Shown: piece by piece, positions 1 through 47,584 of the stretch
Layout: every line of letters starts with the position of its first letter
Position numbering within the stretch: position 1 is the stretch's first letter
Source: Porticoccaceae bacterium
GTDB lineage: Bacteria; Pseudomonadota; Gammaproteobacteria; Pseudomonadales; Porticoccaceae
Reading direction: 5' to 3'
Assembly: GCA_028822155.1 (NCBI GenBank)
Contig: JAPKEJ010000012.1
Coordinates: 1-47,584 of the forward strand
Length of the DNA stretch: 47,584 nt
Notes under the pieces: model-generated
Told to the model about the DNA's origin: nothing
Database searches by the model: none
What the model saw: the letters and a program-made list of their open reading frames with translations, nothing else
Made by a program: the position numbers and the translations under genes

Positions 1-1259
<1,259 letters not shown>

Positions 1260-1325
1260 TTCTGCCCCTATTTAGTATGTAATGTCGTTATAATGCGCCC
1301 CGAGAATAAAAGGATCGGCTAAACC

Positions 1326-3170
1326 ATGTTAAACAAGTTTCCTCTGTGGAAGAATATATTGATTCTTCTGGTAATCGCCTTTGGCTTTATCTACGCCACA
1401 CCTAACTTCTATGCCCCAGATGCTGCTATTCAGCTATCGGGTCAAAGTGGTGCAATGGTGATCGATGAGAGTGTGCTGAAAAAAATGGAAGGAGCACTCG
1501 AAGAAAGTGGCATTGACTACTTTAAAGGAGAAGCCAACGGTGAGAGTGCATTGGTTCGAATTAGGCCCAAAGCGCTGCAATTGCGTGCTAAAGAGGTAAT
1601 TCAAGCTGAAATGGGTGGGGAGTACATTGTTGCTCTTAATCTGGCGCCAACCACACCTGACTGGCTTAGCAGTTTGGGTGGTCAGCCAATGAAACTCGGC
1701 CTTGATCTCAGTGGTGGCGTGCATTTTTTACTTGAGGTTGATCTTGCTTCGGCTGTAGCGGTTCGGCTTGACGGTGATTTACAAGCGATCAAAACTACAC
1801 TACGTGAAGAACGTATTCGTTATCGTAGCTTTGAGCTTAAGGGAGATCAGATTATTGGTCAGTTTCGTGATGTTGAGCAGGTCCAAAAAGCGACGGCTCT
1901 AATTCGTAATAGCTACCGTGACCTTTTGCCCGAGACAACGCCGGGTCAAAACCCTCTGTCGTTGGTCTTAAACCTTAGCCTTGCAGCCACTAGTGTGATT
2001 GAAGATAGCGCTATCAAACAAAACCTTACATCACTGCGTAATCGAGTTAACGAATTGGGCGTATCTGAACCGCTAGTCTCGCGCCAAGGCAAAAATCGTA
2101 TTGTGGTTGAGCTTCCTGGTGTTCAGGATACGGCTGAAGCCAAGCGAATTATCGGTAAGACGGCTAACCTAGAATTTCGTTTTGAAGCTCAAGGTAAGAG
2201 TGGTGAGCGTTTTGAGTTCCGGACCCCCAGAGGACAAGGTCCTGATGCCGAGCTAGAAAGGCAAGCCATTATCACTGGTGAAAATGTCACCGATGCTCAA
2301 CCTAGCTTTGACCAAAATGGTCGTCCGCAAGTTAGTATCACGCTGGATGGGGATGGCGGTTGGCAAATGGGACATGCGACCCGTGACAATGTTGGGCGTC
2401 GTTTGGGTGTGCTATTTATTGAATACAAAACCAAGCTGGAAAAATCGATTGATGAGAATGGCGAATTGGTAATTACGCCCGTGCCTTTTGTTGAACAGCA
2501 CGTCATTAGCTTGGCAACAGTTCAATCTCAGCTCGGCAAGCAGTTTGTTATCACAGGTCTTGAACAACGAGAATCGTCTGAATTAGCCTTATTGTTGCGA
2601 GCCGGCGCTTTAGCTGCGCCGATGTATATCGTCGAAGAGCGCACTATTGGGCCCTCTTTAGGTGCAGATAATATCGAGCTTGGGGTGAAGTCAGTCACCG
2701 TTGGTATGGCAATGGTGCTGTTATTTATGGTGGTGGTGTATAGAGCTTTCGGTTTAGCGGCGAATGTGGCTCTGACAATGAATTTACTCTTGTTGGTGGC
2801 ATTTATGTCTCTCTTAGGAGCCACGCTAACGCTGCCAGGTATCGCAGGCATCGTGCTTACAGTGGGCATGGCGGTTGATGCTAATGTATTGATTTTCTCG
2901 CGCATTCGCGAAGAACGTAATAATGGTGCCACCGTTCAGGGCTCAATTAGTGCCGGTTATGACCGCGCTTTTGTGTCAATTTTAGATGCCAACATTACTA
3001 CACTAATTGTTGCCTTAATCCTGTTCTTGATTGGATCTGGTCCAGTGCAAGGATTTGCGGTGACCTTATCAATTGGTATCTTAACGTCGATGTTTACCTC
3101 GATTGTGATGACTCGCGGATTGGTTAATCTGGTGGTCGGTGGCCGCAAAATCGAAAAATTGTGGATTTAG
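1326..3170 (+). CDS. secD: Protein translocase subunit SecD
   Basis: SecD forms with SecF an RND-type inner-membrane complex that uses the proton gradient to complete protein export through SecYEG. The 614-residue protein has one N-terminal membrane helix (about 10-30), a large periplasmic region beginning with the P1 motif GLDLSGGVHFLLEVD near residue 125, and about five C-terminal helices (from about 455). The last part carries the conserved DANVLIFSRIREE segment. Only 66 bases separate it from tgt; yajC, which normally lies here, is absent. A -10-like TATAAT at 1289-1294 has no clear -35 partner, so a separate promoter is possible but weakly supported. secF follows after 10 bases. Confidence 0.97.
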   Translation: MLNKFPLWKNILILLVIAFGFIYATPNFYAPDAAIQLSGQSGAMVIDESVLKKMEGALEESGIDYFKGEANGESALVRIRPKALQLRAKEVIQAEMGGEYIVALNLAPTTPDWLSSLGGQPMKLGLDLSGGVHFLLEVDLASAVAVRLDGDLQAIKTTLREERIRYRSFELKGDQIIGQFRDVEQVQKATALIRNSYRDLLPETTPGQNPLSLVLNLSLAATSVIEDSAIKQNLTSLRNRVNELGVSEPLVSRQGKNRIVVELPGVQDTAEAKRIIGKTANLEFRFEAQGKSGERFEFRTPRGQGPDAELERQAIITGENVTDAQPSFDQNGRPQVSITLDGDGGWQMGHATRDNVGRRLGVLFIEYKTKLEKSIDENGELVITPVPFVEQHVISLATVQSQLGKQFVITGLEQRESSELALLLRAGALAAPMYIVEERTIGPSLGADNIELGVKSVTVGMAMVLLFMVVVYRAFGLAANVALTMNLLLLVAFMSLLGATLTLPGIAGIVLTVGMAVDANVLIFSRIREERNNGATVQGSISAGYDRAFVSILDANITTLIVALILFLIGSGPVQGFAVTLSIGILTSMFTSIVMTRGLVNLVVGGRKIEKLWI

Positions 3171-3180
3171 GGGAAAGATC

Positions 3181-4095
3181 ATGACTGAATTAAAAGTGTA
3201 CAACTTTATGGGCATACGCAAGTATGCGGTGGTCTTCTCAGCAATTTTATTGTCAGTGTCCGCGTGGTCTCTCTATACCCAAGGACTGGAGCTGGGTTTA
3301 GACTTTTCTGGAGGTACTCAAATAGAGGTGGGATACGAACAACCTGCCAATGTGAGTGAGTTAAGAGAAAAGCTAGCAACAGCAGGGTTTGATAGTCCTG
3401 TGGTGGTCCATTTCGGTTCTGAGACAGATGTATTGATCCGTCTACAGGGCGAGCCTGACCAAACGCTCGCAGAACAAATTGTTGAGGTCCTAAAGAGCGA
3501 TGGTCAACAAATTGAGCTGCGCAGAGTTGATTATGTTGGCCCCCAGATTGGTGAAGAATTACGTGAAGATGGTGGCCTTGGAATGCTAACTGCCTTGGCT
3601 GTGGTGATGCTGTATGTGGCAATTCGCTTCCAATTGAAATTTTCAGTGGCAGCGGTTCTTGCCCTAGTTCATGACGTTATCATTACGCTAGGAATTTTCT
3701 CTCTAGCGCGCTTTGAGTTTGACCTGACGGTATTGGCAGCGGTGTTGGCTGTAGTGGGGTACTCTCTTAATGACACCATTGTAGTGTCGGATCGAATTCG
3801 AGAGAATTTCCGTAAAATCCGAAAAGCGACAGCGATCGAGGTCATTAATGAATCTCTATCTCAGACACTTTGGCGAACCATTAATACCTCTGTGACCACT
3901 TTATTGGTTTTGTTGGCACTGTTTTTTATAGGTGGCGAGTTGATTCATAATTTCGCCATTGCGCTAATGATTGGTGTAGGTGTTGGAACTTACTCGTCAA
4001 TGTATGTGGCAGCAACGGTAATGTTGGCATTAAATGTGGACCGCGAAGATCTTCTTGAGCATGTTGAAGGTGAACTTGTGGACGATCTTCCTTAG
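3181..4095 (+). CDS. secF: Protein translocase subunit SecF
   Basis: SecF is the partner of SecD in the proton-driven export complex. From the ATG at 3181, which follows a GGGGAAAG ribosome site, the protein is 304 residues. An upstream in-frame start at 3139 lies inside secD and is rejected. Visible signatures are GLDFSGGTQIEVGY after the first membrane helix and LNDTIVVSDRIREN between later helices, with six predicted membrane segments in all. It is the last gene of the queA-tgt-secDF operon; a hairpin with a T-run lies 20 bases after the stop. Confidence 0.97.
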   Translation: MTELKVYNFMGIRKYAVVFSAILLSVSAWSLYTQGLELGLDFSGGTQIEVGYEQPANVSELREKLATAGFDSPVVVHFGSETDVLIRLQGEPDQTLAEQIVEVLKSDGQQIELRRVDYVGPQIGEELREDGGLGMLTALAVVMLYVAIRFQLKFSVAAVLALVHDVIITLGIFSLARFEFDLTVLAAVLAVVGYSLNDTIVVSDRIRENFRKIRKATAIEVINESLSQTLWRTINTSVTTLLVLLALFFIGGELIHNFAIALMIGVGVGTYSSMYVAATVMLALNVDREDLLEHVEGELVDDLP

Positions 4096-4116
4096 GACAC
4101 TAAAATAAGAATATCC

Positions 4117-4151
4117 AAGGCTCTCACATTTATGTTGAGGGCCTTTTTTTT
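4117..4151 (+). terminator. Rho-independent terminator after secF
   Basis: A 10-bp stem (AAGGCTCTCA at 4117-4126 with TGAGGGCCTT at 4136-4145, one G-T pair) encloses a 9-base loop and is followed by a run of eight T. It ends the secDF transcript. The opposite-strand gene stops at 4130, so its last codons overlap the hairpin. Confidence 0.8.
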
Positions 4152-4576
4152 ATAAAGTTCTGCAAATAATCAAAAATTTCTTGAGGATGGCTATCTCTCG
4201 CTGTTCTCCATCGATCGTTGGTCTCAATATTAATGGGTTCGCCATTCAGATCCAAAATAAAAACCCGTGGCACGCCCTCTTGAGAGGGTAGGCCAAAGCG
4301 TTCAATTAGACCCATGTTGATGTCATAGTCGCCCAGGTCCACTCGCATGATTGCGTAGTGGTTGACTATGAAATCTGCAACCGACGGCAACTGCATAACT
4401 GCCTCTAGACATTGAGCATCAGGACACCAGTTGGCTCCAAAAATAACTAAGGGCTGTTTTACTTTGGCAAGAGTGCCGTCGATAAAGGTGTTTAGTTGAT
4501 CGGCACTAATCACCTTGCCATTAAAGGGCTGGGGCATCGGAGATATTAGTTGATCTACGGAGGTCAATTGGATCAT
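4130..4576 (-). CDS. Thioredoxin-fold protein with an atypical CX4C active site
   Basis: This 148-residue protein has no signal peptide, so it is probably cytoplasmic. The core looks like thioredoxin: a strand QPLVIFGANW leading into CPDAQC (Cys51 to Cys56), then a probable cis-proline segment EGVPRVFILD near residue 110. The canonical active site is CXXC; here the residue where the second Cys is expected is Ala, with another Cys two positions later. It is therefore either a divergent redox protein or one using a single Cys. It converges on secF and its 3' end overlaps the secF terminator. I cannot assign a substrate. Family assignment is fairly sure, function is not. Confidence 0.75.
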   Translation of the reverse strand: MIQLTSVDQLISPMPQPFNGKVISADQLNTFIDGTLAKVKQPLVIFGANWCPDAQCLEAVMQLPSVADFIVNHYAIMRVDLGDYDINMGLIERFGLPSQEGVPRVFILDLNGEPINIETNDRWRTARDSHPQEIFDYLQNFIKKRPST

Positions 4577-4739
4577 TAATTGTAGATTCCTTGTATGTTG
4601 ACTGCCACTGACTGCATAAGTATTCCCTAATTATATCGTTATAGAATCACTATGGCTTTGAATCCAATGGCGCCTCTACTTTCCTAAGCCCAATACTGTT
4701 GCCAATAGGTAGATCATCAAGATAGTCTTTAGATAAATC

Positions 4740-5624
4740 TTATTCCCACCAAGGATAAAACGGAGGCATGTCGGTGGAAGCCTTTTCACTAAAATCAGGT
4801 GCGCGCTTTTCTAGAAAAGCATTTATGCCTTCTTTGCCACTTGTCTGGCTGGCATAGAACACCGCTAGAGAGTCAACCTGATGGGCTTTTATTGGATGAT
4901 CTTGAGCTGAATTCCGATAAATCATTTGCCGCGTTAGAGCCATTGAAACCTGACTGAAATTAACCATTCTAGCGGCCAATGTATAGGCTTCGTCCAGTAG
5001 TTTTTCAGGCGCATAAACTGCTTTTACAAAACGCTCCTTCAATAGAGTTTCGGCTGTTAAAATTTCCGCGGTATAGCACCATTCCAGCGCTGTTTGTAGA
5101 CCCACTAAGCGAGGTAAAAACCAACTTGAGCATGCTTCTGGGGTGATACCAATCTTATTGAAGACAAAACCCACCTTGGCCTTCTCTGAGGCAAGGCGAA
5201 TATCCATGGCACAGGCCATGGTAGCGCCAATGCCTACTGCCGCACCGTTGATGGCGCCAATAATAGGCTTTTTGCAGTCGTACATGGCCAATACTACGAG
5301 GCCACCTGAGTCACGAACACCATTTTTGATCTCGTCCTGATCAGAGCGTTCGCGCATATCCTCCAAGGTGGGTTGCAGATGTTCACTTAATCCGAAGGCG
5401 TTATCTGATGCTGCATTGAGATCCATCCCTGCGCAAAATGCACGACCTGAGCCGGTGACAACAATCGCCCCCACCTGGTCGTCATCACTAGCGTGGTTAA
5501 AGGCATCTATAAGCTCATAACTCATTTCGATGGTGAATGCATTTAGATGCTCGGGACGTGAAAGCGTCAGGGTTAAAATGGAATTTTTAATAGTGCATGT
5601 GATTGTTTTGTACGCCATCGTCAT
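4740..5624 (-). CDS. Enoyl-CoA hydratase/isomerase (crotonase) family protein
   Basis: Crotonase-fold enzymes act on acyl-CoA thioesters, often in fatty-acid or amino-acid breakdown. The 294-residue length fits. The oxyanion-hole segment SGRAFCAGMDL (residues 59-69) and the second block INGAAVGIGATMACAMDI (125-142) are clear. In hydratases two glutamates act on water. One is present (Glu163 in ITPEACSSW), but the position of the other reads Thr135. That suggests isomerase or other crotonase chemistry rather than plain hydration. Two close ATG starts exist (5624 and 5618) and I keep the first. It diverges from the aminotransferase gene across 213 bases that hold a small palindrome. Confidence 0.88.
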   Translation of the reverse strand: MTMAYKTITCTIKNSILTLTLSRPEHLNAFTIEMSYELIDAFNHASDDDQVGAIVVTGSGRAFCAGMDLNAASDNAFGLSEHLQPTLEDMRERSDQDEIKNGVRDSGGLVVLAMYDCKKPIIGAINGAAVGIGATMACAMDIRLASEKAKVGFVFNKIGITPEACSSWFLPRLVGLQTALEWCYTAEILTAETLLKERFVKAVYAPEKLLDEAYTLAARMVNFSQVSMALTRQMIYRNSAQDHPIKAHQVDSLAVFYASQTSGKEGINAFLEKRAPDFSEKASTDMPPFYPWWE

Positions 5625-5680
5625 CTCTTATTGTTAATTTTATTTGGTCAAAGTATAACTTGTATAAGTATTGTTTTTAA

Positions 5681-5694
5681 GCTGTATTTACAGC
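5681..5694. promoter_or_regulatory. Small palindrome between crotonase and aminotransferase genes
   Basis: GCTGTA-TT-TACAGC is a perfect inverted repeat of 6-bp arms in the divergent intergenic region. A TATAAT hexamer at 5752-5757 could be the -10 of the aminotransferase promoter, although I see no good -35. The palindrome could be an operator; there is no direct evidence. Confidence 0.3.
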
Positions 5695-5837
5695 GAACCT
5701 AAGTGATCTATCTATACTGTCAAGGGTATGCCTGACGCTGTTAATCTAGCTTATAATGCCAGCAATTGATAAACATGCCATCGGTGTTACCGCCAATGAG
5801 TAGTCAGGCAATCAACCTTAGACTAAGGGAATTATTT

Positions 5838-7196
5838 ATGTCGACCAGCCATAAGAAAAACGATGAGTTTTACCATAATGCAGGGGTAACACCAAAACAG
5901 TTTGATGCACATTGGATGCCGTTTAGTGGTAATCGCGAGTTTAAACAAAACCCTCGTATGATCGTGGCTGCTAATGGAGCCTATCTTACAGCGGCTGACG
6001 GCCGTAAAATATTTGACGGTTTGTCAGGGCTCTGGACTACGGGACTTGGGCATTGCCGTCCTGAGATTGTGAAAGCGATCAGTGAGCAAGCTGGGACATT
6101 AGATTTTTTCTCAGGATTCCAATATGGCCATCCAAAATCCTTTCAATTAGCGGAACGTATCTGCCAATTTATGCCGGCAGAATTAAATCGGGTATTTTTT
6201 ACAGGCTCAGGATCAGAAAGTGTCGATACCTCGCTAAAAATGGCTCGGGCTTACTGGCGTAAAAAAGGTTTGGCTTCAAAAACTCGACTGATTGGCCGTG
6301 CCAAGGGTTACCACGGCGTTAATTTTGGGGGGATAAGTGTCGGTGGAATTGTTGGTAATCGAGCGACCTTTGGGCAAACTCTTGAGTCTGATCATTTAGC
6401 TCATACCATGCTTCCAGAAAATACATTTACCCGCGGCATGCCAAAAACTGGAGCTCATCTTGCTGACGAACTTCTTGACCTAGTTGCTCTTCATGATGCC
6501 AGTAATATTGCGGCAGTTATTGTTGAACCAATGGCCGGCTCTGCGGGTGTTATTCCTCCGCCTGCAGGTTATTTGAAGCGCCTGCGAGAAATTTGTGACC
6601 AACATCAAATATTACTTATTTTTGATGAAGTGATTACCGCTTTTGGCCGAGTTGGAGCCGCTACGGGTGCGGAAGCATATGGCGTGGTGCCAGATATACT
6701 TAATGTGGCAAAACAGCTAACCAATGGCGCTGTGCCGATGGGTGCTGTGATTGCCAAACAAGAAATTTATGATACGTTCATGGATGGAGGCGGGCCAGAG
6801 TATATGATTGAGTTTCCTCATGGTTACACTTACTCAGGCCACCCTCTTGCCTGTGCTGCTGGCTTGGCCTCATTGGATCTATTAGAAAGAGAAAGTAGTT
6901 TTGATCAAGTAAAGGCTATGGCTCCTATCTTGGAAGCAGCGGTGCATAGTCTTCGCAACGCAAAACATGTAGTTGATATTCGCAATTACGGTGCAGCGGC
7001 GGGGATAACTCTGGCATCGCTCCCTGGAGAGCCAGCCAAAAGACCTTTTGAGGCTGCCATGAAGTGTTGGGAAAAGGGGTTTTACGTACGTTACGGCGGC
7101 GACACATTGCAATTAGGCTTGCCATTTGCCACCTCAGCCCATGAAATTGACCTATTGGTCAATGCTATGGGAGAGGCTATAAACGAGACGGATTAA
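5838..7196 (+). CDS. Omega-amino acid (beta-alanine):pyruvate aminotransferase
   Basis: This class III PLP aminotransferase moves the terminal amino group of beta-alanine or another omega-amine to pyruvate. I start at 5838 (452 residues) because AAGGGA lies 7 bases upstream and the family begins here; an open frame extends back to 5766. Long stretches match the Pseudomonas omega-amino acid:pyruvate enzyme: FDAHWMPF, DGRKIFDGLSGLWTTGLGH, the PLP-binding FDEVITAFGR (Asp263), and the Schiff-base lysine in NVAKQLTNGAVPMGAVI (Lys292). It stands alone between two minus-strand genes. Given the amine-oxidising genes further along, a role in removing omega-amino products is plausible but not shown. 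Confidence 0.93.
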   Translation: MSTSHKKNDEFYHNAGVTPKQFDAHWMPFSGNREFKQNPRMIVAANGAYLTAADGRKIFDGLSGLWTTGLGHCRPEIVKAISEQAGTLDFFSGFQYGHPKSFQLAERICQFMPAELNRVFFTGSGSESVDTSLKMARAYWRKKGLASKTRLIGRAKGYHGVNFGGISVGGIVGNRATFGQTLESDHLAHTMLPENTFTRGMPKTGAHLADELLDLVALHDASNIAAVIVEPMAGSAGVIPPPAGYLKRLREICDQHQILLIFDEVITAFGRVGAATGAEAYGVVPDILNVAKQLTNGAVPMGAVIAKQEIYDTFMDGGGPEYMIEFPHGYTYSGHPLACAAGLASLDLLERESSFDQVKAMAPILEAAVHSLRNAKHVVDIRNYGAAAGITLASLPGEPAKRPFEAAMKCWEKGFYVRYGGDTLQLGLPFATSAHEIDLLVNAMGEAINETD

Positions 7197-7237
7197 AGGG
7201 GGCTCTGGTTAGGCCTTCTATAAAGCCCTTTACTTTG

Positions 7238-7675
7238 TTACTCAGATTCTGTGGTTGAGTCGGCGCCGTCACCCTCGGTCTCTTCTGAATTTTCTGCTTT
7301 CCAGTTGTAAATTTTCTTAATAAAGCAGCGTTCTGTTCCTGAGAAGCCGTCGCTGACAATAATTTCATCACCACGACCTAAGCATGAGGATCCTCGAGTT
7401 CTTGTTGCGATACTGTTCATTCCTTTGGATATATCGCAGGTACCCGATAATTCTAATTTGTATTCGTCTCTCACACCTTTGGTCAAAATTACCGAGTGTC
7501 GTTCACCCTTAAATTCCTTCCAACCATTAATCGAACTGGCAAAACAGATTTGCCTAACTTCTTCACCTTGCCTTGAGTTTGGCAGGGTAGGTTGAGGGTC
7601 TACCTCCGTGACGGTTGTTTGTGTGCAACCAATAACAGCCAGAGCTGTAAAAAAAACGCTAAAATTTCTTATCAT
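7238..7675 (-). CDS. Small lipoprotein, DUF6491-like
   Basis: A 145-residue protein with a lipoprotein signal peptide ending in AVIGC (Cys17). The mature part carries four cysteines spaced as in the DUF6491 group: CFASSINGWKEF near residue 43, a GTCDIS segment, a SSCLGRGDEI segment and a late RCFIKKI, which would allow two disulfides. That family is uncharacterised and I base the assignment on pattern memory. The C-terminal 20 residues are acidic and Ser/Thr/Glu-rich. It converges on the aminotransferase gene (41 bases between the stops). Function unknown. Confidence 0.72.
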   Translation of the reverse strand: MIRNFSVFFTALAVIGCTQTTVTEVDPQPTLPNSRQGEEVRQICFASSINGWKEFKGERHSVILTKGVRDEYKLELSGTCDISKGMNSIATRTRGSSCLGRGDEIIVSDGFSGTERCFIKKIYNWKAENSEETEGDGADSTTESE

Positions 7676-7873
7676 TTTAAGTCTCCTACGTTTTGTTAAT
7701 AGGCGCTATTTGACGTTGTGTACTGCCTTTTATATTTCAAACGTATTAAGGTTATATTCGTTTACAAAAATACATTTTTTGAATTCAAATAGGCACTCTA
7801 CGTATATCAGCAAACTTCATTATTTAAGCAGAAAAATAAGCCTCCAAATGGGAACCAAATCACTCTTTACAAC

Positions 7874-8353
7874 CTAAATGAGGTGTCCGAGGGGTAATTC
7901 TGTTTTATAGCAAACGGGTTTTAGTGAAAAACTACTTTTGACATGACTAATGCCCTTTAGCTGAGTAAGGCGTTGGTCAAGAAATTCCTGATAGCGTTGC
8001 AGGTCGGGTGTGATGACCCTAATCAGATAATCAAACTCGCCCGTCATAAGATAACACTCCATCACCTCAGGCCAAGACTTTACCTGGTTGGCAAAACCAT
8101 CTAGTTCTTTCTTAACATGATGGTCGAGCGTAACCTGAATGAACACGGTAACTGGAAGCCCAGCTTTGTTTGGGTCGAGCAAAGTGACCCTTTTAGTGAT
8201 GTAGCCTTTTTCTTCGAGATTCTTAACCCGTCGCGAGCAAGGTGATGGTGAAAGAAATACTCTTTCCGCGAGTTCAATGTTTGGAATGGCGGCATTGCCT
8301 TGCAGTATGGATAGGATTTTCCAATCCGTTGCATCTAAAGTATCTTGCGCCAT
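7874..8353 (-). CDS. bkdR: Lrp/AsnC-family regulator, probably of the branched-chain 2-oxoacid dehydrogenase operon
   Basis: A 159-residue Lrp/AsnC protein. The N-terminal helix-turn-helix spans about residues 8-60 (LDATDWKILSILQGN; LSPSPCSRRVKNLEEKGYI). The C-terminal ligand-binding RAM domain covers about 70-150 (VTVFIQVTLDHH; CYLMTGEFDYLIRVITPDL). It is transcribed divergently from the E1-E2 genes, exactly as bkdR is in Pseudomonas, where the Lrp-like BkdR activates bkd in response to branched-chain amino acids. The symbol is assigned by this context. The 286 bases between the two genes are AT-rich, in keeping with Lrp-type binding. Confidence 0.86.
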   Translation of the reverse strand: MAQDTLDATDWKILSILQGNAAIPNIELAERVFLSPSPCSRRVKNLEEKGYITKRVTLLDPNKAGLPVTVFIQVTLDHHVKKELDGFANQVKSWPEVMECYLMTGEFDYLIRVITPDLQRYQEFLDQRLTQLKGISHVKSSFSLKPVCYKTELPLGHLI

Positions 8354-8639
8354 GCTCGTGTTACTCCTTACTTTCTCATCGGTGTGATTGGGCTAAACCT
8401 AATACTTAATTATTTAACACCAAAAATATATTAAAGGCTAATCAGCGATGCTAATTAGAGACTTATAAATTTATTTGTCGGCGTTTACGCAATTATTGTC
8501 TACTCAAACCTATTATCACGCAATAAGTAATATTATAACGCTGGATTTTACTCCATCTTTGGCAGGATTTTCCGTCACTCTCCATGCTAATTTAGGTACT
8601 TATAAAGACAATTAAAATAGCGTCCAGAGGGATAGTGTT
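8354..8639. promoter_or_regulatory. Divergent control region bkdR/bkdA1
   Basis: This 286-base AT-rich region separates the regulator from the operon. It holds a 10-bp palindrome ATAAATTTAT (8465-8474) and three GCTAAT repeats, two of them close together around 8440-8456. These are the kind of loose AT-rich sites that Lrp-family proteins bind. Exact promoters could not be fixed by eye. Confidence 0.4.
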
Positions 8640-9845
8640 ATGGCTAAATTTGATAGGACTATAGGCACTCTTAGGTTTACTGAAGCAACGGATTTGTCGA
8701 TCCCCACCCTGTCAATCTTAGACTCTGAGGGTAAGCTAAGAAAAGACGCTCAAGCACCCGCAATAGATAAAGAGACCGCCCTAAAAATATATCGTGACAT
8801 GACTTATATTCGTGTTCTTGATGAGCGAATGCTGGCAGCTCAGCGGCAAGGGCGACTTAGCTTTTATCTGACCTGCACTGGCGAAGAAGCGGCTGTAGTA
8901 GGTTCTATCGCTGGTTTTGCTGACCGAGATATGGTGATGGCCCAGTATCGGGAGCAGGCTGCATTGCGCTACCGTGGTTTCACTTCTGAACAGTTTATGA
9001 ATCAAATGTTGAGTAATGACCTTGATTTAGGGAAGGGTCGTCAGATGCCAGTTCATTATGGAAGCAGAGAACTCAATTATATGACCATAAGCTCAACGTT
9101 GGCGACGCAAATTCCGCAGGCTGCTGGCTATGCCTATGGCCAAAAATTGTCGGGTAATGATGCCTGTACAGTTTGCTATTTTGGCGATGGCGCTGCCTCT
9201 GAGGGAGACTTTCATGCAGGCCTAAATATGGCTGCAGTGCTTAATTGCCCCGTGGTATTTGTGGTACGTAATAATGGCTACGCTATTTCTACTCCAATTT
9301 CGGAACAGTTTGCGGGTGATGGTATTGCTCCTCGAGGTGTGGGTTATGGTATTAAAACTATTCGGGTTGATGGCAACGATATCTTGGCAGTCTATGCTGC
9401 GAGTGTAGCCGCACGGAAATTAGCTATCGATGGTAGCGCCCCAGTAATGATAGAAACGATGAGTTATCGTCTTGGTGCACATTCCACATCAGATGACCCA
9501 ACAAGCTATCGAAATGCAGAAGAAGAGCAGCTGTGGGCGGAAAAAGATCCTATTTCACGTATGAGAAAATGGCTATTAGGTAAAGGTTGGTGGAGCGATC
9601 AGCAGGAGCACCAGTTAAAAGATAACTATAAGAAAGAAATTCTGGATGCTTTGAAATCACAAGAAAAGCGTCCCACACCGTCTCTTAATGATTTGATATC
9701 AGATGTCTATCAAACGCCACCACAGCATTTACAACAGCAGTACGCCGAATTACAACAGCATATCGACAAGTACCCTGATCATTATTTAGCTAATCCAGCT
9801 AAGGCCAATGGCACTTATCTGTCAGCCTCAGTACAGCTTCCTTAG
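8640..9845 (+). CDS. bkdA1: Branched-chain 2-oxoacid dehydrogenase, E1 component alpha subunit
   Basis: With the beta subunit this thiamine-diphosphate enzyme decarboxylates the 2-oxoacids derived from valine, leucine and isoleucine and passes the acyl group to the E2 lipoyl arm. The 401-residue protein shows the TPP/Mg motif [13 protein letters not shown] (from residue 182) ending in NNGYAIST (211-218), and the loop [16 protein letters not shown] typical of E1 alpha. The N-terminal extension of about 50 residues resembles that of Pseudomonas BkdA1. It is first in the operon, 10 bases before bkdA2. The pyruvate-dehydrogenase alternative is less likely because of the adjacent Lrp-type gene. 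Confidence 0.94.
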
Positions 9846-9855
9846 GGCAACAATC

Positions 9856-10833
9856 ATGGCTCAGATTAATCTTTTACAAGCGGTCAACAGTGCGCTAGAT
9901 ACGGCAATGGATACAGACGACCGAGTTATTTGCTTGGGCGAGGATATTGGTAAATTTGGTGGTGTATTTCGAGCGACCAGTGATTTACAAGATAAGTATG
10001 GCAAAGCACGATGCTTTAATACGCCAATCACCGAGCAAGGCATAGTAGGGTTTTCAATTGGTCTGGCCGCACAAGGGTCGGTTGCAGTCGCAGAAATTCA
10101 GTTTGCTGATTATATCTTTCCAGCCTTTGATCAAATTGTGAATGAGGCGGCTAAATTTCGCTATCGCAGTGGTGATCAATTCAATTGTGGGGGTTTAACT
10201 ATCCGCGCGCCCTACGGTGGAGGCATTTCCGGTGGGCTGTATCACTCACAGTCACCGGAGGCCCACTTTTGTCATACCCCGGGGCTAAAGGTCGTTATTC
10301 CAAGCACAGCGTATCAAGCTAAAGGATTGCTGTTGGCCGCCATTAGAGATCCTGATCCGGTGATTTTCTTTGAACCAAAAGCTATTTACCGAGCCGAGGT
10401 CGGTGAAGTCCCTGAGACTGATTACGTCTTACCATTGGGCGTTGCCGAGGTGGTGACTCAAGGCTCTGATATTACCTTGGTAGGTTGGGGTGCGCAGATG
10501 CACCAGCTTCATCGGGCCTCAAACATGGCGGCTAAAGATGGAATTTCTTGTGAAGTAATTGATTTGCGCACACTTTTACCTTGGGATGTTGATACGGTAG
10601 CTCAGTCTGTGGGAAAAACAGGACGTCTAATTATTAGTCATGAGGCACCTCGCACTGGGGGCTTCGCCGGTGAGGTTTCAGCGACTATTCAAGAGCGTTG
10701 TTTTTTGTCATTAGAGGCACCCATTATGCGAATTACAGGTATGGACACGCCGTTTCCTCTGGTGTTTGAAAAAGAGTATATGCCGGACTATTTAAAGGTT
10801 TATGAAGCCATTAAGGCAAGCGTTAACTTCTAA
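9856..10833 (+). CDS. bkdA2: Branched-chain 2-oxoacid dehydrogenase, E1 component beta subunit
   Basis: This is the partner of BkdA1 and completes the thiamine-diphosphate site. I start at the ATG at 9856 (325 residues, [14 protein letters not shown]), which matches the family; the frame remains open back into bkdA1. Conserved segments are [34 protein letters not shown], and the C-terminal transketolase-like domain ([16 protein letters not shown]). It lies 10 bases after bkdA1 and 32 bases before the E2 gene. Confidence 0.95.
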
Positions 10834-10865
10834 TAACGGGTTACCCAAGAACTAGGGAACAGGCT

Positions 10866-12074
10866 ATGAAAAAAGATTTTATTCTACCTGATATCGGTGA
10901 GGGCATCATCGAGTGCGAAGTGATCGAATGGAAGGTAAAAGAGGGCGATATTATTGAGGAAGATCAAATTGTCGCCGATGTCAGTACTGACAAAGCCATT
11001 GTTGAAATTCCGTCTATGTACCCTGGGCGAGTCGTCAAGCTTTACTATGCTGCAGGTGATATCGCTAAGGTCCACTCGCCACTTTACGCCATTGAAGTTG
11101 AGGATGAACAGGCCTCAGAAGCAGAGATCGAGCAGGAAACTATCGAGCCAAAGCTTGAGCTAGTAAAACAACAGCCGATTGCCAAGCACATCATCGATAA
11201 TACCAAGGTACTAACGACACCGGCAGTACGTAAGTTGGCTCGTCAGAATGATCTCGACCTTTCCAAAATTGCGGGGTCTGGAAAGCAAGGACGTGTATTA
11301 AAAGAAGACGTGCTGAGGTATCTAGATGAACCTTTGGCACCGATTGTCCCAGCGTTAGTCGCCGTGGCTAATGATCGCCGGGAACCTATTGTTGGGGTGC
11401 GCAAAATCATGGCGCGGCATATGACTGAATCAGTTTCAACCATCCCTCACTTTTCGTTTGTCGATGAAATAGATGTCACAGAGCTGATTAAACTAAAAGC
11501 CAGTTTGAAGGTGAGGTATGGTTCAGATGATCTTAAGATAACCCTGATGCCTTTACTGATGAAGACGCTTTCACTGTCCTTGCTAGCATTTCCTATTATT
11601 AATAGCCGCGTGGATAAGGGCTTTAGTGAAATAACCTACCTTGCTAGCCATAATATTGGCATGGCCGTAGATGGTAAAACAGGTTTGTTAGTGCCTAATA
11701 TAAAGAATGTACAGCAGCGATCGATAGTCGAAATAGCGCAAGAAATAGGGCGTTTAACAGGAGCTGCACGCTCCGGCATTATAAATCCCGCAGACTTAAA
11801 GGGCGGCACTGTTACGATTTCTAACATTGGTGCTATTGGTGGTATTTCAGCAGCACCCATCATCAATAAACCTGAAGTTGCCATTGTTGCTCTTGGTAAG
11901 ATTCAAGGACTACCGCGGTTTGATGGTAATGGCCAGTTAGTTGAACGACAGATTATGACGGTAAGTTGGTCAGGCGATCATCGAGTTATTGATGGCGCCA
12001 CTATCGCCCGTTTCAATAATCATTGGAAAGCGTATCTAGAAGCCCCTGAAACTATGATGGCAAATATGATCTGA
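10866..12074 (+). CDS. bkdB: Branched-chain 2-oxoacid dehydrogenase, E2 component (dihydrolipoyl acyltransferase)
   Basis: E2 is the core of the complex: it carries the acyl group on lipoate and transfers it to CoA. The 402-residue protein has one lipoyl domain (1-78, modified Lys43 in DVSTDKAIVEI), a peripheral subunit-binding domain (about 116-152, TTPAVRKLARQNDLDLS) and an acyltransferase domain with the catalytic HRVIDG near the end (His372, Asp376). No E3 (lipoamide dehydrogenase) gene follows. The complex therefore probably shares the E3 of another 2-oxoacid dehydrogenase. The stop lies 11 bases from that of the convergent amidohydrolase gene. Confidence 0.95.
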   Translation: MKKDFILPDIGEGIIECEVIEWKVKEGDIIEEDQIVADVSTDKAIVEIPSMYPGRVVKLYYAAGDIAKVHSPLYAIEVEDEQASEAEIEQETIEPKLELVKQQPIAKHIIDNTKVLTTPAVRKLARQNDLDLSKIAGSGKQGRVLKEDVLRYLDEPLAPIVPALVAVANDRREPIVGVRKIMARHMTESVSTIPHFSFVDEIDVTELIKLKASLKVRYGSDDLKITLMPLLMKTLSLSLLAFPIINSRVDKGFSEITYLASHNIGMAVDGKTGLLVPNIKNVQQRSIVEIAQEIGRLTGAARSGIINPADLKGGTVTISNIGAIGGISAAPIINKPEVAIVALGKIQGLPRFDGNGQLVERQIMTVSWSGDHRVIDGATIARFNNHWKAYLEAPETMMANMI

Positions 12075-12085
12075 AGAGGCCAAAT

Positions 12086-13402
12086 TTAGTTGTTAATAGC
12101 GGAATAGTTCTCCAATGTATTTATGATAATTTGCCCATTTTTCATAACGAATACTGGTTTTTCAAGGGCGCTCACATCTAATAGAGGATTTCCAGGTACG
12201 GCGATAATATCAGCCAATTTATTGACCTCAATACTTCCTATTCGATCATCCCACTGAAGTAATTCCGCCCCCACGCTAGTTCCGGCTTTAATGGCATCCA
12301 TCGGACTTAAACCAGCCTCTACTAATGTGGCAAATTCTCGGGCGCAGACATGTGACTCTACCGCGTAACCGCATAGATCTGAACCGACAGCTATCTTTAC
12401 ACCGGCTTTATGTGCTTTCCCGATCATTACTAGCCAATCATCTCTAAAAGATAAGTAAAAATCATCATTTTTGCTTTGTGCCAGCAGCTTTCCGCTATTA
12501 GCATAGTAGTCGCCTACATAAATGGTCGGTACATAGTAGGTCTGGTGTTCGACCATCAAGGCAATAGATTCCTCATCGAGATAACTGCCATGTTCAATTG
12601 ACCTTGCACCGGCAATAACCGCTTGATTGATGCCTGCTGTGGCATGGGCATGGGCTGCGACTGGAATGTTTTGTCGAGAGGCTTCTTCGATTGCTGCGCT
12701 CAGTTCTTCTGGACTAAAAGAGACATTTCTTGGATTATCACCGACAGACATAAATGCGCCAGTCACCATAATTTTTATCCAGTCAGACCCATACTTAATT
12801 TCTTTTCTAATAGCTTTGCGAATTTCATCAGGGCCATCAGCGATCAGTCCATCGGCGACAACGTTTTGTTCTGGAGAAAAATAATTAACATCACCTCCAC
12901 CTCCAGTGATCGAAATGTAGTGTGCAGCGCCTGTAAGACGAGGGCCGATGAAAATGCCAGCATCAATAGTTTTACGAATATCTTGGTTTGCATAGTAGAC
13001 ATCGCCATCGCCCATAACCCTAATGGTTGTCCATCCCGCCTGAAGTAAACGTTGTAGGTTAGAAAGTCCTAACAGCGCTTTGTAGGCCGAGGATCCCTGT
13101 AGGTGTGCATTCTGATAATCATTTTTATAGAGCAATGGATGCTCATGGGCGTTGATCATCCCAGGCATAAGAGTTGTGCCTGGAAGATTAACCTTCATAG
13201 CATCTTTTGGAATCCGGTTCACATCGACTATGGCTGTGATTTTAGACCCCGTCACTATGACAGCCTTGCCTTTCAGCAGATCATTTGATTTCCCATCGAT
13301 TACACCGTCTGCTACCAGCGCGTATTGTTCAGCAGATACATTGGATATGAGGGTAATTGTTAGGACGATGAGAGCCAGACGCAGAGCATTTAATATAGGC
13401 AT
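12086..13402 (-). CDS. Exported metal-dependent amidohydrolase (prolidase/imidazolonepropionase-like)
   Basis: A 438-residue amidohydrolase-superfamily protein with a signal peptide (about 1-24, ending VSAEQ), so it acts outside the cytoplasm. The metal-binding residues are visible: His86 and His88 in MINAHEHP, the probable carboxylated lysine in DWIKIMVTG (Lys210), His251/253 in VAAHAHATA, His271 in SIEHGSYL and Asp341 in AVGSDLCG. This set matches secreted Xaa-Pro/Xaa-Arg dipeptidases and related hydrolases of the same clan. The exact substrate, a dipeptide or another cyclic or linear amide, cannot be read from sequence. It diverges from the TPR-sulfotransferase gene, with a strong inverted repeat between them. 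Confidence 0.88.
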   Translation of the reverse strand: MPILNALRLALIVLTITLISNVSAEQYALVADGVIDGKSNDLLKGKAVIVTGSKITAIVDVNRIPKDAMKVNLPGTTLMPGMINAHEHPLLYKNDYQNAHLQGSSAYKALLGLSNLQRLLQAGWTTIRVMGDGDVYYANQDIRKTIDAGIFIGPRLTGAAHYISITGGGGDVNYFSPEQNVVADGLIADGPDEIRKAIRKEIKYGSDWIKIMVTGAFMSVGDNPRNVSFSPEELSAAIEEASRQNIPVAAHAHATAGINQAVIAGARSIEHGSYLDEESIALMVEHQTYYVPTIYVGDYYANSGKLLAQSKNDDFYLSFRDDWLVMIGKAHKAGVKIAVGSDLCGYAVESHVCAREFATLVEAGLSPMDAIKAGTSVGAELLQWDDRIGSIEVNKLADIIAVPGNPLLDVSALEKPVFVMKNGQIIINTLENYSAINN

Positions 13403-13430
13403 ACTATATTTTTCCCTTGGATTAATGTTT

Positions 13431-13462
13431 TAATTATATACTGGTTGTGCAGTATATAATTA
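13431..13462. promoter_or_regulatory. Perfect 13-bp inverted repeat, probable operator
   Basis: Two perfectly complementary 13-bp arms (13431-13443 and 13450-13462, inner half TATATACTG / CAGTATATA) flank a 6-base spacer GTTGTG. The site lies 28 bases upstream of the amidohydrolase start and 49 bases before the sulfotransferase start. No T-run follows, so it is unlikely to be a terminator. Size and symmetry suit a dimeric regulator controlling one or both divergent genes. No regulator gene is adjacent. Confidence 0.6.
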
Positions 13463-13511
13463 ATAATAAATATCAATAATATTCGCGTTTAGCAGTCGGT
13501 TTTTGACTTTC

Positions 13512-15542
13512 ATGAGATTTTTAAAAAGGCAGATATCTGTGGTAGAAAATAATCCTAGAAATACCTTTGATCGAGCAATTTCTTTATTAAAAAATGGTGC
13601 TCAAGATGAGGCTGAAACCCTTTGTAGGTCTTGGTTGTCTGAAAACGCGAGAGACGTTAATTTTTTGTCCTTATTAGGAAGCATACTGCTGCGCAAAAAT
13701 GATTTCGAGGAGGCGGAGAAGACTTTAAGAACGGTGACTCAGATAGCACCAGGCTACCCCAGTGTTCATGAGGATTTAGGTACGGTACTGCTAAATCTTG
13801 GAAGATCTGAAGAAGCGCTGATTTCTTTGCAGAAGGCTATAGAGCAGAACCCAAACAGTGCGAGTGCATTTTCTAAACTGGGGGGCGCACTTAAAAGTTT
13901 GGGCCGAGATGAGGCTGGTGATGCTGCTTTAACACATGCCGCCAGCATGTCGCCTGTTCAGGCTAATTTAGAAAAAGCGACGAAGTTTTTTGCGGAAGGA
14001 AAGTTTCGTGAGGCCGAGGCTATTGCGAAAGAAGTACTGGCTGCCAATCCTCGTGATGTGAATGCTGGACTTTTGCTTGGCAGGATTGCACTTCACGCAC
14101 GTGCTTTTAGCGAAGCCGAGAAGCTGTTACGAAAAGTAGTAGAAATGGCGCCCAGGTTCATGATTGCCTGGCACGATTTAGGAACTGCGCTTAAAGAACA
14201 AGGTAAAGAAGAGGAGGCTATTAAGGCTCTTGAGCAAGCTTTAGAACTTGAGCCAAACAACGCTTCATCGCATTATTATTATGCGGCAGCCTTGGCAATG
14301 GCAGGTCGAACTGAGGATTCGGCGGGTGCTTATAAACGCGCGGTAACTCTGGATCCGGGTTTGGCCGGGGCTTATATCGGCCTTGGACACGTGCTGAAAA
14401 CACTGGGTGATCAAGAAGGAGGCATTGAAGCCTATCGAGCCGCTATTGCACTTCGGCCCAATTTTGGAGAAATTTACTTTAGCCTTTCAAATCTAAAAAC
14501 ATTCCGCTTTAGTGACACTGAAATTGAGGATATGGTTGAGCGTATTAATCAGGAGTCTCTTCCTTCAGAGTCGATAGTGCATTTTGCTTTCAGTTTGGGT
14601 AAAGCCTTCGAAGATAAAAAGGATTATGACCTTGCCTATCAGTACTATAGTCAAGGAAATGGAGAACATCGAAATAGTATTGCCTATGATCCCGTGCAAA
14701 CGGAAGTGGCGCATACCAAGATTAAAGAAACCTTTTCTCGTGAATTTTTCGACAGAATGAAAGAAAGCCAAGTTGGGGTTCAAGACCCTGCCCCGATTTT
14801 TATCATTGGGCTTCCAAGATCAGGCTCAACCCTACTCGAACAAATTTTGGCTAGCCATAGCCTAGTTGATGGTACCAGTGAATTACCCGATCTTGGGGTT
14901 GTCTCACAGATGATTAGCAATAAAGCGCAAGGCAGAGTTTTTCCTGATGGCATTCTTCAAATGAGTGACGCTGAGATAACTCAACTGGGGCAGGAGTATT
15001 TCGATAGAACCCAACGACATCGTCGCGGCGCACCATTCTTTACGGACAAGATGCCGAATAATTTTGCTCACGTAGGGCTCATACAAGCAATAATGCCCAA
15101 TGCAAAGATTATAGATGCCCGCCGCCACCCCTTAGATAGTTGCGTAGGTTGCTTTAAGCAACATTTCGCTAAAGGACAGACATTTACCTATGATACGTTT
15201 GAGTTGGGTGAGTTTTATCTCGAATATGATCAATTAATGGGTCACTGGGATGAGGTTTTGCCTGGCAAGGTTTTGCGAGTTCAGTATGAAGATGTTGTTC
15301 AGGATTTGGAGACACAAGTTAGGCGTATTTTAGATTATTGTGATCTTCCTTTTGAAGAAGCTTGTGTGAATTTTCACGAAACAAAACGATCTGTCAGAAC
15401 TGCAAGTTCTGAGCAAGTTAGGCAACCGATCTACAACAAATCAATGAATACCTGGCAACGGTTTGATGCACATATTGGCACGCTAAAAGAAATTTTGGCA
15501 CCTTTGTTAAATGAATCTGATCCAACGATTATAGAGCGGTAA
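13512..15542 (+). CDS. TPR-repeat sulfotransferase
   Basis: This 676-residue protein joins an N-terminal array of about eight to nine TPR repeats (residues about 15-330; e.g. AWHDLGTALKEQGKEEEAIK) to a C-terminal sulfotransferase domain from about residue 425. The PAPS-binding loop is GLPRSGSTLLEQI, and a later conserved block is DARRHPLDSCVGCFKQ with the downstream QYEDVV and WQRF motifs. It probably transfers sulfate from PAPS to a protein or small acceptor chosen by the TPR array. I use the ATG at 13512; a TTG three codons upstream is in frame and a GTG slightly downstream is also possible. The next gene begins 5 bases after the stop, so they form one operon. Confidence 0.9.
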   Translation: MRFLKRQISVVENNPRNTFDRAISLLKNGAQDEAETLCRSWLSENARDVNFLSLLGSILLRKNDFEEAEKTLRTVTQIAPGYPSVHEDLGTVLLNLGRSEEALISLQKAIEQNPNSASAFSKLGGALKSLGRDEAGDAALTHAASMSPVQANLEKATKFFAEGKFREAEAIAKEVLAANPRDVNAGLLLGRIALHARAFSEAEKLLRKVVEMAPRFMIAWHDLGTALKEQGKEEEAIKALEQALELEPNNASSHYYYAAALAMAGRTEDSAGAYKRAVTLDPGLAGAYIGLGHVLKTLGDQEGGIEAYRAAIALRPNFGEIYFSLSNLKTFRFSDTEIEDMVERINQESLPSESIVHFAFSLGKAFEDKKDYDLAYQYYSQGNGEHRNSIAYDPVQTEVAHTKIKETFSREFFDRMKESQVGVQDPAPIFIIGLPRSGSTLLEQILASHSLVDGTSELPDLGVVSQMISNKAQGRVFPDGILQMSDAEITQLGQEYFDRTQRHRRGAPFFTDKMPNNFAHVGLIQAIMPNAKIIDARRHPLDSCVGCFKQHFAKGQTFTYDTFELGEFYLEYDQLMGHWDEVLPGKVLRVQYEDVVQDLETQVRRILDYCDLPFEEACVNFHETKRSVRTASSEQVRQPIYNKSMNTWQRFDAHIGTLKEILAPLLNESDPTIIER

Positions 15543-15547
15543 TCTCA

Positions 15548-16474
15548 ATGAATTTACCTAAGTTGATTGCGACCTCGGTGGTACGAGGTAGCGAGAAAGG
15601 ACAGAGTCATGGTGGTGTTTATACCATTGACTTCGATAGTCAGGCGGTAGAGCAACATATTGACTGGAATGACGGTGATATTGATTTTTCAGGGCGTGGT
15701 TGGGATAGGGGTCTTCGTGGTATAGAATTCATCGATCAGCAAGTATGGATTGCCGCGAGTGACGAGCTTTTTTGCTACAGCCCCGAGTTTGAGTTGCTAG
15801 GATCCTATCGCAACGAATACCTAAAGCATTGCCATGAAATAAGCCGACGTGATCATTTATTGTTTTTGACCTCAACCGGCTACGATAGTGTTCTGGTATT
15901 CAATCTAAAAACCCTGAGTTTTATTTGGGGCTTATATGTTTCTCGAAACGGTGATGACTGGACGGGGCAACGATTTGATCCTATGGGTCAAAGTGGCCCT
16001 CCGTTCTCAAATAACTACCATATTAATATGATACACGTTGCAGAAACCGGTGTTTACTTCAGCGGGTTGCATACACGTGCTCTGCTAAGGCTTTCATCTG
16101 ATATGAGTATTGCCAAGGTTTGCAGTCTTCCAGAAGGAATACACAATGCCAGACCTTTTCTTGAGGGTGTAATATTTAATGACACGAAGAGTGACGTGAT
16201 ACGTCATGTCCGTCGAAATGGTGAGTCGATTGTATTGCCAGTCCCTACCTACAAGACAGAAGAGCTGCAGTTTCATGGTGTTGATGACACTAAAGTTGCC
16301 AGACAGGCCTTTGGGCGTGGCCTATGCGTGGTGAACGATTGTTTAATAGCGGCAGGTTCATCACCGTCCACTATTAGTTTATATGATGTTGGGTCTAAGG
16401 AACGTATTTCGGCCGTGAACTTGACCATGGATATACGCAATGCGATACATGGACTAGAGGTATGGCCTTTTTAA
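15548..16474 (+). CDS. TIGR03032-like (DUF4915) protein, probable beta-propeller
   Basis: A 308-residue protein without signal peptide or membrane helix. It contains repeated blade-like segments, for example GVYTIDFDSQAVEQHIDW, RGLRGIEFIDQQVWIAASDEL, HDHL-type turns and FSGLHTRALLRLSSD, with conserved KHCHEI and NYHINM segments. This matches my memory of the TIGR03032/DUF4915 group, which is often coupled to TPR-sulfotransferases; function is unknown. The tight spacing to the upstream sulfotransferase gene (5 bases) supports a joint role, for example in recognising the acceptor. It ends just before a strong bidirectional terminator. Confidence 0.75.
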   Translation: MNLPKLIATSVVRGSEKGQSHGGVYTIDFDSQAVEQHIDWNDGDIDFSGRGWDRGLRGIEFIDQQVWIAASDELFCYSPEFELLGSYRNEYLKHCHEISRRDHLLFLTSTGYDSVLVFNLKTLSFIWGLYVSRNGDDWTGQRFDPMGQSGPPFSNNYHINMIHVAETGVYFSGLHTRALLRLSSDMSIAKVCSLPEGIHNARPFLEGVIFNDTKSDVIRHVRRNGESIVLPVPTYKTEELQFHGVDDTKVARQAFGRGLCVVNDCLIAAGSSPSTISLYDVGSKERISAVNLTMDIRNAIHGLEVWPF

Positions 16475-16494
16475 CTAAATAATATTGCAGGCAT

Positions 16495-16525
16495 AAAAAA
16501 AGGCACGCTAAGCGTGCCTTTTTTT
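16495..16525. terminator. Bidirectional Rho-independent terminator
   Basis: A perfect GGCACGC/GCGTGCC stem with loop TAA (16502-16518) is flanked by seven A on the left and seven T on the right. It can end both the + strand sulfotransferase operon and the - strand TonB-receptor gene, which converge here. Confidence 0.92.
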
Positions 16526-16538
16526 GTTGAAGTAAAAC

Positions 16539-18911
16539 CTAGAAATATCGTCTTAAAGAAATACTATAGTTTCTGGGTCGTACTATGTTGTTACTATTGC
16601 GACCATAATATGGATCGAAATCCGAGGAGTCTTTAAAGGCTATCCCTCTTTCGTCTGTAATATTGCTTAGGCTCAGCTGAGCTTTCCAATCACCCATCTC
16701 ATAACCCATGACAAGATCCGATATACGGTAATCGCCTTGAGTCTGTCTCGGCGCATTAGCACCATCAGTGACTCGATTGAGCGAGGTTCCGTTATACGAG
16801 TGCTGGAAACGCATGAAGGCGTCCCCGCCATCAAACAGTTCTAGTTGGGTCGTATATTCCAAGTAAAACGAATATGAGGTATCAGCAAACAACGGAAGAG
16901 CTGACTTACTTACGAGACCTAACGGAGCCTGACCACCAGGGAAGCGATCGTCAGCATAAGTTTCTGGCGCATCCACATAGGCGTGAAAGATCCTTGTGAT
17001 GTTAAAGCCTACTTGAAGGTTCTCACCGACTACTGCCTTTATATCCAGATCAGCACCACTAATGGTTGCATCACCTAAATTGGCCACAACTGCTTGCCAA
17101 GGCTCTCCTATAGCAAAACTTGGATCGGTTACTTCTAGCTGCATATCGTTCCATGTCATATCATAGAGAGTCGCATTAACCTGAATTTTACCGTCATTCC
17201 AATTCGATTTCAGACCAATCTCAGTATTTTCGACAATGTCCGATCCGTAATCAACAGGTAGGGTTGGTATACCTCTACCTCGGTTCGTGCCACCCACTCG
17301 AAACCCTTCTGAATAGACGGTCCAGATCATTAAGTTATCGGCAAGGTCGTATTGCAGCCCGAATTTTGGGATAAAACCATCATCTGAAGCGCTACGAGGC
17401 GGTGTTGCTAAGTTTGGATTGCCATATGGTTTTTCAACAAAGTACTCTATGTTTCTATCAACCTCATACCAACGTCCGCCCGCAAGGAGCGACAATCGAT
17501 CTGTCAGTTTGATATCAATCTCACCGAAAACCGCTTTGTCTTGTCGCGAGGTGCTTTGATCTGAGTACCACCAGGCATCAGTTGGTGCGATGGTCATGTC
17601 GTAATAAGCAGCATATCCAGCCCAAGCTGCAAATGCAGGTGAGTTGGCGTAGCCATCAACATAACTTTTAAAGTCCCAGTTTTCATCCGAGTCCATGTAG
17701 AATGCACCCACAGTCCAATCAACTTTATCAGAGGAACCGGTTAGACGAACCTCGAATGTAGTAGATTCATTTTTCTGATCGTTAGTTAGATATCCAATGG
17801 GGTCTGTGCCGAAATCATATGTGGCATAACCTAAATAGGTGCCGAAGGTGTACATGAAGTAGGCAGTATAGGTCTGAGTATCATGCTGATAGAAAGTTTC
17901 GCGATCATAGTAGGAACCCGCGACCGTTAAGTCAGCGAACCCTAGGTCCCCTTCTATCACTAAGCTAGTTTGGGTCCAGTCGTCAGTCCGGAACTCGTCA
18001 TAGAATTTGACAGTTTCAAGATCACCAACGGTTTCATCCATGTCATTAAAGCCATTGGCCGTAATTTCTTGGAAGTTGGTGGTTAGAGTAGCGGACCAGT
18101 CATCCGATACAAGCCATTTCGCTGATATTCGACCACCAGACCATTCTACGTTATTAATATCATCTTCAACATTGCCGGCATTGCTCTTAAGGCCACCAAG
18201 GCCACTGTACGCGTCGACTACAGTCATTCCAGACACGCTATCTACAAAGCCGCCATCTTCGGCACTAAAGCCAGATAATCGAATCGCAAGCTTATCTTTT
18301 ATGACAGGGATGTTAACCGTAGCGTCAAAATCATATCCATTATCGCCTTTTGCGACTCCTGACATTCCTAAGCCAATATCAGCAGAAAATTCTGACGTAT
18401 CGGGCTTGTTGGTAATGACTCGAATGGTACCTGTTTGCGATGAGGCTCCAAATAAAGTTGATTGAGGGCCGGCTAAGGCTTCCACTCGAGCAATGTCAAC
18501 GGGATAAACGTCGGGTGCCATAGATGTCATTGACATAGGCTGCTCATCTAAATATATAGCTGCCGTTGGGTCAACTAAGAACCCGCCACCGTCGCTTACT
18601 CCGCGAAAGACAATAGTATTTTGGCCGGGAGCCGTCGTCTGAACACTAAGGTTACCGACGAATCGAGAAAAGTCTTCAAGAGTCGTTATGCCTTGTTTCT
18701 GTAGATCATCACCTGACAGGCTCTGAACAGTCATGGGGATATCTTGAGTAGATTCAGCTCGTTGGCGTGCTGTTACGATAATTTCTTCAAGGGACGCGTC
18801 TTGACCTAGCGCTACGGGTGGTCCTATTAAACCTAAAGCCGTCGCCATAGAGGTAACAATTAACTTCCTTCGAATTGAAAATTTTCTTTGTGATTGGTCT
18901 ACATTAGCCAT
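16539..18911 (-). CDS. TonB-dependent outer-membrane receptor
   Basis: A 790-residue TonB-dependent receptor that imports a bulky substrate across the outer membrane using energy from TonB-ExbBD. It has a signal peptide (about 1-37, ending VALGQ), a TonB-box-like LEEIIVTARQR right after it, a plug domain (about 50-165, ending in a GTIRVITNKP segment typical of the subclass), and a 22-strand barrel ending in the sorting signal YSISLRRYF. The subclass is common in marine and sphingomonad genomes, where ligands range from plant and algal compounds to steroids and siderophores. The ligand here is unknown. It is transcribed divergently from the hydroxylase-family gene and converges on the sulfotransferase operon. 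Confidence 0.95.
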   Translation of the reverse strand: MANVDQSQRKFSIRRKLIVTSMATALGLIGPPVALGQDASLEEIIVTARQRAESTQDIPMTVQSLSGDDLQKQGITTLEDFSRFVGNLSVQTTAPGQNTIVFRGVSDGGGFLVDPTAAIYLDEQPMSMTSMAPDVYPVDIARVEALAGPQSTLFGASSQTGTIRVITNKPDTSEFSADIGLGMSGVAKGDNGYDFDATVNIPVIKDKLAIRLSGFSAEDGGFVDSVSGMTVVDAYSGLGGLKSNAGNVEDDINNVEWSGGRISAKWLVSDDWSATLTTNFQEITANGFNDMDETVGDLETVKFYDEFRTDDWTQTSLVIEGDLGFADLTVAGSYYDRETFYQHDTQTYTAYFMYTFGTYLGYATYDFGTDPIGYLTNDQKNESTTFEVRLTGSSDKVDWTVGAFYMDSDENWDFKSYVDGYANSPAFAAWAGYAAYYDMTIAPTDAWWYSDQSTSRQDKAVFGEIDIKLTDRLSLLAGGRWYEVDRNIEYFVEKPYGNPNLATPPRSASDDGFIPKFGLQYDLADNLMIWTVYSEGFRVGGTNRGRGIPTLPVDYGSDIVENTEIGLKSNWNDGKIQVNATLYDMTWNDMQLEVTDPSFAIGEPWQAVVANLGDATISGADLDIKAVVGENLQVGFNITRIFHAYVDAPETYADDRFPGGQAPLGLVSKSALPLFADTSYSFYLEYTTQLELFDGGDAFMRFQHSYNGTSLNRVTDGANAPRQTQGDYRISDLVMGYEMGDWKAQLSLSNITDERGIAFKDSSDFDPYYGRNSNNIVRPRNYSISLRRYF

Positions 18912-19319
18912 TATTCTTCCCTCAAAAATGTCCGTTAAAGCCTGTTGTAATAAGTCATACTATTTTATGTCGGCCTTGGGACTGTTGATAAACTGAACAT
19001 TAATATACTTATAGGTCGTCTGACATGTCAATGGGACGTGCTCTATAATTTTCCTTACCTACCTCTTAGGGTAGTGCATTTTTATGTTTAGGTAAATACT
19101 TTTTTAGGGGAGCTAAAACCAGATATCATGCTAATAAGTTTAGTTCTGGTGAGGATTTTTGCGACACATTGCCTTATGCTATGGCGGCAGAAGACTGTAT
19201 TAAATGCGTATACGTATGGTGGGCCCGTTTAACTTTTCATTGAAACCTTATCGGTTGACTTGTTGATCTTCCCATTTTACTGTTAGCCAAATAAAAAATT
19301 GAGATGAGTGATAGGGTCT
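18912..19319. promoter_or_regulatory. Divergent intergenic region, TonB receptor / hydroxylase
   Basis: This 408-base region has no convincing open frame. It must hold the promoters of both flanking genes. It contains a 10-bp palindrome TGACATGTCA at 19021-19030 and an 8-bp palindrome CGTATACG at 19207-19214. Neither could be tied to a known regulator. Confidence 0.35.
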
Positions 19320-19874
19320 ATGGATATTGGAGTTCCTCTAAAAGAGTTAGGTGAATATGATATTACGCCGCTGAGAGATGTAATTATGCAGCTTTCTGAG
19401 GAATGCTGGAAGGGGAACACCTTTCGGCAGCTTGAGTATGAAGTGCACCAGCAAACCCAGTCCATGGTAATGATTTTTACTGACGGTTCAGGGTGGCCCA
19501 ATATAGAGGTTACCAAAGAGCCCGGCTGGGATTTACTGGCCGAGCAAGCACTCCCATTGATGAATAAAATTCTTCAAGATCACTATCCTCCTGGAGGCAC
19601 CATTATTAGAGCAATGGCAGCGCGTCTGCAGGCGGGAGGTGTTATTAAACCGCATAGTGATGAACATCCTTCTTTTCATCATGGCCATCGGATTCATATA
19701 CCTATATATACTAACCCTCGTGTCAGATTCATGATAGGAGGTAGACCTTATCAATTTGAGGTGGGTAAGGTTTACGAGATTAATAACCAGCAAAAACACA
19801 GCGTCATGAATAAAGGTGCCGAAGGTCGTATTAATTTCATCTTTGATTACGTACCCCCAGACCATTTGCAATAA
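19320..19874 (+). CDS. Aspartyl/asparaginyl beta-hydroxylase family protein (2-oxoglutarate/Fe(II))
   Basis: The 184-residue protein has the double-stranded beta-helix signature of this family. Iron ligands are His112 and Asp114 (PHSDEHP) and His160 (KHSVMN), and Arg170 (EGRINFIFD) would hold 2-oxoglutarate. Similar bacterial proteins hydroxylate aspartate or asparagine in peptides or free substrates. I take the ATG at 19320; an in-frame GTG at 19308 would add four residues. No signal peptide. It is often found beside TonB receptors and sulfotransferases in marine genomes (from memory), but no partner is evident. Substrate unknown. Confidence 0.85.
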   Translation: MDIGVPLKELGEYDITPLRDVIMQLSEECWKGNTFRQLEYEVHQQTQSMVMIFTDGSGWPNIEVTKEPGWDLLAEQALPLMNKILQDHYPPGGTIIRAMAARLQAGGVIKPHSDEHPSFHHGHRIHIPIYTNPRVRFMIGGRPYQFEVGKVYEINNQQKHSVMNKGAEGRINFIFDYVPPDHLQ

Positions 19875-20035
19875 CCTCTCTTGTGTAGCCTCAACCAAAG
19901 ATCAATCACCCTAGCGTCTAAAAATAAGCGAAGCATCTTCCAGTACCATGGATCTTGATAGATAATGCTGCCCTTACTATTAACCCGAGCAGAATCACTA
20001 GGATAGATTTAGTGAAGGGATAAAAAGGATTAAAA

Positions 20036-21262
20036 ATGGAAGTCATTGATCACGTTGTTATTATCGGAGCTAGCCATGCGGCGGTTCAGTTAATGATTAG
20101 CCTTCGCCAGCAAGGCTGGTTAGGCGGGATCACGGTTATTAGTGACGAGCTGCACATGCCTTATCAACGACCTCCTCTTTCAAAAGCGTATTTAGACGGT
20201 AGTGTTGAGGAAGGTCGATTAGCGCTTCGTGCGCCAGAAATGTACGAAAAACTCGATGCTGTTTTTAAACTTGGCCATACAGTGGTAGCCATTGATGTAG
20301 CTACCAATCAAATCACTTTAGATACTGGGGAAAAAATAGCGTATACAAAACTTGCTCTTTGCACCGGTGCTCGGGTTAGACAGTTGGCCCTGCCAGGCGC
20401 TGAGTTAGGGGGGGTTCATTATCTGCGCACTATGGATGACGTTAAAGGAATACGTCAGTCAGCTAAAAATGCCAAGCGAGCGGTGATTATAGGAGGTGGC
20501 TATATAGGATTAGAAACAGCGGCCTCACTAACTAAGCTAGGGATTAAGGTTACAGTACTGGAAACAGAGTCTCGATTACTAAAGCGCGTAGCCTCAGAGC
20601 AGGTATCTGAATTTTATAAGCGTCTTCATGAGGAAGAGGGCGTTGAGATTAGACTAGGCTCCAAGGTCGTGGCATTGCAGGGTGATGGCCAGGTGAGGAG
20701 CGTAATCTGTGATGATGATACCTATAGCGACGCAGATATGGTGATTATAGGTGTTGGCGTAATTCCTAATACAGAACTGGCTAGTGAGGCAGGGTTGGTT
20801 GTTGAAAATGGTATTGTGGTAGATGAATTCGCTCAGACGAGTCACCCTGATATTGTTGCTGCAGGAGACTGCACCTTTCATCCAAATGCTCTACTGAAAA
20901 GGTCTCTTCGATTAGAGTCTGTCCCCAACGCTTCAGAACAGGCTAAGGCAGCGGCCGCTAGTCTGTGTGGGATAAAAAAAGCTTACTCAGAACTTCCTTG
21001 GTTTTGGTCTGATCAGTTTGATGTCAAACTCCAGATTGTGGGAATCAGTCAAGGCTACACCGAAGCAGTGGTCCGTGGTGATACCAGCAGAGATCGCAGC
21101 TTTACGGTCTTTTATATCAAAGATCAGCATATTATTGCTGCTGATTGTATTAACCGCCCTAAAGATTTCATGATGGCAAAAAAATTAATTTTGCAACAAT
21201 CTACCATTGATGTCGCTGCCTTGGTAGACGAGGGCATTGATATAAAAACACTTATTAATTAA
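20036..21262 (+). CDS. FAD-dependent ferredoxin reductase (putidaredoxin-reductase type)
   Basis: A 408-residue flavoprotein that would pass electrons from NAD(P)H to the adjacent ferredoxin. It has an FAD-binding Rossmann motif VIIGASHAAVQ (8-18), the conserved MPYQRPPLSKAYLDG, an NAD(P)-binding motif VIIGGGYIGLE near residue 150, and the second FAD motif IVAAGDCTFHPN near 275. The C-terminal domain with WFWSDQFDVKLQ-like segment is typical of oxygenase-coupled reductases. The start follows AAGGAT. Its ferredoxin gene begins 19 bases after the stop. No P450 or Rieske oxygenase lies in the window, so the terminal acceptor must be encoded elsewhere or be one of the flavoproteins downstream. 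Confidence 0.92.
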   Translation: MEVIDHVVIIGASHAAVQLMISLRQQGWLGGITVISDELHMPYQRPPLSKAYLDGSVEEGRLALRAPEMYEKLDAVFKLGHTVVAIDVATNQITLDTGEKIAYTKLALCTGARVRQLALPGAELGGVHYLRTMDDVKGIRQSAKNAKRAVIIGGGYIGLETAASLTKLGIKVTVLETESRLLKRVASEQVSEFYKRLHEEEGVEIRLGSKVVALQGDGQVRSVICDDDTYSDADMVIIGVGVIPNTELASEAGLVVENGIVVDEFAQTSHPDIVAAGDCTFHPNALLKRSLRLESVPNASEQAKAAAASLCGIKKAYSELPWFWSDQFDVKLQIVGISQGYTEAVVRGDTSRDRSFTVFYIKDQHIIAADCINRPKDFMMAKKLILQQSTIDVAALVDEGIDIKTLIN

Positions 21263-21281
21263 CTAATGGAGAGCAGTAGTA

Positions 21282-21602
21282 ATGCCGGCAATAACCTATA
21301 TTGAATTCGATGGCACTAAATATCACGTTGACGTAGCAGTTGGGAGTAGTGTCATGGAGGGCGCTCTAAACAATATGATTGACGGTATCGTCGCCGAGTG
21401 CGGCGGTTGCTGTGTTTGTTGTACCTGTCATTGCATTATCGACCCCGATTGGGCTGAAATTGCCGGTGAGGCAAATGATGAAGAACAAGAAGTCTTAGAG
21501 ATGCTTGATGTGCGCACAGAGACTAGTCGACTAAGCTGTCAAGTTCAGGTCACAGATGAAATGGACGGTATGGTAGTGCGGTTACCCGAATCTCAATACT
21601 AA
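21282..21602 (+). CDS. [2Fe-2S] ferredoxin, putidaredoxin/adrenodoxin type, Cys-rich
   Basis: A 106-residue plant/adrenodoxin-type ferredoxin that accepts electrons from the upstream reductase. The cluster ligands follow C-x5-C-x2-C in ECGGCCVCCTCH, with the fourth ligand in SRLSCQV near residue 90. The loop holds four further cysteines, including one just after the conserved His (CHCII). Most family members have small residues there. Acidic patches (EEQEVLEMLD) fit docking to reductase and oxygenase. It forms an operon with the reductase gene. Confidence 0.93.
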   Translation: MPAITYIEFDGTKYHVDVAVGSSVMEGALNNMIDGIVAECGGCCVCCTCHCIIDPDWAEIAGEANDEEQEVLEMLDVRTETSRLSCQVQVTDEMDGMVVRLPESQY

Positions 21603-21622
21603 TAGGTATATTTAGTGTCTAG

Positions 21623-21880
21623 CGGTTAACTGTTGGGCCTTTAAAAAGACCGCAAGTCAGACTCCGAGGTAATCCAGTCGATCCGTAGATTAAATACTCG
21701 GCTTGGTCTTGGGGTTTGCAGGTGATGTTCGGCAATGCTTCTATTTTTAGCTATTATAAAGATATTAAACAGGTATGGTTTGAGATCGAAGGCGAGGCCA
21801 TTACTATTTATTTAGCTACCGGAGCGCCATTAAATCTAGAGCGACGCAGTCAAGTACCCGCGCCAATTGAGATTGAATAA
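21623..21880 (+). pseudogene. Decayed coding remnant R1 (unrecognised family)
   Basis: One reading frame between TAG codons at 21620 and TAA at 21878 is coherent (KRPQVRLRGNPVDP, then IKYSAWSWGLQVMFGN, then WFEIEGEAITIYLATGAP) but is broken by a TAG at 21686. The last 51 codons from the ATG at 21725 could still be translated after a GCAGGTG-like site. A 51-base stretch of the same frame (21650-21700) is 42/51 identical to 28527-28577 after cassette A. I do not recognise the family. It looks like the tail of a protein gene that once lay next to the cassette. Confidence 0.5.
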
Positions 21881-21988
21881 ATTTTATCGTTAATCAGTTT
21901 ATTAATATAGATACAGCGCTATCTAAGCGAAGCACCAGATGAAGAAAAGCAATAGACATACTCTGACAAGTTAAACAGTGGGTGGCAA

Positions 21989-23191
21989 ATGGCTAATGAT
22001 TCGACTGAAGGCGATACACCAGTAATAATCTTTGATGGCTGGCGTTCTTTAATCATTGCCATCTATATGGCGCTAGTGGGTTATACGGTGATGGTTAGTG
22101 TGCCAGTACTGAGTACCGCATTAGTAGCAATGGCAGGGTTTACCGAAGTTCAGGTCGGGCGAATATGGGGCGCAGACCTAGGTGGTTTTTCGGCTGGTGC
22201 AGTACTGAGCGCTTTTTTGGTGGCTAGAGTCAACCGGCGAAAGCTGGTGTTGTTTGGCGTTCTGCTATCGGTTGTTTCCAATGCTTCATGTATGGTGCTA
22301 GTGGATTACGATCAGGTGTTGTGGTTGCGTGCTACTGCCGGTGTTGGTAGTGGAATCTTTACTGCCGTTGCAGTCGTATCTTTAGGCGGCACTACCAATC
22401 CGGTGCGTGCTTTTAATATTTTATTATTCGGTTTTGCAATTTCTACGGCGCTGGAACTGCACTTTTTTCCTCAACTGGAAATGAATCAAATTTATCTGCT
22501 ATTTATTCTGCTTGCGCTGCTTTGTGCTGTTGCTATTAAATGGTTGCCAAGTCGACCACTAAACACGGAAGAATTAGCTCACCAGAAGAGTATCGAAGAG
22601 GTGGCCGAAAATTGGCGGGTACCTGGTTACTTTCCTATTATTTGCCTAGTCGCTGTTTGTTTTACCTATATCAATATCGGCGGCTATTACACCTATATCG
22701 AACTAGCGGCGCTGGCCGATGGCGTCGCAGCGGATTGGGTTGGTGCGGTGCTAACCGCGTCTTCAGTATTTGGCGTGGTAGGCTGTATTATTGCTCTTTT
22801 CTGTTCTCGCTTTGGTTTGTTTAAGCCCTTATTTTGTTCCTTATTGCTTATGGGGACTGTTGTTGTGATGTTAGCCGGAGGCATTGGAAAAATTAACATT
22901 GTGGTCAGCCTATTCGCATTTATGGCCTTGTGGACCTTTATTGATGTTTTCCAGTCCGGGATGTTGTCCTATATGGATCGCAAGGGTTCACTGGTTGCAT
23001 TACTGCCTAGCGTGCAGGGTTTCGGTCAGTTTGTTGGCCCTAATGTGGCGGCCTCCGCTTTAGAGTTTGGCTTTGGCTATCGCGGTGTATTTCTGGTCAG
23101 TGGCGCTATGTCCATTGTGGCCATGGTGATTTATTTGGGGATCTACTTTTATATGCGTCGGCACCAGTCCTCGCCGGCACAGGCGGCCTGA
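21989..23191 (+). CDS. MFS transporter
   Basis: A 400-residue major-facilitator protein with about 12 membrane helices in two halves. After the second helix it has the loop VARVNRRKLVLFG, in the place of the family's basic loop motif. It probably imports or exports a small organic molecule across the inner membrane. It is the first gene of cassette A, 210 bases before the first flavoprotein gene, and likely moves the substrate or product of these enzymes. A small hairpin (TATAGG/CCTATA, about 23206-23224) follows the gene without a T-run. Substrate not predictable from sequence. Confidence 0.85.
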   Translation: MANDSTEGDTPVIIFDGWRSLIIAIYMALVGYTVMVSVPVLSTALVAMAGFTEVQVGRIWGADLGGFSAGAVLSAFLVARVNRRKLVLFGVLLSVVSNASCMVLVDYDQVLWLRATAGVGSGIFTAVAVVSLGGTTNPVRAFNILLFGFAISTALELHFFPQLEMNQIYLLFILLALLCAVAIKWLPSRPLNTEELAHQKSIEEVAENWRVPGYFPIICLVAVCFTYINIGGYYTYIELAALADGVAADWVGAVLTASSVFGVVGCIIALFCSRFGLFKPLFCSLLLMGTVVVMLAGGIGKINIVVSLFAFMALWTFIDVFQSGMLSYMDRKGSLVALLPSVQGFGQFVGPNVAASALEFGFGYRGVFLVSGAMSIVAMVIYLGIYFYMRRHQSSPAQAA

Positions 23192-23401
23192 ACAGCGCAA
23201 CAAGCGTATAGGTTCTCATCCTATAGGCTGCGATTGAGACAGCTACTTAGCTGAGTATACTAAAATTTAACTAATGGCTTTTGCACAATGATTTACTGTT
23301 TTTGGCTGAAACTAAAATGACTATGCCATGCTTGCCGGTTAACCCCAGCACCCAAGACATTTATATCAGCGTAGCAGGACAAATAGAGGGCTTGTTTTAG
23401 T

Positions 23402-25021
23402 ATGTCTTCCAAGCAATACGATGCAATTATTATTGGTGCCGGTCATAATGGCCTGACCAATGCGGCATTTCTAGCCAAGGCCGGACTGGATGTTTTGGTG
23501 CTGGAAAAAAATGACTATATCGGTGGCGCAACTGTCAGTCGCGAACTGTATGAAGGGTGGAAATACTCCAACTGTTCCTATGTGTGCAGTCTATTCCGGC
23601 CGGAAATTTATCAAAGTCTGGATCTTGGACGCCATGGTTTGGAAGTGGTGCCACTGCAGGGTAGTACCACCTTTAAGCAAAATGGTGACTATTTTGGTAG
23701 TTATCATCAATCCACAGTTCGCCGTCGAGAAATTGCCAGACATTCAAAAAGAGATGCCGATGCGTCCATCCGCTTTGATGCGGATTTAATGAAGTGGTGC
23801 CGTTTAATTCGTGGTTTTCTGCTAAGAACGCCGCCTAATCCCACATCATTTAAACCTCGTGACATGATGGAGTTTGCGCATTTATTAAAAAGTTTTTACA
23901 GTTTAAGCGAAGCCCAGATCTACGAATTCATCCGTTTTTTTACCATGTCTATTGCGGAGTATCTGGCAGAGTATTTTGAGAATGAAACCATACTGGCGCA
24001 TTTTTCTGGCGGCAGTATTATTGGTACCGGCCTAGGGGTTTATTCGCCAGGCACAGCCTATGTATTATTGCACCATGCCATGGGCGATGTGGATGGTAAT
24101 GTTGGTTCATGGGGGTTTGCTCGCGGTGGTATGGGTTCGGTATCCAAAGCCATTGCCTCATCATTTCAAGCAATGGGCGGGGACGTGAGAACCGGTGCAG
24201 AAGTGCAGCAGATCAACGTTAAAGGGCGTAAGGCAACAGGCGTTACTTTAGCTTCAGGTGAAGAGATTAACGCCCGTACGGTAGTCTCCAACCTTGATGC
24301 CAAACGCACCTTTTTGAATATTATGGATAAAAAAGATCTACCTGAAGCATTGGTGCACCGGGCGGAACGATTTAAAATTCGTGGATCCTCTGGCAAAGTC
24401 AACATAGCTTTAGATGGGTTGCCCGATTTTTCTGCACTACCGAAAGACTCCCCATTGACGCTAGGACATATGCATTTCACCGACACTCTTGAGCGCTTAG
24501 AGCGCGCATATGATGATTGGAAGGATGATCGTTGGTCGCAGGATCCCTACCTTGATATGGTAATCCCTAGTCAATACGACCCAACCGTAGCACCTCCAGG
24601 TAAACATATGGTTTCAGTGTTTGTGCAGTATTGTCCGGTAGAGGCAGAGGGCGGTTGGACTGATCAAAAACGCGACGCTTTCGGTGCCGCAGTGATTGAT
24701 CAAATTAGTCAATACAGCCCCAATTTTAAAGACTTAATTTTACATGCTGAAATCAGAACTCCCCGGGAGATTGAAGCGGAGGTTGGTCTGACCGAAGGTA
24801 ATATTTTCCAGGGCGAGCTGACCCTTGATCAGTTGATGTTTAATCGTCCCTTTCCTGGTTACGCCCAGTACCGAGGGCCGGTAAAAAATATGTATATGTG
24901 TAGTTCATCGACTCATCCTGGTGGTGGTGTTATGGGAGCGCCTGGAGCCAATGCAGCACGAGAAATTTTATCCGACTTGGGCCGCACTGATACAACCCCG
25001 AGGGACTTTGGCGATGACTAA
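23402..25021 (+). CDS. PYROXD2/phytoene-desaturase-like FAD oxidoreductase, type 1 (cassette A)
   Basis: A 539-residue flavoprotein of the amine-oxidase/phytoene-desaturase clan. The N-terminal FAD motif is AIIIGAGHNGLTNAAFLAKA (8-27), and a C-terminal FAD-contact block reads MCSSSTHPGGGVMGAPGANA. Inside lie segments shared with cassette B's 38704 gene, which has exactly the same length: TEGNIFQGELTLDQLMFNRP, GVYSPGTAYVLLHHAMGDVDG, IRFFTMS. The name PYROXD2-like reflects overall architecture; bacterial members have no settled function. Its stop overlaps the start of the next flavoprotein gene (ATG at 25014), so the two products are made together, possibly as a heteromer. Confidence 0.85.
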   Translation: MSSKQYDAIIIGAGHNGLTNAAFLAKAGLDVLVLEKNDYIGGATVSRELYEGWKYSNCSYVCSLFRPEIYQSLDLGRHGLEVVPLQGSTTFKQNGDYFGSYHQSTVRRREIARHSKRDADASIRFDADLMKWCRLIRGFLLRTPPNPTSFKPRDMMEFAHLLKSFYSLSEAQIYEFIRFFTMSIAEYLAEYFENETILAHFSGGSIIGTGLGVYSPGTAYVLLHHAMGDVDGNVGSWGFARGGMGSVSKAIASSFQAMGGDVRTGAEVQQINVKGRKATGVTLASGEEINARTVVSNLDAKRTFLNIMDKKDLPEALVHRAERFKIRGSSGKVNIALDGLPDFSALPKDSPLTLGHMHFTDTLERLERAYDDWKDDRWSQDPYLDMVIPSQYDPTVAPPGKHMVSVFVQYCPVEAEGGWTDQKRDAFGAAVIDQISQYSPNFKDLILHAEIRTPREIEAEVGLTEGNIFQGELTLDQLMFNRPFPGYAQYRGPVKNMYMCSSSTHPGGGVMGAPGANAAREILSDLGRTDTTPRDFGDD

Positions 25022-26591
25022 TTCCTCTGTATCAGTAGACCCCAAGTCAGTAATCATTGTTGGCGGTGGCCACAATGGTTTGGTCTGTGCTAGTTATTTA
25101 GCCAAAGCAGGCTACAGCGTTGAAATACTAGAGGCCCGCAGTACTGTAGGTGGTGGCGCCGCAACTACGCAGTTTGCCGACGGCTTTCAAGTGTCGGGTT
25201 TGGCTCATGTCTTGCACTCCTTACATCCGACAGTTTGCAAAGACTTAAGGTTAGAGAATTCCGGTTTAAAAACGGGAGCGACGATAGAGACTATCGCTTT
25301 GGATACTGATGGAAATCATTTAACTCTAGGGCTGAACGATCTCGCCGGCAGCGCGCTTTCATCGAAAGACAGAGAAGCCTACAGCGCCTTTAAGCAAGAA
25401 TTTCGCGGCTATGCATCTGCCTTAGAACCACTGATGATGAATAAGCCGCCGCGGCTTAAAAATATGGATAAAAAAGATAAATTTACTCTAGCCAAACTGG
25501 GTTTGAAGTTACGTTTTGGTTTAGGCGCGGATGCGATGAGTGAATTCTTACGGGTAGGCGGTATTAATATTTATGACGTGTTAAATGATGTCTTTGACGA
25601 CCCTAGAATCAAGGGAGCCATCGCAGCGGATGCGATTATGGGCCAGCATATGGGACCGCGAACACCGACGACAGTATTAACGTATTTACATCGACTATGG
25701 GGCGAAACTCATAGTCAGCCCAGCTTACCACCTGGTGGCATGGGGCAAGTGGCCAAGGCTCTGTTGACGGATGCTAAAGATCGTGGTGTGCAGATTCGCA
25801 CCGAGGCCACGGTAGAGGCAATTATTATTAGTGACGGAAAGGCCACTGGCGTAAAGTTGGTATCCGGCGAGCAGCTTAATGCCGCTTTGATCGTATCTAA
25901 TGCCGATGCAAAAACCACCTTTTTAAAATTGATGGATGTTGCGGAGTTGGACGCCATGTTTGCCCACCGCATTCATAAAACTCGGACTAATGGAAATGTC
26001 GCCAAGCTGCATTTTGGTCTAAACGAATTGCCCACCATCAACGGTTTGTCTACAGACCAATTGGGGCAACGTTTGTTAGTCGCGCCTAATTTGCGTTATG
26101 TGGAACATGCCTTTAATCATGCTAAATATGGTGAGTATTCCCAACAACCCATTTTAGAAATAACTATACCCAGTATTGCTGATCCATCACTTGCGCCGTC
26201 CGGGCATCATGTTATGTCGGTGTCGGCTTCGTTTGCGCCCTATGCATTAAAGGAGGGCTGGGACGAGCTGCAACGCAAAGCCTTTGTCGATACAGTAATC
26301 GCAGTGCTTGAACAGTACGTACCAGGTTTTGCTAATACCATTGTGGCTCAGGAATTATTGACGCCGGTGGATATAGAAGAGCAATACCATGTAACTGGTG
26401 GTCATTGGCACCACGGTGAGTTAGCTATAGATCAGTCGTTTATGATGCGGCCCGTGCATGGTGCGGCGCAGTACGACACGCCTATTAATGGCTTATTCCT
26501 CTGTGGCGCAGGCGCTCATCCTGGCGGTGGTATTACTGGCATTCCTGGTCGCAATGCGGCGCGACGAGTTATCGAGATGGGGAGGTCATAG
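25014..26591 (+). CDS. PYROXD2/phytoene-desaturase-like FAD oxidoreductase, type 2 (cassette A)
   Basis: I start at the ATG at 25014, which overlaps the previous stop by 8 bases (525 residues); the longer frame from 24921 runs inside the upstream gene. FAD motif: VIIVGGGHNGLVCASYLAKA (from about residue 12). The C-terminal block is FLCGAGAHPGGGITGIPGRNA. Where type 1 proteins have a NIFQGELTLDQ segment, this one has GGHWHHGELAIDQSFMMRP. The same replacement occurs in cassette B's 37148 gene, which marks a separate subfamily. Paired with the type 1 gene and followed two bases later by the GcvT-like gene, it probably acts in one enzyme system with them. Confidence 0.85.
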   Translation: MTNSSVSVDPKSVIIVGGGHNGLVCASYLAKAGYSVEILEARSTVGGGAATTQFADGFQVSGLAHVLHSLHPTVCKDLRLENSGLKTGATIETIALDTDGNHLTLGLNDLAGSALSSKDREAYSAFKQEFRGYASALEPLMMNKPPRLKNMDKKDKFTLAKLGLKLRFGLGADAMSEFLRVGGINIYDVLNDVFDDPRIKGAIAADAIMGQHMGPRTPTTVLTYLHRLWGETHSQPSLPPGGMGQVAKALLTDAKDRGVQIRTEATVEAIIISDGKATGVKLVSGEQLNAALIVSNADAKTTFLKLMDVAELDAMFAHRIHKTRTNGNVAKLHFGLNELPTINGLSTDQLGQRLLVAPNLRYVEHAFNHAKYGEYSQQPILEITIPSIADPSLAPSGHHVMSVSASFAPYALKEGWDELQRKAFVDTVIAVLEQYVPGFANTIVAQELLTPVDIEEQYHVTGGHWHHGELAIDQSFMMRPVHGAAQYDTPINGLFLCGAGAHPGGGITGIPGRNAARRVIEMGRS

Positions 26592-26593
26592 TC

Positions 26594-27811
26594 ATGTCTA
26601 AGGTTATTCAGCAAGGTCCGGCTCATGACTTTAAAAAAGTGTTACGCCACTCACCTTTTCATGACCGTATAGAGCAGCAAAGTCAGATTAAAAGCTGGTC
26701 GCCATGGAATGGTTATCAGACCGCTCGAGTGTTTGATTCTTTATCGGCGGAATATTTTGCCATCCGCAGCTCCTGTAGTGTGATGGATCTGACCCCGATG
26801 GAGAAATACCGTATCACCGGTGTTGATGCGCTTAAGTTTCTCAATCGATTGGTCACGCGTGATATTTCCAACATAAAGCCGGGTCGGGTGACTTATGTAG
26901 TGTGGTGCAACGATGAAGGCAAGGTGCTAGATGACGGCACTATTTTTCATTTACAGCAAGGCGAATATCGTCTTTGTTCTCAACACCATCAGTTGGATTG
27001 GTTGCTCATTTCTAGTTTGGGTATGGATGTCACTATTAGTGAAGAAACCCACGAAGTAGCAGCACTCTCAGTCCAGGGGCCGACCGCTTATTCGGTATTA
27101 ACTGCGGCGGGTTTTGTTGGGCTGGATAGCTTGAAACCTTTTGGTATTGTGCATACCTCCTTTAACGGCACTGACGTAACGGTGTCCCGTACGGGTTATA
27201 CCGGCGACCTCGGTTACGAGCTCTGGGTTGATCCGGCTAACGCCTTATCTATGTGGGATTGTGTGTTCAGCGTCAAAGAGCGTGGCCTTTATGATATTCG
27301 CTGTATTGGTTTGGAGGCTTTGGAAATGGTCCGTATAGAGGCCGGCTTTATTATGCCTGGCGATGATTTTAACACTGCTGAAACCACCATTAGGGCAGGC
27401 CATGACCGTTCTCCATTTGAGGTGGGCTTAGGTTGGGTTGTCAATTTTGATAAGGGACATTTTACTGGCAAACAGGCATTGCTAAAAGAGAAGGCATTAC
27501 CGATTCAGCGTCGCTTGGTCAAATTGTCAGTGGAGGGTAATAAGTCGCCTGATCAAGCTTTTATTTATGACGCTAAGAACGGCAATAATATTGGCGCGAT
27601 CAAAGTTCAGTGTTGGTCGCCAATTTTAAAAGCCAACTTGGCGCTGGCTGATATTGAATACGCTAACGGCAAGCCTCCGACTGAATTGTGGACGGAAATA
27701 TTCTACCAAAAAGAATTAGCGTGGCGAGTACAGTGGGCACGTTGCACCGTCTCGGAAACTGCCTTTTGGAGTCATTCGCGCCGTTCGGCTACACCGCCGC
27801 CAGCCTATTAA
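26594..27811 (+). CDS. GcvT-like folate-dependent aminomethyl-/methyltransferase family protein (cassette A)
   Basis: A 405-residue relative of glycine-cleavage T protein. That family binds tetrahydrofolate and takes up one-carbon groups from amines, or from sulfur or oxygen substrates (DmdA and LigM/DesA are relatives). Seen here: VMDLTPMEKYRITG, LDDGTIFHL with the conserved acidic residues, RTGYTGDLGYELWV near residue 205, and VRIEAGFIMPG. The C-terminus ends in WSHSRRSATPPPAY. No flavin domain is fused; the flavoproteins are separate genes directly upstream. It starts 2 bases after the type 2 flavoprotein stop behind GGAGG, so translation is tightly linked. A demethylase role with the flavoproteins is an inference. 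Confidence 0.85.
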   Translation: MSKVIQQGPAHDFKKVLRHSPFHDRIEQQSQIKSWSPWNGYQTARVFDSLSAEYFAIRSSCSVMDLTPMEKYRITGVDALKFLNRLVTRDISNIKPGRVTYVVWCNDEGKVLDDGTIFHLQQGEYRLCSQHHQLDWLLISSLGMDVTISEETHEVAALSVQGPTAYSVLTAAGFVGLDSLKPFGIVHTSFNGTDVTVSRTGYTGDLGYELWVDPANALSMWDCVFSVKERGLYDIRCIGLEALEMVRIEAGFIMPGDDFNTAETTIRAGHDRSPFEVGLGWVVNFDKGHFTGKQALLKEKALPIQRRLVKLSVEGNKSPDQAFIYDAKNGNNIGAIKVQCWSPILKANLALADIEYANGKPPTELWTEIFYQKELAWRVQWARCTVSETAFWSHSRRSATPPPAY

Positions 27812-27834
27812 TTTTTCCATAGTAGAGCGATTGT

Positions 27835-28428
27835 ATGAAAAGCATAACAGCGATTGTAGATTCCGTTTATTTGGGTGCCCCCAATATTGATGATCTTGCC
27901 AAGCAGCCTTGCGCATTATTAGAGATGACGCTTGATGGTATTGTCGGCGATCGTCATAGCGGTCAATCTCGGCAAGCTTGGGGGCATGATAAGCAACCGG
28001 CAGGAACGGTGCGTCGCAACGAAAGACTTTGGTCGGCGATGTCTGTTGAAGAGTTGGCAGAGATCAACCAGTCAATGGATCTAAATCGGCCTGTGACGGC
28101 TGCAGACCTTGGCGTCAATTTGTGTTTTAAAGGTATTGTTAATCTGTCCCAGTTGGCCAAAGGCAGTACCTTAGCATTTCCCTCCGGCGCCGAATTAATC
28201 GTTGAAGAATATAACCCCCCCTGTCTTGATATGGGAGAGAAGCTGGCTGGCCTCTATACGGACAAGGCCGGTCAGCCAATTACCACTACCGCGTTTTCTC
28301 AAGCAGCAAAGTTTACACGTGGCGTGGTGGGCGTGGTAGAAGTCGGCGGTGTGATTAAGGCGGGTGATGAAGTTGTGGTCACACCTTATCAACCCCCTAT
28401 ATGGATAGCACGGCTTAGCAAAAACTAA
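27835..28428 (+). CDS. MOSC-domain protein (cassette A)
   Basis: A 197-residue stand-alone MOSC protein of the YiiM-like size class. MOSC domains bind molybdenum cofactor or carry sulfur through a conserved cysteine; here that is Cys130 in EEYNPPCLDMG. GIVGDRHSGQSRQAWG (residues 35-50) is the conserved N-terminal block. The gene follows the GcvT-like gene by 23 bases. Its role could be reduction of an N-hydroxylated compound, as in YiiM/mARC relatives, or cofactor delivery to the molybdenum hydroxylase encoded at 44407-47170. A truncated relative lies after the cassette B GcvT gene. Confidence 0.87.
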   Translation: MKSITAIVDSVYLGAPNIDDLAKQPCALLEMTLDGIVGDRHSGQSRQAWGHDKQPAGTVRRNERLWSAMSVEELAEINQSMDLNRPVTAADLGVNLCFKGIVNLSQLAKGSTLAFPSGAELIVEEYNPPCLDMGEKLAGLYTDKAGQPITTTAFSQAAKFTRGVVGVVEVGGVIKAGDEVVVTPYQPPIWIARLSKN

Positions 28429-28526
28429 TTCTATTAATCTCGAGGCCAGCTCCGATTATTATATGACATTTATCGGTAGGCCTGGTGCTTGTGCTGCCGG
28501 TGATATGTTGCGACGAGTCAATGTAA

Positions 28527-28577
28527 CCCCAGGTTATGCTCCGAGCTAATCCAGTCGATCCGCAGATTAAATGCTCA
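28527..28577 (+). pseudogene. Decayed coding remnant R2, related to R1
   Basis: In one frame these 51 bases read PQVMLRANPVDPQIKCS. The 21650-21700 segment reads the same with PQVRLRGNPVDP, a stop, then IKYS. Forty-two of 51 bases are identical, and four of the nine differences are silent third-position changes, as expected for once-coding DNA. The frame is closed by a TAA just upstream (28524) and similarity fades downstream. The rest of the 283 bases between MOSC and the next flavoprotein gene shows no gene that I can support. Confidence 0.45.
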
Positions 28578-28711
28578 CTGGCAAGGGGCTACCGATATAG
28601 CATAGGGACTAGAACCTATCTATGAGTATAGGGTAGGATGTTCATCGCAGTATCATTTGGAATAAAGGCCCTAGTCCTTTCATGTAGATAACCGTTATTT
28701 GTGGAAAACTT

Positions 28712-29989
28712 ATGATCTTACCCCAGTCACATACCAGTTCTTACTACGCTGCCAGCGCTAATCAGCATGTCGATTATGCGCCGCTCAAAGGTGCCGTAAG
28801 GGCTGATGTCTGTGTTATTGGTGCTGGATTTACTGGGATATCGACGGCTCTCCATCTTGCTGAGCGTGGTTTTAATGTTCATGTTGTTGAGGCCAATAAA
28901 GTTGGTTGGGGTGCCTCTGGACGCAATGGTGGGCAGATGATTGGCGGAATTTCTGGTGACAGTAAAATGGCATCTGCTCTTGGTGTAGAGGGCGAGCGAA
29001 TACTGTGGGATATGGGCTGGGCAGGGCATGAGATTATTCGTGAACGGGTTTCAACCTACGCTATAGACTGTGATTTAAAGTCTGGTTATGTTGATGTGGC
29101 CATAAAGCCTCGACATGTCAGAGATTTAGAAACCTATCATCGGTTGCTACAAAAATATGATTTTCCACATGACTATCAGATGCTGTCTAAGCATGAGACG
29201 CAAGACCTTCTAGGTACAGACGCCTACATTGGTGCTTTGAGAAATGATGGCAATGGGCATGTGCATCCGCTCAATTTATGTCTTGGCGAGGCCGCCGCCG
29301 CCGTGTCCTTGGGAGCAACCATCTACGAGCAGTCACCAGTGCTTGAAATTAAGCGTGGTGAAAAGGCCACGGTGATCACAGAGGAGGGCTCAGTCACCGC
29401 CGATTTTGTCGTCCTTGCTGGCAACGCGTATCACTTTCTCGAACCAAAATTGCGTGGCATTTTGTTTCCCGTTAATAGTTTTATTATCGGTTCTGAACCG
29501 CTCTCTGATGCACTGGTCGATCAGATAAACCCTCAAGATCTGGCCGTTTGTGACCCCAACTACATCTTGGAGTACTTTCGTCTGAGTGCAGATAAGCGGT
29601 TACTATTTGGCGGGCGTTTTACCTACTTCGGCAGCGATCCAGAGGTTATTAAACAAAACTTAATACCAAGAATGCTTAAAATATATCCTCAGTTGGCCAA
29701 TACTAAATTTGATTATGGTTGGGGTGGGACCATAGGTGTCTCGGCTAATCGGGTGCCTCAGATGGGTAGGCTAGCCCCCAATATTATCTACTCGCAGGGT
29801 TACTCTGGGCATGGTGTAAATGTTACCCATTTAGCCGGCCAAATTATGGCAGATACCGTTTGTGGTACCCTTGAGCGTTTCGATGTATTTGCTAAGATCA
29901 AACCCTTGTGGATTCCAGGTCAACACCTGTTTCGCAACCAAATGGTTGCCCTTGGTATGATGTACTATAATTTAGTTGATCGGCTCTAG
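28712..29989 (+). CDS. DadA/PuuB-type FAD-dependent amine or amino-acid oxidoreductase
   Basis: A 425-residue D-amino-acid-oxidase-fold flavoprotein, closest in look to gamma-glutamylputrescine oxidase (PuuB) and its relatives, which oxidise a C-N bond of secondary or primary amines. FAD motif: VCVIGAGFTGISTALHLAERG (33-53, shown in part: VIGAGFTGIS), then GASGRNGGQMIGG, and the C-terminal block YSQGYSGHGVNVTHLAG. The N-terminus HTSSYYAASAN is typical of the PuuB group. The last 30 residues extend beyond the usual fold. Neighbours include an SpdH-like dehydrogenase and, further on, a polyamine-type ABC permease, so an amine substrate is a fair inference. Confidence 0.87.
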   Translation: MILPQSHTSSYYAASANQHVDYAPLKGAVRADVCVIGAGFTGISTALHLAERGFNVHVVEANKVGWGASGRNGGQMIGGISGDSKMASALGVEGERILWDMGWAGHEIIRERVSTYAIDCDLKSGYVDVAIKPRHVRDLETYHRLLQKYDFPHDYQMLSKHETQDLLGTDAYIGALRNDGNGHVHPLNLCLGEAAAAVSLGATIYEQSPVLEIKRGEKATVITEEGSVTADFVVLAGNAYHFLEPKLRGILFPVNSFIIGSEPLSDALVDQINPQDLAVCDPNYILEYFRLSADKRLLFGGRFTYFGSDPEVIKQNLIPRMLKIYPQLANTKFDYGWGGTIGVSANRVPQMGRLAPNIIYSQGYSGHGVNVTHLAGQIMADTVCGTLERFDVFAKIKPLWIPGQHLFRNQMVALGMMYYNLVDRL

Positions 29990-30024
29990 GTGAGCAATCA
30001 TGAGGCTAAAGTGGAGTCATAATC

Positions 30025-30705
30025 GTGGCTATAGATTTACAAGTACTTCTCAATAAACCGTACATTAATCAGTGGAAATTATTCTTTCTGGGCTCAGGCC
30101 TCATCAGCCTCAGCACTCTGCTTACCGCAGTCCAGTTAGACCTTTCTTCTGCTGAGTCCATTTCAAGCATGATTAAGTATACCGTGCGCTGTGCGGTACC
30201 CTTTCTTTTTCTTGTGTTTATGGCGTCCTCACTGCAGGTTGTTTGGCCTAGTCTTTTTAGTCGGTGGTTAGTTCGAAATCGAAAATTTCTGGGGCTTTGT
30301 TTTGCCTCAGCTATGGCTTGGCAGGCCTTATTTATTTTGTGGCTTGTCAATATTCACAGTCACTATTATGTCGAAGAGGTCTACAACCTGAGTGATACCA
30401 TTGAGGGTGTGGGTGGGTATCTTTTTTTGTTGGCCATGGTAGCCACGTCTTTTGAATTTGGTCGTAGTCGCTTGACCCTCAAGCAGTGGCGTAATCTGCA
30501 TAAGGCTGGTATCTATTATCTTTGGGCGTACGCCTGGAGCGTCTATTGGTATGAGCTTTATTACTACGGGACCCTTGAAATTTATGACTATGTATTTTAC
30601 TGGTTTGGTTTTGGTGCCTGGGGTTTGCGAATGTTGGCTTGGAGTAAAAAAGAACAAAAAAAATCGCTCAATAAGGATAAGACGAAATTGAAATCTTCCA
30701 CGTGA
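30025..30705 (+). CDS. Multi-spanning membrane protein, ferric-reductase-like (haem) type
   Basis: A 226-residue protein with five or six membrane helices. The layout and the segment LTLKQWRNLHKAGIYYLW recall the ferric-reductase transmembrane domain (YedZ/MsrQ type), where His residues hold haem b. Candidate ligands are the His pair in NIHSHYYVEE and the His in RNLHKAG. Translation starts at GTG (30025) behind GTGGAG. It lies between two flavoenzyme genes, and the Tat-exported one follows after 13 bases. A role as quinone-linked electron outlet for that enzyme is plausible but unproven. The C-terminal tail is Lys-rich and cytoplasmic. Confidence 0.68.
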   Translation: MAIDLQVLLNKPYINQWKLFFLGSGLISLSTLLTAVQLDLSSAESISSMIKYTVRCAVPFLFLVFMASSLQVVWPSLFSRWLVRNRKFLGLCFASAMAWQALFILWLVNIHSHYYVEEVYNLSDTIEGVGGYLFLLAMVATSFEFGRSRLTLKQWRNLHKAGIYYLWAYAWSVYWYELYYYGTLEIYDYVFYWFGFGAWGLRMLAWSKKEQKKSLNKDKTKLKSST

Positions 30706-30718
30706 TAGGCGTTAATGA

Positions 30719-32647
30719 ATGAAAAAGTCTGACGATTATTTGGGCATGGATCGGCCTATCACTCGGCGAGATATGCTTAATGGATTGGCGGGATTAACCG
30801 TGACCGGTTTAATGCCGCAGCTAAGTTGGGCTGAGCAGGCTCATGGACCAAAGCCTGAAGACCTAATCGATGCTACCTACTACCCCCCGCGACTGAGAGG
30901 CTTGCGTGGTAACCATGAGGGGTCCTTTGAGGTTAGTCATGGATTAGCCCGAAAAGGCAAAACCGACTGGGGCCCAGAGCAGCCAGGCGCAAACTTTGTC
31001 TATGATTTGGTCGTAGTTGGCGGTGGTATTAGTGGACTGTCAGCGGCCTATTTTTATCGTAAAAAATATCCTAATGCGCAAATCCTTATTCTTGAGAATC
31101 ATGATGATTTTGGCGGCCATGCTAAACGCAATGAATTTGAGGTTAATGATCGAACACTCATTGGCTATGGTGGCGCTCAGACTATGCAAGAGCCCTCAGG
31201 CTATAGTCGCATTGTTAAGAATTTGTTAGGTGATCTTGGCGTCGAACCTAAGGTGTTTGATACAGCCTATGATCAAGCATTTTTTAAGCGACATAAGTTG
31301 GGTGCAGGCATTCACTTTGATCGGGAGATATGGGGTAAAAAAAGTATGGTGCCCTATGATTTGGGTGCATTTGATGACTACATACCAGTTATGCCTTCAC
31401 TGCTATCTGCTAAACAAGCGGTGGATAAAATGCCGATCTCTGCTGAAGCTAAGAGGCAATTTGTCGGCTTACTGACGATGAAGGATGACCGACTCTCTAA
31501 AATACCCAAGGCTGATAAGTGGGACTATTTGTACAATATTAGTTATCGCGATTTCCTCGTTAAACATCTGGGTATTAGTCAGGCCGAGGTGCTAGCGGTC
31601 TTGCAGGATCTAACTATTGACTCAGGGGTTGGCATTGATTCTGTTAACGCTTTCAGTGCCATGTCCTATGGGGGCTTGCCGGGATGGAAGGCTACAGGAT
31701 TACCTGAACTAGAATCAGATGAGGCATATATACACCACTTTCCCGATGGTAATGCGTCTATAGCCCGCCAATTAGTGCGCAAGATGATTCCAGCAGTCGC
31801 GCCTGGTGATACTATAGAAAGCGTCATCAGCGCCCACTTTGATTACTCTCAGCTTGATAAGGCAGAGAGCAAGATACAGCTTCGCTTAAATAGCACAGTA
31901 ACCCAGGTACAAAACAGTAGCGGTCCGAAAGGCACTAAGCAGGTAACTGTGTCCTATGTGCAAAATGGTCAGGCTTTTAAGATCACAGCAAGAGGCTCAG
32001 TGCTCGCCTGTAATAGCAGTATGATCCCGCATCTATGCCCTGAGCTACCAGAGGTCCAGCGAGAGGCTTTGGGTTTTCAGGTAAAAATCCCTATCCTCTA
32101 TACCACCGTGGCACTGCGCAACTGGAAGGCGTGGAAGAAGCTAGGTATTGGAGCTGCCGTTTGCCCTGGTAGTTATCACATAAATGCCATGCTCGACTTT
32201 CCAGTAAGCCTAGGTGAGTACAGTTTTTCCGAAGATGAAGATCAGCCAATAATAGTTCACATGGAGCGATTTCCTCATCGTTATGGTGAGGGCTTAACTG
32301 CGCAGCAGCAGTATCGGTTGGGGCGTTATGAATTGCTGACCACCCCATTTGACGTTATAGAACGCAATGTACGCAGTCAGTTGCAGAGTATGCTTGGGGG
32401 TGGGGGCTTTAATGCCGCAGAGGATATCGTTGGCATTACGGTTAATCGCTGGGCTCACGGTTATTCCTATTGGTATAACCCATTGTTTGATACGGTTTAT
32501 GACGACGACGCCGACCCTCGCTATCCCCATATGATTGGTCGCAAACCCTTTGGTCGTATCAGTATTGCTAATGCAGATTCTGCCGCCAATGCAATGATGG
32601 AATCTGCGATCGAGCAGGCTCATAGGGCCGTAGCTGAGTTAGGTTAA
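30719..32647 (+). CDS. Tat-exported FAD dehydrogenase, spermidine dehydrogenase (SpdH)-like
   Basis: A 642-residue flavoprotein resembling Pseudomonas SpdH, a spermidine dehydrogenase. The N-terminus carries a twin-arginine motif ITRRDMLNG (Arg16-Arg17) followed by a short hydrophobic stretch, so the folded enzyme is exported to the periplasm. A pre-FAD segment RGNHEGSFEVSHGLA (63-77) is characteristic of the group, as are VVVGGGISGLSAAYF (98-112) and ENHDDFGGHAKRNEF. I recall these features from SpdH annotations; polyamine specificity cannot be proved from them. It sits downstream of a haem-type membrane protein that may accept its electrons and upstream of a small membrane protein. Confidence 0.82.
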   Translation: MKKSDDYLGMDRPITRRDMLNGLAGLTVTGLMPQLSWAEQAHGPKPEDLIDATYYPPRLRGLRGNHEGSFEVSHGLARKGKTDWGPEQPGANFVYDLVVVGGGISGLSAAYFYRKKYPNAQILILENHDDFGGHAKRNEFEVNDRTLIGYGGAQTMQEPSGYSRIVKNLLGDLGVEPKVFDTAYDQAFFKRHKLGAGIHFDREIWGKKSMVPYDLGAFDDYIPVMPSLLSAKQAVDKMPISAEAKRQFVGLLTMKDDRLSKIPKADKWDYLYNISYRDFLVKHLGISQAEVLAVLQDLTIDSGVGIDSVNAFSAMSYGGLPGWKATGLPELESDEAYIHHFPDGNASIARQLVRKMIPAVAPGDTIESVISAHFDYSQLDKAESKIQLRLNSTVTQVQNSSGPKGTKQVTVSYVQNGQAFKITARGSVLACNSSMIPHLCPELPEVQREALGFQVKIPILYTTVALRNWKAWKKLGIGAAVCPGSYHINAMLDFPVSLGEYSFSEDEDQPIIVHMERFPHRYGEGLTAQQQYRLGRYELLTTPFDVIERNVRSQLQSMLGGGGFNAAEDIVGITVNRWAHGYSYWYNPLFDTVYDDDADPRYPHMIGRKPFGRISIANADSAANAMMESAIEQAHRAVAELG

Positions 32648-32678
32648 CCAACGTAAGCTATAAAAAAGGAATTCTGGT

Positions 32679-32936
32679 ATGCAAAAAAGACCCAACGTAT
32701 TAACGTACACTTTTTGGATCAGATGTACTGGTAAAATTCTTATTCTACTCGGGCTGATTGCAAGTGTTGGTTCATTATGGGGTGAGACTGCGTGGGATCT
32801 ATATGCACCTATTTATCAGTATCATGAAATTATGAGGCTTGTCGAAGCGCTAGTTCCATATTATCCCTTTGTGCCGTTTTTACCGATGTTTCTCATCTCT
32901 GCGGGGGCCTATATAGTCGTGAAAGTAAGAGCTTAG
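32679..32936 (+). CDS. Small two-helix membrane protein
   Basis: An 85-residue protein with two membrane helices (about 18-34 and 62-82) joined by a loop rich in Tyr, Trp and acidic residues (WDLYAPIYQYHE). A clear AAGGA site precedes the ATG. It follows the SpdH-like gene by 31 bases and could be a membrane anchor or accessory subunit for it. I recognise no family. Confidence 0.65.
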   Translation: MQKRPNVLTYTFWIRCTGKILILLGLIASVGSLWGETAWDLYAPIYQYHEIMRLVEALVPYYPFVPFLPMFLISAGAYIVVKVRA

Positions 32937-33051
32937 ATCTTTCAAATATTGAACACGTAAGGACCTAAACATTACAGTACTGAATAATCTTACTTAAATT
33001 ATTTATAATAATAGAAATATATGTGATACCCAGACTGATTACAGCCACCGT

Positions 33052-33153
33052 CAGGAACTTGAGCGGCGAGCAACTTGGGCAAGCTGCACTGTTTGAGTCA
33101 AGCCACTCTGGGTGCATTCAAGGAGTTATGTTACTCCATCTAACAACTTTTAA
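33052..33153 (+). pseudogene. C-terminal remnant of a GcvT-like gene
   Basis: Translated in one frame this reads QELERRATWASCTV, a TGA (33094-33096), then VKPLWVHSRSYVTPSNNF and a stop. It aligns with the C-terminus of the cassette A GcvT protein (KELAWRVQWARCTV, then FWSHSRRSATPP) at about 14 of 30 positions, including WA-x-CTV and W-x-HSR. No other part of a gcvT gene is present upstream, so this is the tail left after deletion of a third copy. The remaining bases 32937-33051 are AT-rich and hold nothing I recognise. Confidence 0.6.
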
Positions 33154-33177
33154 AGCGGCATGTAGTAGGAGGCAAAA

Positions 33178-33588
33178 ATGATAACGGGACGATGTGAGTG
33201 TGCTCGAGTTGGTTTTCAGATTGATGGAGAGATCAATGACTATAGTCATTGCCATTGCAGTCAGTGCCGACGTCTGCATGGAGCTGCCTTTGCAACCTTC
33301 GCTGGGGTTGAGCGCAGTGTTTTTTCCTATACCACCGGTGAGTCAGATATTACTTATTACGCATCATCCAAGAGCCACACTCGGCTATTCTGCAAGCATT
33401 GCGGTTCAAATATATTGGTTGCGTTAACGTCAGAACCCGATGCTCTGTATGTGGCAATGGGTGTGATCGATAACAATCCTAAATTAACTCCAGGCTACCA
33501 TATTTTTATGGGCTCAAAGGCCCCATGGTATGACTTCGATAATGGTGGGGAGCAGTACGATACTTTCCCCGCTGAGTCATTAATATAA
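33178..33588 (+). CDS. GFA/CENP-V family zinc protein
   Basis: A 136-residue protein of the glutathione-dependent formaldehyde-activating (GFA) family. Zinc-binding cysteines follow the family pattern: Cys6 and Cys8 (GRCECAR), Cys25, Cys27 and Cys30 (HCHCSQCRRLHG), and Cys72 and Cys75 (FCKHCGSN). GFA was named for spontaneous glutathione-formaldehyde adduct formation, and many members have other or unknown roles. Beside flavin amine oxidases and GcvT-like demethylases, trapping of released formaldehyde is an attractive reading. A strong AGGAGG site precedes the start. Confidence 0.88.
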   Translation: MITGRCECARVGFQIDGEINDYSHCHCSQCRRLHGAAFATFAGVERSVFSYTTGESDITYYASSKSHTRLFCKHCGSNILVALTSEPDALYVAMGVIDNNPKLTPGYHIFMGSKAPWYDFDNGGEQYDTFPAESLI

Positions 33589-33612
33589 ATCCAGATTTAG
33601 AGGAGGTAAAAG

Positions 33613-34143
33613 ATGACACACAAATCTCATGAAGGCGTTTCGCGCTACGCCAGGGCGATTAGAATTTTTGGTTTTGTTAGTTGGAGCTCTCTAATGCTCA
33701 TTATTGGTATCGTGAGTGATACTTACGTAGGCACCACTAAAGCTTATGCTGATGGGCATGTAATGAATTCACCGGCTATTGTGCGCTTGGATAAGACGCG
33801 ATTAGGGGGGCAAAATTTAAGTGATTTTGCGCCTTATGAGCCAGGCAGGGGTAATCTTATTGCACGAGGACATGATTACTACTACAGCGACGACGAAAAT
33901 CTCGGTATCGGTGTCTGGGAAAGTAAGCCAGGCGAGATGACCTATAAAGATCTTGGTTATGATGAGTTGATGATCGTACTTGATGGCAGTTTAGTCATGA
34001 CCAGCAGCGATGGTGAGCCTGAAGTATTTGGGTCCGGTGAAGGTTTAGTCTTGCCTCAGGGATGGAGTGGCACACTGGCTGTTCCTGAGGGCGGCGTCCG
34101 GAAAATATGGGTGTCATATATGGGCGGTAAAAAGGGTAAATAA
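33613..34143 (+). CDS. Membrane-anchored or exported cupin-domain protein (EutQ-like)
   Basis: A 176-residue protein with one N-terminal hydrophobic segment (about 17-37), either an uncleaved anchor or a signal peptide ending near TKAYADG. The C-terminal half (about 75-170) is a cupin: GIGVWESKPGEMTYKDLGYDELMIVLDGS recalls EutQ-type cupins (shown in part: WESKPGEMTYKDLGYDE), followed by LVLPQGWSG and WVSYMG. The metal-binding histidines of classical cupins are mostly missing; Glu and Asp may serve, or it may be non-catalytic. It lies 24 bases after the GFA gene behind AGGAGG and is probably co-transcribed. Confidence 0.78.
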   Translation: MTHKSHEGVSRYARAIRIFGFVSWSSLMLIIGIVSDTYVGTTKAYADGHVMNSPAIVRLDKTRLGGQNLSDFAPYEPGRGNLIARGHDYYYSDDENLGIGVWESKPGEMTYKDLGYDELMIVLDGSLVMTSSDGEPEVFGSGEGLVLPQGWSGTLAVPEGGVRKIWVSYMGGKKGK

Positions 34144-34202
34144 ACTCACTATTTCAATAAAAATACTATCTTTGAGTACTCAGAGAAATAAAAGGAAAAA
34201 CT

Positions 34203-36176
34203 ATGTTAGATCGAGTTAACCTGCGCCTAATGTCTGCGCTGTTTATGACCACTGTGCTGGCTGCTTGCAGTGATCAGTCATCCGGCCCTCAGTCATCGTT
34301 AATGACCGCTGATTCCGGGAAAACCGAGAGTCCTGCGCAAATGATTAGTTGTGATAATTCAGATCAAAACCGTCAAGCATTATTTGGTGATCTGCATATT
34401 CACACCAGTTATTCCTTTGATGCTGCCGCTAATAGCACCGGAGCAACTCCCGAAGATGCCCATCGCTATGCTCGTGGTGAGGAAATACCTATTTTCCCCA
34501 TTAACGATAAAGGCGTTGCGGTTGGGCGAACAAAACTAGACCGCCCGCTAGACTTTTTAGCAGTGACCGATCATGGAGAATTTTTAGGTGAACGAGCTCT
34601 TTGTCGTACGGCAGGTTCTCCCGTTTATGATACAAAATTTTGTTCGGGCTACAGGTCTAATGAGCGCCAAGGCATGATTCTGTTGGGTACTGTTATTACT
34701 ACAGAGACACCGACCAGAATTCCAGAGGTCTGCGGTGAAGATGGCGGCCTTTGTCGCGATTATGCGCAGTCTCCATGGCAAGATATTCAGGCTACTTCTA
34801 ATAAGGCTAACACTCCCTGCGAATTTACTAGCTTTGTGGCCTATGAATACACGGGAACCCCGGGTACCTCGAACTATCACCGCAATGTGATTTTCAGGAC
34901 TGATTCGGTTCCAGAACTACCTGTAAGTTATATAGATGCGCCCATCGATAGTAAATTATGGGCCGCCTTAGATGCTGTGTGTGACGCAGAGAACGGTTGT
35001 GATTACTTAACCATTCCACATAACTCCAATTTAGCTAACGGACGTATGGCGCCTTATATGCAACTGGAGGACACCACTGCTGCAAAACGTGCCTATGCAA
35101 AAAGTCGTTTGAAGCGCGAACCGATTATGGAGATTTTTCAGCATAAAGGCGGCTCTGAATGCATTAATGGTTTGAGTTCCGTCTTTGGCGCTCCAGATGA
35201 GCTTTGCGACATTGAAGCAGTCAGGCGTATGGGTGAAGATAAAACTTATCTCACTAGTGATTTCAGCTCCACTGAGCTTGTCATTGTGGAGGCATCTAAA
35301 GTGACGGTGGAATGCCCAGAGGGCACCATTGGCACCTACGGAATGCTCGGCGCTGGTTGTGTTCATCCGACAGACTTCCAAAGGTCGGCCTTGTTAGTGG
35401 GTCTTAAAGAAGAGCAAGCTATAGGGCTCAATCCGATTAAATTAGGTATTATTGCGTCTACAGATACCCATTCGGCGACCTCAGGTGGTGTCAAAGAATC
35501 AGCCTGGGTAGGCGCGGTTTCAGGCGAAGCTAACCCAGCACAGCGTCTCCAGCCAGGGTTATTAACTAGTGGCATTGACGGCAATCCTGGCGGTTTAGCG
35601 GGCATTTGGGCTGCTGAAAATACCCGCGATGCGATCTTTGACGCAATGTTACGAAAAGAAGTTTTTGGCACTTCAGGCCCACGAATTAGACCGCGGTTAT
35701 TTGCGGGGTGGGGGTTCGATAGTAATATGTGTGAGAGCAGCGATATGATCACTCAGGCTTATGCTGGTGGCGTGCCCATGGGAGCTGATTTAATTGCTTC
35801 GGACAAACGCAGCAAGCCGATATTTTTAGCCTATGCAGCTAAAGATCCTGACGGCCAAAAACTCCAAGAACTGCATCTCGTTAAGGGTTGGATAGACGCT
35901 TTGGGTAAAATGAATACTCAGGTAATATCCATAGCAAATGAAGAAGCCGGTGCGGATAGCCTGTGTAAGGTCTATACCGATGATAGCTTTGATTCTGCTC
36001 AATCAGCTTATTACTATCTGCGAGCAGTAGAGCCAGCAACGCCTCGCTGGCATACCTATGACTGCGCAGCTTTGGATGAAGATAAGCGTCCAGCGGTATG
36101 TACTGACCAAAGTTATCCTCAGACGATTAGGGAAATGGCCTGGACATCGCCGATCTGGTATCAAGGGCTAGAGTAA
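34203..36176 (+). CDS. DUF3604 lipoprotein, PHP-like metal-dependent hydrolase fold
   Basis: A 657-residue DUF3604 protein with a lipoprotein signal peptide ending in LAAC (Cys22), so it is anchored in the envelope. Metal-binding motifs of the PHP-like core are visible: FGDLHIHTSYSFDA (His65, His67), LAVTDHGEFLG, TIPHNSN and IASTDTHSA. Eight or more cysteines suggest disulfides outside the cytoplasm. The family is widespread in marine bacteria; its reaction is not settled, with hydrolysis of phospho-, sulfo- or other esters being possible. It sits between the cupin gene and a membrane-protein gene in the same run of + strand genes. Confidence 0.9.
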   Translation: MLDRVNLRLMSALFMTTVLAACSDQSSGPQSSLMTADSGKTESPAQMISCDNSDQNRQALFGDLHIHTSYSFDAAANSTGATPEDAHRYARGEEIPIFPINDKGVAVGRTKLDRPLDFLAVTDHGEFLGERALCRTAGSPVYDTKFCSGYRSNERQGMILLGTVITTETPTRIPEVCGEDGGLCRDYAQSPWQDIQATSNKANTPCEFTSFVAYEYTGTPGTSNYHRNVIFRTDSVPELPVSYIDAPIDSKLWAALDAVCDAENGCDYLTIPHNSNLANGRMAPYMQLEDTTAAKRAYAKSRLKREPIMEIFQHKGGSECINGLSSVFGAPDELCDIEAVRRMGEDKTYLTSDFSSTELVIVEASKVTVECPEGTIGTYGMLGAGCVHPTDFQRSALLVGLKEEQAIGLNPIKLGIIASTDTHSATSGGVKESAWVGAVSGEANPAQRLQPGLLTSGIDGNPGGLAGIWAAENTRDAIFDAMLRKEVFGTSGPRIRPRLFAGWGFDSNMCESSDMITQAYAGGVPMGADLIASDKRSKPIFLAYAAKDPDGQKLQELHLVKGWIDALGKMNTQVISIANEEAGADSLCKVYTDDSFDSAQSAYYYLRAVEPATPRWHTYDCAALDEDKRPAVCTDQSYPQTIREMAWTSPIWYQGLE

Positions 36177-36205
36177 GTAAACCTTTATTGTTTAAGGAGA
36201 TATAA

Positions 36206-37057
36206 GTGACGAATTCACCCGTGATGAAAATTGGGCCGTATCCTCTGAATACCCTGCAGCTATTAAAGCTGGTGGTCTACTCCTTATTGATCTTTAATTT
36301 TTTCCTATACATCCGTGAAGACTTGTTGATTTCTAGTCATACGCTGCGCAGCGGCAGTACATTTCTAGAGATAACGCGGTCCTTTGCAACGACGATTGAT
36401 GAAAGTGCTTGGATTACTCTATTGCTGCTATTTGAGCTTGAAACCTACCTGCTCTCCGATGAGCCGTTATCGCGCAGCAAGGTTCTGCTAATGCAGGCTA
36501 TTCGGTTGATATGCTATGTGTCCTTAGCACACACGCTTTATGCTTGGTTTGGTAACTTGATGGAGCTTTATGCATCGGTCCCCATTGAGGGGATTACTAG
36601 TCTCTGCCAGATGATCGATGAAGATGTGTCTTACGCTTTTAATTTGGTTTACACCGAAATTGATCAAAGTAATTGTGCAAGTCTATCTACTGCTACTCAG
36701 TTTTTTTATGTCGATCCACCAACCTTTCTTATTGTTGAGGATCACGCTGGATTAGTGATTGAAAAACAGTTAGCTTGGATTGATTTGTTTGAGGCGATTA
36801 CATGGTTAGTGATTCTTTTCACTATTGAGGTAGCTGTATGGTTGCAAGACCGCAATATTGGCGAAGGTCTTATTTTTAAAGTGTTGAGGACTGCTAAACT
36901 ATGCCTGTATTCTTTGCTCTGGGCTGCCATTGCGTACTGGATTTACCGAGGCCATTATATGTTTGCCTGGGATGAGTTTGTTTGGATTGCTGGCTTTACC
37001 GCTATTGAAATGAATATGGTCGAATGGCGTAAGGAAATCAACGAAGCTGAGGTATAG
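36206..37057 (+). CDS. Multi-spanning membrane protein, unknown function
   Basis: A 283-residue inner-membrane protein with six probable helices and a periplasmic or cytoplasmic loop of about 60 residues in the middle (VPIEGITSLCQMIDEDVS onward), which includes two cysteines. Translation begins at GTG behind AAGGAGA. The C-terminal segment YWIYRGHYMFAWDEFVW and the tail EMNMVEWRKEI recur in a decayed copy at 41701-41832, so this gene belongs to the unit that was duplicated. I do not recognise the family. It lies 90 bases upstream of cassette B's flavoproteins. Confidence 0.75.
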   Translation: MTNSPVMKIGPYPLNTLQLLKLVVYSLLIFNFFLYIREDLLISSHTLRSGSTFLEITRSFATTIDESAWITLLLLFELETYLLSDEPLSRSKVLLMQAIRLICYVSLAHTLYAWFGNLMELYASVPIEGITSLCQMIDEDVSYAFNLVYTEIDQSNCASLSTATQFFYVDPPTFLIVEDHAGLVIEKQLAWIDLFEAITWLVILFTIEVAVWLQDRNIGEGLIFKVLRTAKLCLYSLLWAAIAYWIYRGHYMFAWDEFVWIAGFTAIEMNMVEWRKEINEAEV

Positions 37058-37147
37058 TATAACGACACTCAAAGCGTATAGGCGTGGTGGTGCTTAAGGT
37101 AAGCTGCCAATAATCTCTCAACATCAAATACCCTAGGAATCTAACAG

Positions 37148-38707
37148 TTGGACGATTACGATAATATCATTATAGGTGCTGGTCATAACGGCCTAATCTG
37201 TGCGACTTACCTCGCCCAAAAGGGACATTCTGTGTTGCTACTAGAGTCATCCAGCCATGTCGGTGGATTAGCGGCGACCCGAGAATTTCATCCTGGCTAC
37301 AAAGTATCTGTGGCGCATAGCCTCAGCCATTTTTCTGAAACTGTAGCCAGCGAATTAAATCTTTCTGCCCATGGATTTAATCCTAGCGGTGAGACTCTGG
37401 AGACGATTGGCCTGAATTTACAGGGAACCCCTGTCGTGTTATCCGGTGATCAAATAAGCGGAGTCAGCACTGATGATGCTGAAAAATACTCAGAGTACCT
37501 TGCCGTACTTAAACGTTTTGCGAAGGTATTAAAACCGTTTTGGCTTAAAACAATGCCGCGTATTGGCCATAATACGGTATCTGATCTCATGACCTTTGGT
37601 CATCTTGGGCTGAATTTACGTATGCTTGGCAAGAAAGATATGGGCGAGTTTATGCGCGTTGCTACTCTGCCGGCGCGAGATTTAATGGACGAGAATTTCG
37701 ATAACGATCTTTTAAAAGCAGTCCTTAGTTGGGATGGGTTAGTGGGATCAAAAATGGCACCACGCTCACCTAATGCGACCGTTCTCAACATGCTATACCG
37801 GATGAGTGGTAAAGATCACGGTGCTCACTCGCTGCCAGAAGGTGGTATTGAGAGTTTAATTAATGCTTTAAAGATGGCAGCAGTCAGTGCTGGCGTAGAG
37901 ATCCAGACAAATGCTGCGGTCAGTCGTATTATTGTGGATGGCGATGAGAATGGCCTAAAAGCGACTGGTGTTGAACTTGCCGATGGCCGAAAAATCTCGG
38001 CGATCCGCGTCATATCCTCAGCCGATCCGAAGCGCACATTTTTAAACTTGGTGGGCGCTAAAAATCTAGAGATTGAATTTACTAACCGAATTAATAGACT
38101 GCGATGCGATGGCTATGTCGCCAAATTACATCTTGCACTAAGTGATCTACCGATGTTTACGGGTGTTGAAAAACCCTGTGGTCGAATGATCATTGCTCCC
38201 GAGATGGATGCCATTGAGTTTGCCTTTGATCACGCCAAGTATGGAGAGTATTCAGATTCTCCAGTGATGGAAATATTACTCCCCAGCGTAAAAGACTCAA
38301 CCTTGGCGCCAAAGGGCTGCCATGTTCTGTCGGCTCATGTCATGTATATCCCCCATTCGCTCAAAACTGGCTGGACAGATCATGCTAAAGAGGCGCTTTA
38401 TCAAACGTTAGTTCAGACCCTTGAGAGGTATGCTCCGGGTATAACGAAGCATATCGTTCACGGTGAGCTAATGACGCCAGCTGATCTAGAACAGACCTTT
38501 AATGTCACCGGTGGTCATTGGCATCACACTGAATTGGCGATGGATCAGATGTTGATGATGCGGCCAACCTATGAGGCGGGGCAGTACAGTTCGCCTGTTA
38601 AAGGCTTGTATTTATGTGGCGCAGGAAGTCACCCCGGTGGTGGGCTCATGGGTGGTCCAGGCCATAATGCGGCTAAAGAAATCCTACGGGCGGAAAAGAA
38701 ACGATGA
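37148..38707 (+). CDS. PYROXD2/phytoene-desaturase-like FAD oxidoreductase, type 2 (cassette B)
   Basis: A 519-residue flavoprotein. It starts at TTG (37148), since the FAD motif IIIGAGHNGLICATYLAQ begins only six residues later and no nearer ATG exists. It belongs with the cassette A 25014 protein, not with its immediate neighbour: both carry VTGGHWHH-x-ELA-x-DQ and LCGAG-x-HPGGG near the C-terminus and the segment YGEYS. In cassette B the type 2 gene precedes type 1, the reverse of cassette A. Its stop overlaps the next start (ATGA), which couples their translation. Substrate unknown; likely the same reaction class as cassette A. Confidence 0.85.
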   Translation: MDDYDNIIIGAGHNGLICATYLAQKGHSVLLLESSSHVGGLAATREFHPGYKVSVAHSLSHFSETVASELNLSAHGFNPSGETLETIGLNLQGTPVVLSGDQISGVSTDDAEKYSEYLAVLKRFAKVLKPFWLKTMPRIGHNTVSDLMTFGHLGLNLRMLGKKDMGEFMRVATLPARDLMDENFDNDLLKAVLSWDGLVGSKMAPRSPNATVLNMLYRMSGKDHGAHSLPEGGIESLINALKMAAVSAGVEIQTNAAVSRIIVDGDENGLKATGVELADGRKISAIRVISSADPKRTFLNLVGAKNLEIEFTNRINRLRCDGYVAKLHLALSDLPMFTGVEKPCGRMIIAPEMDAIEFAFDHAKYGEYSDSPVMEILLPSVKDSTLAPKGCHVLSAHVMYIPHSLKTGWTDHAKEALYQTLVQTLERYAPGITKHIVHGELMTPADLEQTFNVTGGHWHHTELAMDQMLMMRPTYEAGQYSSPVKGLYLCGAGSHPGGGLMGGPGHNAAKEILRAEKKR

Positions 38708-40323
38708 AAAAGTATGACGCGATTATCATCGGTGCTGGGCACAATGGACTGACTAATGCAGCCTATCTGGCAAAAGCTGGGCTTGATGTGCTAGTGGTCG
38801 AAAAAAATGAATACATTGGAGGCGCCGCTGTCACCCGCGAGATGCATGATGGTTGGTTCTATTCAAGCTGTTCCTATGTCTGCAGTATGATGCGTCAGGC
38901 GATCCATCGAGATCTTAATCTGACCAAGCATGGTTTGGTACTCGTCCCATATTTAGGCACAGTAGTCTTTGCTGATAATGGCGATACCATGACCAGCTAT
39001 CACTCTGAAGAGGCCGAGTATAACCAGCTTCGACGCCGCTCACCGCATGATGCGGATGCGATGTTTAGGTTTCAGGCAGACCTTGGCCGCTATGCCCAGT
39101 TAATTCGAAAAACCTTACTTCGAACGCCTCCCGATCCAACATCATTCAGACCCAGAGATATTCGCGAGCTGCTATGGCTGGCAAAACAATTCTGGTCACT
39201 GGGGGAAAAAGAACTGTATGAATACATTCGGTTTTTCACCATGAGTGCTGCTGATTTTCTCGACGATTATTTTGAAGATGATCTTATTAAAGCGGCTATG
39301 GCTAGTCCGGGTGTTATTGGCACGGCTTTAGGGGTGTACTCTCCAGGATCGGCCTATGTGTTACTCCATCATGTCATGGGTGATGTCGACGGCAACGTTG
39401 GCGCTTGGGGGCTGGCAAGAGGCGGTATGGGGGCGATTTCTAATGCTATTGCGGGTTCTGTAAAAGAGCACGGCGGTGAAATTCGTACCCATGCGGGCGT
39501 CGACAAAATTCTCGTCAAAAACGGTAAGGCCACAGGCGTAGTGCTTGAAAATGGTGATGAGTTATATGCCAATATTGTTGTCTCCAATATGGATGCAAAA
39601 CGTACTTTTACCCAGTGCATGGACAAAGATGATCTACCTCCTGGAATTTATGAAAAAGCGAAGAACTTTAAAATTCGTGGCTCATCAGGCAAGGTTAATA
39701 TTGCCCTATCAGGACTGCCTAAATTTAATAATGTTGCGGACAATCGCTATATTAATCGGGGTGGACAAGGTTTTGTTGGCTCGATGGAAACCTTGGAGCG
39801 GGCCTATGATTGCTGGAAGCATGGACGCTGGTCAGATGACCCATTCATAGAGTCGGTGATACCGTCTGCCTGGGATCCGACCGTAGCGCCACCGGGACAG
39901 CACTGGATGTCTAACTTTATTCAATACTGCCCACCACAACTCGCTGATGGTCCTTGGACCCCAGAGAAGCGGGACGCCTTTGGTCAGACAGTTGTTGATA
40001 AAATAGAGCGTTATAGTCCAGGCTTTAAAGATCTGATTGTTCATATGGAGGTACGCACGCCTCATGAAATTGAAGCTGAGGTTGGTCTCACTGAGGGCAA
40101 TATCTTTCAGGGTGAATTAACGATTGATCAATTACTGTTTAACCGTCCATTCCCAGGGTATGCCCAATATCGAATGCCGATTAAAAATATGTACATGTGT
40201 GGTTCATCCACCCATCCGGGAGGAGGAGTGTCCTCAGCCTGCGGAGCCAATGCGGCGCGAGAAATATTGATCGACTTAAAGCGGCCTAATACGGTGCCAG
40301 AGGATGATTTTTATGATGAATAG
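38704..40323 (+). CDS. PYROXD2/phytoene-desaturase-like FAD oxidoreductase, type 1 (cassette B)
   Basis: A 539-residue flavoprotein, identical in length to the cassette A 23402 protein and alike throughout: AIIIGAGHNGLTNAAYLAKA, LLRTPPDPTSFRPRDI, GVYSPGSAYVLLHHVMGDVD, KFKIRGSSGKVNIALSGLP (KN-FKIRGSSGK here), TEGNIFQGELTIDQLLFNRP and YMCGSSTHPGGGVSSACGANA. It overlaps the type 2 gene upstream by four bases and the GcvT-like gene downstream by about ten, so the three form one translational unit. It is probably a subunit of the same enzyme as the type 2 protein. Confidence 0.85.
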   Translation: MKKYDAIIIGAGHNGLTNAAYLAKAGLDVLVVEKNEYIGGAAVTREMHDGWFYSSCSYVCSMMRQAIHRDLNLTKHGLVLVPYLGTVVFADNGDTMTSYHSEEAEYNQLRRRSPHDADAMFRFQADLGRYAQLIRKTLLRTPPDPTSFRPRDIRELLWLAKQFWSLGEKELYEYIRFFTMSAADFLDDYFEDDLIKAAMASPGVIGTALGVYSPGSAYVLLHHVMGDVDGNVGAWGLARGGMGAISNAIAGSVKEHGGEIRTHAGVDKILVKNGKATGVVLENGDELYANIVVSNMDAKRTFTQCMDKDDLPPGIYEKAKNFKIRGSSGKVNIALSGLPKFNNVADNRYINRGGQGFVGSMETLERAYDCWKHGRWSDDPFIESVIPSAWDPTVAPPGQHWMSNFIQYCPPQLADGPWTPEKRDAFGQTVVDKIERYSPGFKDLIVHMEVRTPHEIEAEVGLTEGNIFQGELTIDQLLFNRPFPGYAQYRMPIKNMYMCGSSTHPGGGVSSACGANAAREILIDLKRPNTVPEDDFYDE

Positions 40324-41533
40324 TCAGACAGAATCCAGTGATCCCTTTGCGGGTGAGCGTCTAAAAGAAAGCCCTTTTCACCCTCGTCAGGCAGCGCTTA
40401 ACTTGCGCAATGCTTGGTCCAGTTGGAACGGGTATAAGTTTGCCGATTATTATTATGACGAGGAATACGAATATTTCTGTGTGCGCAATAGCTGCGCCAC
40501 TTATGATATTTGCCCAATGCAAAAGTACATTATTAGTGGTGTTGATGCAGAGGCAATGTTAGATCGAATGGTGACTCGTGATATCACCAAGCTCAAAGAA
40601 AATAGAGTGACCTATGTCTGTTGGTGTACGGACGAGGGCAGATTAATTGATGACGGTACAATTTTCAAATTGGGTACTGATAAATTTTTACTGACCTGCG
40701 GTAGTCCATCGCTTGCTTGGTTAAGGAAGAGTGCTTTTGGGTTCAATCAGATGAAGATTGAAGATGCCTCAGACACTATTGCAGGTCTATCATTTCAAGG
40801 CCCAACGACCTGTGAAGTACTGAAGAGAATGGGCCTTGAAGGTATCGATCAACTCAAGCCTTTTTGCATTGCGCATTTTTCCTTTGCCGGTAGTGAAGAT
40901 AAGCCTCTAATGGTGTCGCGCACCGGTTTCACTGGCGATTTAGGTTATGAACTATGGATTAACCCGTCATTGGCCTTATCATTCTGGGATGCACTTTATG
41001 CGGCTGGGGAGGATTACGGTATTCAGCCTTATGGGGAGGCTGCGACAAACATGGCGCGATTGGAGGCAGGTTTTATCATGCCTGGAATGGAGTTTAATGA
41101 AGCATTAAAAACCATTCACTACCATTATGATCAAACGCCTTTTGAATTGAGTTTGGATTGGCTAGTAGATTTCAAAAAACCACATTTTAATGGCCGTACA
41201 GCCCTAATGAGTGCTCGAGATACCGGCTCCGAATATACGCTAATTAAGTTGGATATCGAGGGTAACAAACCTGCTGAGGAATCCTTTTTGTATGCCGATG
41301 AAGGCTGTATCAAAGAAATTGGTTATGTCACCTCGGCGATGTGGTCGCCCGTTGTAAAGGCCAATATTGCTTTGGCAATGGTCAAGACAGAAGCAATTAA
41401 AGACAGTATTTGGGCCGAAATTTATTATACGAAAGAGCTTCGTCACCATAGTAAAGTGGCCAAGTGCAAAGTACAAAGCAAGCCGTTTTGGGCGCCAGAT
41501 CGGGCTAGGGCAACTCCTCCCGCCGCTTTTTAG
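40313..41533 (+). CDS. GcvT-like folate-dependent aminomethyl-/methyltransferase family protein (cassette B)
   Basis: A relative of the cassette A 26594 protein with the same landmarks: YDICPMQKYIISGVDA, LIDDGTIFKLG, RTGFTGDLGYELWINP, ARLEAGFIMPGMEF, and the C-terminal FWAPDRARATPPAAF. Three in-frame ATGs (40304, 40313, 40316) lie close to the end of the upstream gene; I choose 40313 because AGAGG sits about nine bases upstream, giving 406 residues. Translation is coupled to the type 1 flavoprotein by overlap. Tetrahydrofolate binding follows from the family; the methyl or methylene donor is unknown. The MOSC gene that follows in cassette A is only a fragment here. Confidence 0.85.
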   Translation: MMNSQTESSDPFAGERLKESPFHPRQAALNLRNAWSSWNGYKFADYYYDEEYEYFCVRNSCATYDICPMQKYIISGVDAEAMLDRMVTRDITKLKENRVTYVCWCTDEGRLIDDGTIFKLGTDKFLLTCGSPSLAWLRKSAFGFNQMKIEDASDTIAGLSFQGPTTCEVLKRMGLEGIDQLKPFCIAHFSFAGSEDKPLMVSRTGFTGDLGYELWINPSLALSFWDALYAAGEDYGIQPYGEAATNMARLEAGFIMPGMEFNEALKTIHYHYDQTPFELSLDWLVDFKKPHFNGRTALMSARDTGSEYTLIKLDIEGNKPAEESFLYADEGCIKEIGYVTSAMWSPVVKANIALAMVKTEAIKDSIWAEIYYTKELRHHSKVAKCKVQSKPFWAPDRARATPPAAF

Positions 41534-41559
41534 ATACCCTTGAGAAATAAAAGATAGAG

Positions 41560-41700
41560 ATGAAGAGTTGTAAGGGTACTTTGGATTCGGTTTGTCTTGG
41601 TATTTCGGAGGATGATCTCGGTAAGGAGCCACTTTTATCACTCAAGCCGCAACTATCCGGATTTGTTGGCGATCCTCATGGTTCACTATTTTGTTACTGA
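41560..41700 (+). pseudogene. Truncated MOSC gene (N-terminal fragment)
   Basis: A 46-codon frame begins MKSCKGTLDSVCLGISEDDL and reaches SGFVGDPHGSLF before a TGA. It aligns with the N-terminus of the intact MOSC protein at 27835 (MKSITAIVDSVYLG, then DGIVGDRHSG) and sits in the same place, 26 bases after a GcvT-like gene. The MOSC core and the catalytic cysteine region are gone, so it cannot be functional as a MOSC protein. Sequence after the TGA belongs to another gene remnant. Confidence 0.75.
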
Positions 41701-41832
41701 ATCTATCGACTACATTATATGTTTGTCTGGGATGAGTTTGTATGGATTGCCGGCCTCGTTGCCATTGAAATGGATGTTGGGGAGTGGCGTAATGAAAATA
41801 GAGTGTCAGAAAAAGAAGGCCACCTTAAATAA
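41701..41832 (+). pseudogene. C-terminal remnant of the 36206-type membrane protein gene
   Basis: In the same frame as the MOSC fragment, directly after its TGA, the sequence reads IYRLHYMFVWDEFVWIAG, then AIEMDVGEW and a short tail to a TAA. It matches the last 35 residues of the 36206 protein (IYRGHYMFAWDEFVWIAG, AIEMNMVEW). The TGA itself aligns with the Trp of YWIYR, a TGG-to-TGA change. The MOSC head therefore joins a membrane-protein tail, which is the scar of a deletion. Bases 41833-41957 hold nothing recognisable. Confidence 0.75.
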
Positions 41833-41957
41833 AAAGAATCCAAATAATGTAGTACGCCGTCTTAATAGAATGAGTTTACTGCATGTCGAGATAGTAATTT
41901 CAGAAAAACTCCATAAAATAGCCGTGTTCTAAAACTAAAGAGAAAATATCCGCGTTT

Positions 41958-44228
41958 ATGTCTAAAGCCAGTTATCGTTATTTATTGCTAGTCGCTCTAG
42001 GTTGCCTAATGGTGCCTGTTACCTATGGTGCCATCAAAATTGACGGGGTGCTCGATGAGCCAGAGTGGGCAAATGCTAGGGTTTATAAAGACTTTGTCAC
42101 CGTAGAGCCGCTCACCAGTGATCCTGCCAAATACGCCACTGAAGTGCGGCTGATAACCAATGAAGAAGGTATTTTTATTGGATTTACGAATTATCAACCT
42201 GCCTCTGTAAAGAGAATTAATAGACGTTTTGCTCGAGATGCAGACATAAAAGCTGACCGTGTCATGGTTGGAATTGATTTTGATGGCACCGCTGAGTCGG
42301 CTTATGACTTTACCGTGGGATCGGCTAACTCTAGGCAAGACGGTATCATGGGAGGTGGAAAACACTCTACCGATTGGGATGGCACCTGGTATTCTCAAAC
42401 ATCTAGTGATGAAGATTACTGGTACAGCGAAATTCATATTCCCTGGACGGTTGCGCCAATGTCTAGGTCTTCGGATGATAAAAGAAAGATGGCTCTATGG
42501 TTCTCGCGAGTGGTTTATAACGAATCGTTGCGTTTTGCCTTCCCCAATGCATTTTATACTCGAACTACGTTCATGGAGGACTGGCATACGGTAGAGGTTG
42601 AACAGGTTAAAGCCTCCACGTTGGACTGGTTTCCTTATGCTAGTCACAATCTTAATATAAAGAGCTCCGATGACACAATTGCGACTAATGATACAAAAGT
42701 AGGTTTAGATTTTATATGGCGGCCGAACAGTAATACTCAACTAACGGGGGCTATAAACCCTGATTTTGGGCAGGTTGAGAGCGATGATTTGGTGGTTAAC
42801 TTTTCTGCCTTTGAGACATTTGTGGCTGAGAAAAGACCGTTCTTTACCGAAAATCAAGCACTGTTTAACAACGCACAACATTATGAAGATGTTGTCCTCT
42901 ATACGCGTCGGATCGGCGCAGGTGTCGGCAGTGGATTATTGGACATAGATGTAGCGGCGAAGCTGACCCACTATGGAAAATCAGCTGATATGGGTCTATT
43001 TGCTGTGAGAGAAGATATGTCTGAAGAGGGTGCCGGTGGCGAATTTATTGCCAGTCGGATTCAGAGAAAAGTGGATAATTTGTTTTTTGGGCATCAATTA
43101 ACCCATGTCACTCGAGATTCACTAGAACGCGAGGCCACCGTTCAAGGTGTTGACTTGAAATGGGACTCCAGCGATCAAGTCAGATTCGCCGCACAAATTT
43201 TGTACAGTGATATTCAGCAGCTACCTAATGATAAAAATGACTATCAAGCGATTGATCAGCAAGATTATGCGGGATACATGAACTGGTCTTATACGCCCAA
43301 TGATGAATTGTCTCATGCGTTATATTTTGCTCATTATGGAGATGAATTTGAGATGAATGATATGGGCTATATGAGGCGAAATGCATACGACGAATTTTCT
43401 GGTTTTCATCGGCGCAATCGACTCAAATATGGGCAGGAATCATCCTTGTTATCAGGTTCTACTGAATTTGGATACTCCTATGCTGAGAATGCAGATGGTG
43501 ACCGGCTATACGGTTGGACTCAATTGAAATTTGAGTGGATATTTAAATCTACTCGCAAGATATCTGCAGATCTAGAATCTACATCATCGGGCTGGGATGA
43601 TCGCATTACCCGAGGTAATGGGTCATATTTTCGGTCAGCAAAGCATAAAGCGTCACTGAGGTATGAGAGTCCCAGGGGCAGTGATTATGTGTTTAGTGCT
43701 AAAGTTTATACGGGAACAGAGGATACACAGGAATTATACTACGGAGCCCATTTTAGCCCGCAATTATATCTGACTGACACCTTAACCCTTGGTGGTAATA
43801 TTGGGTTTAAAAAGTACAGAGAGTGGCTGTTATGGGATGCAGGTGTATCCCAGTTGGCCGGTTATGAGGCTGACAGGTATAGTGGGGGGGTTCGGTTAGA
43901 TTGGTATCCTTCAAGTCGCCAAGAAGTGCGGCTGAAATTTCAATGGATAGGGATAGATGCCAAGACTATAAACAGCTATCAGCTTGAGAACAGTGGTCAT
44001 CTGACGACATCGAACACGGCCTCTTCGAGCTTTAGCGTCAGTGATACGGCTTTCCAAATACGATATCGCTACCAGCTTGCTCCTCTTTCAGATATCTTTT
44101 TTGTTTATAGCCGTGGAGGATTTTATGGCACTGAGGATGGTGATGAGGGGCCTAAAACATTATTTAATGAGGGATGGAATGGGGTTCAAGTGGAGTCCCT
44201 AATTGCAAAAATACGCTATCGTTTTTAG
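41958..44228 (+). CDS. Outer-membrane protein with CBM9-like and DUF5916 domains
   Basis: A 756-residue protein with a signal peptide (about 1-24, ending VTYGA). Residues about 26-225 form a CBM9-like domain (IKIDGVLDEPEWANAR; WYSEIHIPW). This is followed by the DUF5916 region with the strongly conserved INPDFGQVESDD and VNFSAFETFVAEKRPFFTEN, and a beta-barrel with aromatic C-terminus KIRYRF. The family is common in marine bacteria and its role is unknown; the barrel suggests passage or display of a ligand at the cell surface. It follows the decayed end of cassette B and precedes the molybdenum hydroxylase pair. Confidence 0.88.
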   Translation: MSKASYRYLLLVALGCLMVPVTYGAIKIDGVLDEPEWANARVYKDFVTVEPLTSDPAKYATEVRLITNEEGIFIGFTNYQPASVKRINRRFARDADIKADRVMVGIDFDGTAESAYDFTVGSANSRQDGIMGGGKHSTDWDGTWYSQTSSDEDYWYSEIHIPWTVAPMSRSSDDKRKMALWFSRVVYNESLRFAFPNAFYTRTTFMEDWHTVEVEQVKASTLDWFPYASHNLNIKSSDDTIATNDTKVGLDFIWRPNSNTQLTGAINPDFGQVESDDLVVNFSAFETFVAEKRPFFTENQALFNNAQHYEDVVLYTRRIGAGVGSGLLDIDVAAKLTHYGKSADMGLFAVREDMSEEGAGGEFIASRIQRKVDNLFFGHQLTHVTRDSLEREATVQGVDLKWDSSDQVRFAAQILYSDIQQLPNDKNDYQAIDQQDYAGYMNWSYTPNDELSHALYFAHYGDEFEMNDMGYMRRNAYDEFSGFHRRNRLKYGQESSLLSGSTEFGYSYAENADGDRLYGWTQLKFEWIFKSTRKISADLESTSSGWDDRITRGNGSYFRSAKHKASLRYESPRGSDYVFSAKVYTGTEDTQELYYGAHFSPQLYLTDTLTLGGNIGFKKYREWLLWDAGVSQLAGYEADRYSGGVRLDWYPSSRQEVRLKFQWIGIDAKTINSYQLENSGHLTTSNTASSSFSVSDTAFQIRYRYQLAPLSDIFFVYSRGGFYGTEDGDEGPKTLFNEGWNGVQVESLIAKIRYRF

Positions 44229-44406
44229 TGCCATGATCACAGCTCATAACAGCCTATCCCGAGGAGGTTTTGTATTTCTTTATAGTATGCATTTAAATAC
44301 TAGTATGATTAATTTGTCTACTTGTTAAAATCACCCTAGTCGATATATCATACTGTACAAGGCAATAATAGTACCCTTAAACTAAACTATGCTGAGAGAG
44401 CCAGAA

Positions 44407-44913
44407 ATGACCGTAATAACTGTTAATGGTACTGAACAAAAACTACAGGTAGACCCCTCAACACCCTTGCTATGGGTCCTCCGTGAGCAACTTGCACTGA
44501 CGGGCACAAAATTTGGTTGTGGTATGGCTCAGTGCGGCGCTTGCACAGTGCATGTTGACGGTACGGCCATGCGTTCTTGTGTCACACCTCTGTCAGCGGT
44601 TAGTGGGCAAAAAATTACGACTATTGAGGGGCTTGCGCCTAATAATAATGAACTTCACCCGCTTCAGCAGGCTTGGATTGAAGAGCAGGTGCCCCAGTGT
44701 GGTTACTGCCAGTCTGGTCAACTGATGTCTGCTGCGGCGCTCTTGGCGACTAACCCGTCGCCCTCTGATGCAGATATTAATATTGCTATGGCGGGCAATA
44801 TTTGTCGTTGTGGCATGTATTCTCGAATTCGCAGAGCGATTAAGTCTGTCGCAGGGGTGCAGCAATTTGATCCTGCCGTTACTGAGTTAGCTCGGGAGAT
44901 TAACAATGGGTAA
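44407..44913 (+). CDS. Molybdenum hydroxylase small subunit, [2Fe-2S] (isoquinoline 1-oxidoreductase alpha / aldehyde dehydrogenase type)
   Basis: A 168-residue electron-transfer subunit of the xanthine-oxidase family. The plant-type cluster is bound by Cys38, Cys43, Cys46 and Cys58 ([12 protein letters not shown]...C) and the second cluster by Cys98, Cys101, Cys133 and Cys135 ([17 protein letters not shown]). I start at the ATG at 44407, where the family begins; an ATG at 44389 is in frame. It overlaps the large-subunit gene by eight bases. No separate FAD subunit gene is present, as in IorAB-type and periplasmic aldehyde dehydrogenases. Confidence 0.93.
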
Positions 44914-47170
44914 GTGGACCAGAAGGGCGGTTATTAGTGCTGGTGTTGTGGCCGGTGGCGGTTTAATTGTGGGTGTTGCTATTCGTCCGGGTAATCGCGC
45001 CGCAAAACTATCCAAATATGTTGCCGGCGATGGTGAAACCTTACTTCACACCTGGGTAAAGCTTGATAGCGATAACGTGGTTACTGCGATTATTCCACAT
45101 GCTGAAATGGGTCAGGGTGTCGGTACTGCCTTAGCTCAGATGTTAGCAGATGAGCTGGATGCTGATTGGGACCTTGTAAAGTTTGAAGAAGCGCCTGCTC
45201 TGGGTGAATTTGCTAACTATCCCATGGCCCAAGCTATGCTGCTGGCCGGAGCGGATATTCCTGATTTTGTTCTTCCCACCGTCGAAGGTGCCCTTATCCG
45301 TACGGCGCATGTCCTTGATTTGCAGATTACCGGGGGTAGTCTTAGTGTTCGAACCACTGGTGCATATGGGATGCGTATTGCCGGTGCTGCAGTAAAGGAG
45401 ATGTTAAAGATCGCTGCAGCAGAAGCCTGGCAAGTGCCGGTTAACCAAGTGATTGCGGAAAATAGCCAACTGATTCACAAAGCCAGTGGTCGGGTGGAGC
45501 CCTATTGTGCCTTTGCCGAGTCGGCTAGTCAGATGACACCACCGGTATCACCGACCTTAAAGTCGGTAGATGAGTTTAAAATTATGGGGCGACATGTCGA
45601 ACGGCATGATCTCCCGAGTAAGGTCGATGGTACGGCAATCTTTGCTCTTGATGTACGCTTACCTGACATGCTTTATGCCACGGTGATGCGGGCGCCCACC
45701 TTTGGCGGCGGTATCGATAGCGTCGATGAAGTGCGCACGCGCGCAATCAACGGCGTTGTGGATGTTGTTCAGTTACCGTCTGCCGAGGTGAGTTCAATGC
45801 TTGGTAAATTCACCTATGCAGAATCAGTTGCTGTAGTAGCCAAAGGTTATTGGGCCGCGAAACAGGGAATGGATGCTCTCAATATTCAATGGCGGAGCAC
45901 AGAGAATGATGGTGTATCCAGTGATGCAATTTTCAAGCAGTTTGATCGAGATATAAGCGCTGGTGTGGATCGTGAATCTGATATTGCGCAGGGCGATTTA
46001 GTAGCGTCTATGGAGAATGCAGCTCAGGTGATCCATGCTGATTATCGTGTGCCTTTTCTCGCCCACACCTGCATGGAGCCTCTAAACGCAACCGCTATGG
46101 TTAACGATGGTCATTGTGAAGTTTGGGTAGGTTGCCAAAGCCCATTGAGCTTTCGACAAGCCATTGCGAACGCGCTGGGTTTTGATATTGAGAACGTCAC
46201 GGTGCATAACTGTTTTATGGGCGGCGGCTTTGGTCGCAAATCAAGGCCTGATTATGCGATTCAGGCAGCGCAGTTGGCGGTGAGTCTTGGACGTCCGGTA
46301 CAGCTTCTTTGGACACGAGAAGAAGATGTTCGGCAAGATTTTTATCGTCCCGCCATTCAGAGTCGCTTCCGTGCTGCGCTTGATGATAGTGGTGATCTAA
46401 TTGCATGGGAAAACACCTATGTGGACAAACACGAGCCCGATGAAGCTGCGCTTATCCCTTATTCAGTTGATGTACAGGATATTGGTCACGTTCGCAGTCC
46501 TACTCATATTCCCTTCGGGGCATGGCGTAGCGTAGCTCATTCTCATCATGGCTTTTTCACTGAATCATTTATCGATGAAGTGGCAGTCGCTGCAGGCCAG
46601 GATCCCTTTGACTATCGTGTCGCGCGCCTACAGCATCTTCCACGACAACTTGCTGTATTAACCAAGGCGGCTAAAGAGGCGCAGTGGCATATACCGCTGG
46701 CGCCTGGAAGAGGGCGAGGTATTTCGTTACAGTCTTCATTTGGCTCCATCGTTGCAGAAGTTGTCGAAGTGACCGTCAAAGATGGCAATCTATCAGTCGA
46801 TCGGGTGGTGGCGGTTATCGATGCAGGCTATGCGGTGTCACCTGATGGTATGAAGGCGCAGATTGAATCAGGCATTATTTATGGGTTGAGTGCGGCCTTG
46901 TTTGGTGAGATCTCTATTAAAGACGGTGCTGTGGTGGAGAGTAATTTTCATGATTATCAGTCCGTCCGTATGTCGGATGCGCCTGCGATCGAGACCCATA
47001 TAATCAACAGTGGTGCAGACTGGGGCGGCGCTGGCGAACCGGGCACTCCGCCGATTGCTTCAGCGCTGACCAATGCAATCTTTAATGCCACCGGCAATCG
47101 TATTCGGCAGCTCCCTATAAAGAATGTTGATTTGCAAGCGGCTAGAGAATCAACAGCGACGATGGGTTAG
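44906..47170 (+). CDS. Molybdenum hydroxylase large subunit (isoquinoline 1-oxidoreductase beta / aldehyde dehydrogenase type), Tat-exported
   Basis: A 754-residue molybdopterin-binding subunit. A twin-arginine signal [15 protein letters not shown] opens the protein, so the complex is exported folded with the small subunit. Cofactor contacts include [28 protein letters not shown] near residue 437 and the catalytic glutamate in [10 protein letters not shown] near residue 710. Such enzymes hydroxylate N-heterocycles or oxidise aldehydes and feed electrons to the respiratory chain. No cytochrome c gene lies next to it, which some relatives have. In this neighbourhood oxidation of an aminoaldehyde or formed aldehyde is a reasonable idea, not a demonstrated one. 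Confidence 0.93.
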
Positions 47171-47224
47171 CTTTCAGGCTGATTGATATTGATCGATTCA
47201 AGCGTTTGAGCGGTGACTCAATAC

Positions 47225-47584
47225 TCATTTAACGCCGTTATGTTTGCTTTGTCTGAACATTATCCAGCTGGCGATAATGATCCCAATGCTCACAATGCCA
47301 ATAATTAACGTAGCCAGCGCATTAATATCGGGTGTTACACCCAGTTTAATTTTAGAGAAAATCACCATTGGCAAAGTACTAGCACCAGCGCCCGAGGTGA
47401 AGCTGGCAATGACTAGATCATCCAATGACAGGGTGAAGGCCAACAGCCAACCCGATAGCATGGAGGGTGCAATGAGTGGCAAGGTAATATCAAAAGCCAC
47501 TTGCATGGGTCTACCACCAAGATCCATTGCTGCTTCTTGGAGTGATTGATCCATGCTGGATAAACGAGATTGCACAACCACCGC
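47225..47584 (-). CDS. ABC transporter permease, polyamine type (PotC-like), C-terminal part (partial)
   Basis: The reverse strand is open from the window edge to a stop at 47225. It encodes the last 120 residues of an inner-membrane permease. The EAA loop for contact with the ATPase is visible (QEAAMDLGGRPMQVAFDITLP, given here as EAAMDLGG and ITLPLIAPS). The following helices with LSLDDLVIASFTSG closely resemble PotC/PotI/YdcV of spermidine-putrescine uptake systems. The rest of the transporter should lie beyond the window. It converges on the molybdenum hydroxylase genes. Confidence 0.88.
   Translation of the reverse strand, partial: AVVVQSRLSSMDQSLQEAAMDLGGRPMQVAFDITLPLIAPSMLSGWLLAFTLSLDDLVIASFTSGAGASTLPMVIFSKIKLGVTPDINALATLIIGIVSIGIIIASWIMFRQSKHNGVK

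Follow-up and report, generated by a model that had tools for sequence, protein, structure and literature searches.

Two CrtO-like flavoproteins and a GcvT-like protein form a recurrent gene trio, a candidate split flavin-folate N-demethylase

Genes of the locus

The window, a stretch of 47,584 nucleotides from the draft genome of a marine, SAR92-like Porticoccaceae bacterium, contains two three-gene cassettes on the plus strand, each encoding two different flavoproteins (FPA and FPB) and a GcvT-like protein. Cassette 1 (FPA1-FPB1-GcvT1) occupies positions 23402-27811. FPA1 (23402..25021; Pfam Amino_oxidase, 2.6e-15) is a CrtO-like FAD protein, for which CrtO is the best NCBIfam model with 280 bits against a cut-off of 1000. 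FPB1 (25014..26591; Amino_oxidase, 1.8e-21), a second CrtO-like FAD protein with 32% identity to FPA1, likely begins at the ATG at 25014 and thus overlaps FPA1. GcvT1, a THF-binding aminomethyltransferase-like protein (26594..27811; GCV_T, 5.2e-56; alignment to T. maritima GcvT, PDB 1woo, E 1.4e-43), starts 2 bases after FPB1. In cassette 2 (FPB2-FPA2-GcvT2, 37148-41533) the order of the flavoprotein genes is reversed. FPB2 (37148..38707; Amino_oxidase, 2e-17) and FPA2 (38704..40323; Amino_oxidase, 3.1e-14) overlap by 4 bases, and GcvT2 (40304..41533; GCV_T, 3.8e-54; GCV_T_C, 9.4e-10) starts inside the end of FPA2. These coordinates bear out an earlier note on this DNA, which described overlapping or nearly touching genes. 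As it also proposed, the flavin and folate parts are separate polypeptides, encoded by separate ORFs in the window and matched by distinct neighbouring genes in the 33 sampled windows. The paralogues share 63% (FPA), 43% (FPB) and 45% (GcvT) identity. FPA2 is the most conserved cassette member, and its matches at 77-97% identity adjoin relatives of GcvT2. The earlier count of two cassettes holds for the window but is too low for the genome, because a third one lies on contig C53.

All other ORFs named in that note were located, and the MFS, MOSC, DAO and GFA families as well as both subunits of the molybdenum hydroxylase were matched by Pfam. An MFS transporter gene (21989..23191, plus strand; MFS_1, 2.1e-15) adjoins cassette 1. 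It has homologues in 6 of 74 related loci and possibly serves uptake, without being a constant part of the unit. The MOSC protein (27835..28428, plus strand; 2.3e-10) recurs in 29 of the 74 related loci and in one of the 33 sampled windows. The following amine oxidase (28712..29989, plus strand; DAO, 2.2e-69) does belong to the DAO family, but its former designation as PuuB-like is tentative, as the L-pipecolate oxidase AmaA gave the best NCBIfam score (196 bits, cut-off 600). Homologues occur in 39 of the 74 related loci but in only 1/33 sampled windows compared with 2/33 control windows, and PuuB was rejected as a constant partner. TM1 (30025..30705, plus strand; 22 of 74 related loci), a membrane protein without Pfam match, is encoded upstream of spdH and is a possible electron-transfer partner. 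The SpdH-like protein (30719..32647, plus strand) matches a solved spermidine dehydrogenase (PDB 7d9f, E 2.8e-149), in line with its earlier assignment. A GFA-family protein (33178..33588, plus strand; GFA, 3.7e-27) might handle formaldehyde. TM2 (36206..37057, plus strand; 41 of 74 related loci), a conserved membrane protein again without Pfam match, is encoded upstream of cassette 2. The molybdenum hydroxylase comprises a 2Fe-2S subunit (44389-44913; Fer2_2, 1.5e-31) and a large subunit (44906-47170; MoCoBD_1, 1.2e-33). The only Pot-type content of the window is the end of a PotI/PotC-type permease gene on the minus strand (47225..47581; NCBIfam PotI, 153 bits over the fragment; BPD_transp_1, 3.1e-09), which is cut by the window end. 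Rieske, glutamylputrescine-synthetase-like and TetR proteins had no match within the window. The PuuB-like, MOSC, GFA and molybdenum hydroxylase genes flank the unit without being constant across the 33 sampled cassette windows, where a single weak match was obtained for GFA and none for the molybdenum hydroxylase large subunit.

Recurrence and co-divergence of the three genes

Genomes were sampled at order, class and phylum level irrespective of cassette presence, and FPA places were counted at E up to 1e-150. A GcvT gene and a second flavoprotein gene adjoin FPA at 32 of 32 places in 24 genomes, the genome of the window excluded. The second flavoprotein is clearly FPB at 31 of these; at the remaining one (L115) it is truncated by the contig end, and its identity as FPB is not clear. 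Two GcvT places of one genome (L116 and L117 of G383) were excluded, as they lie at a contig end. FPB was also scored in 33/33 cassette windows; since FPA and FPB match each other, this count carries little weight alone, and the place-by-place count is the sounder basis. In the class sample, 11 genomes contained distant single flavoproteins only. The gene orders FPA-FPB-GcvT and FPB-FPA-GcvT are common and GcvT-FPA-FPB is rare; in cassettes of the rare order the second flavoprotein is about equidistant from FPA and FPB. The recurrence at all sampled FPA places indicates that the arrangement is not due to chance.

Distances between the proteins were correlated over 99 cassettes, with one locus (L065) omitted for a wrongly extracted 3-residue GcvT. 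The correlation was 0.90 for FPA and FPB, 0.97 for FPA and GcvT and 0.91 for FPB and GcvT, and none of 1000 permutations reached the observed values (highest 0.24). A tree was calculated from 98 cassettes after removal of one further row containing X; here the FPB-FPA-GcvT cassettes form a clade with a support of only 0.44. FPA, FPB and GcvT thus very probably constitute one functional unit.

Properties of the flavoproteins and GcvT proteins

FPA and FPB are predicted to have a desaturase/amine-oxidase fold and are CrtO-like. Their scores of 253-280 bits with the NCBIfam CrtO model (cut-off 1000) and 113-133 bits with CrtI (cut-off 238) remain far below the cut-offs. The N-terminal GxGxxG motif is conserved: G10, G12 and G15 are present in 97 of 99 FPA sequences, with gaps in the other 2, and FPB retains G10 and G12 in 99/99 and G15 in 94/99. 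In Foldseek searches with the structure models of FPA2 (pLDDT 87.0) and FPB2 (pLDDT 88.7), a carotenoid desaturase was the best fold match for both, with amine oxidases among the further matches. The top match of the FPB2 model was 4rep, and nicotine, monoamine and putrescine oxidases were matched as well. Owing to these cut-offs and the different genomic context, an identity as carotenoid enzymes was rejected.

GcvT1 and GcvT2 belong to the GcvT superfamily (Pfam GCV_T, 190 and 184 bits, cut-off 25.6). Both score below the cut-offs of the NCBIfam glycine cleavage T models (211/204 bits, cut-off 300; 155/146 bits, cut-off 235.85) and of DmdA (135/125 bits, cut-off 410), LigM and DesA (52-57 bits, cut-offs 580 and 800). 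The best curated model is TMAO demethylase (228 and 244 bits, cut-off 1100). All 98 cassette GcvTs in the tree group in one clade (support 0.95), with nine other members of the GcvT family outside it, and this clade is separate from L001, which matches GCV_T best in the genome. The earlier note had tied a demethylase function to folate-site residues in a structural model; an alignment including 1woo, used in place of such a model, revealed their conservation (D117 in 98/99, E216 in 99/99 cassettes, GcvT2 numbering). They correspond to D96 and E195, the folate-site Asp and Glu of T. maritima GcvT (1woo). In addition, R252 of GcvT2 is kept in 99/99 cassettes.

Genomic neighbourhood

Neighbouring genes were scored in 33 cassette windows and 33 random control windows. 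Of 40 controls drawn, 7 overlapped one another or cassette windows and were removed; two of these contained scored genes, namely L152 (Pot and TetR genes, beside cassette window L128) and L151 (AspH and two MMSDH-like genes). Control L162, which was retained, shares 1.9 kb with cassette window L121. With the restrictions that rhizobial windows are not independent and that the reference set was partly derived from cassette 3 and plasmid loci, several genes occurred in cassette windows and in none of the controls: TetR (20/33), Pot-type binding proteins (14/33), PotB/C (11/33), GbcA-like Rieske oxygenases (9/33) and glutamylputrescine-synthetase-like proteins (5/33). Class III aminotransferases were found in 10/33 cassette and 3/33 control windows. 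PuuB (1 versus 2), aldehyde dehydrogenases (6 versus 2) and SpdH (0 versus 0) were not enriched, and 7/33 cassette windows (L114, L115, L119, L121, L122, L143, L145) contained no other scored genes.

Cassette 3 is flanked by potA/B/F-like genes on one side and by genes for a GbcA-like Rieske oxygenase, a glutamylputrescine-synthetase-like protein, an aminotransferase and an agmatinase on the other. Its PotF-like protein matches solved PotF with an E-value of 5.5e-98. Seven of the 14 Pot-type binding proteins are best matched by this protein. The other seven are all of rhizobial type, and their best match is a Shinella protein whose PotD score is only 86 bits (cut-off 582). Among plasmids with FPA identities of at least 54%, the cassette is accompanied by Rieske, Pot-type and aminotransferase proteins in 6/6 inspected records, plasmid hit H2 lying outside these six. 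In Parasedimentitalea, genes for an amino-acid ABC transporter and 3-keto-5-aminohexanoate cleavage are located nearby. One genome (G338) harbors the cassette near fghA, frmA and purU. FrmA and FghA were rejected as general neighbours because control windows also contain them, and PurU had no match above the cut-off in the 89%-complete genome of the window. As the neighbours point to Pot-type uptake, betaine-type Rieske oxygenation, transamination and glutamylputrescine-synthetase-like activity, C-N chemistry is favoured over methoxylated aromatics.

Proposed function

The cassette probably encodes a THF-linked demethylase. On balance, we favour an oxidative N-demethylase of heteromeric flavin-folate type, whose substrates are perhaps N-methylated polyamines or comparable omega-N-methyl amines. 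The demethylase idea of the earlier note survives because the genes co-occur elsewhere and the folate residues of GcvT are conserved. N-methylated polyamines or other omega-N-methyl amines would be imported by Pot-type transporters and bound by a complex in which FPA and FPB are paired. FAD would oxidise the N-CH3 group to a methylene-iminium, and the GcvT subunit would pass the C1 unit to tetrahydrofolate, yielding 5,10-methylene-THF and the demethylated amine, which could enter polyamine/amine catabolism via glutamylation, transamination or oxidation. In a quaternary substrate the first methyl group might be removed by the neighbouring GbcA-like Rieske oxygenases, and stray formaldehyde might be handled by GFA or FrmA. 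A polyamine-like substrate is proposed tentatively, at less than even confidence, which was lowered slightly because the resemblance to PotD is only loose for half of the Pot-type binding proteins.

Fused FAD-GcvT demethylases, i.e. dimethylglycine oxidase/dehydrogenase, sarcosine dehydrogenase and the alpha subunit of heterotetrameric sarcosine oxidase, oxidise N-methyl amines at the flavin and transfer the C1 unit to THF in a GcvT-type domain. In PDB searches, GcvT1 and GcvT2 hit the GcvT portions of these enzymes. However, these enzymes carry both parts in one polypeptide, whereas the cassette GcvT is separate and the flavoproteins are a CrtO-type pair of unlike subunits; such a split demethylase did not turn up in the literature surveyed. 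TMAO demethylase (PDB 9q59, 9q5a) resembles the cassette GcvTs in its GcvT part, but its N-terminal part is absent from them. DmdA, LigM, DesA and BrdA are likewise GcvT-like THF enzymes that remove C1 groups from nutrients, the first three not known to have a flavoprotein partner. BrdA is described as acting alone and was therefore rejected as a precedent (PMC5547118). In SAR11 an aminomethyltransferase gene adjoins a separate flavin oxidase gene (SAR11_1303/SAR11_1304), but a single flavoprotein of the monomeric-sarcosine-oxidase type is described there instead of two (PMC3160333). Human PYROXD2, a single animal protein, is CrtO-like too, and kinship of FPA and FPB to it is presumed from this shared closeness to CrtO. 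PYROXD2 variants are reported to associate with N6-methyllysines and N-methylpipecolate, and one of them accounts for roughly half of the blood N6-methyllysine variance in one cohort (PMC8109053); an association of variants with methylamines is reported as well. Given the presumed kinship, these associations are consistent with N-demethylation.

Within the demethylase reading, a minority share of the probability falls to the same chemistry on an amino-acid-type omega-N-methyl compound or a betaine. Candidates are N6-methyllysines, gamma-butyrobetaine, valerobetaine and trimethylhomoserine (from betaine lipids); homarine was dropped, as a literature search gave nothing usable. The Rieske and class III aminotransferase neighbours, the gene content near the Parasedimentitalea cassette and the PYROXD2-methyllysine association would suit such substrates, but the PotF-like protein, glutamylputrescine-synthetase-like and agmatinase genes of cassette 3 and SpdH in the window argue for polyamines. 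It is unlikely that FPA and FPB oxidise polyamines without methyl groups, or other amines, with the GcvT-like protein serving as a folate-binding or structural (YgfZ-like) partner without net C1 transfer. The amine-related neighbourhood and the amine oxidases among the fold matches agree with this, but GcvT2 scores above 200 bits with GcvT and TMAO-demethylase models, retains the folate Asp and Glu and belongs to a family that co-diverges with FPA.

An O-demethylase or demethylenase for methoxy or methylenedioxy substrates, comparable to LigM, DesA and BrdA, is quite improbable. GcvT-like THF enzymes are known to perform such reactions, although purified BrdA is reported to work with THF alone (PMC5547118), and the MFS protein weakly matches an aromatic-acid symporter (24 bits, cut-off 419). 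The low LigM and DesA scores and the amine genes as neighbours oppose this explanation. Least probable are carotenoid or isoprenoid desaturases that adjoin a GcvT gene by accident. CrtO/CrtI share fold and profile with FPA and FPB, CrtO being the best NCBIfam model and a carotenoid desaturase the top fold match. However, partners and neighbours differ, the cut-offs are far from reached and GcvT adjoins FPA at all 32 sampled places; moreover, house-finch PYROXD2, which is most similar to CrtO, reportedly lacked carotenoid activity in cell culture (PMC12010460).

Diatom silica contains methylated long-chain polyamines. It is a speculative and rather unlikely extension of the N-demethylase reading that the cassette is the missing marine-bacterial enzyme for N-methylated polyamines, including those of diatom silica, and that animal PYROXD2 performs a matching N-methyl oxidation of N6-methyllysine. 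If the proposed function is true, the split layout of two flavoproteins and GcvT would be a new arrangement of a known enzyme kind. Genes whose current annotation, for example in plasmid records, is limited to 'NAD(P)/FAD-dependent oxidoreductase' or 'aminomethyltransferase family protein' would gain a reaction, the THF-linked demethylation of amines. This would add a further route by which carbon and nitrogen of methylated amines are used in the sea and in soil, as well as a testable link to human PYROXD2, by which an orphan human enzyme would gain a reaction.

Three cassettes in one genome

The window corresponds to contig C40 of a draft genome (2.44 Mb, completeness 89%), whose nearest named relatives by GcvT2 identity are Porticoccaceae/SAR92 draft genomes. 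Cassette 1 consists of genes for two CrtO-like FAD flavoproteins, FPA1 (23402-25021) and FPB1 (25014-26591), and a GcvT-like aminomethyltransferase relative, GcvT1 (26594-27811). Cassette 2 encodes FPB2 (37148-38707), FPA2 (38704-40323) and GcvT2 (40304-41533), and inside each cassette neighbouring genes overlap or are separated by almost no gap. All open reading frames of the two cassettes described in the earlier note, each with two different flavoproteins and a GcvT, are present; the number two holds for the window but not for the genome, which harbors a third cassette on contig C53 (locus L083, 5794-10194) sharing 69% (FPA), 48% (FPB) and 49% (GcvT) identity with cassette 1. Between cassettes 1 and 2 the identities are 63% for FPA1/FPA2, 43% for FPB1/FPB2 and 45% for GcvT1/GcvT2, whereas FPA and FPB share only 32-34%. 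This indicates that the whole trio was duplicated and the order of the flavoprotein genes swapped.

Recurrence and joint inheritance of the trio

A scan with GcvT2 yielded 74 related loci, 64 of them with a full cassette (counted in a set with five further loci added); the other 10 start within the cassette or just ahead of it. As these loci were picked by their GcvT, genomes were also sampled without that selection from the order (n=194), the class (n=274) and the phylum (n=398). In the order sample FPA (E up to 1e-150) was located at 22 places in 12 genomes, 19 of them outside the window's own genome. The GcvT2 matches of this sample (E up to 1e-70) came from 13 genomes, with 22 places outside the own genome, two of which (both in G383) are interrupted by contig ends. 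FPA-like matches in the class sample came from 15 genomes: the own genome, three with 57-62% identity and 11 with just 35-40%. The cassette-type GcvT is absent from these 11, two of which (G214 and G047) contain GcvT matches of 34-35% on other contigs. The phylum sample showed FPA in 11 genomes including the own, with GcvT at cassette spacing in all 10 others. The earlier note had made its interpretation dependent on co-occurrence of the three genes in other genomes; FPA, GcvT and a second flavoprotein lie side by side at all 32 FPA places fetched (19 + 3 + 10, in 24 genomes). The second flavoprotein is clearly FPB at 31 of these, and in L115, where a contig end cuts it, it is about equidistant from FPA and FPB (136 vs 124 bits). 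The search by GcvT added one divergent trio, L114, whose second flavoprotein reaches 239 bits against FPB2 and 233 against FPA2. FPA (E up to 1e-150) was not detected in G429, which is of the same genus, or in five genomes of the same family in the order sample, and the cassette therefore looks like an accessory module.

Pairwise distances across 99 cassettes correlate at 0.90 (FPA-FPB), 0.97 (FPA-GcvT) and 0.91 (FPB-GcvT), compared with 0.24 for the best of 1000 permutations; since common ancestry of the whole operon also yields such values, this shows that the three proteins are inherited jointly, not that they are in contact. All 98 cassette proteins in the tree of GcvT sequences group as a single clade with a support of 0.95, to the exclusion of nine further members of the GcvT family: eight from the own genome and one from a Shinella sumterensis plasmid.

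Features of the encoded proteins

The folate domain was recognized in GcvT1 (190 bits) and GcvT2 (184 bits; cut-off 25.6), and both proteins fall below the cut-offs of the GcvT, DmdA, LigM, DesA and SoxA models. Their best model is TMAO demethylase, with the match confined to its GcvT part. D117 and E216 align with the folate-site residues D96 and E195 of Thermotoga maritima GcvT. Loss of such residues, which the earlier note had considered, is not seen in the alignment: the aspartate is retained in 98 and the glutamate in 99 of 99 cassettes, as are R252 and E254 (99 of 99). For SesA, a published prediction has D95 and E189 contacting THF (PMC5547118). The 2.4 Mb draft genome contains 13 GcvT-domain matches in total, five of them within long open frames of 805-1032 aa that are possibly fused demethylases.

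The top-scoring model for FPA and FPB is CrtO, far under its cut-off, and both proteins retain the FAD motifs. Their folds were predicted with pLDDT values of 87.0 (FPA2) and 88.7 (FPB2). The best fold match of both is gamma-carotene desaturase, followed by phytoene desaturase, Rab GDI and nicotine, putrescine and monoamine oxidases, and because of these mixed matches the fold does not decide between desaturation and amine oxidation.

Single flavoproteins with 34-37% identity to FPA2 occur near cassettes in other marine bacteria (L036, L043, L046, L055, L058, L063, L066), six of the seven with GGDIFHG in place of the EGNIFQG of FPA. On the S. sumterensis plasmid L104 (8995-11746) a single CrtO-like protein adjoins a GcvT gene, a possible two-gene form, accompanied by ABC transporter, CoA ligase and 3-keto-5-aminohexanoate cleavage genes. 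The genes of five other inspected plasmid-borne single CrtO-like proteins adjoin no annotated GcvT.

Gene neighbourhood

Within the window the link to amines consists of a spermidine dehydrogenase-like gene (SpdH), an AmaA/PuuB-like DAO oxidase and a PotI/PotC-type permease gene of which only the end is included (47225-47581); no Rieske, glutamine synthetase (GS) or TetR relatives were found there. Cassette 3 lies between a Pot-type transporter and a set of genes coding for Rieske, GS, DAO oxidase, glutamine amidotransferase, aminotransferase and agmatinase proteins. Its PotF-like binding protein matches PDB PotF (E 5.5e-98), the best models for the Rieske protein and the GS are GbcA (278 bits, cut-off 670) and gamma-glutamylputrescine synthetase (215, cut-off 650), and the aminotransferase and agmatinase both exceed their cut-offs.

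Comparison of 33 sampled cassette windows with 33 random windows from ten of these genomes gave 14 vs 0 for Pot-type binding proteins, 11 vs 0 for PotB/C, 14 vs 4 for PotA, 20 vs 0 for TetR, 9 vs 0 for Rieske, 10 vs 3 for class III aminotransferase and 5 vs 0 for glutamylputrescine-synthetase-like GS, with p-values that are optimistic because some of the references derive from cassette 3 and from plasmids, and one rhizobial genus accounts for several windows. ALDH (6 vs 2), PuuB (1 vs 2) and SpdH (0 vs 0) were not enriched in these windows, and seven of the 33 cassette windows contain the trio and none of the other scored genes. For seven of the 14 binding proteins the best match is the PotF-like protein of cassette 3, and for the other seven a Shinella protein, whose own best model is PotD (86 bits, cut-off 582). 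FPA with at least 54% identity occurs in seven plasmid records; all six that were inspected harbor the trio with Rieske genes, Pot-type proteins and an aminotransferase. In G338 (L119) one side of the cassette is occupied by fghA, frmA, an ACT-domain gene, purU and a QhpR-like regulator (170 bits, cut-off 250). Near cassettes purU also occurs in L066 and L073; frmA and fghA are present in control windows too. The own genome contains folD, and no purU match over the cut-off was obtained in this 89% complete draft.

Further genes were observed around the cassettes. A DUF3604 protein (34203-36176, 9e-156) is encoded with a cupin and a GFA gene between cassettes 1 and 2 and is retained by some SAR92 relatives. 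Beside spdH (30025-30705) and cassette 2 (36206-37057) lie genes for two membrane proteins that match no Pfam family; the first is conserved in 22 and the second in 41 of the 74 related loci. Positions 20036-21602 encode a Rieske-oxygenase type ferredoxin reductase and a 2Fe-2S ferredoxin; Rieske oxygenase matches are absent from contig C40, and eight were located on other contigs of the genome. An AraC-type regulator (L078, 10447-11217) and its relatives, with an HTH_18 domain, occur in 43 of 74 related loci; its long N-terminal part matched no family, and it has no match within the window.

Proposed function

Among the papers listed from the open-licence PMC library, judged by titles and abstract starts, none hinted at the trio; as this library lacks bioRxiv preprints and the bulk of subscription articles, the trio may have been described before. 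The nearest published arrangement among the sources consulted is a SAR11 aminomethyltransferase adjoining a monomeric sarcosine oxidase (PMC3160333); it likewise places an aminomethyltransferase beside a flavin enzyme, but that partner is the monomeric oxidase. According to two studies, a missense variant of human PYROXD2 accounts for 50% of N6-methyllysine variance and tracks dimethyllysine and N-methylpipecolate (PMC8109053, PMC9730628), and a third reports that house finch PYROXD2 is closest to CrtO and showed no carotenoid activity (PMC12010460). The human data fit the FPA/FPB flavoprotein family, to which PYROXD2 would be akin.

The genes for PotF-like uptake and glutamylation point to a di- or polyamine as the skeleton of the substrate. 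The substrate may instead be an omega-N-methyl amino acid, in keeping with genes for aminotransferases and 3-keto-5-aminohexanoate cleavage in the vicinity of some cassettes. The fused dehydrogenases of dimethylglycine and sarcosine oxidize an N-methyl group with flavin and transfer the C1 unit to THF, and GbcA is a Rieske oxygenase that opens glycine betaine. The same flavin-to-THF route is proposed for the cassette, but with separate proteins. The most economical reading is a split flavin-folate N-demethylase, in which the FPA/FPB pair would oxidize the N-methyl group and GcvT would pass the C1 unit to THF, while adjoining Rieske oxygenases would open quaternary substrates.
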